Shown one piece after another: positions 1 to 64,000 of a stretch of DNA of 64,000 nt. Source of the DNA: Echinarachnius parma (Eukaryota > Echinodermata > Echinoidea > Clypeasteroida > Echinarachniidae). Below the pieces are notes generated by a model. It searched no databases, was not told the origin of the DNA, and saw only the letters and a list, made by a program, of their open reading frames with translations. How positions within the stretch are numbered: position 1 is the stretch's first letter; each line of letters begins with the position of its first letter. The DNA is taken from positions 62,001-126,000 of the forward strand of contig JBAMJV010008256.1 of the NCBI GenBank assembly GCA_037951105.1. The letters run 5' to 3'. The position numbers and the translations under genes were made by a program.

Positions 1-393
1 AGCAATTTTGCAAGATAATCATAATTCATTACGTCTTTACTGATTGTTTATTTTGTTTCCATGGTTACTGTGGATCTGGTTAATATCCTTATTTTTCTGA
101 TTTTCTGAAATGTGTTGAATTATGATAACAACTGAGAACATGGCGATTGAAGTTGTGCTTGGACTGCTTGGAGAGAAGATCATGATGCATGGTTGGCATC
201 TGAGTGGAATGTGCTGAATGACGGTGGTACGGTAAAATGCTACACAGTGTTAGGGCATAGATATGGATGTAACAGGTCATTAGAACCTTGATTCATATTC
301 TAAAATAATTCTAAACATCACAGGATAACATTCATTTTTAATCTATAACCAACCATACGTATAACCTGTATATTCTGATATCATGCGTCAAAA
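1..393. other. no feature recognised
   Basis: AT-rich noncoding DNA. I see no gene, repeat family or RNA motif here; the short open frames have no protein-like composition. Confidence 0.6.
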
Positions 394-648
394 TTTTAAT
401 TCCAAAAGGCGCTAAATCCATGTTTATTTCCAAAAGGCGCTAAATCCGGTGAAAAAATTATTTCGAAAAAATATTTAAAAATAACTACTATAGCAGGATT
501 TCTTTCATGAGTGTTTTTTTAATGTGTTATGATAGGTTTTCATTATGTATGAAATTCTCAATCATTGAAAGAAGTGAAAGTGGTCTAATAAAAAACATTG
601 ATTTACTCGAAAAGTCCAAAAGTGGATTTAGCGCCTTTTGGAATTAAA
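394..648. mobile_element. palindromic MITE, GGCGCTAAATCC family, copy 1
   Basis: The two ends are inverted copies of each other: TTTAATTCCAAAAGGCGCTA at the left and its complement at the right. A third copy of the CCAAAAGGCGCTAAATCC core lies inside at about 424-447. There is no coding capacity. A larger element at 56141-57960 has the same terminal core, so this is a repeated family. The superfamily is not assigned because no target duplication is clear. Confidence 0.8.
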
Positions 649-775
649 CTCTTCATATGTTTTTCATTTCCAACAATATGTGAACTTAAATTGCCACATT
701 TTGACTCTTGTGAGTTTTGAAAAGTGTCAACTTTGCCTTTTCACTCTCATGCATGACTTGACAAATCAATTGTAT

Positions 776-1204
776 CAGTGGCGTAGCTACGGGGGGGGGG
801 CATATATTCTGAAAAAACAATAGAAAACATAAGGGCACATTTAGGTGTGCCCCCCAATAATTTTGGGCGACTGGACCTGGTCTAGACTTTTTGCTTGGTC
901 CTGGACTAGATATCTTCCACGGTCCTGGTCCTGGCTACAAAAATTGGGACTGGTCCTGGTCTAGGCCTAAAAAAAAGTACTGACAAAAATTTACGACATT
1001 TTATGAACCGCTAGGTCCTGGTCCTGCTGGAACCGGTCCTGGTCTAGGCTTCGACAAAATATTACGACTAAGCCTACCCACCCCCCCCCCCCCCCCGCCG
1101 CTGACAGGATTTTTTCAACTACTTTTTCAACTACTTTCAACTAAATCGTGGGTTCGCTACTGATTTTGTTTCCCCCCAATCAGTCCGACCACGCTACACC
1201 ACTG
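776..1204. mobile_element. hAT-like MITE with CAGTGGCGTAGC ends
   Basis: The left end reads CAGTGGCGTAGC and then a G run. The right end is the inverted CAGTGGTGTAGC. Flanking 8-mers AATTGTAT (768-775) and AATTTTAT (1205-1212) match at 7 of 8 bases, as expected for an 8-bp hAT target duplication. The inside (about 868-1075) is filled with degenerate GGTCCTGGTCTAGG-type repeats and a C run. A partial second copy lies at 25580-25723. No transposase is present. Confidence 0.8.
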
Positions 1205-1212
1205 AATTTTAT

Positions 1213-2124
1213 TATCACGCACAAGTAATCAATACGTGTAGAAACAAGTTATTTTGCTCAAAACCTATTCGTTAAAATTATTTCGCTATTTTTTATAAAG
1301 GGGGGCTTTCATTTGTTGTTGTTTTTATTACATGTTTGTTTTTTGTGTACGTATAATTTGCGTGTATGGGAGGGTATAACTTATACCATTGTGTCTGGGT
1401 GTGCATGCATTTGTCTAGCTGTGTCATTATCATCCTTTGATAAGTGTATGCGCTTTTCCTAACACCATACACGATACTTTATTATATAATTTTATATTTT
1501 ACTGTACATCATATATTTGTACATTTCATTGTATTAGTTTCACTAGCATTAGCTGCATCATTAGTACACTGAGTAATGGTAGCAGTGGCCGCACACATGT
1601 TTTTTTTTTTCAAAGGAAAAGGAGAGAGGGTTATTTCGTCAGCCAAATTTCTTTGAGCGGGGGGGGGGGGTTATTTACGTTATTTTTTAAAACGCCAGCG
1701 GCAATTTACGTGAGCTTTCGTAGATTTCATATAGCAGGTCAACAAATTGTTGGGTCACGTTACCCTACACTCCGTAGATTTGGGTGACCTGTTTCACAAA
1801 AGGTACAGAACCTGAAAGTGACGTGAACGTGACGTTCAGGTTCTCTACCTTTTGTGAATCTTTTGTGACTGTTCGTACCAAGCCACCCCAAACGTCCCCG
1901 CAACGTCCCCGAATTATTCGGTCTCGTGTCGGTTTGGATTCGGTTTGGCGGTATGACTCGGGTGTCAAGAGTAGTTAAAATAAATAAAATAAAAAATATG
2001 CATGATGTTGATGCGTTTGCAATTAAATGCGAAATTACATAATTTCATTGTTGGCCATACCCTGAATTCGTAAAGTGTGCTTTTATGTATCATGTTTTCA
2101 TAATTTGAACAACAATTGGGCTCC
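1213..2124. other. intergenic, one hairpin inside
   Basis: No gene is recognised. The region holds a G run near 1659-1670 and a hairpin at 1792-1858, listed separately. Confidence 0.5.
1792..1858. repeat. inverted repeat hairpin
   Basis: The arm at 1792-1815 (TTCACAAAAGGTACAGAACC and on) pairs with 1835-1858 (TTCAGGTTCTCTACCTTTTG and on) over about 24 bp with one or two mismatches, leaving a 19-bp loop. It is probably the core of a small MITE. No target duplication was found. Confidence 0.7.
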
Positions 2125-2456
2125 AAAAACACCCCTAATTGGTAGAGCGCGTGCTTTCGGATTGTGAGAACCCGAGTTCGAACCCTGCCCACTCCGTTTG
2201 CCCTTTAGCAAGGCATTTAATCCACATTGCTGCTCTTTACCTAAGTGTATAAATGGGTACCTGGTCTGGTGAAAATTAGATTGGTGCACCTATAGGGTTG
2301 CCCGCCGCTAGTATGCTCCCCGGGGAGTTGAGAATGTGTACAATATAATTGTGCGGGTCTGAACTGTACCAAATAACCAGGGATAATAATGAGCGCTTTG
2401 AGCACCTCATTAGGTGGATATTGCGCAATATAAATATTAAATATTATTATTATTAT
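2125..2456 (+). mobile_element. tRNA-derived SINE, copy A
   Basis: The 5' part has a tRNA-like A box (TTGGTAGAGCGCG) and B box (GAGTTCGAACCCTG), which together form the internal pol III promoter. A conserved body follows (AGCAAGGCATTTAATCCAC, then GTATAAATGGGTACCTGG, then CTCCCCGGGGAGT). The tail is GCGCTTTGAGCACC and then an (ATT)n run. The same body occurs at 8122-8452 and, inverted, at 55238-55602. It depends on a LINE for movement and encodes no protein. Confidence 0.85.
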
Positions 2457-3939
2457 CTACAAAGTACGTACCATACACGTGTTGACACTCGCTCACTTCT
2501 TTGATTAAATGACAACACAGCTAAAAGTTGACATTTTCATTGACTGATTTATGCAATAATCGAACGCCCCAATACTTGTTTATATAATACTTTGAAGACA
2601 CTGGTCATTGGGATGAAATTATACTTTTTTAAGCGCCACGAAAATTGGCCTTTTCTATGCCTGTGTCCCGCGCTCAGTTAGGCTCGCCATTGAATTTGTA
2701 CATGTGTGACCTCTCTCGCGTTTTCTGTCGATTACGTGCAAAGTCAATTACTGAGCGGTATCCAGTATACATAGCAACTACGCAAGCCTCCCTTAAGTTC
2801 ATTAGTTATCCCGCTTCCGGGATTATTTGTTATAAACGATACTTACTATTGTCGTGCTAAGATCCTGAGCTACCACGCCGTGATGCTATTCCGCCTCTAA
2901 AATCAATAGGTGATATTTCCGACACAAATCAGAAGATGGTCTGAAAAAGTGACGCAAATAAAAAAAAACAAGATATCCGCGAGCTACATTCATCTTGGTG
3001 CAAAGAACCGTCTTTTTTCCCCTTTAAATTTAACGTAATGACTTGAACTTTTGGGGTTGCATTCCGAAAATTGAAAACATCGCGCATACGCTTGCACTGC
3101 GCGCAGTACGCGCGCGCAGTAAGGAAGTAGGTCACTTTTCAGGGGTAAATGTGCATAATCTGCCTCGGGATGGGAGAAAAGGGCGCGCGGATGCCCAAAC
3201 TTGTATGGTACCGTACGCAACTTATTGTCCTAAATTGACCCCCCCCCCCCCCTCCCTTTGTACGCACTTTGTATGTAAGTGGTTGAATGTAGCGTACGCA
3301 TCAGCGTAACCCCCCCCCCCCCCCCCCCCCTCTTGTGTGTGCGTACTTTGTAGATGGCCCCATTCATGACGATATCGAGGGGGCCATTGCGCAAGATTAT
3401 AATTACAAAGGGGACCGCCTAGCACCTTTGAAATGCAAGCTGCATTATGCACGCACGCACACTCTCGAATCGATCGATCGGTCGAACAATCTAGAGAGTG
3501 TCATGTCCACAAATTTTGTTCATGCGAGCGCGGTCGCTGTATGCTCTGCGAGGTGAAACTTGAATTCGAAGTCATCTTTCCTAATTCTACTTAAATTTCA
3601 ATTAAATCATTAAATATCTGTACATAGCATGGATTATATTCTACGATTTTCGCAGGGAAGGTGTAAAGTAAACATGTTTATTGATATGCAATTTTTCAAG
3701 AAATTTGGAAGAATGTTGCTCATGCATTCTATTCATGCAACAGGTCGCACATCATCCGCTTAGTGAGCTTATTTCACTTTCGAAACGGATGTATTAATTT
3801 CCCTTAGAAAAACGTTAATAACTCCGTGTTACAGAATCTTTATGTGACAGACTTTACATCATATTAAAGCTTAGATAATGCCGATTCAGACTGTATATAT
3901 AATTCTAGAAAATGAGGTTACCCGAATTTAGGCTGATCT
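2457..3939. other. intergenic, CpG-rich patch with C runs
   Basis: No gene is recognised. From about 2640 to 3560 the sequence is richer in CpG than its surroundings and has two long C runs (about 3239-3252 and 3311-3330), each followed by a related GTACGCACTTTG / GTGCGTACTTTG segment. That suggests a small tandem duplication. The open frames here look like chance. Confidence 0.5.
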
Positions 3940-4415
3940 TTATGTGACGAGTCACATTTATCAACACTATTTCGTCCTCGATCAGTATCATCATGAAACA
4001 ATATGTTATAATGTTACAATTCAAAGACACAGTAACAAAGAAATAGTCAAAACCCCGTCGTTCACAATAATAAAAACATAAAAGTTAAAAAGAAAGGAGA
4101 TACATTTCGAAAGCAATACAAATTATAATAATAAATAACGTATGTGTATAGCGCCTAAAGCAGAACAGGCTCTAAGCGATTTCATGATTATCATTGTTAT
4201 GATACGAAAGTGAAGCCAATAAATAATGGACTTACGGAAATTCGTAGACTATAAAGTTGATAATTTGGCGAACATAAATAATGCTCTACATGACACGCCA
4301 GTCCAAACCATAAAATTCGGGTGTTTTTCTATCTCCAGACATCCATCAGTCTGATCGTTATCAATGTCCATTATTATTATCTTCACACTCTGAGATGATC
4401 AGTCAACGATAGAAC
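3940..4415 (+). promoter_or_regulatory. conserved upstream block of receptor gene G1
   Basis: This segment aligns by eye with the DNA upstream of G5 (about 41740-42287) and G6 (about 52400-52926). Shared pieces include CAAAGACACA, an old SINE tail (TATAGCGCCTAA, about 4145-4160), and the box CGAAAGTGAAGCCAATAAAT at 4206-4225, about 190 bp before the first ATG. GAAAGTGAAG resembles an IRF/ISRE-type site and CCAAT is a common promoter box. Transcription start and factor binding are not shown. Confidence 0.5.
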
Positions 4416-4839
4416 ATGCTGCTGTGCAAGATGGAGGTATTCTTGGCAGCATTATCATTGCTTCTCACCGTTCAGCCATGTTGTTCATTGTCAGTTCAGT
4501 GTGAGAGGCAAAGTGAACTAGAGACAAATGGGACAGCCGTCAGTGTACAATGTATTGTGGATCAACATTTTTCATTTTACAGTACATACAAGTTAAATCG
4601 ATCCGATGGTACACAGATTGGATATTGTTTTTTCAGCGCCTGCAGTACTCCAAGTACATGCTCATCAACATGTCGAAACGTAATCGATGACAATGACAAC
4701 CCTCATTTCAAACTTGAAGTATGTGGATTTAAGTGTTTGTCCTTCAATATCAAACATCCGCTAGTTGAGTCTGATTATGGTGAATATTACATTCATGTAG
4801 AACAATTACCAGAATTCCTTGCGTTTAACATAACATATG
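4416..4839 (+). pseudogene. receptor family G1, first part (interrupted)
   Basis: This is the 5' part of a family member. A signal peptide starts at 4416 or at the in-frame ATG at 4431, and matches the paralogues in MEV/MDVLLAA. The cysteine-rich ectodomain follows with ETNGTAVSVQCIVDQH, CGFKC and SDYGEYYIHV. The frame is open to 4839, where it is cut inside the codon after NITY by the 11.1-kb transposon. Homology resumes in the same frame at 15958. A later frameshift (about 16110-16120) also breaks the copy, so it is very likely a pseudogene. A secreted truncated product is possible in principle. Confidence 0.85.
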
Positions 4840-4945
4840 GGCTTATGCCGAAAGGGTGGGTAGCGTCGCGTCGCGTCGCGTTGACTTGAACGCGACCATT
4901 CGTCCAAAGCCCCCCCGGTTTTGCCGAAAGGGTGCGTTGGATTGT
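4840..4945 (+). repeat. left terminal inverted repeat of the 11.1-kb element
   Basis: It starts GGCTTATGCCGAAAGGGTGG, runs through three GTCGC units and a CCATTCGTCCAAAGCC segment, then a second GCCGAAAGGGTGCG. It is inverted relative to 15848-15948 with few differences. Confidence 0.9.
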
Positions 4946-5559
4946 TAGGGCGCGTCAGGTCAGATAACGCGACCAAATGGCACATACGGGGGGCTTATTC
5001 CAAATGTACGCGTTCAGAGTCCATGCCAACAGCGCGCGCGCCTGTTACGTACACTGTACGTAAGTACGTTGCGGTACCGCATATTATATGCATGATCGAT
5101 GCACGGTATATTATATATCAGAGCCGTATGTTACGCGCGCCGCGCCACCTGCACTGCTGCATGCTGCCGCGCCGACGTCGCGTAAATATACGTGGTACGT
5201 GTATGCGATATGCATGGTGGATCGATCGCGAGCTGCAAGAGATGGAGAGAGGCTGGACATCTTCGAGCTTCCTGATCACTTTTGTGGTGAGTTTATATGA
5301 GTATTCCTGCATATTATCGTGTTTTTTGTGTAGTGTTCAAGTATACCAGTAAAATTCTCGACAAACCCTGAACCTGCATGCGTGCAGCTAATCTTTGTCT
5401 AGACAGTCATGACTGTAAACACTACCGAGTAACGTTTTATACAACATGAGCCATGGGCATGCCCATTTCATGTCATTGCATGAATTGAATGGCAAAAGGT
5501 GGCCAGTTCTGTCATAATTATGCTTTCTGGCATAATTTTGACCCTTTTAGCATAATTCT

Positions 5560-5840
5560 GGTTCGAAGATCCTGACCTCGGCCTCGGAATTTGTGTAAAA
5601 ATCCTGGTCTCGCCTCGAAAATTTGGTACTGGACCTGGACCTGGTCTCGGTCTCAAAAATGTCGAAAATTCTTAGTCTATGCTTTGAAAAATTACTACGA
5701 CTACCCCCCCCCCCCCCCCCCGCTTACACTCCCAACCAATGGGTCCTGGTCTAGACCTCGAAAATTTGGGACTGGAGACCTGGTCTAGGCCTCGAAAATT
5801 TGGGATGGGACCAGGTCTCGGCTTCGAAAATTTTCTACGA
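5560..5840. repeat. degenerate CTCGAAAATTTGGGACTGG tandem repeat
   Basis: Units of roughly 30-40 bp with cores such as GGTCTAGGCCTCGAAAATTT repeat several times around a C run (5705-5721). Related GGTCCTGGTCTAGG units lie inside the hAT-like MITE at 868-1060. It is noncoding; long frames over it are artefacts. Confidence 0.7.
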
Positions 5841-5841
5841 C

Positions 5842-5946
5842 TGATGGTGATGATGATGGTGGTGGTGGTGATGATCGATGATGATGAAGATGATGATGAT
5901 GACGATGATGATGGACTGGTGGTGGTGGTGGTGGTGGTGGTGGTGG

Positions 5947-5980
<34 letters not shown>

Positions 5981-6803
5981 GAATGATGGTGGGAGTGGTG
6001 ATGGTGGTGATGATGATGGTGACCGTGACGCAATAATGATGATGATCATGATGGTGGTGGTGGTGGTGATGATGATGATTGATGATGATGGTGGGAGTTG
6101 TGATGGTGGTGATGATGATGATTGATGATGATGGTGATGGTGGTGATGATGATGGCGGTGGTGGTGATGATGGTGACCGTGATGCGATGATGATGGTGGT
6201 GGTGGTGGTGATAATGGTGATGATGATGATGATGATGGTGATGAGGATGAAGATGATAACAATGAAGATGATGATGGTGCTGGTGGTGATGATGATGGTG
6301 GTAGTGGTAATGATGGTGATGATGATGATAATGGTGGTGGTGGTGGTGATGATGATGATGGGGGTGGTGATTATGATGATGGTGGTGGTGGTGATGATGA
6401 TGATGATGAAATGATGATGGTGGGAGTTGTGATGGTGGTGATGATGATGATTGATCATGATGGTGATGGTGGTGATGATGATGGCGGTGGTGGTGGTGGT
6501 GAACGTGATGCAATAATGATGATGGTGGTGGTGGTGGTGATAATGGTGATGATGATGATGATGGTGATGAGGATGAAGATGATAACAATGAAGATGATGA
6601 TGGTGCTGGTGGTGATGATGGTGGTAGTGGTAATGATGGTGATGATGATGATAATGGTGGTGGTGGTGGTGATGATGATGATGGGGGTGGTGATTATGAT
6701 GATGATGGTGGTGGTGGTGATGATGATGATGATGATGATGATGGAGGTGGTGGTGGTGATGATGGTGTTGGTGGTGGTGATGATGGTGATGGTGATGGTG
6801 ATG
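5842..6803. repeat. GAT/GGT cryptic microsatellite with higher-order period
   Basis: Almost 1 kb is built only from GAT, GGT and close variants. Non-repeat markers recur: GGTGGGAGTTGTGATGGTGG appears near 6090 and 6420, about 330 bp apart, and GACCGTGACGCAAT-like segments also recur. A larger block was therefore duplicated inside the array. Met/Val/Asp and His/Ser frames on both strands are low-complexity artefacts. Confidence 0.9.
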
Positions 6804-8121
6804 ACAGGAGCTGGTACATGTCAGTTAGAACAGCTTACCACCTGTTTAATATGTTATTTTTAATATGTTTATTTGCTGACCTCTCACCCATCCCCGCCCA
6901 CCCCCTGGATCCGCCCTGACCCCCTTACCAGTGAAGGGCGGGAATAATGGTGTCCAAATGATCGTGTCCTATATAAAGGCCTACGTTGGAATTGAAAGCA
7001 AATTTTAAAAATAGAATGAAGAGGTGACGAAAATGGGCGGGAAAATCTATAAAGGCCTACCTATACATAGGAGGTTTAACGGTCAGGTGGTGCATGAGCT
7101 TAATTTATCACTTTCTTGAGGATATTATTTTTAAAATTTGTGATTGGATGACAAAGTTTTGTGGCATACGCTGTTCTTCGGCTTCCATGATTTTTGTCTT
7201 TCTTTCTCCTTCTCGGCATTTAATCATTATTGCACATTTCATATAAATTTACAAGTCATATATAGTTGTTACGATTGGTTACAAACTTCGGTTTATATGA
7301 TAATGCGTTACATAATTATGTAAAAAAGGTAATGTCACTTTGATGTTCGTGTTCTAAAATTCATGCATTCTCTTATTCAATTGTATTTCCTATTAGATTC
7401 TTCATTCAACTAGAGCGGAGAAAACAGCCCGACCGAGTTTGATGTCCACTTAGTCTTACTCTTAGATGTGCTACAGCCTACTATAGGGGATCTACCCGAG
7501 CATGTGCATGATCCGAGTTCCTGAGAGCATACCAACTTCCAAGTACCTGATTTCAACTGAGTAAGTTTTGTCAGTGTTATGGTGAAATGCTTGGCTAGAT
7601 GTGAATTATCCAGTCAAGCTCTCCATTCTTCACTTTGACCATGTTGACAGTCTTGCCACATGCAGTGATACAAAAATGCACAAAAACCCAAAAGAAACAT
7701 TTTGGCAACCATGCCAGTACAGATCACTCATGCATGCTTAGACTGGAAACAGGATAGAATAGAAAGTATTCTAGGTTGTAAAAAAAACAACAACAACAAC
7801 AAACAAAAACACCAGGCTATTCAATCTGGAAAATATCAGGAAACAGAGAAATTTATAGAAATTCTACAGAAAGTTTTGTTTCTAAAACTAACAAGATGAT
7901 CTGAAACTTTCTAGTTATATTTCTTTTGTCAGAATCTTGTTTGCTGAAGAAAGGTATTAATTCTGAGCACTTGCAAATTGACTAAAAGTATACCTTTAAG
8001 CTCGACTATAGGACCTGTGTCTACAAAACACATCCACACTGACAGGTTCCCAAGCATACATTTGTAGATTTCAAATAATGTTTGAACATAAAAATGCAAA
8101 GCTCTCAAAACGTCATGACGG
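6804..8121. other. no gene recognised inside the 11.1-kb element
   Basis: Noncoding by eye. A 65-codon frame at 7702-7899 has a lysine/asparagine-rich stretch caused by an AAC repeat and no recognisable domain. Confidence 0.5.
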
Positions 8122-8452
8122 ATGTGGTGTGGCAAGATTGGTGTATGCCCGTCCCATTTGTACTTCAGCAAGACAATTAATCCACATTGCTGCTCTCTAC
8201 CATATCTACCCAGGTGTATAAATGGGGACCTGGTACGTAGGAGGTGAAAGCCTTTATTATGTGAATGATCTTCTGAATGCCCATGAGCCGCTTGGAAGGG
8301 ATGCTCCCCAGGGAGTGGAGATGGTACACACAATGTGTGCTGGTTTGCATTGTATCCTATGACCGGGTAATAATATCATTGTAAAGCGCTTAAGAGATGA
8401 TTATCAATCATATTAGGCGCTATATAAATCAAAACATTATTATTATTATTAA
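8122..8452 (+). mobile_element. tRNA-derived SINE, copy B (head partly deleted)
   Basis: It shares the SINE body with copies A and C (TTCAGCAAGACAATTAATCC, GGTGTATAAATGGGGACCTG, CTCCCCAGGGAGTGGA) and the tail TTAGGCGCTATATAAATC and then ATT repeats. The start (GGCAAGATTGGT) jumps directly to the segment after the B box, so the pol III promoter is lost. It lies inside the 11.1-kb element. Confidence 0.85.
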
Positions 8453-8525
8453 CAAATCATGCCATTCCATTCCATATCGTGATTATGAAAAACACTGGCT
8501 ATTCCCGACTTAAACAAAACCAAAC

Positions 8526-8606
8526 ATGGTCCGATGGTAGGGATCGAACCAGGGATCTCTCCCGTCATAGTCTGATGCTCTACTGACTCAGCTATCTCGC
8601 CTCCAT
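8526..8606 (-). repeat. tRNA-like relic
   Basis: On the minus strand it has a D-arm-like TAGCTGAGTCAGTAGAGCA and a T-arm-like GGTTCGATCCC. The anticodon stem and acceptor stem do not pair, so this is a decayed tRNA or SINE head and not a working tRNA gene. Confidence 0.5.
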
Positions 8607-9027
8607 TGGTTTAGGAATGGACAATCAGTGCAGTCGTATCCTTCTGATGTGCACACGAAACTTAGTTATGCATCTTGTGCACACGTCACGTAACTATTTG
8701 AGTTCGGCTTTGAATAGCTGGCAAGGGTGGTCTTTTTTTAGGCACAAAAAGTTTAAAAAAAAACTTACGTTTGATGTAATTTGATACCCTTTGGCTATTA
8801 CCTCATTTAAGGTAGTAGCATTTATCAGTACAAGGATGAGGGTCATACGTCAAGGCATGGTGATTTGCATAGCTGGAGGGACAAATAAACAAACAAACAG
8901 ATCTCTCTGTTTTAGTACTATAGATAGAAAGAAATGTCAGCCTAATTTTGTTTCATATTTTGCATTGCTTTTTTATTGCTTTTTATCCACAGTGTACTAA
9001 AGTCACCTCTCTTTCATTTTATGTTAG

Positions 9028-9093
9028 GGTAATATTCATCTCTTCTGAGGAGGAGGAAGGAGAAGGAGCATCTGAGGTCACGGCTCATGGAGA
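9028..9093 (+). pseudogene. possible captured exon A
   Basis: A splice acceptor (TTTTATGTTAG) precedes and a strong donor (GTAAGT at 9094-9099) follows. One frame stays open and encodes an acidic stretch containing ISSEEEEGEGASEVTAHG, ending in phase 2. Joined to the acceptor at 10574 the frame continues for about 27 codons (NPDEVFMAGGPTAFRERVQH and on) and then stops. The product is not recognised. The splice signals and composition suggest part of a real gene carried inside the transposon, now decayed. Confidence 0.4.
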
Positions 9094-9329
9094 GTAAGTT
9101 GGCAAAGTGATTATAATTTTGTCATGTATACATATTGTCCCCACTAAACACATTTGACAACATTCAAGCAATCTCTAATTTTCCGGGGCGACGAGTGAGG
9201 TAGCTTGTGGGTAATAATATTTCGGCCAGATGTGATACAAAAAAGTGCAAATTTGTGCGTCATGTGTTCATGATGGATTAAATGACACATTTATTCAGAA
9301 CATGTTTTCCCCGGCATCCCCCCACAAGC

Positions 9330-9440
9330 ATAGGCGTACTGGGGGAGGGGGTGGGGGGGGGGGGGGGGGAGGTTCAACCAAAACATACATTTGTAGATGG
9401 GGGTTTGGGGGGTTGAACCCCCCCCCCCCCCCCCCTCTCG
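9330..9440. repeat. paired G-run / C-run inverted segment
   Basis: A long G run (about 9342-9371) followed by GGTTCAACC faces GGTTGAACC and a long C run (about 9419-9435), with TACATTTGTAGA between. The inverted arrangement looks like a small element; no target duplication was found. Confidence 0.5.
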
Positions 9441-9758
9441 CCTTTGACCCAAAAATAATTGTTTTAAGCATTTGTTTTTCATTCAATCAAGAGTAACTTG
9501 TCATGGCAAAGAATGATCAATTTCTTGTACTGTTGTTTCTCTGTCTGAGAGCCGATCATATGCTGGAAGACACCAAACAATCAGTTGGTGCAAGCAAATT
9601 TAGACTATACCTTCAATGCATGTAGTTGTCTATTTTGTTCCTTGTCTAGCCTAATTCAATATATTTCCCTTTGTTGGAAATGGTATGAGGTATATATGCA
9701 TGCACATACTTTGAAGCATTTAACACTTCCAGCATGACTCCTCTACTCCCCCTCCAAC

Positions 9759-9834
9759 CATGGGCGTAGATACTTACGTAATACCTATTCTCCCTGACTG
9801 TTGAATGGGTATCAATGACAGATCTACGCCCATG
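9759..9834. mobile_element. 76-bp MITE, CATGGGCGTAGAT ends
   Basis: Ends CATGGGCGTAGAT and its complement form a short palindrome. The flanking 8-mers CCTCCAAC and CCTCCAAT match at 7 of 8, so an 8-bp target duplication is likely. A second member (25212-25313) has a perfect 8-bp duplication. Confidence 0.85.
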
Positions 9835-10574
9835 CCTCCAATATATAAAAAAAAAAAAAAAAGCATAGCAGGACTAGAGACTGCTTTTAGCTATACCGCC
9901 ACACATCGATCACACAGCTATATCAATGTACTCTGATCGTCACTGAAAACTGAAGAACAGAACAAATGGGGTTGTATTTTTATCTTACCTGACCGAACGC
10001 TAAATTTAGGAATAAAAATGGTTCATCCATTTGCATGGTACATGTGGTTGCTGTGTGCTTCGATGGCATCTTATAAATCCATATCGCAGTAGGGTTTCAC
10101 AGTTATTTTGTTATTGATGACATACTCCTAATTTCAACACAGGAAAATATCATTAGATAAAAGCCCCCTCATCTACCCAACTCCCCCCCCCCCCCCCTCC
10201 CCCCCCCCCATGGATTGCTAACCTAAATGTATCCAAATGAGACAACCTTTACTCTCCAAATGCACCCTTTTAGTTGGGTGTTACAGATAATGAACGCAAC
10301 ACTCCAAACATCCTGTGAAGTAAGCCATAATGGTTATAGTCCCAGTTGCTATTTCAAACATTAAATGAATGCACTTGAATCTTCAGGGTGTGCATTCACT
10401 GACCACAGAAATCAAATGTACCATACATTGACCAAATAAAACAAAATTGGTATGTACTGTTGATGTGTAATGTGCACAACTTGTTTTTGTGGTCATGCAA
10501 TTTGTGGGAATTGCACTGTATTATTTTTACAATTTAACAAGTGTATTTTTGTTTTTATTACTTTCATTCTTCAG

Positions 10575-10867
10575 AAATCCAGATGAAGTCTTCATGGCAG
10601 GTGGGCCTACAGCTTTTCGTGAAAGGGTCCAACACTTTCAAGCGACCAAAGCTTGAGGAGGCTGTAATCTCAAGTGATTCATCAGACGAAGAAAATCACC
10701 ACTCCAGTAATGTTGGACCAGCATTATACAGGCACAAGTGGCATGTCTTCAAAGAAGAAAATACCTACTTCAAAGACAGTAAGCGGATAGCAAAGACACT
10801 GCTGTTCCCATCAGTACAAGTGAACAACTCTGTACCAGTTGGTTGTGCCAAGAATTGTGCTTCTTGA
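10575..10867 (+). pseudogene. possible captured exon B
   Basis: It is preceded by a pyrimidine-rich CATTCTTCAG acceptor. The long frame here encodes KRPKLEEAVISSDSSDEEN, a charged acidic/basic segment typical of nuclear proteins, and runs to a stop at 10865-10867. This frame is offset by one base from the frame expected after exon A, so either a frameshift has occurred or the junction is different. ISSDSSDEE echoes ISSEEEE in exon A. No family is recognised. It is more likely a gene fragment than a transposase. Confidence 0.4.
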
Positions 10868-11067
10868 TAGATTCTTCTCAACTTCGCTTTAAAGAAGATC
10901 TGACATGTGATGAAACTGGGAAATAACAAAAACCCAGTAGGGCCAAAAGTGAGATCACCATAGATAAGGATGACAATGTTGGATCCTGCGAGGATATTGG
11001 GGACAGCAGGAAGTATACACTAGTGCGTAAGTCTATAAGCACAAGGATACCCCTAACTTTCAAAGAA

Positions 11068-11510
11068 CAACATGAATTTCATCAGGTTGACAATGTTAAG
11101 GCTTTGTATTTTAGATAATTGTAATGTGATCTTATGATCTACCACAAAGGGAGGAGAACGTTCTACACTTTATCTGTCTTTGTCAATATGTCTCTGATCT
11201 TGTTACATGTACCATGATGCTATGAACCGCTGGGAATTGCCATCAAACCAAACTGTATCTTTTCTGCGATGTTGGGGGTAGTTGATCTTTAATAAAATAA
11301 CAATCATTAATACATTAATGGAAGTAAAACACTTAACAGAATGGGAAGAACTGTAAGTTTCATTGCCATCAAAGTTGTTACATGTAACATTGATGAAATG
11401 ACACATGACATAAGGGAGATACTCCGGAGATTATGGCATTTTAGGTTTTGTTTATGTTCTTGATTTGTAACTGTCTTTTACACTTGTGAAATACTCAATG
11501 TAGTAATACA
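11068..11510. repeat. ~440-bp direct repeat, copy 1
   Basis: It starts CAACATGAATTTCATCAGGT and ends near AATACTCAATGTAGT. The same sequence, with small indels, recurs in direct orientation at about 12249-12680. Its position downstream of exon B could make it duplicated 3'-untranslated DNA; that is inference. No coding frame is conserved between the copies. Confidence 0.85.
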
Positions 11511-12248
11511 AAAAAGTTAAATGCCTAAGTACAGGTACCCAAAGAATCTTTAAGTGGACTGACAGCTAGAAGTTGTCAATTTCATAATTAATTGTTATGA
11601 TTGTCTTGATGCAGAAGAATGTATCATGCTATTGAATGTTTTATTTTCATATGTTATTGTTGCTGTTGTATTACAGTCATACAGTCACAATATAACCAAA
11701 CAGGTGTTTGCTTTATTGAAAAGAGGCTGCAGTGAAGAATACTGCAATGTGTAGGCAGTACTGCTGAAACTGATGTTCTCTTGGATGGGCTAAAAAAAAA
11801 AGATGCACTCTCTGTCAGATTGTACTTGGACTGAAAATTCAATCATATGTCAAAAATGTCAAAGGGGTGTTCCATATATATTTTTCAGATTTTTGTATCT
11901 GAAAGTAAATGAATTAATTACAAGGATGTGTTTAAATCTGATAACAATATGATTTGAACAAGGATAATTACAGATGCACAAACTCAATTTATGTGGTAGT
12001 GTATTTCTATTATAATTTAGGGACGGAACAATATGCAGACATGCATAAATAGAATACTTTCGACACTGTTCAGCAGTTGGTATTGTAATAGTCATATACT
12101 GCCACATACCGGTAGTAGGAATGTGTGCACCCCACAGACAGCACTTGCATGTATGACCATTCTGTTCAGTGGAAGCAATAACTGTTTTATGTCATATTGA
12201 TGATTATGCTATGTATCCTCATATTGTCATGATGGTTCATTGTTGGCA

Positions 12249-12680
12249 ACATGAATTTCATCAGGTTGACAATGTTAAGGCTTTGTATTTTAGATAATTG
12301 TAATGTGATCTACCACAAAGGGAGGAGGACGTTCTACACTTCATCTGTCTGTCTCTTTGTCAATATGTCTATGATGCTATGAAATGCTGGGAATTGCCAT
12401 CAAACCAAACTGTATCTTTTCTGCGATGTTGAGGGTAGTTGATCTTTAAAAAAAATAACAATAAACAATACATTAATGGAAGTAAAACACTTAACAGAAT
12501 GGGAAGAACTATACGTTTCTTTGCCATCAGTAATTGTTACAAGTACCTATACATACATGTAGCATTTATGAACTGACAAAAGGGAGATATATACTCTGGA
12601 GATTATGGCAGTTTTGGTTTTGTTTGTTTTCTTGTTTCTTTAACTTTATTTTGCACTTGTGGAAGACTCAATGTACTTAA
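12249..12680. repeat. ~430-bp direct repeat, copy 2
   Basis: This is the second copy of the 11068-11510 segment, sharing GGGAATTGCCATCAAACCAA and ATTAATGGAAGTAAAACACT. It differs by small deletions (for example near 12305 and 12370). Confidence 0.85.
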
Positions 12681-14423
12681 CAAAAAAGAGTGAAATTGCA
12701 GGTACCAGTCTCAACGCATTTTTAAGGTCATGATTGTGATAGATTACCAGTTTAAATCTCACTAAACTTATGAGTGGAAAACACCTGACGATATCTAGTT
12801 ATAGCGAGAGGTGACATACGTTACATGCTAAATTATGTATTTGAATCAAAACATCAGATAAGAAGAGGGGCATAATTTGAATTTGTTGAGTTCTGCTGTT
12901 TTAAAAGATCAAAATTAGCTGTTCCAACTTCCTGCCTAAATATCTTGTCTACATTATATTAAGTTGAGTTGTGTTCATGTATTGGTGTTCTTTTTGAATT
13001 GTTGCTGTTTGCTTGTTTACTTTATTTATTTCATTGCCATCAAAGTTCTTACCAGTATGCATTTTTAAGAGTAAATTATTGTGACTGATGGAAATGCCTT
13101 ACATTTGTGGTCAAAAGTCATAGGACGCCTGCAAAATTATTTCCGGTCTCCAAACAAGACGATTTTGTTTACTTTTATATTGGGATTAACATATTTCACG
13201 AGATCATCAGGACAGTGATCATATTAGATCAGGAAAATGTTGGTTGACATGATATATTGGTGGAATTATTGTACAGGGTGGCCCATGAAAATGCAGCCGA
13301 GGACTGCAGCATTTCCCGAAATGTCTTGCTGATTTAATCATGTAACCACTTGTTAAATGGGGTAAATATAATTTTCTTTGAGAAAGATTTATAACCAGAT
13401 TTTTACTTTTGCCTCCAATGTTGTATGTTTTTGTTACGCTGATTAATGACTCAAAATCATTGCTAAAATGTTCTTGTTTTGTGCCAATGTTTTGCTAATC
13501 TTCCTGATTTCACCATGAAAGCCTTTTATCATTTATATTAATTAGTTTTTATTCTATCACTTAAGATAAATGCTGTCAAAAAATGAAAATGTCACAAATG
13601 TGCATCACTTCGAAGGCAACAGTATGTCGGATATGAGCCTTGAAATCGGAACCTAGCCGTATTAATTTAAGTTCTTGGTCTCCACATTCTGCAAATACAT
13701 TTTTTTTTATCTGAGAAGATGATTGATTTTTTTAATGAGATAGGTAATTTGAAGTGTTTATACGTTGATGTTCATTTGTTGAATGTTAGAATTTAACGTT
13801 GATTGTGACAAAGTGTGTAAATATACACCAGAGGATGGCGATGGAATAAGTCACAACGCTCATACTCTGTTCCATCTTGCCTTTCCATTCACCTAAGAAA
13901 AAGAAGCATGCATTTTTAAAATTCTGACAGGAGCGATTTCATGGCAACGTAATTTTCAAAAATGTAATGTGTTTTTGATTTGTTACTGAAACAAAGTTCA
14001 TTTTAGACTCGGTAACACCTCAATAATGCGATAAATTTAGTAACATACTTTGTCATGGAAAGATGTACGCGTCTAGCACAGCCTCATGCAGTCTGGTCAT
14101 GAATACAATAAAAACAGCCTCTAAACGTTCAAAATGTCCTTTAACAAAAATTATTTATTTCAATGTACATTTGTGTGTGTATGTGTTTGTTTTGGATGTT
14201 TCCACAAACCCGTGTTAGTTTGTGTACACGCCATTTGTGGCACGTCATTGTCCCACATGTGAATGTGAACATTAGTTTGAAACTACCTAAATTATGGATC
14301 ATTTCAACTTCAAATAAAGCTTTTCTTGGTATTCCTCTTGCCAAAAGTAAAGATTAATTCAAACATGAAAGAAACTGACCAGAAATATATTGTGATTAAA
14401 ATAGGGCAAAGATGGAATTCCAA
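12681..14423. other. no gene recognised inside the 11.1-kb element
   Basis: AT-rich noncoding DNA. A lone TACAGGGTGGCCCATG at 13274-13289 looks like one end of a TA-type (mariner-like) element, but no partner end was found nearby. Confidence 0.5.
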
Positions 14424-14494
14424 CAAGATTCGAACCCGAGACCTCCGGATTGCTAGACCGGTGCTCTTCCGACTGAGCTATATAAAACCCTAGT
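14424..14494 (-). repeat. tRNA-Ala(AGC)-like relic
   Basis: On the minus strand the D stem (GCTC/GAGC) pairs and the anticodon arm CCGGTCTAGCAATCCGG puts AGC in the loop. A TTCGAAT T-loop is present. The T stem is weak and the acceptor stem does not pair, so I call it a tRNA pseudogene or SINE head. Confidence 0.5.
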
Positions 14495-14872
14495 ACGGTG
14501 CTCGTCCCTGAAACCCCTTAATTCTCATTGCCCGAGTGGTCAGAAGCTTTTATAAACCAAACATAAAGATAATGACAGGGGCAAAGTGTCCACCGTGCAG
14601 TCAGCTTTTTACTTCCCAGTGGAATGGCAGTTCAAGCAGAATTTGTTTTACAACACGTAAGAAAACTCAATATTTATTTACAAAGTTCATTTAATTCGGC
14701 AAATAGAAAAAACAGTAAAATGAAAATGTGTCGTTTGCCGTGTGTGTGGGTGTGGTTGTATGTTTGTGCATGGATAGTAGGCCTACTAGTACTACTAGTA
14801 CTCGTCTTGTACATGTATACCTCCTTGGTCTATGCATGTGTGTTTGTGTATGTTTGTATGTAGGCTACATGT

Positions 14873-15730
14873 AATAATGCCATTGGAAAAAATGCAGAGA
14901 AAAAATGCCAGTGGAAAAAATGCCAGTAACAAAAATGCCAGTGGTAAAAATGCCAGTGATAAAAATGCCAGTGGTAAAAATGCCAGTGACAAAAAATGCC
15001 AGCGGTAGAAATGCCAGTGGTAAAAATGTCAGAAGTAAAAATGCCAGAGGAAAAAATGCCAGAGGAAATATAACAGTGTAAAAGACTGCAAATCTCTTTT
15101 TTTTTTTCTCCTCAAGATTATGGTACATGCCCCCCCCCCCCAAAAAAAAAAAAAAAAACATTCATGGCTTCAAACGATTAAAATGTTTTAATTTGCCCAG
15201 GATAAAACTTGGTTTTGTAAACGGACTTTGTATTTGTATACACTATGCATATGTAAGTCATCTTCGAAGTTATTAATGGCTATGAACCAAAAAGCTTCTT
15301 GGGGTGTTGATTGCAAAAAAAATATTTTCTGCTGCGCCTGCAACCATTGCCCCCCCCCCCCCCCCCCCACCCACTCTTTACATTCTGGGCATGTCAATGT
15401 GGGCCTTTTGGCTCTCTCACCAGTAAATCAGGGAAATAATGCCCCCTCCCTTCCCCCCCCCCCCCCCCCCTCCCTCCCTCTCAATCGAAGATGAATTATA
15501 AAATGTATAGTGTATGCGAATACAAAGTCTGTCTACGAAATAAGTTTTATTCTGGGCAAGGGAAAGCTTTTTTTTTTTTGGGGGGGGGGGGGGGCATGTA
15601 CCATAATCTTGATGAGAACAAAATAGATTTGCAGTCTTTTACACTGTAATATTTCCTCTGGCGTTTTTTCCTCTGGCATTTTTACCTCTGGCATTTTTAC
15701 TTCTGGCATTTTTACCACTGGCAACAAAAA
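14873..15730. mobile_element. foldback element with minisatellite arms
   Basis: The left arm (14873-15262) and right arm (about 15495-15730) are inverted copies. Each outer end is a tandem array of TGCCAGTGGTAAAAA-type units (left array 14880-15068, right array about 15650-15725). The inner arm contains ACTGCAAATCT, TTATGGTACATGCCCC and ACTTTGTATTTGTATACACT with their complements. C runs fill the centre. Long inverted arms ending in tandem subrepeats are typical of foldback elements. It lies inside the 11.1-kb element. Confidence 0.85.
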
Positions 15731-15768
15731 TAGTTCAAGCAACCTAACAGTACGATCTTTTTTTTTAA

Positions 15769-15948
15769 CACACCCTTTCGCAAAACCGGGGGGGGGGGCT
15801 TTGGACGAATGGTCGCGTTCCAGTAAACGCGACGCGATGCGACGTTCCCAACGCACCCTTTCGGCAAAACCGGGGGGGCTTTGGACGAATGGTCGCGTTC
15901 AAGTCAACGCGACGCGACGCGACGCTACCCACCCTTTCGGCACAAGCC
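15769..15948 (-). repeat. right terminal inverted repeat, duplicated unit
   Basis: Read on the minus strand, this end begins GGCTTGTGCCGAAAGGGTGG. It contains two tandem, slightly diverged units of about 90 bp, each with AACGCGACCATTCGTCC and a C run. The left end has only one full unit, so the termini are asymmetric. Confidence 0.85.
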
Positions 15949-17641
15949 TAACATATGACACAGCAAGTGAAGTAATTAACAAACCCTCGACTAATGAACA
16001 TGATTTCCATTCTGCATCCTCATGGACATCCTCAACCAGGGTTTCAAGCAGCATCCTTGATCCCGGGGCTACACAACTGGTAGGTGGCGGTGTACTATCT
16101 ACCATTCTACAGAAATAGTACAACCACAATTTTCTGACAGAACCATGAATATCCATCCATCGGACGACATTGAAGGTAAACACGCGAATAATGAAATGAC
16201 CTACATTTTGATTATCGTAGCATTATCTGTGGCACTCATTTGTATCATCGGCACAGGACTATATCTTCTAGCGCGAAAACGCACATTTAGTGACAGAATG
16301 AACAGCGACCAACGAAATATTCCCATTGTCATGTCACGGTCCAACCTAGCAAATACGATGCACATGGCGTCCATCCCACCACATCGTACGCTCACATTTC
16401 CGAACGTGGGTAACCTTCCTGGCAACGGTAATCCATCACTATCTAATGGAGGGAATAAACATGATGAAGTTTCGTCATGGTCAATTAATCACGCACCGGA
16501 GTTGCCTCCGAGGACCTGCCCTGGTGACCCAACGAAGAAGCAGTTCCCGGACACCTGTGTGCCATATGAGGAAAGTGGAGCATTCTTGAATACAATGGCT
16601 ACTACGCATGTGAATCGTGTCCAGATTCGTAAAGGTGGGAATTTAGCAGAAATCGATGTTGCGACACTTGGTGCTGTTGGTGGAGGCGTAGATGATGAGA
16701 ACATGTACAGCACGGTGGATGATTGCAAACAGAACGAAGTCACCGGTCTGATGGGTAGTGGTCATAACAAAACAATTCCAACCATCGAGGATATATCGGT
16801 AGATTATAATACTGCTGATGATGAAATGCTTAGTATGTTGTATGCCAAACCAGAAAAGAGAAAGAGGGTGAAGCATCAGAAGTCCAACGATAAATTGTCT
16901 TTAAACATTTCTGCCGAGGTTGATGATTCTGATTACGACGTCCTTAGAGCAAATTTTAGGAAAGAAGAAATTTGCATTGCGCTGAGGTCAATAGTTGGTC
17001 AGCATTACCTAGTCAAGATATTTTGTAACGTAGTAATTTAAGCTTTAAAAGGGTAAACATAGATTTATATTTATGTATAGGCATGACGTGTTTGCACATT
17101 TACATAATTATAAATATGTCACTATAACTATTATAATACTGCGCTAGGCTACCTGATCCATTTTTCGACCAGTTTTTGTCACTCTTGTCCTACGATGTCG
17201 TGTGGGAGCCCAGCAGAATCTCATATTCCAGACGGATACGACGAGACTGCACGTTCACGAGCGATTTCAGACATCCCCGCTACTTCTGATCTCAACGGTC
17301 ACCATGAACCTGACGACTCGTGCCTTGTCGCATCACAGCCTGGACATGCTGGAGAGAATAGCGAAGCGGTGTCAGCAATTCATGAGTATAGTTACTTCCC
17401 TTGCTACCCGGGCGACATCCCAGCTCCAAGAAGTGATTATGGCATCTGCGATGACGTCGGGCAGCTCCCCCTGTTTTCATCGGCGACCCGTACTTCTCTA
17501 GAGCATGGGAGTGGTGCATTGCAAGCCAGTGATGGAGCAAGCGGGAGAGTGTCATCGGAACCCTCGGGCAGAGATCCGGCTCGACTTTACCTGGATGAAT
17601 TCTTTGATTCGTCTGAATACGAGCTGTTGAGTTACAGCTAA
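15949..17641 (+). pseudogene. receptor family G1, second part
   Basis: Homology resumes right after the transposon in the frame broken at 4839: stalk (SSWTSSTRVSSSILDPGATQ), then a stop at about 16116-16118 caused by a small deletion. The tail resumes at 16145 in another frame with transmembrane segment (YILIIVALSVALICIIGTGL), PYEESG, NMYSTV, MLYAKP and SDYDVL. A conserved TTG/GTCA donor at 16997/16998 and acceptor at 17213 remove a 216-bp intron in phase 1. The last exon (17214-17641) has SSEPSGRDP and ends SEYELLSYS, an ITIM-like SxYxxL. Two lesions make G1 a likely pseudogene, although the 16145-17641 part is still well preserved. Confidence 0.85.
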
Positions 17642-18689
17642 AATAAGTCTAGATCGACAAGGTATGGGTGTTACTATCAACATTCAAAACCGGGCCTTAG
17701 CTTTTTATTTGATTGTTCCCATATATGAATGGTTTAAGTCCGTTATGTCTTCTAAAACGTTATTAAGTAATATTCAAGTATCATTCAGTAATACTTAGGG
17801 AGTGATAATTAAAAGGATATAGTTGTGTTTACCTCACACATACAATTTACATAATTGGTGTAGATATCTTTATGATAGGCACATTATTGTGAATATTTCC
17901 GCTCAATATTACTAGCCATACCAATTATTACAGTTTTTGTGATTTATAATCTATTGTATCGATCTAGTAAGGAACTGTTATTAGCATTAATGTAATCAGC
18001 CAATGTAATTATGTTGAAAATTACTGTCATTTATTTTTTGATAGTGTATTCTATAAATTGTTTTGGAAGAAAATTAGACAGTTTTGTTTAAGGTTACAAT
18101 AGGTAATGAAAAAGTGACAATTGATTAAAAAGATATTGTTGTAGACAGGAAAGGATGAAAAGATACGCCAATGTTATTCTTTCAAAATATGTTAATCAAT
18201 TTCGGATCCTTTATTTTATTTAGGGAAATAAACAAAATATTTGAAATTGTTTTTGTAGACATTAAATATAGAAGTAAAGTAAATAAAGATATAATTTGGA
18301 GGACAACAGATGAAGCCATAATTCAAAGGCATGTATAGTGTAAACATCATCATTTGTTGGTATAACATCCTGAAAGTATAATTTGAAGTCAGGCAATTGT
18401 TACTTTGTTCTTACTTTCTCTTTCTCTCTAATTGAACTTATTCAACATTGTGTAAACTGTGTTATTCATTGATGTACTGTTGATGTGTAACTGATGTATG
18501 TTAACTTTATAAGAGAACCAACAAAAAATAAAAATCAGAGTCTAGCCTATTAACATAATCGTAAAAGGAAAATACATCAGCTGGTTAATTTCTGTAAATA
18601 TTATTATTGCGTTAAAGCTACATTGTTTTGAAAAACTGCGTATAAAGAAATTACAGATTGACATTAAAATGATCAACATGTTTCATTTT
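17642..18689. other. 3' flank of G1, duplicated with the gene
   Basis: This noncoding DNA aligns by eye with 40560-41340 and 45690-46640. Shared pieces include GTGATTTATAATC, CGCCAATGTTATTCTTTC / CGCCAAGTATACTCTTTT, GGATCCTTTATTTTATTTAG and ATTATTATTGCGTTAA. These are 3' flanks of the tandem duplication unit. Confidence 0.7.
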
Positions 18690-19136
18690 ACAAACATACC
18701 AATTTATACGACCCGATGGTACACCGATTTGATATTGTTTTTTTAGTTGATGCACTCCACGTGCATGCTCATGAAACGTCACATTAAAACGGGCGTGTAC
18801 ACCCAATATTCAAAGTAACATGAATTATGTGGATTGAAGTGTTTGTATGCAACATTAACAGTCCGCTGGATGAGACCGATTATGGTACATATTACATTCA
18901 TGTAGAACAGTGTCCTAAATTCCTTTCGTTTAACCTAACATAATATGCCACAGTTAGTAAAGTAACTGACAAAACCTGGACTACTGACCATGCTTTCCGT
19001 TCTGTATGGACATCCACAATCAGGATTTCAAGCAAAATCCTTGTTCCCGGAGCTACACAACTGAACAGTGGCGGCGTATGATCCACCTTTTCTAGAGATA
19101 CAGGACAATCAACATTCTCACAAAAGACCATAAAGA
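18690..19136 (+). pseudogene. receptor family relic (middle of first exon)
   Basis: A short decayed copy without signal peptide or tail. Recognisable parts are CGACCCGATGGTACACCGAT, GATTATGGTACATATTACAT (D-Y-G-T-Y-Y), and the stalk with ATCCTTGTTCCCGGAGCTAC. It has several stops and indels. It sits between the G1 3' flank and a LINE fragment. Confidence 0.85.
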
Positions 19137-19654
19137 TCCCTGGTTACTTTGCTTTAGAGGGCGCTTCAAGAACAAATTAATTTGCGAGGTAATTGACAAA
19201 TAAGTGTAATATTTGGAAGAGCACGTGATTTTAAAGCTGAAACAAACTTTATTTCATCAAAATCGATTCAGAAAGAGCTGAAATATCAATGAATATATCA
19301 ATATATATATCAATATATATATATATCAATGAAAATATACTAAAGAGGATGACTTCCTCAAGGCAGAAGCCACCTTGTGTGAAGCTCCAAACAACCGTCC
19401 TTCCATCGTACTACAAAGAGAACCATATGAAGGCTAATATGCGATGTATTTGTTGTTTTGCCTTATGCTTAATATGAAATTATTTGTAAAATTGTATTTA
19501 GTTACTATGTTTTTAAGGTGCCCCGCTTTCAAGCTTTGCTTTCAAGGGGCACCTCAACCATTTGTTGATTTTCTTGTATTTAATGTATTTTGATATTTGG
19601 TTGAAATAAATTAAATAAACCAACCACAAATCAAGTATAATAATAATAATATCA

Positions 19655-20490
19655 AACTGAAGATCACTTGTAATGGAATCAGACTGGAACACTGTGCTAA
19701 TCATGTATACATTGGAGTTACCTTAGATAGATCTTTGGCGTACAAGGCCCATATCACTAACCTCAAGGGAAAAATCAGCTCTAGGAATGCTCTTCTTGAC
19801 GAACTGAGCACATCCAAGTGGAAAGCAAACCTAACACATATCACAGCTACTCATCTGGCTCTCTGCTATTCTTCTGCAGAGTATGCATGCCCGGTATGGG
19901 AACGATTAGCACTTGTAACTTAGATTGATCATGTGCTAAACATACATAAGCTGCCCCTACATCACAGGGTGCATGAGACCAACAAGGACTGATAATCTAA
20001 TCTGCTCTCTAGTACCGCGCCGCCTGAAATAAGTAAAGCTGTTGCTAGACAGAAGGAACGACAGAGCCAAACATAGGACCTCAGACATCACCTCCATGAC
20101 CACCCACTACATCATCGGCTCCGTAAGTTACAGAACAGCTTCCTTTCATCTGTTGACCCCCTGGACTGCAAGAAAGCTAAAAGACGGGGAAGAGAGACTT
20201 GAGGACATGCCAAAATGCACGCGTACGTCTTTGTAGCTATCACGAAAATTGCCATCAGAGCGGGATTCAACCACACCTTGATGACGTGGCGTAGCCTGAA
20301 TAGACTTGTTGAGCTGGGGATATATCGAAAGTGCATCATAGTGTGTGCGCCTTCAAGGCCCTTAGTCCATGGAACATATGCTTAGTTGTGATCATGCCCA
20401 TGTGATCTGACAGACCAACGACGTTACGCTCAGACTTGCCCGCAGGATTTGCAGGAAGTTGTATTATTATACGAAATGATGATGATGTGT
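19655..20490 (+). mobile_element. LINE 3' fragment (C-terminus of reverse transcriptase ORF)
   Basis: Translation gives a typical post-catalytic LINE segment: YIGVTLDRSLAYKAHI, SSRNALLDEL and CYSSAEYACPVW, spread over frames with several stops. No catalytic RT motif is present, so this is a 5'-truncated dead copy. Its C-terminal type differs from the LINE at the right end of the window. Confidence 0.75.
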
Positions 20491-20689
20491 TTAAATGAGA
20501 TAAAAATTGCAAATTTATATTCGAATTTTACAAATAGTTAAAACTCTCCACTAGAAAAATATTGAAATCCGAACACTTAAATAATACATATCCTTTCAAC
20601 GTTAGATAAATTCAGAAAATAAACTTCTTCCATACTTCTATTGGTAATACAAAAAATGGGAACCGCTAGAGTTATGAGTAAGTTGTGTG

Positions 20690-21203
20690 CATTGAGTATT
20701 GGTACTTCCCGAAATGCCCCTTGACACTAAATTGGTTGATTTTAATTCCATTTGAAAGTTCCTTGATTGAAAATGAGAATCATTCCCTTTCAAATGGTCT
20801 CATAGTTTAAGAATTTTGATTTCAAGATATTTTATTCATAAGTCTACCGGCCAGGGGGACATTTCGACATTCTAGAAAAATATTTTAAAAATGCTAATAG
20901 ACTACTTTGAACAAAATCTAAATAGGTTTTTAAATAGTTGTTGATAATATCTCTATTGAATCATTATTTTAAAAAAACATTACATGCACAATTTTGTATG
21001 AAAAAATGGCTAAAACCAATGCGTTTTTCGAGAGCGCCCTCTTGTGTTGTAACGGCTCCTTTTTAATGATAACATGGTTTTTACTAATAGTCGTTCATAT
21101 TTGTGTATACCTTTCGAGCATAGTGGAGTTATAGTTTGTACCGTAATGATGAAAGGTTTGGTTACTAAAGTTAAGTTTTACCAATACTCAACTCTCCCTT
21201 TAA
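20690..21203 (-). mobile_element. TTAA-type MITE, copy 2 (left end worn)
   Basis: It is homologous, in inverted orientation, to 49545-50099 (shared GAGAGCGCCCTC, GATAACATG and TTAAATAGTTGTTG). The right end ACTCAACTCTCCCTTTAA retains the terminal repeat and TTAA. The left terminus is degraded (TTGAGTATTGGTA). Confidence 0.7.
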
Positions 21204-21928
21204 CATGTTTAAAGTGATCCATTAACTTTTGTAAAATTTATCCAAAACCACCTGAATCTTTTAGACCTAGATTTCCTGTGCCTTGTAGTATGGTGTACGA
21301 CAACACAAAAACGAAATAGGTTTCAATTTTTCAAATGGCCATACAATCATGGAGAAATTTTTGATCGGGAAGAAAGGCGTTCTGGAAGACATTTCGATTT
21401 TTTTCTTACACATCATTCAAACGAATCTTACAGTTATATCGAGATACAAGTTTTATGTCATATGTCACTTTTGGAAATATCTTACGAGGTTAATACTAAA
21501 TGGATCAACTAAAGTCATGAAACCAAAATATTGAGAAATTATATTCTAAAGACATAATAAAAAAAAAACACTCAAACATATTAGTTTTCGCTCTGTTATG
21601 CAAATGGTCAAAAGAGATATGCATTAATAATTGCAGTATCATTGTTGAGAAACGAAAGTGAAGCTGATACCCGGACTCAATGATATGCGTTGTCTAAAAT
21701 TGATAGAGCGAGGAACACAGATTCTGGTCAACATGACATGCAAATCCAGGGGACAAATATAAATCCTCTTGTTTTCCGTAACCTTTCTTTAATAATGGTC
21801 GATCAGACTTGCTTTTCAGGTAGGCTTGAGAGGTTCTCATCAAGGCGTTTCTGACAATATTCATATCATCATACGCATTTGAACCCAAGGGGAAAAAAAT
21901 ATTGACATATTCAAGATAAGTAAAAGAA
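21204..21928 (+). promoter_or_regulatory. upstream region of G2 with conserved box
   Basis: Noncoding. At 21653-21668 it has ACGAAAGTGAAGCTGA, the same box as upstream of G1, G5 and G6, about 275 bp before the ATG at 21929. The preceding TATCATTGTTGAGA matches ATCATTGTTGGGG upstream of G5. The adjoining CCAATAAAT is altered here. Confidence 0.45.
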
Positions 21929-24070
21929 ATGTTAGACCAAGCTGTGGTAAAGATGGATGTATTGCTTGCAGCGCTATCACTGCCTCTTGTAATGCAGCCA
22001 TGCTGTTCATTGTTAGTTAAATGTGAGAGGCATCACGAACTAGAAACCAATGGGACGGCTGTTAGCGTACAGTGTATTGTGGATCAACACTATTCACATT
22101 ACAGTGAATATGAAGTGAATCGAGCAAATTGGACAGCAGTTGGAAATATTATATTCAATAACTGTAAAAGAGGTTTCTGCTCCATAATCTGGAATTCTGA
22201 AGTTGATCATTTCATAATTGAATTGTGCGGATCCAAATGTTTTTCCTTCGCTATCCAAGGTCCACTTGAAGACACTGATTATGGAGAATACTACATTTAT
22301 GCCAAAAATCATTATAGATTTCTTGCTTTGAACCTAACTCATGCCAATAGTGAAACAACTGACAAAACGTTGACTTGTGGGCATGCTTTCCGATAGGTAT
22401 CATCATCAGCATCTGCACCCAACGCTTCGAACAGCGTCCTTGATCCCGGAGCTACAACGCCGAGGGTGGCATTGTACTATCAACCATATATGTGCCGGAG
22501 ACGGAAAAAGAACAACCTCAATTTTCGAAAGGCACAATGAATATTCATAGATCGGATGACGATGTAGGTAGACACACAAATAATGAAATAAAGTGCATAT
22601 TCATCATCGCAACACTATGTGTGGCGCTCCTTTGCAGCATTGGAACAGGACTCTTTCTTCTATCGCGTAAACGTACACGGAATGAAAGACCGAACAGCGA
22701 CCACCAGACTCATTCAGTTGCACTGACACGATCCAGCGCAACAGAGGGGATAGATATGACTTCCTTGTCACTACAGCGTCCACGAACATTTCCAAGCGCG
22801 AACCACCTTCCCGTCATCAGTTCTCTATCCGGATGCGACGGTAGGAACGAAGATGGTGCATTAATTTCGCGGCATTATCAGGGACCAGAGTTGCCTTCCA
22901 TGACCTGCTCTGTACGTGACTCTGACGAGAAACGATCCCCGGATGACTGCATGCCATATGAAGAGAGTGGGGCTTTCTTGAGCACTCTGACCTCTACGCG
23001 TGCAAATCTTCTCCAGATTGTTCAGGAACATGTTGTCGGGCTTTCAACGACAATCGATGTTCCGACACTTGGTGCCGTTGGTGACGGCGCAGAGTTTGAG
23101 AACATGTACTGCACGGTAGATGATTGTCAAAGGAGTGACGTCACTGGTCTTGATGCCAGCGCTCTCCATATCTCTAATAACCTAACATGTTCAGTCTCAG
23201 AGGATCCACCGGTGGACTGCAATAAAGTCAATGATGACATCCTGAGCACTCTGTATGCCAAACCACATAAGAGAAAGAAGGTGCAGCATCAAAAGGTCTT
23301 TCTTGCTGATGTTGACGATTCTGACTACGATATTCTCAGACCGACTTCGGAACAGTTAGCATTGTGCTGTTGTCAATATTTGGTCAATGTTATACTTTAG
23401 TTTATGTATGCCAAACCTCCAATTGTACGACGGTACTAAGATTAAGGTTCACATTTTGTTTATTGAACCTTGATCGTTACACCCATTTGCTGATAACCAA
23501 AGAAATGTGAAAATAATGTATCATGTCCACTTTACAACAGGCATAATCAGCCCTTTGACGACCGACTTTTAAGAACGTTGTCCTACAATGGCGGGTGGTA
23601 TGCAAGCAGGATCTTTTGTGGAAGGCGAGTCAGCTGCAAGTTCACCTGACTTACAGACACCAGCGTTCCTTCTGATTACAAGTACCCGATCAGTGCATTA
23701 CGCCCGTATGCATCCGAGGCTGGAGAGAATGACGAGGTTCTGTCAGCAGATTGTGACTATAGCCATCTCCGTCGCTATCCATGATATATCTTTCCTCCAG
23801 GATATGATAACGGCATTCTCCCTGATCCTGACCAGCAGACATTGGTCCCTACGACCATACTTCCACTGGCAACTCCTGATTCTCTTGAACAGGGAAGGGC
23901 TTATCTGCAGGCATGTAGAGGGGTTGAATCTGAACCATTGGGCAGAGACCCTGACTGGGCAATTATCTGGGGTTGTGATTCGCTTGCAAGTGGGACAACA
24001 TAGCCAGGATGATGTTTTGGATTCAAATCTGGACCAGGAATATCTGAAGGGGCAACTGGACTCCTCTTAA
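21929..24070 (+). pseudogene. receptor family G2
   Basis: The first open frame (21929-22396) encodes signal peptide and ectodomain (ETNGTAVSVQCIVDQHY, CGSKCFSF, TDYGEYYIYA) and stops at TAG 22394-22396, where paralogues read on into the stalk. A second frame (22492-23400) carries transmembrane helix (FIIATLCVALLCSIGTGLFL), MPYEESG, NMYCTV, TLYAKP and SDYDIL. The last exon starts after the acceptor at 23606. Its frame is shifted and about 110 bp coding for the C-terminal YLEEFF...ITIM-like part are deleted relative to G4. Nonsense, frameshift and tail deletion indicate a pseudogene; a secreted 155-aa ectodomain form remains possible. Confidence 0.85.
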
Positions 24071-25211
24071 TATTAGATGCTGAATCTGCAAACGGGAGGA
24101 TGAACAAACTGATAAACTCGTGACTTTAGCAAAGTCATCACATCCTGACAAAAGCTGTAATTGCCTTTTTTCAGTCATAAAACATTTTTCTTTGTATAAT
24201 TATACACTGGAATTTGCTCGATAATACAGTTGTTAATATATTGGTGCCATTATTTTATAAAGACATTGTACTGCTCATTATACAGAGAATAAAACGTATT
24301 TTAATGATTTGCGAGTAAATGGCTCAATGCAATTTAAAATTAACTGTACCAAAAAAAATTAAGCTATGATACATTTGGTGTGATCTTCTTCTTGCTGTTC
24401 TTGCTGTCTTTGTTGGCAATCAAATCAGGCAAATAATTCCTATTCTTGCAATAAAAGGATGTATATATTAGTAATGAACAGTGTAATGTGATTAGGCTAT
24501 CATAAGTTAAATCGTTTGGGAAACGTTAAGTTATGAAGTTGGTATACGGGGAGTTAACATTATCAGAAGCACGCATGCACCTTTACGAATTAGTAAGAGT
24601 AAACAGCAATAACGTTGTATGCAGCCGCATTTCATACACATTCTACATTTTGGAGGCATGTATTTAAAATTGCAGACCTTTAATTTAAATATGTGTAAAT
24701 AGTATAAATAGGCTGATACAATCTTATTAACTCATGGGAAATGTATTTCCTTTGTTTGAATAATATACATTAATTTTTCTTATCGGGGCTAACCTTGATT
24801 TGAAATTATAAAAGTACCAAATGTGTTATTTCAAAGAATGCATGTGTATGTTGATGCGATATCAAACAGAACTTCGGATATTAATTGTAATTATTGAATT
24901 GATGTATTGAAATAAAACAAGTTTATGTCATTTCATTTAATATGAACGCATGCATGGTTAGACTACATTGTACTGTCTATATTAATTAAAGTGTAATCAA
25001 GTTGGATACCAAAGTAAATGCCTATTTGATAATGTAAAGATGATTGATTTTGATGTAAATTATGTAAATGATTTTGTCAAAAGGGTTGTTATATGTATGT
25101 TTATCTATTTTTTCTTAGTGGGGGATGTATCTTAATTTGTTCCATGTGTGCTTTTTTGCAATCAATTTATATTAAATACGTTTAAAATCACCTGCAATAT
25201 CATATGAATGT
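24071..25211. other. 3' flank of G2, duplicated at G4
   Basis: Noncoding DNA that aligns with 36100-37100 downstream of G4 (shared TTCTTGNAATAAAAGGATGT, AGTGGGGGATGTATCTT and AAAATCACCTGCAAT). It shows that G2 and G4 are duplicates together with their flanks. Confidence 0.75.
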
Positions 25212-25313
25212 CACGGGCGTCGATCATTCATTGATACCCATTGATCAGGGGGGGATGATCCATTCATCCATCCCCCCTGATGAATGGGTATTACGTAAGT
25301 ATCGACGCCCATG
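25212..25313. mobile_element. 102-bp MITE with 8-bp target duplication
   Basis: Ends CACGGGCGTCGAT and CATGGGCGTCGAT are inverted. The 8-mer ATGAATGT flanks both sides (25204-25211 and 25314-25321). The duplicated flank of G4 near 37097-37113 lacks the insert and reads CATATGTGTTATACAAC, an empty site. It is the same family as 9759-9834. Confidence 0.9.
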
Positions 25314-25436
25314 ATGAATGTTATACAACGGGGATAATCAGTGTACATACGATAAAGTAAATTGTAGGTAAGACACATAAACCAAATGTATATTTATGTA
25401 GTGAGGCTGCACGTGTTATATGTATATGGTAGTTCT

Positions 25437-25925
25437 TATAAACATAATACACTTGGCTCAGAAAGAAACTAACAATTGTTTAACACGGTCTTATCTTAAA
25501 ATCCTGTCCATCAACATGAACCAAAATGATACATAGGATTACTTCAATACCCTACTTCAAATATATGTCATAACCCAATAATTTTGAAAAAACAATAAAA
25601 AACAATAAAAAACAATAAAAAAGGACAATTTTTTAATAAAACAAAGAAATACATAAGGTGTGCCCCTCCAATAATTTTGCGTGCCCCCCCTCCCCCAATC
25701 AGTCCGACCACGCTACGCCACTGCAGGCTGTGACATGTGATACAGGTAGCGGTTCCATGCCAGTGCATTTTTCAGATCTGTTAGTATGGTAATCGTCTGG
25801 ATATTGGCATGTCATTAGAGTATTGAAGTAATCCTGTGTGACATTTTGGTTCATTTTGATGGAAGATATTATCATGTATAAGTTTCTTTTCGAGCCCAGT
25901 GTAGCAGGCATATGTTTACCTATTA
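25437..25925. mobile_element. palindromic element, interrupted by a hAT-like MITE
   Basis: The left arm (TAAACATAATACACTTGGCT and on to GATTACTTCAATACC at about 25553) is inverted at about 25815-25925. The arms are over 100 bp with mismatches. The hAT-like MITE copy at 25580-25723 sits inside, so it is probably younger. Confidence 0.7.
25580..25723. mobile_element. hAT-like MITE, partial copy
   Basis: It matches the 776-1204 element in order: GAAAAAACAATA, GGTGTGCCCC, CAATAATTTTG, then CAATCAGTCCGACCACGCTA ending at CGCCACTG. The CAGTGGCGTAGC left end is missing and an AACAATAAAA stretch is expanded. Confidence 0.7.
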
Positions 25926-26680
25926 AGTAAACCAGTAAGCACATTATATGTAGTGTAATACTGTAATTAATGTCAATCACTAATTGATTAATAAATGCTC
26001 ACACATTTGGCCCCAAGGTATTTTTTGTATTATGACAAATTATACTTCAGCACAATATTCTCAATTTCTTCTTTCTCTTCATTTATTTCCTCTGCATGGT
26101 TGTTTATAGGCGAGTGTTTAGTGCTTGTGAGAATAACATGTTCAATATTACATATATACGTTGAAAGGCAAGACATAATAATAAAACAATCAAAACTGTC
26201 TTGCGAGTTTCCCAAAAATGATACCATGCTCAACCATCTTCACACTTTACCGAGATGTACATGTAGTATTACACTCACGCCCTCAGGTTAGAGATAAGAA
26301 AGGAGAAACACTTATAATATTTACTCGAAATTCTGTGGAAATACATCCGTGGACAAACTGCTAAATCACGAGGAGAGACGCCTAACCAATAAATCAATGA
26401 AGAGCAACATCAAGATGCTGAAAACATCTCTTCCGTCGAAACTAATAAATCAGACCAAATCACGCAATGAATATAAATCCTTAATGAAAAAAAGATCCAC
26501 TCCAAACATGCTTAATGCAGTGGCCCCATGACTACAATCTGTACATGGACAAAAAAGCAACAATTTAAAGGTTCCCTGAAATCCAAATGCAAGTTGCATT
26601 AAACTATTGTATATTAATATACATTGACTATTTGTTAACTCTTTGTCCTGTTTTGTATATTTTCAAACATTTTAGCAACT
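25926..26680. other. continuation of the G2/G4 duplicated flank
   Basis: Noncoding. It aligns with about 37255-38100 (AATAAATGCTCACACATT, ACACTCACGCCCTCAGG, GAGATAAG-AAGGAGAAA). No gene is recognised. Confidence 0.65.
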
Positions 26681-27152
26681 ATTTTCTTCAGTTTGCAAAA
26701 GGCCCATCTCTAAGAAAAAATTATCCAGGGTAAAAACCCACTGTGACATCTCTCAATCACTGGTCAACTAACCCGAGATGAAAGAAAATCATACTTACAA
26801 ACGAACATGCTCACAATGTCATGTTTGAGCTTATCTGACATAGCAACTGCTATTGAAATTGTGTGTCAGTTAGAATAGTTTTCAAACATGATATGCTATT
26901 GTGAGCAAGCCCTCACCTTGGGAGAAGCTGTATTCCGCCCTGTACTGTTAATCTTTTAGTATTTGAGTATTGATTGCCAAATGCTTTTGTATGGAAACAT
27001 GTAGTGCATGTTATTGTGAGTATGTTATTTTATGAGTATGTCTTTTGTTTATCTCCGGTTAGTTGACCAGTGATTGAGATATGACGTCACAAGGGGTTTT
27101 TCAATCTGGAGAGCTTTGTTTTAGAGATGGGCCTTAGCAAACTGAAGAAAAT
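26681..27152. mobile_element. ~470-bp MITE with ~110-bp inverted ends
   Basis: The left end ATTTTCTTCAGTTTGC, AAGGCCCATCTCTAA, TCAATCACTGGTCAACTAAC is repeated inverted at the right end up to 27152. There is no coding capacity. Confidence 0.85.
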
Positions 27153-27189
27153 ATCAAATAGATACCCTATATTTTGCAAAGGGTTGTTT

Positions 27190-27415
27190 AATTAACATGA
27201 TTAAAAAAAACAATGCAATTATCTCCCACCACTTACGGAACCAGTATTATTTCATGGTTTCGTACGCGCCAAACATTTGCGAGTGCGCCACGCATACATT
27301 TGGAGACAATACAATCCCGGACGATTACTTCGCTCTGGACAAAGATAGTCTTCGTACACGCAGACCCATGAACGCATGCTTTAGAATGGTGATGCGTTTC
27401 TAATTATATATTCTT
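27190..27415 (-). repeat. dispersed repeat shared with 48885-49200
   Basis: On the minus strand it reads ACGCATCACCATTCTAAAGC, ATGCGTTCATG and GCGCACTCGCAAATG, matching the plus strand at about 48890-49190. The other copy carries an extra hairpin insertion. Confidence 0.65.
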
Positions 27416-28829
27416 TCTGGAAAAAATATTTGTTTGATGGATCTTTTTTGATGGAATGGATTACTAAAGATGTTGTCTTTCATTTAAAAGAATATGATTT
27501 GTGGGTGGTGATACCCTTTTAACTATCCATTGGATAGTCGTAATCGTGTACAAAGTCATTGCAATTACTTCGTGAATATCAGTTTGCATTTTGCTCATAA
27601 ATCGGCCATATACCACCTTCAAATTTGCACACAATACACAGTGGGCATAGTACACTGTATAAACCTTTCATTACGTTTTTCATATGTCACCACTGTCAGT
27701 AGATCCATTTACTTAAGGAAATCTAAAGATTACCATAAGTTAAATCAAATGAAAGGCCAGGAATTGAAAAGACGTCCCGATTTGCCACGGCTGGCGCACA
27801 AACTAGTCCCTGGGATAAATAGTAGGGTTTATCTGATGACGTTATCACGCACTCCTGTGGGCTCCTGGTGATTGGAGAGCACGACATACCTGGAACTGGA
27901 GTATCTGAATAATAATCATTATTTTCATCTCATGTCCTTTCAACATTATGTTAAAACATAAACTTTAATATAGTGTGTAACAAGTGAACACTCCGATAAT
28001 ACTAGACAAAATTAAAACGACTTCTGAAGATTATCATTTCGAAGACTCGTATAAATCAACGAGACTATTCATTTATGGTACTTAAATTCACGAAACACAA
28101 ACTTTCTAAGAATAACCAACTACATGTGAAGTGGAAATCAATCAACAACTTACACTTCCAGGCTTTACATAATTGTTTCAATTCAAAGCAGGCAATAATA
28201 AAATCCATAAATCACTTACAAACTTATGATGACGTTTATAATGGCACGAAACTGTCATGAATCATGAAGAAGTGAAGGTGTCTGGACACAAAAGAAGGAA
28301 TACTTGTCAGACTGGGTCATACCTTACATAAGACTCCTTTAAATTTCGGACAGTAGGATTTACATTGAAATTTGAAGCAATGCAAATGGTGGAATAACTT
28401 GGGTATTTACACAGCATTTTCACATTTTATGAAAATCAATTATATAACATATGCAATTATTGTTATTTGGATACTTTGTATTTAATTTTTCAATAAATGC
28501 AGAAACTGTTTAAAAAATTGAAATACTGGGTGATTGATTCAACTTTTGGATGTGTGCAAATCATGTAGTGTCTCCGTGAATGTGTCTCATACATTGTCCA
28601 CCTAGCCATTTGGTTGATCCTGATCTATGAAAAATACAATTGAGTTGACCGACCCTTCATTACCCTGCATATAATAGGGCAAGCATATAATAGGGCAAGT
28701 CGCTGAGATGACTCAGCGAGAGTCATCTCCCAGAGCCTGTATTACTGTACAATTTGTTTCCCGCTAGAGCTTACAATTATTTACATTTCACTTTATAAAG
28801 CTCAAGATTCAACAAAGCAAGCAAGAATA
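27416..28829. other. intergenic upstream of G3
   Basis: No gene is recognised; open frames at 27530-27871 and 28075-28260 have no recognisable domain. A 16-bp direct repeat (GCATATAATAGGGCAA) and a small hairpin (GCTGAGATGACTCAGC) lie near 28670-28720. The conserved upstream box of the other copies is not seen here. Confidence 0.5.
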
Positions 28830-30528
28830 ATGGAATGCCTAATCAGTTTCGTCTTTGCAGCCATGGCGTGGATTATTGTAATACAGCCATGTTTTTCGGT
28901 GTGAGCGACAAACATTTGAATTAGAAACGAATAAGACAATAATCAAAGTTTGCTGTACAGCCGAACGTCCCTTAATAGCGAATGAAATGGTCCAGTTATA
29001 TAGATCCGATAAAGAAGCGATTGGGAATTGTTATCCGAATAGTTGCCTACCGACTTATTGTTTATTTAGTTGTCAGACTGAGAAAGAACTCAGTAATCGT
29101 TTCAAATTTGACATATGCGGGCGGCAATGTTTAGTACTGAGTATCATTGATCCCTTGCTTGACACAGATTACGGTGAATACTACATTTTTGTCAATACTT
29201 CTGCAAAAGTTCTCGCTATGAATATAACTAAGCTTTCAACTGAAAGTCCAGTAACTGAAGAAATGTCGACTACAGAACATGCTTTTCTAGATTCCTCATC
29301 CTCACAAATGGTGAATGAATTTACCAGTGAGTATGGAAGTACAGAACTGATGAAAGACGGAATTATATCAACTGTTTCTGTGCCATCGGAAGGAAAATCC
29401 GAATGTCCACAAGAAACGCATTCATCTACCGTGAGAGAAGCTGATCGACACAATTATGAAATAACGGTCATCGACGTAGTTGTCATAATCAGAATCTGGA
29501 CATTATGTACGGCACTCATATGCAGCATCGGATCGGCAATATATCGTTTACTGCGAAGACATATTCGAAGTAAGATACCAAAACATAGCCAGCAGTATAT
29601 TCCAGGTGCCCAGAAAGCAGAATCAAATAACATGGCCTCCATGCAATGGCAGCCTCCAATAAAATCTCATGTACTTGTGGCTACCCTTTCTGACACTGGT
29701 AATCCTTCAAGAGGTGACTGTTGGAATGGATCTGGCAAAGAGACATTTTCGACTCATCATCAGGCACCGATTTTACCATCAGGAATTTGGACTAGTAATA
29801 TTAACAAAGAACAAATAGCGGCGAATAATTGTACGCGATATGAAGACATCGGGGCAGATTCCATCACAAACGCACGAGCGTATCGCCTACATATTGGTCA
29901 AGGTAACGTTAATGGAACTCCAGCGGCAATCGATGTTGCGACACTTGGTGCTGTCGGCGGAGGGGTCGAGTTAGAGGACATGCTCTGCACGGTATATGAT
30001 TGCAATTTTGATGAAGTCACTGGTCTAGAGACGTGTAGTGATCAGATGTTACATCACCTGCCAACTTTGACTGGAGATGATGACATGCATAAAAGGCTAT
30101 TTGCCAAACCAGCTAAGAGAAAAAAGATGAAGTATCAACAGGTCCAACATAACTTGAACTTGAACTATTCTGCAAATGTTGACGATTTTGACAACGATCT
30201 TAAACCACATTCGGAAAAAGAAACCGTTTCCATTGGCATTTGGTCAAAATGTGGCCATCATTGTACTTCAAGTTATCATTCAAAACTTAATTTGGACAAA
30301 GTTATATACAATAAGGTTCTCGTTTAGCAATGTCAGCCTGACCGTAATATTCGTTTACCTGTAGTCAACGAAATTAAAATGTATTTTGTCTATTTTACGC
30401 CAGACATCTTGACTCGACAATGACGACCAAGTTTTGAGAAGTTTGTCCTACTTCGTCGGGTGGAATCTCAGAGGGTTCTTTCGTGGAAGGCGCACCAGCT
30501 GCAAGTTCACCTGGGCTTGCAGACCAGG
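28830..30528 (+). pseudogene. receptor family G3 (diverged)
   Basis: The signal peptide starts at 28830 (MECLISFVFAAMAW) but runs into TGA after PCFSV. Compared with paralogues, about 11 bp are missing there. The ectodomain and tail continue in another frame from 28900 to 30327 (CERQTFELETN, TDYGEYYIFV, a transmembrane region near 29460-29540, YEDIG). Tyrosine motifs are altered: DMLCTV for NMYSTV, RLFAKP for LYAKP, DNDLK for SDYDVL. A last exon start (acceptor about 30462-30464, then GAGGGTTCTTTCGTGG) is cut at about 30528 by an insertion beginning CAGGCGCGGATCTACG and a G run. No 3' remainder is found. Confidence 0.85.
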
Positions 30529-30654
30529 CGCGGATCTACGGGGGGGGGGGGGGGGGGGGGGGGTGTTTAGGGGGTTTAACCCCCCCCCCCCCCCCCCCCC
30601 CCTTGGGCTGCCAAGTGAAAATGTATCAGTGCAAAAAGTGACAAAAAATCACTT
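30529..30654. mobile_element. left end of a G-run element inserted in G3
   Basis: It starts AGGCGCGGATCTACG and then a G run (30540-30563) and, after GTTTAGGGGGTTTAA, a C run (30581-30602). Similar starts (GTGGCGTAGC and G run) mark hAT-like MITEs elsewhere. The other end was not located. Confidence 0.45.
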
Positions 30655-31324
30655 ACGGGGGTTCAAAATAGCAAAACAACTAACCGGAAGTTGTTTCTTC
30701 TCGAGGAGGGTTCGCCCTTGCTGGTAGCCTCTTCGTTTTTCGCTGCCTTGGTCCGTAGGATGTCTACTTCCTTCGATATATCTGCCATTGTTTCTCCATG
30801 ACTTGCTGGAGATTTTAAAGCTTCTGAACACGGTGCCACTCGAAGATCAGTGCCGCACTTAGGTGGTCTTCTACATCTCGTAGCTTGGAGGCGAGACTAT
30901 CAACGGCTTTTTTCAGCATTACCACGAACCTTTCTGTAAGCCACATAGAGTAGCTGTCAAGTTGTGGTGAAAGGTCCTCACGGTCTGCTTCATTGACCAC
31001 TGTACTAGACGAATTGCTCTGACCCGAGGTGTTGCCAGGGTTTAGTGACGCGGTTTCCATGGCGTTAGCTCTAGGTACAGTGTTGAGGGTTGTTGCTGGG
31101 CTGAATGCCGGGGCGCCTTGGTCCAAATCCTTGTGTTGGGTCGACAGAGCTATTTTCATTGGCGCAGCTCCCCCGTAGATTGTTGGGCTTTGACCGAGTT
31201 TTGTCGATGATGATATTGCGTTAGGCTGTTTACCCGTTAAAATTGGTGATGGTCTTTCGATCTGCTCGTCATCTGGCTCATTTTTTCTGGTTCGATGTTC
31301 CACATAATCTTGACTTCCTTTCAA
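30655..31324 (-). pseudogene. retrotransposon ORF1-like fragment
   Basis: On the minus strand, 31324-30815 encodes a Ser/Pro-rich head and a coiled-coil-like end (LKKAVDSLASKLRDVEDHLS). After a frameshift near 30826 another frame gives MADISKEVDILRTKAAKNEE and PSSRRNNFRL. A coiled coil followed by SRRNNxRL is the usual entry to the RNA-binding part of LINE ORF1 proteins. The domain after that is missing. I call it a truncated, frameshifted ORF1; the clade is not assigned. Confidence 0.5.
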
Positions 31325-33273
31325 GAGTTAAACGACGTGTCTGAATTAATGTCGATGTCCCAAATACTTACATTTTATGAAAGAATTTGGAGAGGCCAGA
31401 GGTTTCGTGTCTTTATTATTATGGAGAGCGTCCTCAGTATTATAGAAGTATGGCCCATAAATGCAATTAATTTATGTGGAATCTCAACAACTTCAGATGT
31501 CACTTCCGACCAATATGCATTAATCCTAATATAACCGATCGAGGGGCCATACTGCCACCCTTCTGAAATTGTTCCGACTGCACGGCAACGCGTAAAGATG
31601 TTACCCATTCGTTTATTCCCTCTGCCCGTTAAATCCTGCGCAGCATTTCAAACTTAAAATCTTACCTCCCGTGACGAAGCCATGTCAAAATTTGTCAAAT
31701 TCCTAATTTTCGTGAATGGTGTACAACACATATTGATTGTTTTCCTTAAAATAAGATAAACCATTACCTGTTCGGTTTTGTTTTTTCTTAGTTGTTTGCT
31801 TTTGGAGCTCAAAATAGTGTAAATAAAATACATGTTAAATACCAAGGAACTACATAGGAATAAGGAAGGAAAAAGAAGGCTCTTCTCCATAAAGGTGTTC
31901 GTTGTTTCACTGTCATTTCGACTGGTCTCAACAAAATATGTGAATAAAACAAATGTTAGTTTATAACAAATACATTTATATGATTTATGAGTAAAATATG
32001 AATGGTATTACCTCATCTGTATAACTTACCATACATTAGTTAAAGGGACTTTCCCTCTTTTGCAAGCCAAATTTCAACAGTTGCGAGGTTATTGTCTTAT
32101 ATGAAAGAAAATGTAATTTAACGGCATGCCTGAACAAATTAGAGCTTGAAATCTCTTGTTCGTGGAGGTATAGCCCTCAAAAAAATAAAACGACAGGTAG
32201 CGTTTAAGTGTGCACTTAACGTGTATTCACCCGGTGGGAAAGTTCGTTCACGGATTCCACGGAGTGCCACAGCGCTATGCGTGACCCCTATGTGACCCGC
32301 GCTAGCTACGTGACCCGCACACAAATAACAATGGGTAAGCGGTTACTAAACAATATAACTAAACCTCGCTTGAACTGACTACATGTAATTATATATTCTT
32401 AATTTTCCCGTGACATACCTATACAAATGTCGGCTTCACAATACGTTTACAAGAATAAGTACAATATTGTTGTAATAATATGCTAAATCAATTAAACTCT
32501 TTTATTGACCGATATATGGATTGATGGAAGGACGCATTCGTTTTTCATTCGTAGAATCCAAATTACAGGGCAGTTATATCTGACTTTTTTATTTTTTTAT
32601 TTATTTTTTTTTTGGGGGGGGGTATGTTAAATTCATCCCCATCCGTCAACTGGAAACTGTTCAGACGTTTTGTAAAAAGATATAAGAACTAATTTAATTA
32701 TCATGCTTGCATTACATACAATATACTTCGCGGCGATTCGGAGCTTTACTGCCGATATCTGAGTGTGGGGGGGGGGGGGGGGGGGGCTTCATGGTTTTAA
32801 TGACAAATTTGCAAAATTTCAACATTATTATGCAAAGTACCCTCTTTTTTATAAAGAAAATAGGTAACAATACATTAGTAAAACAAAACCACAAAGCCAC
32901 TAAATCCCTGGATTTATGATCTGTTTCATTGGTTTTGTTTTTAATTTTGCCCATTTTTCATTTAAACCATTAAACCACTAAGCCAATAAATCCCTAACCG
33001 AAAGGAGATTCGTTGACTTGAGTAGATGAAGTGGAGAACATAAATTGTGGTATACATGACATATCAGGCCTGAACCCAGAACAGGAACACGGAACATACA
33101 TAAATGGTTTTGCTATCCATGACATTCGTTCATTCTTCGTCGACAAGACTTTTCAAGTAGTCTCCAACTATTATTTCCCAACATATATGATGCTATTCAT
33201 TAGACTGACCTATTCCAGTGCAAATATCCTTACACTTTAAATTTTGAGTTAGTTAAACAAACAGTTCACACGG
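31325..33273. other. intergenic upstream of G4
   Basis: No gene is recognised. G runs lie at about 32612-32621 and 32765-32786. A GC-richer patch at 32200-32330 with repeated GTGACCCGC may be the 5' region of the ORF1 element. AAGCCAATAAATCCC at 32979-32993 matches part of the conserved upstream box of the family, about 280 bp before the G4 ATG; the GAAAGTGAAG part is not intact here. Confidence 0.45.
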
Positions 33274-35329
33274 ATGTGGTGCAAGATGGATGTATTGTTG
33301 GCAGCATCGTTACTTCTTCTGTTCGGTCATCCGTGCTGTTCGTTATCGGTCCAGTGTAAGAGACATCATGAACTAGAAAACAATGACACAGCTCTCAATG
33401 TACATTGTATTATAGATCAATATATGTCAGGTTATAGTGAATTCGAGCTTCATCGACCAGATGATGAAACAATTGGATATTGTATTTTCAGGAGCTGCAG
33501 CCCACAATTCTGCTCCTCATGGTGTAGAACTCATCTCAAATACACGGATCATTTCAAACTCGAGTTCTGTGGATTCAAATGTTTTTCCTTCGATATCAAA
33601 GGCCCGCTGGTTGAAACTGATTATGGCGAATATTATATTTATTTAGGATACTTTCCTAAATTCCTTGCGTTAAATCTAACTCGTAGAGCACTTATTAAAG
33701 TAACTGATAGAACATCGAACTTTGGACATACTTTACGTTCTATATCGTCATGGACATCCACAACCAGCGTCTTTGATCCCGGTGCTACAAAATTGATGGG
33801 TGACGGCGAACTATCCACAATATCTATGCCGTACACAGATAAAGAGCAAGTACAGTTTTCACAAATGACATTGAAGATCCATACCTCGGAAGACAGTGAA
33901 GATAGACACAACAATAATGAAATGACTTACATAATCATTATCGTAACAGTATCTGTAACACTCGTTTGCAGCATCGGAACAGGGCTCTGCGTTATATTAT
34001 ATAAACGCACACAAAGGGACACGCTGAATCGAAATCGCCAGCATTTATCAGTATCCCTGACACGACCCAACACGATCGAGGCTGTAGATTTGACTTCTAT
34101 GACATCCCAGCGTCCATTACCAATTCCAAGGGTTGAACACGTTTCTGGCAAAAGATCTCCATTCAGAACTAGCGCATGGAATGCATCTGATACAGAAATG
34201 TCTCGGTCGGCTCATCTTCAGGGACCAGAGTTGCCTCCAAGGATATGTCACGGTGACCCTTACAAGAAACAAACCCATGATGACTGCATGCCATATGGAG
34301 AGAGTGTGTCCTTCTTGAACACAATTGACACTACGCGTGAAAACTGTCTCAAGATTGATAATTTGACTCCAGCGGCAATTGATGGTGCGATCTTCGGTGC
34401 TGTTGGTGGAAGCGTAGATATTGAGAACATGTACAGCACGGTAGACGATTGCAAACACAATGAAGTCACCCGTATTGAGGACAGTGGTAACGTACACACG
34501 GCAACCGTCGACGATCGACCGGTAGACTGCATTTCAGCCGATGATGAATCGCTTAGTAGGCTGTATGCCAAACCACAGAAGAACAAACGAATTAAAAATA
34601 GTCAATCTTCAAGCTGTTCCCCAACTGTGGAAGATTCTGACGACGATGATCGCAGAACAAATCCGGGGAACGATGCAGTGTGCATTGCAAAGTTACTAAT
34701 ATTTGGTCAATGTTATACACCAGGGTTCAATGAATATTTTTGTTGTACAAAGATGAATGCATTTATGCTCGCGTATTCTTTTAACATCATTGTCGTGTCA
34801 CTCATTTACTTTTAATCCAATAATGGTAAAAACGTTCATGTCTATTTTTGCCAGGCATTTTTACTTTAATTTGACGAACGACTTTTACGGAAATGATCGT
34901 ACAACGTCGATGGGAATCCCAGAAGAATATTTATTCGAAGGCGCACCAGCTGCAAGTTCACATGGACTTACAGATATATGTGTTCCGTCTGATATCCATA
35001 ACTCGAGGAAAGTCACCAGCCTTGCTGGATCCGAGTCTGGAAAAAATGAAAATGTTCTGATGGCTGGTGACAACAGTCATCTCCGTCGCTACCCAGATGA
35101 AATCTTTCCCCCAAGAAATAATGGAGCCATACGCCCTGACCATGATCAGCAGACCCCGATACCACTAGATAAGTGTGATTCTCTTTATGAAGGGAGTGCT
35201 TCTCTGCAGACAGGTGGAATGGTGTCATCGGAACCATTGGGCAGAGGTCTGGGTCAATATTACCTTGAGGAGTTCTTTGACACGTCTGACTACGATATGT
35301 TGAACCCGCGCACGAATACAGAACAGTAG
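33274..35329 (+). CDS. receptor family G4: Ig-like, ITIM-tailed membrane protein (intact)
   Basis: Two exons, 33274-34705 and 34923-35329, joined by a 217-bp phase-1 intron, give 612 residues. The ATG at 33286 is a possible alternative start. Residues 1-24 are a signal peptide. Residues 25-137 are the ectodomain with eight cysteines (28, 45, 70, 75, 80, 84, 99, 103) and TDYGEYYI at 115-122; the B-strand Cys and the D-x-G-x-Y motif suggest an immunoglobulin-type fold, but the usual F-strand Cys is absent. N-glycosylation sites occur at N38 and N134. A Ser/Thr stalk leads to a transmembrane helix at about 219-243. The tail has NMYSTV (Y387), RLYAKP (Y431, YxxP type) and, in exon 2, SDYDML (Y601), an ITIM-like SxYxxL. 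The SDYDVL motif of G1 is SDDDDR here. Ligand and partners are unknown. Confidence 0.85.
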
Positions 35330-35604
35330 ATACATTCTCAAGCAGGGCAATCTTGAATGAATGGGCAATTAGGTCTTGTAGTGATTCCCGTGCAATGGGG
35401 ACAGCAACGCCAGAATGGTGTATTGCGTTTAAATATGCACCAGCCATATGTGAAAGGGCAACTGGACCCATCTTGATATGAGATGCTAAATCTGTAAACT
35501 GGATGATGAACAGACTATCAAACTTGTGATGTTTGTAACATCATCACATTCTGACAGAAACCGCAATCACTTTGTGACATACATAACAGTTTAAGCTTCA
35601 ACTA
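35330..35604. other. 3' flank of G4
   Basis: Noncoding and homologous to the end of G2 and beyond (23965-24165): shared GGGCAACTGGAC, GATGCTNAATCTG and TCATCACATNCTGACA. It is interrupted by the Penelope-like insertion. Confidence 0.65.
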
Positions 35605-36100
35605 ACCTTAATTTGTAGATTGGCAAGCTTTCGTCCCCAACTGGAGACTTTCTCAAGCCGAATGAGTAGAACTCATCACATCATTTTTTTTTTGCGCTGT
35701 AACTAGTTGGGTGAATATTGGTGAAAGGGAGTAGCCGGTATCTCTATTCAGAAGTGGGTTAAGTCTCTTTATCCAGATAGCCTCTTTAACTTTTCTTGGC
35801 CAGAAGTTTGTTTCAAAGTCAATAATCTTTGCTTCCTTCCATACAATGCTGTGTCCATTGTTTAGAGCATGTTCAGCCACGGCTGAATGATTTGGGTTGT
35901 TGAGTCTGAGGGCTCTTTTATTGTCTTTTAGTGTTCTCCCCGTCTCCCCAATGTATGAGTTCTCACAATCGCTACATTCAATTTTGTAGATAACCCCTGT
36001 TCTGTCTTCAATTGGTGATTTATCCTTTGGGTGCACTAACTTTTTCCTTAGTGTGTTAGAGCTTTTGAAACACACACTAATCTCCCTGCTGTGTCAGTGA
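35605..36100 (-). mobile_element. Penelope-like element fragment with GIY-YIG endonuclease
   Basis: On the minus strand, 36075-35653 encodes VIYKIECSDC, SYIGETGRTL, AEHALNNGHSI and PLLNRDTGYSLSP. This is the GIY-YIG endonuclease domain at the C-terminus of Penelope-like retroelement proteins, with the CxxC before YIG. The 3' end reads GAGAAAGTCTCCAGTTGGGG and GACGAAAGCTTGCC, a usual kind of Penelope 3' end. The reverse transcriptase is absent, so the copy is 5'-truncated. It splits the G4 3' flank relative to G2. Confidence 0.85.
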
Positions 36101-37451
36101 TGAAACAAAAATAAAAACATGTTTGTTTTATATATACATTGACATTTGCTCTTTGATATCAGAAATACATATTTTTATTAAGAAAGTATTTAAATGAATT
36201 GTAAGTTAATAGTTCAATGTAATTTTAGAATTGCTGTGAACAAGCTTAAAAGTAAATTTACTATGTTACATCTGATGCGATCTTCTTCTGATACATTACT
36301 TGAATACAAATTGTTGTTCTGGGTGGCAAAACAATTAGGCAAAACATTCATATTCTTGAAATAAAAGGATGTACATATTAACAACGAACAGTGTGATGTG
36401 ATAAAGCCATCAGTAGTTAAATCGTTGGGTAATTTTAAGTTATGAAATTGGTATACAGAGAATTGATCTGAAATATGAACCAGTTACTTCTACATTATGA
36501 GAAGCACACATGCACCTTTACGATTTTGAATAAAACACATTAACGGTTTATGCAACCGAGGATATTCAAATACATACTTAATTTTGGATCATGTATTTAA
36601 AGTTGCGGACATTAATTTGTTATATTTGTAAATGGTGTTAGTAGATTGATAACATCCTATGAACTCATGTGGAAATGAATTTCTTTAGTGTGTAAACAAA
36701 AAAAAAAAATCATCGATGTTAACCTAGATTAGAATGTGGCTTATTAGTAAGCTCAATTTGTCAAAGTATCGAATTTATTATATTAAAACATGTCATGTCA
36801 TTAAGTTCATTTAATGTGAACGCGTAAAGGTTAGACTGCATTTTACTGTATATGTTGGTTAAAGTTTAATGATGTTGATTACCACAGGTTACGCTGACAA
36901 ACGCCATTATTATTGACATATTGGATTATCTAAATATAATTGATTTTGATGTAAATTATGTTATTGATTTTGTCAAAAGGCTTTTCATATTCCTTATTAT
37001 TATTTTGATAGTGGGGGATGTATCTTCATGTTAGCCATGTGTGCTATTTTTGCGAATCATTAGCATTATATACGTTGAAAATCACCTGCAATGTCATATG
37101 TGTTATACAACAATGATAAATATTGTACATGCTATCATGTTAATTGAAGCTAAAACACATAAACAATGTACATAAATGTAGTAAATCTGCACGTATTATA
37201 TGCATACGTCTTTAAACTATTTCAAAAATATACATATAGTTAGGTTTATCCAAATTGAAGTAGTAAGCACATAAGATGTAGAGTCGAACTGTAATTAATG
37301 TATATCACTAAGTAAATAATAAATGCTCACACATTGCGCCGCAAGGTATTTATTGTATTAAGACAAATTATACTTCAGGAAATATTGTCAATTTCTTCTA
37401 TCCTAATACGTGTGGTTTGCGGTTGGACCATGTGAGATGAATGGATTGAGT
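36101..37451. other. 3' flank of G4, duplicated at G2
   Basis: Noncoding partner of 24170-26080. It lacks the MITEs present in the G2 flank. Confidence 0.7.
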
Positions 37452-37755
37452 CCTGAAAAGCACTATGGTAGTCCTAGAAAGGACTGTTGGTCGTCCTAGA
37501 AAGGACTGTTGGTGTAGTCCTGAAAAAAGGACTGTTGGTATTCTTTCTAGGAGAGTCCTAAAAAGAACTGTTGGTAGTCCTAGAAAGGAATGTTGGTAGT
37601 CCTAGAAAGGACTGTCGGGATAGTCCTGAAAAGGACTGTTGGTATTCTTTCTAGGAGAGTCCTAAAAAGGACAGTTGGTATTCCTAGAAAGGACTGTTGG
37701 TAGACCTAGAAATGACTGTTGGAATAGTCCTGGAAAGGACTGTTGGTATTGCGAG
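37452..37755. repeat. 22-bp palindromic minisatellite
   Basis: About a dozen units near AGTCCTAGAAAGGACTGTTG. Within each unit GTCCT and AGGAC are complementary, so each unit can fold into a small hairpin. Variants include GTCCTGAAAAGGAC and a recurrent TTCTTTCTAGGAGAGTCC. The array is absent from the matching flank of G2 (around 26070-26160). Confidence 0.85.
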
Positions 37756-39384
37756 GAGAGGGTGGATGGTAGGAGGAGCTCGACGTTTCGAATAGGTTGA
37801 CATAGATATGTTGAAAGACAAAATAATCAACAAATCTAACTGTCTAGCGAGTTTCCCCAAAAAGGATACAATGCTGAACAATATTCATACTCTACCGAGG
37901 TGTAATTACACTCACGCCCTCAGGCGAGAGATAAGGAAGGAGAAAGACTTTTAATATTTACTCGACAATCTGTGGAAATAAATTCGCGGAACAACTGCCA
38001 AGGTATCGAAAGTGCTTTTACGAGGTTAACAGTGACAACCACTAACTCAATAAAGAGTAACATCTCTAGAAACTCAAAACTCAAAACATGTTTTATGCAA
38101 TAAACCCAATCCGTAAATGGCCAAATACACAAAACGATTTAACTGGATTTTTGCTAAGATTCTAAATTGATGGTGACAATGTATAGCTCTTAAATTTGTG
38201 TTAAAAACTTTTAGGAATTTTCATGGGGAATGATTAAACAAGCTTGACAAGGATTCCATCTATATAAAAGCAGAAGGTAGCTAAAAAGTTGACATTTTGT
38301 TGGGTGTTGTCGTGGTGAATAATGATTATAGACTTATCTTCACAATATTATTTAAATGCGCCCTTAGCACCTTGAACAAGGTGGATTGGCGCATTAGAAG
38401 ACTTCTTTATTGTAACTATTATTGTTAATACTGTATTATTATTTTTACTAACCAATATTATAGAGGATTTCAAAGTGTTTTTTTTTGTAAGCTGTAGGCA
38501 ACTCTATGAGTGTGTACGCGGGTGTGTAACGCAAATAATTAATTATTGTACACCCAGTAGTATGGTTGCAATCGATATACTGGAATCAAGTCCATTATTA
38601 TCCATATCTGAGTCAGCAGGTTAGGCATAACCCTAAATACTAGGGCAAGCCTCTGTGGGTCCAGGTGGAAAGGCGGATTATAAGGAGATTTGGTATTGCG
38701 ATCCACACTCACATAAGTATACACTCATTGATTTGCAAACAGTTTCTCAAGATATTGAAATATCTGTTTAAATTATTGCTTAATTGTTTGAACATGAAGG
38801 ACGGTAGTGGGAAACGCCCCACCCCCTAAACAATGAAATGTACGCTCTTATTACCAACCAAGTGACAGAACATAGTTTTACTAAAACATAGGATTACACA
38901 AATTTGGCCAAGAAACCGCCTACTAATTGATATATGTGCACAATTATAAATTGATCTAGACCGGATATATATCGCCAACGCGGAATCGCTCATACGATAC
39001 GTGTATTACGACCACGTGCAATTACACGAGGTGTTCGCTATACGGGCTTGTCCCAGGCTTGTCGATGTTTCCCCCAGCGCTAGCGGCGCGGACAGATCTG
39101 AACGGGCGGTGGACTTATGAATTTCACATGCGGATATTGGATTTCTTCCGATATTTCTGTATTTACCGATGCTTAGGTTCGGATTTTACCACACAAGCCC
39201 TATTTCAATACATATTCAACAATATTGATCAATACTATGCACAAAAAGTTCCGCAATCGAGGTTTGCGCATTAATAACTTTTCTATTACGCAATTACCAT
39301 TCATAAATTTGGTATCATTGGAAAGCGTAAACTCTCCCCTTTACATTGATATAACATTTGCTATGAATATATTATCGTGGAATG
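37756..39384. other. intergenic
   Basis: To about 38100 it continues the G2/G4 duplication. After that no gene is recognised. GCGCCCTTAGCACC near 38356 resembles the SINE tail and may be a relic. Confidence 0.5.
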
Positions 39385-39602
39385 TGCATTGCATCTAAAT
39401 GTAGGGCAAATTCAAAAGTGAAATGTTGCAAAATGCACTGATTTTGTCAACAGTGTGCCTTCCTTGGCTTGAATGGGGGTGAGGTGGTCATGCATTCAAG
39501 CCACGTTTTAATCTTCAAACAAAAGAAAGGCACAATGTTGTCATAATCAGTGCATTTTGCAACATTTCATTACTTTGCCCTACATTCGGATGTAATGCAC
39601 AT
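39385..39602. mobile_element. ~218-bp palindromic MITE
   Basis: The left arm (TGCATTGCATCTAAATGTAG, GCAAAATGCACTGATTTTG) is inverted at about 39535-39602. It abuts the truncation point of the receptor fragment on the minus strand. Confidence 0.8.
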
Positions 39603-39609
39603 ATAACAA

Positions 39610-39896
39610 AAACAAGCCTCACACATAATAGAGGCGACATTGATACGATTAAGGGTACAATATGTCGGACCGCACACATTGGCGCCACACTTCCCAATTG
39701 ATGTGCCATCAGATCGACACAGATGAATCTCCCCGAATTCTTGCAAGTGCTGATCTCTAATGCATTGAACATTGATAGCTATCCCATTGGTTTCCAGCTT
39801 GTATGTTCGTTCACACTTTAATGTCAATGGAAAACAGGGAGTAATGACAAGGAGCAGCAAGAGTTCTGCCAAAACGACCCCCACAAGGTAATCCAT
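39610..39896 (-). pseudogene. receptor family fragment on the minus strand
   Basis: The ATG is at 39896 on the minus strand. It encodes a signal peptide (LLLLLVITPCFPL), then CERTYKLETNG, VQCIRDQH and RSDGTSIGKC up to about CTLNRINVASIMCEACF, and is cut before the CGxKC and DYGEYY part by the palindromic MITE. It is the only family copy in this orientation. It is truncated, so not functional as a receptor. Confidence 0.85.
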
Positions 39897-40226
39897 CTCC
39901 TCGTCTAGCTCGTTCGGAATTAAAAGTGGAATAATGTCTTATTCTCAGAGGGAGTCAAATTGCTCATGAGACACTACACATAAGAAAGAGATGCTGAGGC
40001 GTCTTTTATGTCTGATTGGTCAAAATAGGCAAACAATGTGGACATACTGCAGTACAAACGTTTCTAAGTATGCATGCTTTATAGTCTAGTCACACGGGAG
40101 AGCATGGTGAGTGTATTCTCTTTTGCGAATCCACAGTTCACGTATTGTTACTCCTGAATTGTATTATGTTTGCTTTTGCTTTCGAAAGATGAATTATATC
40201 TTCTTTTTGATAAATAGATTGACTTC

Positions 40227-40297
40227 ATGACTGGTCCTCATTAATCGTATCAATGTCGCCTCTATTATTTGTGAGGCTTGTTTTTGTTATTTGTAAC
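40227..40297 (+). pseudogene. inverted copy of the truncation-point segment
   Basis: CTCATTAATCGTATCAATGT, CGCCTCTATTAT and GTGAGGCTTGTTTTTGTTAT repeat, in the opposite orientation, the sequence at about 39599-39652 of the minus-strand fragment. With 39610-39896 it forms an inverted duplication about 570 bp apart, likely a rearrangement junction. Confidence 0.75.
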
Positions 40298-41340
40298 CAA
40301 GTTGCTTAACAATTGTCTGTTTGTGCTTTTATAAATTTTGTGTTGAACCTTCACAATTTACGAGCGTGTTTTGAAAGTGTGAGCTTCCTGACTGATTTTT
40401 GTTTCCGTGTTGTTATGTTTACGTTTCACTTGTCATATTTGAATGGCATAGAGACATTGTGAAATACATTGTTGTTATAGTGATACTTTAACATTGTCAA
40501 ATTTAACCAATATTACTTGGCGCTTTCACACTTCTCTGGTACTTGTTGTTTGCCTTATGACAACAGAGAATGGAATGGGTTTTGACTTTTCTAATGTATT
40601 CATAATTATGGAGATATCTAAGCCTCACTTTAAAAGCGTCTATAGATTGTAAATAAATCTGCTAAATATTTCTAACCATACAAAATATTAAAGTATTGTG
40701 ATTTATAATCACATATAATTATAATACATTTGTAAGAAATGTAATTGTGTTGAAAATTGTTATCATTTTTTGTTTGTTTTGTGTATTCTTTACATCAATC
40801 TTGGAGAAAGTTAGTCAGTTTTGTTCAAACATAACAATATAAAATAAGAAAACGTTAGCCAATAATGATATTTTTTTCAAAATGTGTATATAAATTCAAA
40901 TTTCTATATTTCTTAGGAAAAGAAAAACGTATTTTGAAGACATTCGAAGTTTTCCTTAAGCAATTAACTAGAGAAATAAGTAAAGACAATTTGAAGAGAA
41001 AAGGAAAACGACGGCGTAATCGAAGTAAAGACACGTTGAATGTACACATAATTATATTTTATACAATCCTGAGATTATTATTTGAAATCAGCAATTGTTA
41101 TTTTGTTCCTACGTTGACATATTCTCTACCTGTAGTTATTTAGTTTGTGTGAACTGTGGTATCCTTGATATATTTTGTATGTGTAAATGATGTTCGGTAG
41201 CTTAATATGATTTGTACGAAATAAAGCAAAATAAAAAACAAAATGAAAAAAGTCTAGCACATCAACATAATCGTAAAAAAAAAAGAACATCAGCTCGTTA
41301 TTGTTTGTAAATATTATTATAGGGTTAAGGTAACATTTGT
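40298..41340. other. 3' flank of a lost or rearranged family copy
   Basis: Noncoding. It aligns with the 3' flanks of G1 (17830-18640) and G5 (45690-46640), although no receptor tail precedes it. It ends at the same junction (ATTATTATAGGGTTAAGGT). Confidence 0.65.
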
Positions 41341-42287
41341 TTTGAATAATGAATGAACATAATTCTCATGTTTGTTTTTGCTGCACGAATTAAATAATCA
41401 TATCGAATTGTATCGTATGCCTTGTGTGTTTGTTTCTGTATTAATGTGTATTTTGCAATTGTAGATGTGCAGAAGCAAGACTGAGGGCACAAAATACAAA
41501 CATTTTGAAGTATTTGGTCACGTCTTATAATAAAATTCGCTCAAAATGTAATCAGTGGGAATGTCATTTACAGGCGTGACCAAATATTTGAAATTAAAGT
41601 TATTATGCTGATGTTCTGATTTAATTTATTTGGTTCCTGACATTTGTTGCCTCCATGAAATCAAAACGAACTTTCGAAAGTTCAATAAATTAGAGGTGCA
41701 ATAAATCTGTTAGTAATTGGTCGTCAAAGGAGACATAAACCCTTATCAACACAACGTTTTCACTGATCCTTATGCTTATGAGCAACATGTTATAATATGA
41801 CAATACAAAGACACAATGAAAATGAAACCAAATAAATCCCCGTCTTTCACATTTTTATAGAATATACACATAACAGTACAAACAAAAAGAGAAATAACTT
41901 AAGAAATCCATATCAAGTATAATACTAAAATATTATATATATATAGTGCATTAAATGAAGCAGTATTAAACACTTGATTATAATCATTGTTGGGGTACGA
42001 AAGAGAAGCCAATAAATCCAGGACTTATAAACATAGAGAATCGTCGACTATGCACTTGATACAAAGGCAAACATAAACCATGGTCTACACGATACGAAAG
42101 TCCAGACCATTAATGTTTGACAAGTATACTGTGTACCTTTCCGTTACCTCATTCAATATACTTCAACCAGACTTATAGAATAGCATAAACGTACTTTTCT
42201 TTATTTCACGACATTAACCAGACTGGTTCGAATCCATAGCGGATACATTTCAAACAATCTTTAGCTAAATTCAATAAACTGACAAAC
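41341..42287 (+). promoter_or_regulatory. conserved upstream region of G5
   Basis: It aligns with 51560-52926 upstream of G6: shared CTGCACGAATTAAATAATC, TTGTGTGTTTGTTT, GACCAAATAT and CAAAGACACAATGAAAATGA. At 41998-42017 ACGAAAGAGAAGCCAATAAA is the G5 form of the family box, about 270 bp before the ATG. Repeated conservation suggests a promoter region, though common ancestry alone could explain it. Confidence 0.5.
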
Positions 42288-43712
42288 ATGATGAGGTATG
42301 TTTTGTTGGCAGCATTTTTACTGCTTCTTTTCAGTCATCCATGTTTCCCACTGTCAGTTCAGTGTGATAGGAATCGTGAACTAGAGACCAATGGGACTGC
42401 CGTCAGTGTCCAGTGCATTGTAGATCAATACTTGACCGATTATAGCTCATTTGTATTGAGACGTCCCGATGGTACAGGGATTGGATATTGTGTTTTCAGT
42501 AGCTGCAATACAAGTGACTGCAATTCGCGGTGTACCAATGGAATCGACAGAAATCGTTTCACACTAGAAATATGTGGATACTTATGTTTCTCTGTCGATA
42601 TCAAAGGTCCTCTGGTTGAAACGGATTATGGCGAATATTACATGTCTGTACTCCAAAATAACCAATATCCTACATTTTCTGGGTTTAACCTAACACATGC
42701 CATAATACGCAGAATAACCGACGTAACTTTGACTAATGCATCTGGTATCCGCTCTGTATCCCCATGGATATCAAGCGGCGTCCTTGATCCCGAAGCTACA
42801 CATAGATGGGCTGACAAAATGCGCCCCACTGCTGCTCCACCGTCTAAAGCTACCGATACGTCTACATTTCCTCAAGAAACATTAACGATCGATTTGTCGG
42901 ACGACAGTAAAGGTGAACAGACACACGAGCAATTTACGACACACAACGTGGCTTACATAGCCATTATCATAACTTTAGTGGTGGCTCTTTTATGTAGCAT
43001 CGGAGCAGCACTCTATCTGCTATCACGCAAATTGTCCCAAAGGGAATCGCTCAATCGTGATGACCAGAATCTATCAGCTGCCCTGACTCAATCCAACACG
43101 ATTGAGCCGTTAGACATGACTTCCATGATAGTCCAGCGTCCATTACCACTTCCTAGTGACGATAACAATAGAAATGAACTGGATTCAATTATGGCACTGT
43201 CGATTCATCATAAGGGACCAGGGTTGCCTCCAAGGACCTTCCCTGGTGCTCCTAGCAAGAATCCATCCCCGGATGACTGTATGCCTTATGAAGAGAGTGG
43301 AACCTTCTTGAGCACAGTGGCCTCTACTCTTCTAAATCGCCTTGAGATTGACCGGAATAATGCTAGTGGGACTTCATCGTCAACTGATATTCCGATACTT
43401 GGTGCTGTTGGTGGAGGCGTAGATTTTGAGAACATGTACTGCACCGTGAATAATTGCAAACGCAGTAAAGGCACCGGGCTGGTGGATAATGGTCATACCA
43501 AACCAACTCTAACCACCAAGCAATTGTCGGTAGACTGTAATACTGTTGATGATGAAATGGTATATATGTTATATGCCAAACCAGAGAAGAGAAGGAGGGC
43601 GCAGTATCAGAAGTCCAGTATCAACTTGCCCCTGAACGTTGTCGAGGAGGTGACTATGACGTCCTTAGACACAATTTGGGAAAAGATACAGATTGCAAAG
43701 AGCTTTGTCTAA
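42288..43712 (+). CDS. receptor family G5, first exon (tail frameshifted)
   Basis: One open frame of 474 codons. A signal peptide (YVLLAAFLLLLFSHPCFPL) precedes the ectodomain with TNGTAVSVQCIVDQYL, CGYLCFSVDI and TDYGEYYMSV; the stalk; a transmembrane helix (YIAIIITLVVALLCSIGAAL); then MPYEESG, NMYCTV and MLYAKP. Near 43640 about 7 bp are missing compared with G1. The frame therefore leaves the SDYDVL motif and stops at 43710-43712, six bases before the conserved donor at 43718/43719. The product would be a membrane receptor without the exon-2 ITIM-like motif. It could be functional as such or an early pseudogene. Confidence 0.75.
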   Translation: MMRYVLLAAFLLLLFSHPCFPLSVQCDRNRELETNGTAVSVQCIVDQYLTDYSSFVLRRPDGTGIGYCVFSSCNTSDCNSRCTNGIDRNRFTLEICGYLCFSVDIKGPLVETDYGEYYMSVLQNNQYPTFSGFNLTHAIIRRITDVTLTNASGIRSVSPWISSGVLDPEATHRWADKMRPTAAPPSKATDTSTFPQETLTIDLSDDSKGEQTHEQFTTHNVAYIAIIITLVVALLCSIGAALYLLSRKLSQRESLNRDDQNLSAALTQSNTIEPLDMTSMIVQRPLPLPSDDNNRNELDSIMALSIHHKGPGLPPRTFPGAPSKNPSPDDCMPYEESGTFLSTVASTLLNRLEIDRNNASGTSSSTDIPILGAVGGGVDFENMYCTVNNCKRSKGTGLVDNGHTKPTLTTKQLSVDCNTVDDEMVYMLYAKPEKRRRAQYQKSSINLPLNVVEEVTMTSLDTIWEKIQIAKSFV

Positions 43713-43937
43713 TAGTTGGTCAGCAATATCATGTCAACTTTTCATGTAAATTCATAGTTAACGGTTTGATATCGCCATTCATATTACAGCTTCGTATCAC
43801 CACAAAGGGTGTTCAAATATGCGTCGATAATTAATGATAAGTCACAATAACTAGTAGTATTGTTTTTCTACAAAACCTCATTCGTTTGTTGACCAGCTTT
43901 TGACGCTCTTGTCCTACGATGTTGGGTGGGAACCAAG

Positions 43938-44281
43938 CAGCAGCTCCGTTTGCAGATGGAAACGACGAAATCGCAATTTCACCAGGAAGTTCAGACTACC
44001 GCGCTCCTGTTGATATCAACACTGATCACGACACGGACGAATCTGATCTTGTCGCATCCGGGTCTGGAGAGAATAGCGAAGCAATCGGACCTGCAACCCC
44101 TGCTTCACTAGATCACGTAGCGCATGGGAGTGATGCCTTGCAATCAAATGCCGGAGCATGCGGGAGAGTGTCATCGGAACCCCTGGGCAGAGATCCGGGC
44201 CAATGTTATCTGGAGGAGTTTTTTGACTCGTCTGACTACTCGCTGCTAAACCCACACATGTATAAGGAGTGTCATAACTAA
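43938..44281 (+). pseudogene. G5 last exon, intact but out of reach of the frame
   Basis: It starts after the conserved acceptor (ACCAAG at 43937) in phase 1. It encodes APFADGNDE, SSEPLGRDPGQCYLEEFFDS and SDYSLL, the ITIM-like C-terminal motif. The exon itself is undamaged. The frameshift in the first exon means it is not read in frame unless alternative splicing restores it. Confidence 0.75.
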
Positions 44282-44479
44282 ATGTTCATCTACAATTACT
44301 TCTGTAAAGCATTGGTATATATTTATTGTCCCTGTACATACAGAAATGAAGGACATTTCAAATGTGAAGTAAACGTTGTTTTTAAACTCCAGTGACTGAA
44401 GTTAAGACATGTAAACCAGAACAAATCCCGTTGCCAGCAATTTATTACTGCATTTACCACCGTACGGTTGATATGCGGG

Positions 44480-44643
44480 TTCAATCCATCATCGAGGAAG
44501 GGATGATCTCGGCCACCTTTCAAGCGAGTGACGATTTCCTAGAGCAATGGAATGAAGCCATACAGGCAAGCGGGAATGTGACATACGATTCATTGGAAAG
44601 AGATCATGGTCAACTTTACCACGGGAGTCCTCTGATAGTCTGA
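44480..44643 (+). pseudogene. orphan last-exon copy
   Basis: The frame contains DFLEQWNEAIQASGNV and SLERDHGQLYHG, which align with SLEHGSGALQASDGASG and SEPSGRDPARLYLDEF of G1. The C-terminal ITIM-like part is lost, with a stop at 44641-44643. It lies 200 bp after the G5 last exon, so the exon was duplicated or another unit was deleted between them. Confidence 0.65.
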
Positions 44644-44756
44644 CTGCATGACTTGCTGACTCTTCATGTATGAGAAGTGACGATCTAACTGGAATCGTAT
44701 ACAAGCTATCTGATGTAAATATTTGTCACTTTATAATGCAAAGATTGATTGGATGA

Positions 44757-44762
44757 AATAAA
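44757..44762 (+). terminator. candidate polyadenylation signal
   Basis: AATAAA lies about 475 bp after the G5 last-exon stop. It is a consensus hexamer only; cleavage is not shown. Confidence 0.3.
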
Positions 44763-44946
44763 GATCCTTGAATGGTCATTGGTTATTTAACATGAAAGGT
44801 ATCACAATCCTGTTGGCAAAATTGTCTGAAAACTATATAATTGTGTTCCTGTCAATGTCTGTACGCCCATAAACAAAACATTTTATTGTTAATTTGTATA
44901 TTTCAACGTTGCTAACAAAACGAAGGAAATGTGTACTTTCCTTATA

Positions 44947-45496
44947 CAGGGTGGCTTCACAAAACCGGAACGGGCCACTTCCCAAAATAAAACAACATGA
45001 TTACGTCCATCGGTTAGGATGTATTTTACAATCAAACATGATACGAAGAACAGTCAGTTTGGTCGTGTAGTTTTTGTGTTACGACGCTGTGAGTGACACC
45101 ATGACAGGTTCCCATTTTGGTCAATTTGTACTAAGACAGTCAGTGCCCGATAGATAGGACTTACTGCCTGTCATAGTATCGAACAAATATTCATATTATA
45201 TCGTCACACAGCTGAATGCTCGCTTACAATGGCGCGCGTATTGCTCCTTGTTCGATGCTATGACGGACATTAGGTGCGATCTATCAGACACTGACTTGGT
45301 ACAAATTGTCAAAATGGGAATTGACATAGTGTCACTCGATCACAGCGCCCTGACACAAAAACTACACTTGTTACTGTTCTTGGTATCGTTTTTCATGAAA
45401 AGAGAGACCCTACCAAATGGACATAATCATGTGTTGGGAAGTGACCCGTTCCGTTTTTGTTTGTTTTTTTTTTTTTTTTTTTGGGGGGGCACCCTG
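44947..45496. mobile_element. 550-bp TA-type (mariner-like) MITE
   Basis: The left end is CAGGGTGGCTTCACAAAACC and the right end is inverted CAGGGTGCCCCCCC. Both are followed by ACGGAACGGG-CACTTCCCA and ATGATTA-GTCCAT, giving about 65-bp inverted ends. TA flanks each side (44945-44946 and 45497-45498). No full transposase is present. Confidence 0.85.
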
Positions 45497-45498
45497 TA

Positions 45499-46654
45499 TT
45501 TTGTGTTTGTGACGTTGTGATGTGTTATTTCTTCCGACGGGACCTTCTTTAAAGAAAGGGAATTTACAACAGTTGAGGCTTTTGCTTGTTGTTATTATTT
45601 GATTGTTGATACAGAATATTGTTTTAGATATGTTATGTTTTCTAAATGTTATCAATCATTATGCATAGATCATACAATACTAACCAGAGAGTGATAATCA
45701 ACATACTATAATTTGTTTAGCTTCCACATATAATTAACATATGTTTTGAGATAATGATGTAGGCTACACATTGTTGTATAAATTTCTGCTCAATATTTCC
45801 TACAATGCAAATAATTTCAATTGTTGGTGAAACAGTATTTATTTTACATTTTATGTAAGAAGGAAGTGTTTGAATACTTGTACACACTTTGGAGAATAAT
45901 ATGGCCTCATAATTTGATAAACACATTGCTTTTGTCTAATGAATATTTATTTCGTTTTAGATTAATACAATCAGCATTATGTATACAATAAAATCACGTT
46001 GATTATTACGACTATTTGTTTATAATTTGTAAATTCTCTTACGTATTTTGTAAGAAATTTAGAAAGTTTATGTTAAGATTAAGCTGTTACTGGCAAAATG
46101 AAAATTTATTATGAAGATATTATTGTGGGAGGAAAGGAGGATAACATTCGCCAAGTATACTCTTTTAGAAATGTGATAATACATTTAGGATCCTTTATTT
46201 TATTTAGAGGAAAACAACGGTTACATTTCGTTTTATATTTGAAGTTATTGAAGAAATAACGTGGAGAAGTTCAGTAAGGAAAAACATAATTTAAATGAAA
46301 CAAAAATAATCATAAATATATTTCAAGGACAAGTAGAATGTAAATATAATTATGATAGAATCCTACTATTATTTGTTTAGGTTAGCAGTTGTTTTTTCGT
46401 TCTTAATTTGTCTGTATCTCTACATGTTTATGCAAAATTGCGTTAATTGTGTTATTCCTTGGTAATTATATTTTTGATGAGTAAATAATATTTGTTAACT
46501 ATATAAGTTGTACGAAAAACAAATTAAAAAAAATTTAAAAAAAGGAAGCAGAGTCTAGCCTATCAACATAATCGTAAAAGAAAAACACATCAGCTGGTAA
46601 AATGTTTGTAAATTGTATTATTGCGTTAAGGTTAAACTACTTAGAATACATGTG
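45499..46654. other. 3' flank of G5, duplicated unit
   Basis: Noncoding and homologous to the G1 3' flank (GGATCCTTTATTTTATTTAG near 46188, CTAGCCTATCAACATAATCG near 46553). The homology ends where the 46655-51497 insertion begins. Confidence 0.7.
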
Positions 46655-46944
46655 CACTCTTAAAAGAATTGGGCAAAATTGGACAGTGGATCACCGAATG
46701 AACTGAACGGACGCCGCTTTTGGATTGCATAACTTTATTTATTCAATCTGCAATAATAAGAAAATGCAAAGAGAATATCCACTGTAAATATGGAGATATT
46801 CATCTGATGGCATACAATCTTGCACAATAAATCTCATAAAGTAGTTTACTGTTAAACAAAACAAGAATGAGTATCTGTGTCCTAATTTCAAATAGTGAGA
46901 AGTGTTATCTGTTATCTATAAACTGTGTCCTAGTAACATGGTAC

Positions 46945-47000
46945 AAAGCTTCAATGCATCAAGGCACATTACAAAGCTTCAATGCATCAAGGCACATTCA
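46945..47000. repeat. 28-bp direct duplication
   Basis: ACAAAGCTTCAATGCATCAA followed by GGCACATT occurs twice in tandem. Confidence 0.85.
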
Positions 47001-47330
47001 TATTGAGTAAATGTATTCTCATTAAAGATCCTACAACAAAAGACCACAATTTCAAAGTGTCAACCATCACACGCATGGCACTGCCATCCCAAGGAAAAAC
47101 GCAGTATCTACACGAATCGGCATTTTCTAGAAACTGAGATATTGACCATTTTGTGTTTTTGCCATAGCCGCTCGGAAATAATAAACTTGTGAAGATTACT
47201 TTAGTGTGTGATTATAGGCTATATATGTGTCTATTTTCTTTCATACATGATAAATTGAATTTTTCGTTTAATTTTGAGATGTTCGTGAAAATGTAGATAC
47301 TTTGGGAAAATCCCTAGTTCGTGACCGATT

Positions 47331-48620
47331 TCCCCAAGGAAAAACGCAGTATCTACATAGAAATTCGTAGGGTGATGAATTATGCCTTACATTATGGATA
47401 AACCAATCGTAAATGTTTCGGCATATATTCTGTATGTAAGTTAACATACCTTAAAGGGAAAAAAAGTTTAAATAATAAAAAAGCGCCCTCTCTAGGCGAG
47501 TCACACTTTTCTTTAAAAAAGGGGTTATCGGGCCGCATTTCCTTAATGAAAGGAAATACGAAGCGTGAATGTTATTCATTAACCACGCACGAATGTTTGT
47601 TTATACATTCGTTACGAAAGTGTATATAAGTTAAAGGAGAACACAACTCTGAAACTATAAAGAGCGCCCTCTCTTATCAAGTCTCAAGTTACTTTAAATA
47701 TGGAATAATGTTACATGCTCCAAATACGGTGCGTGATCGATTTCCCCAAGGAAAAACGTAGTATCTACATACAAATTCGGAGGGTGATGTATTATGCCTT
47801 ACGTTATGGATAAACCAATCGAAAATGTTTTGGCATATATTCTGCATGTAAGTTAACTAACTTGAAAGGGAAAAACGTTTAATTAATAAAAAAGCACCCT
47901 CTCTAGGCGAGTCACACTTTTCTTAAAAAGGGAACTTATCAGCCCACATTTCCCTAATAAAAGGAAATACGATGCGTGAATGTTATTCATTAACCACGCA
48001 CAAATGTTTGTTTATACATTAGTTATGAAAGTGTATATCATACAGCAAGTTAAAGGAGAACACAACTTTGAAACTATAAAGAGCGCCCTCTCTTATCAAG
48101 TCTCTAGTTACTTTAAATGTGGAACAATGTTACATGTTCCAAATGCGGTGCGTGATCGATTTCCCCAAGGAAAAACGCAGTATCTACATACAATTTCTGA
48201 GGGTGATGAATTATTCCTTACGTTATCGATAAACCAATCGAAAATGTTTCGGCATATATTCTGTATATATGTTAACATACTTTAAATGAAAAAAAAACAG
48301 CACATAATTGATTTTAAAAACGCCCTCTCTGGGCAAGTCACACTTTTCTTAAAAAGGGGGCTTATCAGGCCACATTTCCTCAATGAAAAGAAATAAAGAA
48401 GCGTAAATGTTATTGATTAACCAAGCACAATTATATTTGTTTATATATTCGATATGAAAGTTTACTTACATTAAAGGAGAATACAACTTTTAATTGATAA
48501 AGATCACCCTCTCTGAGCACGTATTAAGTTAATTTAAAGATGGAATAATGTACATGCTCGCAAAGCGGTGCAAGAACAATATCCCCAAGGAAAAAACGCA
48601 GTATCTACAAAGAAATCAGA
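47331..48620. repeat. ~415-bp tandem repeat, about three copies
   Basis: TCCCCAAGGAAAAACG recurs at 47331, 47743, 48162 and 48582 (periods 412, 419 and 420), followed by CAGTATCTACA in each. A related start at about 47086 precedes the array. Each unit holds two related half-units with GCGCCCTCTCT (for example near 47486 and 47664). The copies have no shared coding frame. Its role is unknown. Confidence 0.9.
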
Positions 48621-48884
48621 AATATGAATGTACGTGATAATTGAAGCAAAAGCGATTTGTTATGATATTAAAACAAACTAGATGATCATGCTGATGTTTG
48701 TCATTGTTAGCACATTCCAAGAGACTAGCTTATTAGCCCTAGGCTAGGGCCTAATATGGTCCAAATTATATGCGATCATGCATATTCTGGCTTAAAGGGT
48801 ACCACCACCCAAAAATAATATTTTTATTATAGAAAGGTACCATCTTTAGTATTCCATTCCTTCAACAAGTTCACAAAAATATGT

Positions 48885-49200
48885 TTTCAGAAAAAATATA
48901 TAATTGGAAAACGCATCACCATTCTCAACCATGCGTTCATGCGGTTTGAATTGCGTAGACTATATGCGTGCAGAGCAGGGGTGTCGATCTGCTCGGAAAA
49001 CACAATGCATTGGGGGGGGGGGGGGCGAGCATTGTTTGTGAACAATAGCTCGCCCCACCAATGTATTGTGTTTTCCGAACAGATCGACACCCCTGGAGCA
49101 GAGCCAGAGCGCACTGTGCAGAGCGAATGAATCATCCGGGAATCTATTGACGTACGCGTGAAAGCATTGGCGCACTCGCAAATGAAGACAGTAACACAGT
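48885..49200 (+). repeat. dispersed repeat with inserted hairpin
   Basis: The outer parts match the minus strand of 27190-27415. The centre (48977-49094) is a hairpin of about 45-bp arms (GGGGTGTCGATCTG and complement, AACACAAT and complement) with a G run at its middle. Confidence 0.75.
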
Positions 49201-49544
49201 CAATATTCTTGCTAATCCATGCTGGCACTGCAGAGCTTAATTCAGTAGAAGATTAATTAGGACTGCATTAATGTACATAACTTAATTGCATGTATATTAT
49301 GCAGTGTCCATTTATACAATCACATGCACAGCATCATATCAATGCCGCGCGCAGTCAGTCTGTGCATTGTGTGCATGTGCACGGGGTACACGTACTTATA
49401 TGCATACTTGAATAGCCTTTGTCACACACTCTGCACTTTATAGAAGAATGTTGGTCGCATTGTAAAAGCACTTAGATGTTAAGTTTGCTTCAATATTTTG
49501 TGCTTCATAATTCATATAATCAATGAAAGAGCATTGTTTATTAA

Positions 49545-50099
49545 AGGGATAGTTGAGTTCTGGTAAGGAGAGTACAGTTTTAGTGAAACTGAATTTTAGT
49601 AACCAAAACCTGCATCATTACATTACAAACTAATAGTTATAACTAGAAAGGAACACAAAATTACAAATGACGTAGTAAAGATCATGTTATCATTCAAAAA
49701 GAGCCGTTAAAACGTAAGAGGGCGCTCTCTAAACACTCATCGGTTTCAACCATTTTGAATAAAATATTGTGCATGTGATGCTTTGTTGAAATAGTGATTA
49801 GATAGAGAAATAACCAACAACTATTTAAATACCTATTTTGTAACTTTTTGAAAAGAGGAAGCATTTTTTTGAATTTTTAACGGCTGGTTCAAAATTATCT
49901 AATAAACCCGGGGCCCCGGGTTTATTACAAATTGTTATATTTATGGATATTTCAGCCGTTTCTGAACCGATTTTTATCAAACAAAGATGATTTTATTGTT
50001 TAAATATTATGCTCTTTCAAATTTTACACTCAGTTTTTCATTACCTCACAAACCAATTAAGTAGTCTAGCGCCCTCTCTACCAAAACTCAACTTTCCCT
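49545..50099. mobile_element. 555-bp TTAA-type MITE, copy 1
   Basis: TTAA flanks both ends (49541-49544 and 50100-50103). Terminal repeats are AGGGATAGTTGAGTTCTGG and inverted AGGGAAAGTTGAGTTTTGG. TTAA target choice is typical of piggyBac and Kolobok groups; no transposase is present. A worn inverted copy is at 20690-21203. Confidence 0.85.
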
Positions 50100-50103
50100 T
50101 TAA

Positions 50104-51952
50104 GTATTTTTCTGCAAAAAAGTGAAAATCAACAAAAATGTCAGATACCTTTTTTTTATCCTTGGGACGGCAGCGGCGCAGTCAATGTGACTTTCACAAA
50201 TATAATACCCATTCAATCTGGGCTCAATAAAGTCTATCTTTTTGGCACTCGATTTCCAAATTACACAATCAGCACCACTGTGAGCGCACCAGAAGTGTAC
50301 AAACTTTCTATAGAGGAATTCCTTTAAATATGAATTATCTTTCCTTCTTTACTAAACTGAAGAAATAACCGAAATATTCTTCAGTAATTCACATTTAATT
50401 TGCAGGCAATTTTTGCGCCTTCAAAAATCATACTTTCTTTCAAACACTTTCCTTTTTATTGTGCCTTTATGCATCTATTGATTTTCTTATCATTCTTTCA
50501 TAACACACCTAAAAATGTTCCTTTGACATTCTCAAATCTTTTACATAAATACCAAACTACATGGCATCCCTAATTACACCATGATCAAACCATCTCGATT
50601 TAACCCAACACAAATTGCTTCTGTTTATATTTTCCTCATCCAGATGAGCAACCAAAAATCATGACGCAATTCGTGCTCTCTTTTGTATAAATCCAAAAAC
50701 CATATAGCTTTTATGGTCACTCCATTTTACAACGACCTACTTCTTTCAGTTTCAAGATCAAATTCATTTGCTGTGAAATTAATTCCTCATTATCAAAACA
50801 ATATGAATTTCCCTAATTCTAAGGAAAATGATCTATGATTGACATACCTCACAAAAATGACACTTTATTTTACTTTACATCTGTACAACACTTTGTGTCT
50901 CTGAGCTTGTTTATAGTTGCGATTAAACTTAAATTTCCTTTTCTTCAAAGTCACCATAATCTGACCGAAAACTGTCCAGCTAAAACAAGCCGTATCAAGC
51001 ACACACCTCAGCGTACCGATATGCACTACATTAACGCTGAATGCAAAACCAAATTAACTCGCAACAATCAGACACAAAGTTTTGTACGTATTTTTCACCA
51101 TTTACATTAAGTATACACATCTTCATACATCAAATGTTAAGTAATTCATAATTAAACTCACTCTTTGGGCGGCGTTAAAACATGTCGGACAAAACTAATT
51201 TCGGGACATTCTGACCCGCGGAAAAACAGATACTCTGACTATCTTCAGAACATGTTGTTGACTGCGAAATTGCAACGATATGGTGTCTTCAAATCGCCAC
51301 TGCGATAAAGAAAAAACCTGAACCTTAATTCATAACAAAAATTCACTGGGCAACATACTGTCCACACAACTATAGGTTAAAATATACCCAACTGATGTTC
51401 ACTTGAAGGCTCAATTGGGTAATAATTGAGCAGAATTATGAATCTTTTAAAAAAAAACACGATTGCCCAACTAAATTTACCCAACATTGTAAGAGTGTGT
51501 ATACAGAAAGTAAAGATTAACATTGAAATATACAGCTTATGGATGAAAAAAGCAACATTTGTTTTGCTGCACGAATTAAATAATCCCATCGAATAAGCTA
51601 CGTAACATTTCAGAACATTGTTTATTCTACTTTCGTTTGACTATATCCTTTGCCTTGTGTGTTTGTTTTTGTGTCAATGTGTGTTTTGTGATCGTATGGG
51701 AGCAGAAAACACAATCATTTATACATATTTGGTCACGCCTTGTTATGAGATTTACAAAGTTTTAATCAATCAAAATATCATATAAAGGCCTGACCAAATA
51801 TATAAATAGTTTATTCCATATCAAATTTATGCTTTGGTTATAATTTTATCGCATGTTAAGCATCAAGAGTTGCTTTTCGTCTGCATTAATTTTGTTGAAA
51901 TACAAATGTTGAAAGTACTTAATATCCTATGTGCTATAAATCATTTGGTAAA
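50104..51952. other. intergenic
   Basis: No gene is recognised. After 51550 the sequence is the upstream flank shared with G5. GACGGCAGCGG near 50168 preceded by CCTTGG is an inverted echo of the start of the 415-bp repeat region (GCCATCCCAAGG near 47081). Confidence 0.5.
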
Positions 51953-52384
51953 TATATGTGACCTTACACCTCAAAACGACCGTTATGTCGCTGTGGTAGT
52001 TTCTCTTTTATCAGCTAAAATAGTCAAATTTTGTTCAAAATATGAGATTCATGATTTTGATATTTCCTGAATAAGCATATCTTAATCTACCTTCTGGGAA
52101 ATTTTGAGCATCAGAAATCATGTTTAAATATTATTTTTTTATTTTATAAATGTGATCTTATTACAGCCCATGAATAGACACAGATCTTTTAAGCCGCCCG
52201 TTTCTCCCTTATTTTAAAAATGCATCAGCCATATTTGATATCTTTGGCATTCATTTTGAAAGGGTTTGCTTTGTCCAAATATGACTAATTATATACCATT
52301 TTAAAGGTAATGACTTCTATTTTAATGTTATATGAAAATCAGCAAAATCATTATTGGTCGTTTTGTGGTGTAAGGTCACATATA
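51953..52384. mobile_element. 432-bp MITE, TATATGTGACCTTACACC ends
   Basis: The left end TATATGTGACCTTACACC, then TCAAAACGACC, is inverted at 52350-52384 with one or two differences. It is noncoding and lies in the upstream flank of G6 and not in that of G5, so it arrived after the duplication. Confidence 0.85.
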
Positions 52385-52926
52385 GTAGTCAACCGAAACA
52401 AATAAACTTATCAACACAAATTATCCCATGAAACAAAATGTTTAAATATAACAGTCAAAGACACAATGAAAATGAAACCAAACACATTCACGTCTTTTGC
52501 AATTATTATGGACAAAAAACATTCCAATAAAACAAAAGAAAATACATTTATCATAAAATATGAATAATAATAATAACATAACTGTATTGTATAGCGCCTA
52601 ATGATTAACAGCCTCTAATAAGCACTTTCATTATTATCAGTGTTGGGATACAAAAGTGAAGCCAATAAATCCCGGACGTAAGGATACTCGTCGATTAAAT
52701 ATTATGATAAATTGACGAACATAAATCATTGGCATGGCACGATAGTCCAGACCACTTGACGTGGACAATCAAACAGTTCTTCTTTTGTCCGTTACTTTAT
52801 TTCAGTACGCTTCACCACACATATCAAATATATTTGATTTGTTTATATCTCCATAAATTACCAGACGAATTCGTATCCCTTGCAAATATATTCACAATTT
52901 GAAGCTTATTAAGGAAACTGTAGACC
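52385..52926 (+). promoter_or_regulatory. conserved upstream block of G6
   Basis: It aligns with the blocks upstream of G1 and G5. ACAAAAGTGAAGCCAATAAA at 52652-52671 is the family box, about 265 bp before the ATG, followed by TCCCGGAC. Confidence 0.5.
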
Positions 52927-54315
52927 ATGATGCAGGACAACATGGGTGGATTGTTGGCAGCATTGTTACTGCTAATTGTAGGTCAACCATGTTTTTCAAT
53001 GTCAGTCCAATATGAGAGGCATCATGAACTAGAGACCAATGGGACGGCTGTCAGCCTAACGTGTACTGTGGATCAACACTTGACAGATTATAGTACATTC
53101 ATTTTAAAACGACACGACGGTACAGCGATTGGACATTGTGTGTTCGGTAGCCATGTAAGCTGCAATTCAAGTGTCTGTGGTTCGTGGTGCTACACTTACA
53201 TCGAACGCAGAAATAAATTCAAACTTGAATTTTGAGGATTTCTTTGTTTTTCCTTATACATTAAAAGTGCCCCGGTTGATACGGATTACGGTGAATATTA
53301 CATCTCTGTAGATCAATATCATAAACTCACTGCGTGGAACCTAACATATACCACAGTAAGTTGTGTAACTGACACAACTGTGCCTAATAAATCTGCTATC
53401 CATTCTGTTTCTTCATGGACATCCACAGCCAGTGTTTCAAGCAGCGTCCTTGATCCCGGAGCTACTCAGCAATTGGGTAACAGACTACTCTCAACTGTTT
53501 CTTTGCCGCCAAATGCTTCTGATGCGTCGAAATTATCGCAAGGTCCATCCAAGGTCAATACATCGGACGACAGTGAAGGTAGACACGCAATCAACGCATT
53601 GATGACCAACGACTTAGTTTTCATATTAAGGATATGTATGTTATTTCTTGCACTTCTATGCAGCGTTGGTACAAGGCTGTGGCTTATACAGCATCAAAAC
53701 AAACGAAATGAATGCCAGAACAACGGTCACGCTTACCTCACTGTTCCTCTTCCGCATTTACGTTTCACTAAGTTAGCCGTGATCTTCACCACGGTGGAAA
53801 TCACCTCAACCATTTTAATAGCTTTCGTCAACATTCCATGCCCTGTTAACTGCCCCCCCCCCCCCCCCCCGAGACCTAGTGGTATTATAGAGATAATCTC
53901 CTCCGGTTACACGCAGTAAACCGATAAGAACGGTGTAAACGGTGATAAAATTCTACTAGCGGCACGAATCTCTCAACCTCTCCTCAGGCCTGAGAAGCGG
54001 ATATTTTCTAACTTGGGTGAAACGTAATGTGACATCACAGAGGCGATAGAAAAGGCCTCCGTGACACCACACCTTATCATTCCTTCGTCCCCAAATGCCA
54101 ATTCTCCTTCTCCCACCGGAGGTCATTTGGCAGATAAACGCACATACCTCGCAAGGTCAGTTCAGCATACACTGCAGCTCCCTCCCAGAGGACGTCGGTA
54201 TATGTCCAACTCTAAACAATCACCGCTGGATAACTGCATGGCATATGAGGAGATCGAGACCGGTTTCAACCTCTTGGCGATCATGGAGAAGACAAGGGTG
54301 ATGCAGCCACAATAG
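52927..54315 (+). pseudogene. receptor family G6
   Basis: A signal peptide and ectodomain start at 52927 (GGLLAALLLLIVGQPCFSM, then ETNGTAVSLTC). Codon TGA at 53233-53235 replaces the conserved Cys of FCGF, a nonsense change. The frame then continues with DTDYGEYYIS, the stalk and a transmembrane region (FILRICMLFLALLCSVGT) until about 53760, where unrelated sequence with a C run (53851-53869) enters. Tail homology resumes at about 54150 (LPPRG, DNCMAYEE) and fades by 54290. Clearly a pseudogene. Confidence 0.85.
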
Positions 54316-55117
54316 GTCTCGTGAAACTTACCATAGTATTGCAGTTTGAACGTCAATCAAACTGTTGACAACTTTTGGAATTCGAACTGCTTGCCTATTT
54401 CTGGTGATGTGATCACTTCAAATGTGGTAAATCAATATTTATTTACCATTGTGAATGGAATGAGATGTATGCAATCTCAATTTATATTATTATTTTTACA
54501 CTGAATAATCGTCTCTTGTCTTAATATCAAGAAATTCCAAGATAGATGAGGTACATTTTTGGTTTAAAATTTAAAATTTCAAAAGTTTCAAATTTTGTTT
54601 CGTCAATGAAGTGATAACTAACTATTGATAATCATATCCTGCAATTTAGGATGGGATCCCACACGTATAACTCTTCGCAGAGAGATGTATTGTGTACATA
54701 TACTCGCCACGAGTCGGGAGACTGACCGCTCCTCCTGATTTCATAATCAACTACCGCTCCGTGGCCCTTATGTGGACAGTGTTAGTAAGAATATCGAGGC
54801 GATATTATCGAGCTATTACTTTAACTTGTAGCGTTCTGCGTAAGCTACGTTTCCCATAAGTAGATCGAAAGTGACTACCATCCAACTGTTTTTGGTAATC
54901 AATTCAATGACTGATATATATTTCAGGATCAATGCATATTTACGTCGAATAGAACAAACATAATGCACAACCAGAACTGTAGTTAAATGGTACTAATGAA
55001 GATTAAATCGATGAGGTCTTAGACATGTCTGGCTATGGATTGCAGGATCCTGCATGGGCCACACGAGTCGCAGAAAGAAATACATCCAACATGTGTACCA
55101 GGGTACTACGTCTAGTG
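54316..55117. other. no gene recognised
   Basis: Diverged DNA between pieces of G6. The NMY-S/C-TV and LYAKP regions are not found. Confidence 0.5.
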
Positions 55118-55190
55118 TTGTATGCAAGAATGTAATGCCCCGAGACTCGAACAGAGATCCGAGCCAACTTTACCTATAAGTATGACTCAT
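55118..55190 (+). pseudogene. remnant of the G6 last exon
   Basis: CAGAGATCCGAGCCAACTTT then ACCTATAAG matches the coding sequence for GRDPxxLYL in other last exons, with a stop at the position of the acidic residue after YL. Confidence 0.6.
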
Positions 55191-55237
55191 GTAGTCATGG
55201 TCTCTATCCGCGGACTCTAGTGACAATTATCACAGAA

Positions 55238-55602
55238 TAATAATAATAATAATTTTTCGATTTATATAGCGCCTAATATGATTGATAATCATATCTAAGC
55301 GCTTTACAATTATATTATTACCCTGTTATTGGATGCATACTTCAATCAATCCAGCAAACAAAGTGCACGTTTATTCCACTCCCTGGGGAGCATTCCAGCC
55401 AGGCAGGCAACCTCGTAGGTGCACACAATGCTAAGGGTCTACGTTCCATTCTTCCGGGTACCCATTTAAACACCCGGGTCGAGAGCAGCAAATGTGGATA
55501 AATTGTCTTGCTGAAGGACAAACGGAGTGGGCAGGGTCTCGACCTTGGGATCTCGAGATCAGAAAGCGCGCGCTCTACCGATCTTGCCAAAACACGTCCA
55601 CG
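55238..55602 (-). mobile_element. tRNA-derived SINE, copy C (most complete)
   Basis: On the minus strand it has an A box (GATCGGTAGAGCGCG), a B-box-like GGTCGAGACCCTGCC, body (CTTCAGCAAGACAATTTATC, GTGTTTAAATGGGTACCCGG, CTCCCCAGGGAGTGGA) and tail (TTAGGCGCTATATAAATCG, then ATT repeats). Confidence 0.85.
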
Positions 55603-56140
55603 ATATATTGAGCTGTTGATAGATGAGCATAACCTCAAGTCATCGTGTATTGCACGGTGAATTGACTTTTTACCAAACGTCTATTGATTGATTATATAAA
55701 TATGATAAATAAGGAACTAAATTAATAATGTAATCTAGGAAGAACGACACACTTAACTTATTTTGCTACACAACAAGTGATTTGAATCTATACTTGAAAT
55801 AAATGTTTTTGTAATTACTTTGTTTACAAAATAGTGACATCAAACATGACAAAACTGTCTTGTCCATTGGAAATTCTCCAGGTAAGAATTACAAAAGGAA
55901 GACATGGCTTGTGTAAATATGTTCAGACAAATACACTTTCGGCTATTTTTCACATCTATATATGGAACATGTATAAAGCTTGAATGGTAAAATATCACAG
56001 CACTAGTAAACATAATCTTAAAAATAAAGAGCGAATTGTTATTAAATAATTATGGTATAATCTAACCCTATTTAACGGAGAAAATGTATAAATGTTATTC
56101 TGTATCGTATAATATAACCAAAACAGCGACGTATACATGT
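55603..56140. other. no feature recognised
   Basis: AT-rich noncoding DNA. Confidence 0.6.
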
Positions 56141-56491
56141 AGAGCTTTCAACCAAACGGCGCTAAATCCACTCCGGTTAATTTCGAGAAAATCAGTGTTT
56201 TTTGAATTACCCACATTTGTCTCTGTTTATTCATCAATTCTATAGTACAGGTGGAAGAGCTACCACTAAAGGATATAAAAATGCTATTTAGAAAAATCCT
56301 GCATACAGCATGTATTTTATATAATTTTTCATATTCTATTTTTGTTTGGATTTCGCGCCTTTTGCCAGAAATATTTTGACTGTCAATACTGAATTGTTCA
56401 CTGACAATAGTATAACAAGGGTGTAAATGATACAGAATATTAACTTAACTGAACTTGTATCATAGAAGTTCCCCACCCACCAACCACAAGC

Positions 56492-56499
56492 GGACACAC

Positions 56500-56587
<88 letters not shown>

Positions 56588-56613
56588 ACACACACGCACA
56601 CACACATACACTC

Positions 56614-56655
<42 letters not shown>

Positions 56656-56671
56656 ACACGCACACCACACC
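56492..56671. repeat. (CA)n microsatellite
   Basis: About 180 bp of CA repeats with scattered CG, CC and GA variants. Thr/His and Val/Cys frames over it are artefacts. Confidence 0.95.
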
Positions 56672-57449
56672 ACCACACCTAATCATCAATGTGTACTATT
56701 ATAAAACGGCTCCGGTAAATTCAGTAACGTGATTGGCTAATACCGATCACGTGGGTATTGATTACTTTTCACCACCTGCACTACCGTGCCGATACCTGTG
56801 CAACCATCGTGCCGAAGGTGTGCAACCCCGTGACGTCACAATTTTTGTTCACATAGTTCTAAGAAGTCTGAATTAAGGGAATGGATTCTATAACAGGAAT
56901 AATGACTCTATGACAACACAGTTTCCAGGAGTTTTTTTCAAACAGACATTTAATCTCACCACAGGGTGAGCCAACGCATGACTTCACTAGCACAAACATC
57001 GAAGTCCCGACCATCCTCCGATACGATCACAAGTCATATTCTAAACGACCATGAACGATCATAAACGATCATAAACGATCGCAAACGATTACAGACAAAC
57101 CCCTTAGAGACAAACCTGCGAAAGTGAAAAGAAAAAAATATGTAAAATGCTTCGTTTTGTAAATTCTCTGTTCGGTAGTAACTAAATCTTAGTAGTTTCG
57201 TAAATTATATGGATATGTGGTTTGATGTTGGTAAGTTTTGTAATGGAAATTCGTAAAATTCTTTTATAATTCTCAGTTTTACGGGAAATTATCGGCAATT
57301 CCATATCGACTGCAGTTGATCTGCTGAGCCAATTTCAGTGAAGCGAGTGCAGTAAGTGTTAATGAATTTTGTAAACTCTGGGTTACCAATTGTCTGTTTT
57401 CAATAATCCAGCAAAATAAACAATTCCGTGGTTGAGCTCGTTTTATGAA

Positions 57450-57613
57450 ACAAATAATACTACTTATTATCGTGCGTCATGTAAATGCATCGCCCTCTCG
57501 GGCTATGTTAGCTGTGCTTTACACACTCGGCTTCGCCTCGTGCGCCGCACAGCTAACATAGCCCTCGCGTGCGATGCATTTACACAATGCACTCTATACC
57601 GTGTATTATTTGT
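57450..57613. repeat. long hairpin (MITE-like)
   Basis: ACAAATAATAC, TGTAAATGCATCGC and GGGCTATGTTAGCTGTGC are each followed, in reverse order, by their complements around CTCGGCTTCGCCTCG. The arms are about 75 bp. Confidence 0.85.
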
Positions 57614-58257
57614 ATAACATACCACTGGTACAATAATATAATACTACACATCGCATCATTACACAATAATCGTTGTGTCCTGCTTTCTGATTGGTCGAAT
57701 ATCCACATGGTGGCAGGTTTTGCCCAATCATAGTAAAGAATAGAAATGCTTGGATTTAGTCCCTTTTGTTTGAAATCTAAAATGGATTTAGCGCCTTTTG
57801 GTTTAAAGGGTAAATTTCATATCAATATTTTTCATATTTCCTGAAACAATTTTGAAGAAAAATTAAGTGATTTAGATACACATGAGAGAGGTCTATTCAA
57901 ATCGTGCAAAACATGCAATTTGACAGAAAGTGGATTTAGCGCCATTTGGTTGGGAGCTCTTCACATATTATAAAGGCCATGATCATTAGCCCACTTATTG
58001 AACTGATGAATAAATGTAAGTGGAGCAAATACACTATACCACACAATGCTCAAATGAGAGGTCGTCTGCTAATTCGCAGGTTGTAGAGAAATGGCTTTGC
58101 TGTTGAAGATTGGCCCGGTATCTTGTTGCTGAACTCTTAAATGTATTATACATATTTTGTGCATTTTGTTTTCTCAGCATAATATATATTTTCCCGACAC
58201 CCTGTATATTTACGAGATATTCGTCACTAACTCCATACCAAGCTACTTTACCACTCA

Positions 58258-59769
58258 GGGGGGGGGGGGGGGGCATTCTGAAAAGATAAGACATGTCCTA
58301 AGTCATGGATTTTGTCCTAAGTTACGAGTCGTAACTATATTTGTATTCTGAAAACAGGACTTAGGACATGTCCTAACTTAGGACATCCTAAAGTTACGAC
58401 ACGTATGCAAATGAGCTAAAAAGTTAAGACAAGTATGCAAATGAGCTAAAAAGTTACGACACGTATGCAAATGAGCTAATTTGTATTCTGAAAGCCACAA
58501 CTTAGGATAAAACCTAAGACTGCCTCCGAGGTGTCCTAACTCGGTCTTAAATATACACTCGCTACATTACGATAGTAATTATGACATGAACAAGACATTA
58601 TCAAACTGCAATGAGTGTCCGAAACTGTAACCAAATAAGAACATACATTTATTGCGAGTAGTTGCGCGTGATAACAAAGATTGAGCGCGTTGACTGAAAA
58701 AGTACGCTTGAAAGTTATCTTTCATGCGCTCTCGGCCTCTTCGATCGTTGCCACTCAACCAAAAGACTGCAAAATGTTCATACTTGTTAATGTTATTGAT
58801 AGGCCTTCACGGAAACAAAACAAATTATTGTTTACTGTGCAAGAGAAAGACATTATTTGGTTTACATTTGTAAATTACATTAATTACATTCATTATTTAA
58901 AAGTGATATAGCTGTAAAATAATTGGCCTGTGTCGGCCAATTACGACAGCCAAATAAGTTTTATGAGATGTATCAATAGTGTAGTTTGAGTGTCTCCAAC
59001 AAGTATTATTTGATTTGTTCAGTGTCATTCAACAGTGACAGTGTATATTATTTCAATTTCGAACGCTGGATATCATTATGTTAGTGCATTTGTTATGATT
59101 GGTAAACTGAACAATTCAGACATTAAGTTAATTTTAATAAAAATAAAACAAAAACAATGGGGCAATCAACCCTATGAGTATAAGTACGAGAGGAAATACA
59201 TAAATTAACAAATAAAATTTAATAATAAATCCAATTGTAGGCCTACCAAGCATACTGATACTCCCAGGGACGTAGGAATCCTGAGTCGATTGACTGCATG
59301 ACCTGACAAAATTGGTTTGAAATGCAATGAAATTTGAAATGAAATGAAATGAAATTTATAAAGACGAATACAATTAATTTTCATTATAAACAAAGTTCAT
59401 AAAGCTATCAGTTTAGGTCTTCTCATCAAAATACTGCGACTTCCTTGTACAAAACTACAAAGAATGCACAATGTTTATGAGATTGATTTGCAAATGCAAT
59501 CACGCACGTGCATGCATGGGTCTCTCATGATGTGTGATTCATTGATATGCATTTATGCAGGATTTGGTTATAAAACAAAGTTTGTCATTGGTTGCGCGTT
59601 ATGATATGCGCGTTTCTTGTACGCTCATTAATATGCATGATATGGACTTAAGACGGTCTCAAGTCTGCTTTCAGAATACAAATAATTACGTGTCCTAGCG
59701 CCGTCTTATCTTTTCAAGTTACAACACGTAACTCCCTAGGATTTTCAGAATGCCCCCCCCCCCCCCCCC
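58258..59769. mobile_element. 1.5-kb element with G-run / CATTCTGAAAA ends
   Basis: The left end is a G run (58258-58273) then CATTCTGAAAAGATAAGAC. The right end is the inverted CATTCTGAAAATCC preceded outside by a C run (59753-59769). Inside each end GAAAAGATAAGAC, TTGTATTCTGAAA and GTTACG-CGTAAC pieces recur in inverted order, so the ends are nested inverted repeats. No transposase is recognised. Confidence 0.75.
58392..58482. repeat. 30-bp tandem repeat with ATGCAAAT octamers
   Basis: Three units of about 30 bp contain CACGTATGCAAATGAGCTAA or a close variant, each with ATGCAAAT, the POU-factor octamer sequence. Factor binding is not shown. Confidence 0.85.
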
Positions 59770-60741
59770 ACCCACCCACCCCAGGATTCTACCCAAGAGC
59801 GGCCCGATACGCTACTTTGTTCGCTCTGAATTCTTTGAAATAATTTTGCAGCTGCAATTCTAATCTAAACTAGAATATCTGAATTCGTAAAATATGTGTA
59901 ACTCATATTAAAAAATATCTTGATATAATCTTATTTCTGTATTGCAGTATTTTCTTTAAAAATGTAATTCCTGTTGATAGATTTAATTTAACAATCAGAA
60001 TGATTATTTTTTATTGACAGTCACATTGGCAAAAATACATTTGTTGTTTATGATAAAATAAAATGGATAAGACAATAATATAGTTTTAAACATGTACAAA
60101 TATAGAATTGGAGGGGAAACCCGCCTCAATAACCTAATTTGCATCAAATATATCATGAGGTTGGTTGTAATGTAGCTTACATTAAGTAATATTTCGATAT
60201 AATACCATTATGCTTGTAAAACTATGCTTATGATTTTCGTATACTAGTAACATAGTCTTGGTGCAATTCTGTCATGTGTATATAATGTACACACGATATG
60301 TTTCGATTGTATTGAATACACTGTATCATGGAAGACCCAACACGTTAATTTCCAATCGCTTCTTGCTTTCATTGTATATGGTTGCGCACGTGGATTTTTG
60401 TCTTCGATTTTGAGTAAACGTTTCCATTTGAATTTGATAATAAGAAAACATGAACATGAGTTGTGTGGAATAATGACCATCAATATCCTCAAACTAATTT
60501 TGATACAAGCCCCCCTCGTTAAATAGGCCGCTGTGGCACTAAGTAAAGCTACCTTGTGTTTTTAAAGAAGACTGAGCGAATGCATGAATATAATAAATGT
60601 TCCCTCCCTAACCATGCTAACGAAATAAAAAAAAAAAAAATGGGCAAATGCAGTTTCTGCAGACACCAGTCTGGAACCCTGACTAAATATTGAAGTTGAA
60701 ACTCTATTGAAACAGTTTGAACAGTACGAAGGTGGACTAAT
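59770..60741. other. no feature recognised
   Basis: AT-rich noncoding DNA with no gene or repeat recognised. Confidence 0.5.
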
Positions 60742-63700
60742 TACTGAATGAATGAATGAATAACTTTATTACCAATAAGCATCAATATAACAATCATACA
60801 TGAATATAAGAAATGTTGACAAACAAACTGGTAAAAGGACCCTACAGAAATAGCAACTTTTGCTAGTGGGGCGTAGGACCCTATGTACATGAATAGACGA
60901 TATGCTTACATTTGACTAAGGCAAGATTAAATAACATTGTACACTATTTTCTACACTAAGTATTTACAATAGTAGACACACTAATAACTACTAAACTATA
61001 AGATTATATAAAACATGTAAAATCTATTCAAAAGAATAAATATTGCTTTATGTTTGGTAGCAATTCACAAAACACTACAAGACATATTGACTAAATAAAT
61101 ACTTTTTTACATTTATCTTAATAAGGTTGAGTCTATCAAGTCTCCGTATCTCTAAAGGCATACTATTCCAAATATCTGATCCCTGAAACGAGATTGAAGT
61201 TTTTCCATGCTCTGTTCTCACCCTAGGCTTAACCAAAATATTTCCATCCTTTTGTCTTGTACTATAAGAGTTTTCAAAAAAGGTATAATATTCAAACACT
61301 GAGTGTGGTAAGTGTTCATGAGTTAACTTAAAAATAAAAACTGTTACCAACAACTTATACAGTTTATACACATCCAATATACCTAATGAATAAAACAATG
61401 GAGATGATGAGGCCATTCTATTATTGAAAGTAATTGCTCTCAAAGCCATTTTTTGTAATATCAATATCTTATTCATTAACATCAAAGGTGCACTTCCCCA
61501 AACTTCAAGGCCGTAAGATAAATGTGACTGAACAAACGAATAATATAATAATACAAGGACTCGTTTCGGAACAAAGTGTCGTAGTCTATACAAAATTCCA
61601 ACTTCCCTACGAAGTACAGAGCATAAATTATTTATATGTTCATTCCAACTCAAATGCTGATCAATATATATTCCAACAAAAAGAGATACTTGTACTTCAT
61701 TCAATAACTCATTCTTAATTTTTACAACTCCAACCATACGACACTCTTTTCTCTTTGGCTTAACAATCATAAAATTAGTTTTCTTTATATTAATAGTAAT
61801 GTTATTCGCATCACACCACTGATCAATGTGTTTTATGTTATCAGTTATTTCCAATAAATTAATATCTGTTTGATTAGGTTAGAAAAGAATGAAAGATATT
61901 AGAGTCATCAGCAAAGAGTCGAAAATTAAAGTAGTCTGATGATCTAGGTAAATCATTAATATAAAACAAAAAAAGTGTAGGACCTAGAACAGATCCCTGG
62001 GGCACCCCACATTTAATTAAAGACATGGGAGAAGTTGAACCATTATGATGCACGAACTGACGACGGTCACTCAAATAATCATGAAACCAATTCAATTGAG
62101 TTCCTCGAACACCATCATTTTCTAACTTGCCTAAGAGTATATTATGATTTATTGTATCAAATGCTTTAGCAAAATCAACAAAGACACCTACAGTAACTCG
62201 ACCTTCATCTTGAAAACTGAATTAACTGATTTATTAAACTAATCAACGATAACTTTGTACTATGCTTTTCCCTAAATCCATACTAATGTTTAACAATAAA
62301 TCATATTTTCCCAAAAATTTACCTATACGAATATTCACTAACTTCTCAAATTTTTTACTTAAAATAGGCAAGACCGATATAGGCCTATAATTACCTGGGT
62401 CAATTCTTGTACCTTTCTTATACACCGGACTAACTCTGGCTATCTTCATAGAACGTGGGAAGACACCCAGTTGAAACGACATATTAAAAATATATGAGAG
62501 TGGCTGTGACACATAATACACACCTTCTTTCAATAGATTAACAGGGATATTATCACTACCACAGGACTTTTTCATATCGCAATTCAAAATTACATTTTCC
62601 ACCTCAGCATGAGTAATTAGTGACCAATAAAAATAATGTCTAAGAGGTTCATCTAAGTAATCCTTATAACTATGTTCACAATGCAACTCATCAATCTTTT
62701 CTGCCAACCGTGGCCCAACCGACACAAAGAAATCATTAAAAATATCGACTATTTCCTGGGGCTCTTTATAATCCTGAAGTGTGCCGTCTACTTCAACTTG
62801 CAAGTTATCAACTACTTTCCTAGTCTGATCCTGTTTACCAAGCAATTCATTAACAGTTTTCCACGTTTTACTCGAATTACCCTCATACTTTTTAAACATA
62901 TGACCATAATATAACTTCTTTGCATTCCTTAGAACAGATGTTAACAAATTCCTATACCTCTTATACTTAGTATAAGCATTATCATTGAATTTTGATTCTA
63001 AAACCTTAGAGTAAAGTTTGTGTTTGCGTTTTATACATTTCATTATCGACTTTGTAATCCAAGGTTTACTCACATTCTTTTTATTTTTCCTATCCACAAA
63101 TGGAGCATGTTCATCACACACATTTCCAAATACTTTTAAAAACCTTTCATATGCACTATCCACGTCTCTACAATTATATACTTCTTGCCAGGATGTACCT
63201 GCAAGGTCAACAATAAACTTAGCCTTATCAAAATTTCGATAATCTCGTACTTTTACTGAACATCCTAACACTTTCCTACAGCTCAAATTTTCAAAGAAAG
63301 CACATATAGGGAAATGATCTGATAGATCTGTTAATAAAATACCTGCATAATTATTACCAGCACTATAATTTGTATAAATGTGATCTATCAAAGTTTCTGT
63401 AAACTCAGTTTTCCGAGTTGAATACACAATAATCTGTTCTAAACCAAAGCATTGTAATCTTGTCACAAATTCGTCAACTACATTGTGAGATATATTAAGC
63501 AAATCAATATTAAAGTCACCCATTAAAACACAATTACGTCTATCCAGCTTTAATTTATATAATGTATCAACCAAACTTTCTTGAAATTCTTTCAAGTCTG
63601 TGTTAGGTTTCCTATAAATTATGCCTACAACAACAATTTTGTCATCCACAGAAAGATTAATCCACATAGACTCGGCATGGCGCACATTCATTTCAACTAT

Positions 63701-64000
63701 CTCATATATTAACTCAGACTTAATATATGCAGCAACGCCTCCTCCTCTGCCAACTACACGACTTTTATACTCAAAATTATAACCATTTATTCCAAATCTA
63801 GCATCCTCATGTAGTTGCCAAATTTCTGAAAGGCCAATAATACTAAATTTATGCTTCAGCACAAAATCATAAAAAAAATTAAAATTATCAAAATGTTTAC
63901 TTAGGGATCGAATATTAATATGCGAAAAACTTAACGATTTTTTGGGAAAATCATTAAATATAGAATTGAATTCATCTGGACTGAGACTAAAAGACTGGCA
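60742..64000 (-). mobile_element. non-LTR retrotransposon (LINE), 5' end outside the window
   Basis: Transcribed right to left. It has an ORF2 with endonuclease and reverse transcriptase, then a ~330-bp 3' untranslated part that ends in ATTCATTCATTCATTC at about 60744-60762. A short tandem repeat in place of poly-A is usual for CR1/Jockey/L2-type LINEs. It is not 5'-truncated inside the window. Confidence 0.9.
61075..64000 (-). pseudogene. LINE ORF2: endonuclease-reverse transcriptase, three frameshifts
   Basis: The frame is open from the window edge (64000) to about 62285. It holds an APE-type endonuclease (HINIRSLSKH, GLSEIW, GGGVAAYIK, VLMGDFNIDLL, TLIDHIYTN, LSDHFPI) and the start of the RT (NYRPISVLPILSKKFEKLVN). 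Frame changes near 62280 (before YGFREKHSTK) and near 62215 lead into motif A (FVDFAKAFDTINH), then GVPQGSVLGP and LFADDSN. A third change near 61870 leads to the C-terminal part (WCDANNITINIKKT, VGIYIDQHLSWNEHI, LQKMALRAI) ending at 61075. Catalytic motifs remain, but three small lesions make this copy inactive. The clade is not assigned beyond the CR1/Jockey-like group. Confidence 0.85.

Follow-up and report, generated by a model that had tools for sequence, protein, structure and literature searches.

A receptor array in the 64-kb window

The window analysed here is a 64,000-nucleotide stretch of the Echinarachnius parma genome, in which paralogues and fragments of a tandem receptor family were defined by tblastn with 38 family proteins as queries. 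A sea-urchin source agrees with a COX1 that is 95% identical to echinoid sequences and with the mitochondrial code, for which table 9 fits; vertebrate and prokaryotic origins are rejected on these grounds, and a sea cucumber, considered at first, was dropped on the COX1 match. Six paralogues (A, B, C, G4, F, and H) and three fragments belong to one family, in agreement with the original prediction of at least six paralogues and three or more fragments, and the proposed plan of signal peptide, cysteine-rich ectodomain, stalk, one transmembrane (TM) helix, and long tyrosine-bearing tail is present in the window family. The array is shorter than first drawn; its last family piece stops at 54276 rather than 55190. 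Features lie on the forward strand unless marked, and most copies are damaged by frame changes, a TGA, or an insertion.

Paralogue A is cut in two by a mobile element. Its 5' part (4416..4841; 74% identity to family member L010, amino acids 1-140) encodes the signal peptide and Ig ectodomain, and its 3' part (15945..16945; 89-91% identity to L010) encodes the stalk, TM, and tail with the motifs PYEES, ENMYSTVDD, LYAKP, and SDYDVL and one frame change near 16106. The intervening 11.1-kb element (4840..15948, no strand assigned), read directly in the sequence, has inverted ends and is flanked by a 9-bp target duplication, TAACATATG, at 4831-4839 and 15949-15957. A conserved ORF downstream of A (17114..17638) ends in FFDSSEYELL and is probably the last exon. 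A family-member fragment with 44% identity to L011 follows at 18671..19138.

Paralogue B (21950..23337) lacks Cys48 and Cys62, changes frame between 22456 and 22465, and is followed by its own downstream ORF (23573..24070, homology at 23650-23952). Paralogue C (28830..30141, tblastn match 28894-30141) has a frame change between signal peptide and ectodomain, an Arg at the TM site (VVIIRIWTL), substituted tail tyrosines (EDML, LFAKP, FDND), and a weak downstream-ORF match at 30318-30524. Paralogue G4 (33274..34605), with an eight-cysteine Ig domain of predicted fold, stalk, TM, and tail, is the sole window copy to keep its main ORF unbroken and in one frame from the signal peptide across the tail, and the last exon-1 tyrosine is missing from it; its downstream ORF (34757..35326) ends in FFDTSDYDML. 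An ectodomain start lies on the reverse strand at 39651..39839 (51% identity to L033). Paralogue F (42288..43613) is open as far as LYAKP, with a frame change just before SDYD, the last tyrosine motif, and its downstream ORF (43904..44278) ends in FFDSSDYSLL. Paralogue H (52936..53751, tblastn match 52975-53751) has lost its tail, carries a TGA (53233-53235) at the Cys77 codon, and has an Arg at the TM site (VFILRICML). The final fragment, a piece of family tail, occupies 54031..54276 (35% identity to L061).

Genome-wide extent and search for relatives

Among the matches listed, the family occupies at least 252 distinct places on 78 contigs, a figure in which haplotype duplicates and split genes are counted. 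In a whole-genome search scored with G4, none of the best 90 matches has an E above 1.2e-69, which excludes chance as the source of the similarity. The members studied were drawn non-randomly from the best-scoring matches: the 38-member set consists of 50 loci minus 12 (L018, L024, L028, L029, L038, L042, L045, L046, L055, and L057-L059), and alignment A1, used for residue conservation and Pfam comparison, holds 36 members.

The family had not been recognised from the sequence, and HMM searches likewise gave no known family. With seven window pieces, no Pfam family reached its cut-off and no LRR-TIR, NACHT, or SRCR domain appeared at E up to 10; with the 36 A1 members, the best Pfam E was 0.033 and no score passed the Ig cut-offs, V-set being matched by a single member (1/36, E 0.15). 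A profile search of PDB sequences returned no significant match (best E 0.21). In a set of 5.8 billion proteins, the full-length search yielded 4124 candidates and the ectodomain profile 930, none at E 1 or better in either case; the former needs shared 5-residue words, so that distant relatives could escape it, and the latter carries a length rule that omits longer relatives, and the full-length search therefore carries the weight. No such family was named in the titles and abstract openings among the open-licence literature matches listed; IgTM is described as a skeletal-branching protein of Lytechinus. Within the limits of these Pfam, PDB, protein-set, and literature searches, the receptor family appears to be undescribed so far.

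Ectodomain fold, selection, and recombination

Structure prediction gave an Ig V-type beta sandwich, which supports the Ig-type fold first suggested by a D-x-G-x-Y motif; within that motif Y98 is invariant and D94 and G96 are each present in at least 90% of 36 members. The suggested B-strand Cys and its missing partner also held, and only the cysteine count needed correction, with G4 having seven further cysteines rather than six, for a total of eight. The B-F intersheet disulfide is absent: Cys23 of the B strand is invariant, and the F-strand site (G4 residue 100) is Cys in 0/36 members and mostly Ile. We conclude that the ectodomain is, as modelled, a V-type Ig domain in which eight conserved cysteines replace the usual B-F bridge. 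High variability also marks the C''-D stretch, which lies outside the CDR positions (L047 was left out of the entropy figures for variability and for tail motifs).

Positive selection on the whole ectodomain is unsupported, as dN/dS stayed under 1 in each of 127 pairs and omega for the ectodomain is 0.40. Homogenised tails were also considered and rejected; synonymous divergence (pS) was 0.118 in the tail versus 0.241 in the ectodomain, but these pairs had been chosen for close tails. The contrast was 0.125 (ectodomain) versus 0.120 (tail) in pairs chosen on the ectodomain, 0.262 versus 0.169 in pairs chosen on the whole protein, and 0.566 versus 0.496 across all 666 pairs (L047 left out). Because the close-tail choice biased the contrast, we claim only a modest difference between tail and ectodomain. 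Trees of ectodomain and tail conflict, but splitting either region in half also gives conflicting trees (L047 and L026 left out of the half comparisons). The conflict inside both regions points to pervasive recombination rather than to a single breakpoint between ectodomain and tail.

The many broken window copies, together with a divergence that increases beyond the downstream ORF and in the sequence around the unit, could suggest a mostly relic, repetitive array that spread by segmental duplication and has little function. This is highly improbable given that 83 of the 90 best genome matches have an open frame, that the ectodomain omega is low, and that cysteines and tail tyrosines are conserved.

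Tyrosine tails and a second, Arg-bearing class

Most members read have a tail of about 200 amino acids with PELPPR and four conserved tyrosine motifs: PYEESG, ENxYxTVD, LYAKP (YxxP), and the ITIM-like SDYDxL. SDYDxL matches the ITIM consensus in most long tails read, and the downstream FFDxSxYxxL matches it too; ENxYxTV and LYAKP fall outside it, so the long tails need not be inhibitory. The strict ITIM pattern was counted in 33/38 members, a figure inflated by an alignment that ended at SDY. We read LYAKP as a presumed YxxP site and PELPPR as a presumed site of SH3 type. A second conserved ORF downstream of the main ORF was matched by tblastn (E 1e-3 or better) in 50/50 member loci, and the best candidate GT/AG pair would join the main exon to it in frame in 22/45.

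Beside these tails, a second class was found in which an Arg occupies one fixed TM site. The four short genes that were read first all have it, as do 11 of 20 further loci with shorter frames, the other 9 lacking it; these 20 loci were picked, non-randomly, for frames of 251-417 amino acids that reach the TM with no internal stop. Arg forms are mostly short-tailed and lack the middle tyrosine motifs, their tails stopping at differing points; Arg locus L082 keeps PYEE in the 501 bases fetched, which cover only part of its tail. Across classes, ectodomains are 79-91% identical (four short versus three long genes), and the best pairs share 103/113 and 100/112 residues. One contig holds both classes, with Arg in L062, L065, L068, L069, L071, and L074 and none in L064 and L066. 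Four groups with Arg have a nearest sampled relative without it (the L062 group, L082 versus L079, window C, and window H), and comparison of neighbours reads the Ile-to-Arg change as ATA to AGA. Both window Arg copies, C and H, are broken.

We therefore recognise, at the level of sequence, two receptor classes, one with a long tyrosine tail and one with a TM Arg and mostly a short tail, a pattern that carries the hallmarks of paired inhibitory and activating receptors. The resemblance to paired or inhibitory receptors proposed at the outset is strengthened by this second class. A TCR-zeta/FcR-gamma-type adaptor was sought and not found; PF11628 gave a best E of 0.99, under its cut-off.

All functional copies might instead signal positively. 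In this view YxxP/Crk and PxLPPR/SH3 would let the long tails act as phagocytic or adhesion receptors, and short forms with Arg would be decaying pseudogenes or decoys. The presumed YxxP and SH3-type sites agree with this, as do the differing end points of the short tails and the internal stops in 7 of 17 matches (at least 74% identity over at least 225 of 280 residues; 12 shorter matches excluded). We nevertheless consider it improbable, since Arg recurs at one site in every short gene first read, in further loci, and in separate groups, and since short-form ectodomains are constrained about like long ones (dN/dS 0.53 in four short forms versus 0.49 in three long).

Proposed function

The reading we favour, and regard as reasonably probable, is a very large tandem family of single-pass cell-surface recognition receptors, built as paired receptors, for which self/non-self recognition on coelomocytes would be the most likely role. 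On sequence or prediction, each intact gene encodes a single V-type Ig domain between its signal peptide and a fast-evolving stalk, followed by one TM helix. CDR-like loops may bind ligand, upon which Src-family kinases would phosphorylate the long tails and SH2 proteins (an SHP-type phosphatase, Csk, or Crk at YxxP) would dampen or fine-tune the cell. Receptors of the Arg class may instead pair with an adaptor carrying an acidic TM residue to drive activation, and recombination would keep shared ectodomains on both classes. The chances are about even that this echinoderm independently evolved a natural-killer-like repertoire: hundreds of single-V-domain paired receptors with varying CDR-like loops and recombination-shared ectodomains, in which activating forms arose repeatedly through an Ile-to-Arg change at the TM site and then lost their tail tyrosines.

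The same paired architecture could serve not against microbes but in kin, gamete, or allorecognition, or in developmental cell-cell adhesion, as with Hydractinia Alr and Botryllus FuHC-linked receptors; the part of PMC12065747 consulted ties IgSF families whose tails bear ITIM and hemITAM motifs to allorecognition in both animals. Near-identical copies on different contigs (L026/L027 and L014/L018) resemble alleles. Sea urchins, however, are not known for colony fusion, and a family spread over hundreds of places looks more like a broad repertoire than like a handful of allotype genes; we hold this alternative to be rather unlikely.

Comparison with known systems

Vertebrate paired Ig receptors (KIR, LILR, PILR, CD300, CEACAM), like the urchin family, lie in clusters and share closely similar ectodomains between members with tyrosine motifs in the tail and members with a short tail and a charged TM residue, a likeness that appears to be one of design only. 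Unlike them, the urchin family has eight conserved cysteines without the B-F disulfide and a single exon that covers everything from signal peptide to tail; neither sequence similarity to them nor an adaptor was found. Its loci are also far more numerous. As excerpted from PMC3533184, paired receptors are defined by similar ectodomains, a long ITIM tail, a short tail with charged TM residue, clustered genes, an ITAM adaptor, and immune-cell expression; the urchin family has similar cross-class ectodomains, the short tail with charged TM residue (L082 excepted), and clustering. The same excerpts describe PILRs with a single Ig-like domain, as in the urchin family, and an ITIM relic retained in activating KIR2DS2, comparable to what remains of the tail in window paralogue C.

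Among invertebrates, the Botryllus fester co-receptors (FcoR) are likewise IgSF receptors of a deuterostome and have an ITIM or a hemITAM in the tail, although they combine a V-type domain with a sushi and two C2 domains rather than a single domain (PMC12065747, in part). Hydractinia Alr, IgSF receptors with 41 members reported (PMC11999971, in part), include candidate genes that by description carry such tyrosine motifs (PMC12065747); unlike the urchin family, they are cnidarian allorecognition genes.

The review PMC13428168, as far as consulted, describes echinoderm immunity in terms of expanded TLR, NLR, and scavenger-receptor gene families, and "ITIM" and "paired" have 0 occurrences in its main text. 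Sea-urchin TLR, NLR, SRCR, and SpTrf (185/333) share lineage-specific germline expansion, some to hundreds of loci, with the present family (PMC13428168), but their domains differ from its Ig type. If the paired reading is true, a V-domain-based family of comparable size would bring NK-style balancing of signals to an animal without lymphocytes, the paired design would arise repeatedly in evolution, and the urchin family would offer a testable system for the birth of activating members from inhibitory ones.

Two receptor classes with common ectodomains

The receptors of Echinarachnius parma fall into a long-tail class, with a tyrosine-motif tail, and a second class, with Arg at one fixed transmembrane (TM) position and mostly a short tail. 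The long-tail class was studied in 38 aligned members, each picked because its ORF contains one or more tail motifs. At each of PYEESG, ENxYxTVD and LYAKP, tyrosine is present in 36/36 members that have a residue there, and a PELPPR-like motif in 32 of the 38; SDYDxL occurs in 31, a count that is not independent because the alignment stops at that motif. By consensus, we take SDYDxL and the SxYxxL of a downstream ORF to be ITIM-like, LYAKP to be a YxxP (Crk SH2) motif, and PELPPR to be an SH3 ligand.

The second class was reached through short-frame matches of the ectodomain query. Two genes at locus L062 and those at L063 and L065 feature an intact ectodomain and a TM like VVFVVRILVLSVAI; their frames stop 51-96 residues past the TM window and contain none of the four tyrosine motifs. 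Their relatives L064, L066 and L067, on contigs C660 and C13110, have a VVFIVIILALTVAI-like TM and a long tail. Twenty further loci, chosen by a frame of 251-417 aa rather than at random, encode Arg at the TM site in 11 cases, His in two (L083 and L087), Lys or Arg two residues before the site in two, and an uncharged TM core in five. Five of the 11 Arg loci (L070, L071, L073, L075 and L078) lack the three middle motifs and keep the final tyrosine, of the C[DH]YED type; L082, also an Arg form, retains PYEE within the part of its tail that was read. Arg is at the site in 0/40 long-tail members (37 aligned with a TM plus L064, L066 and L067); the Fisher p of 4.9e-7 for Arg versus class is too small, given the kinship among loci and the selective choice of the 20.

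Four groups have Arg at the site where the nearest relative in the sample has none: the L062 group, L082, and window paralogues C and H. For example, L079 has Ile at the site and shares 88% identity with L082 over 473 bases. The codon is ATA for Ile in long forms, AGA in Arg forms and AGG in H. Window C retains its tail with the tyrosines replaced (EDML, LFAKP, FDND). Lys lies roughly two residues ahead of the Arg site in L026, L027, L049, L053 and L085, as does Arg in L086, and several of these carry long tyrosine tails; the six perhaps form a third type with dual signals.

Kinship among ectodomains runs across the two classes: identity is 79-91% in the 12 cross-class pairs and 82-88% and 79-84% within the classes. 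L065 and L067 share 103/113 ectodomain residues, and L063 and L066 share 100/112. Such kinship is the pattern expected if recombination were to shift ectodomains between tails. Tree tests reject a single history for ectodomain and tail, and equally for the halves of the tail and the halves of the ectodomain.

Predicted fold of the ectodomain

Across 36 ectodomains, eight cysteines (6, 23, 48, 53, 58, 62, 77 and 81) are invariant or at least 90% kept, and the D-x-G-x-Y motif is conserved. The original observation that the normal second Ig cysteine is missing was correct: the F-strand site is Ile in most ectodomains and Cys in 0/36, so the classical Ig bridge is missing. Cys48 and Cys62 are both absent in paralogue B, a joint loss which suggests that they pair with each other; B's relative L021 lacks Cys48 only.

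The predicted Ig-type fold likewise emerged from AlphaFold2, where the 36-member alignment yielded nine strands (pLDDT 85.6, pTM 0.79) and a run headed by window copy C, which shares 38% identity with G4, gave pLDDT 83.1 and pTM 0.76. The modeled ectodomain shows V topology. Top rows from Foldseek (first model) and VIA-align are antibody and nanobody entries, matches that reflect V topology rather than antibody kinship because the PDB is rich in antibodies. In the model, sites in the BC, C'C'' and FG loops, which are the CDR positions of antibodies, score higher for variability, at 2.32 bits against 1.55 for all other sites (p 0.0004) and 1.57 for the remaining loops (p 0.001). The stretch C''-D is variable as well, and so are portions of strands C and C'. 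The codon model gives an omega of 0.40 for the ectodomain, 1.01 for the stalk and 0.65 for the tail.

Copies within the window

Searching with 38 family proteins (tblastn) recovered six paralogues and three fragments. G4 is the sole window copy with a main ORF free of frame changes from signal peptide to tail; its final exon-1 tyrosine motif is SDDDDR rather than SDYDxL. Frame changes occur in B, C and F; H carries a TGA; and A is interrupted by an 11.1-kb insertion (window 4840-15948). This insertion features ~100-bp inverted ends with repeated CGCGACGCGACG motifs and a 9-bp target site duplication, TAACATATG, the length of which leads us to assume that it is Mutator-like. It harbors a TGA trinucleotide array of 320 copies (5842-6804).

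A second conserved ORF, with the terminus FFDxSxYxxL, lies 3' of A, G4 and F; part of it is present at B, and C has a weak match at 30318-30524. It was detected in 50/50 member loci examined (E 1e-3 or better) and is probably the last exon; the best GT/AG pair for its splice junction fits only 22/45 members.

The window also contains a 419-bp unit in 3.1 tandem copies (47320-48616) and two reverse-transcriptase-like ORFs in separate frames (61075-62221, minus strand), of which the 61877-62221 piece matches RVT_1 (E 3.2e-16) and the other has no Pfam match. An ORF at 35653-36093 (minus strand) looks like the terminal GIY-YIG endonuclease part of a Penelope-type element and had no Pfam match at 0.001.

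Family size and relatives

The 1.2-Gb assembly yielded 704 first-look candidates with G4, 361 with the tail and 525 with the ectodomain as query. The best 90, 150 and 150, respectively, were scored; the 90 G4 matches all had E 1.2e-69 or lower, and 83 were free of internal stops. Merged, they define at least 252 distinct family places on at least 78 contigs, a figure that includes haplotype duplicates and broken copies and counts a split gene such as A twice. Codons for DYGEYY occur 230 times versus 6 for the reversed pattern. A full-length query found no relatives at E 1 or better among 5.8 billion proteins, which include nr and UniRef echinoderm proteins, as seen from a COX1 search. Similarly, no Pfam family reached its cut-off for family members, no PDB sequence matched significantly, and among the open-licence literature matches listed, no title or abstract opening names this receptor family.

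The mitochondrial COX1 of the same genome has no stops when translated with table 9, the mitochondrial code of echinoderms. Among seven tables tried, 9 and 14 best fit the best echinoid relative (491/517 identical; table 4, 487/517; table 5, 472/517). The closest named relatives are echinoids at 95% identity, with sea stars up to 92%. The gene order on L039 is 16S-COX1-ND4L-COX2. The mitochondrial contig, G000:C14600, is 19,741 bp, longer than the usual echinoid mitochondrial genome; the excess is perhaps an overlapping assembly end.

Comparison with paired receptors

The resemblance to paired receptors noted originally has held up, with a predicted V-type fold, two classes, common ectodomains, clustering and constraint. 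At the level of sequence, the family bears the hallmarks that PMC3533184 gives for paired receptors. By this comparison, long tails would inhibit, Arg forms would activate via an adaptor, and the family may serve an immune role; a search for the adaptor with PF11628 did not find one (best E 0.99). Finally, PMC3533184 describes an ITIM relic in KIR2DS2, which resembles the window C tail with its lost tyrosines.
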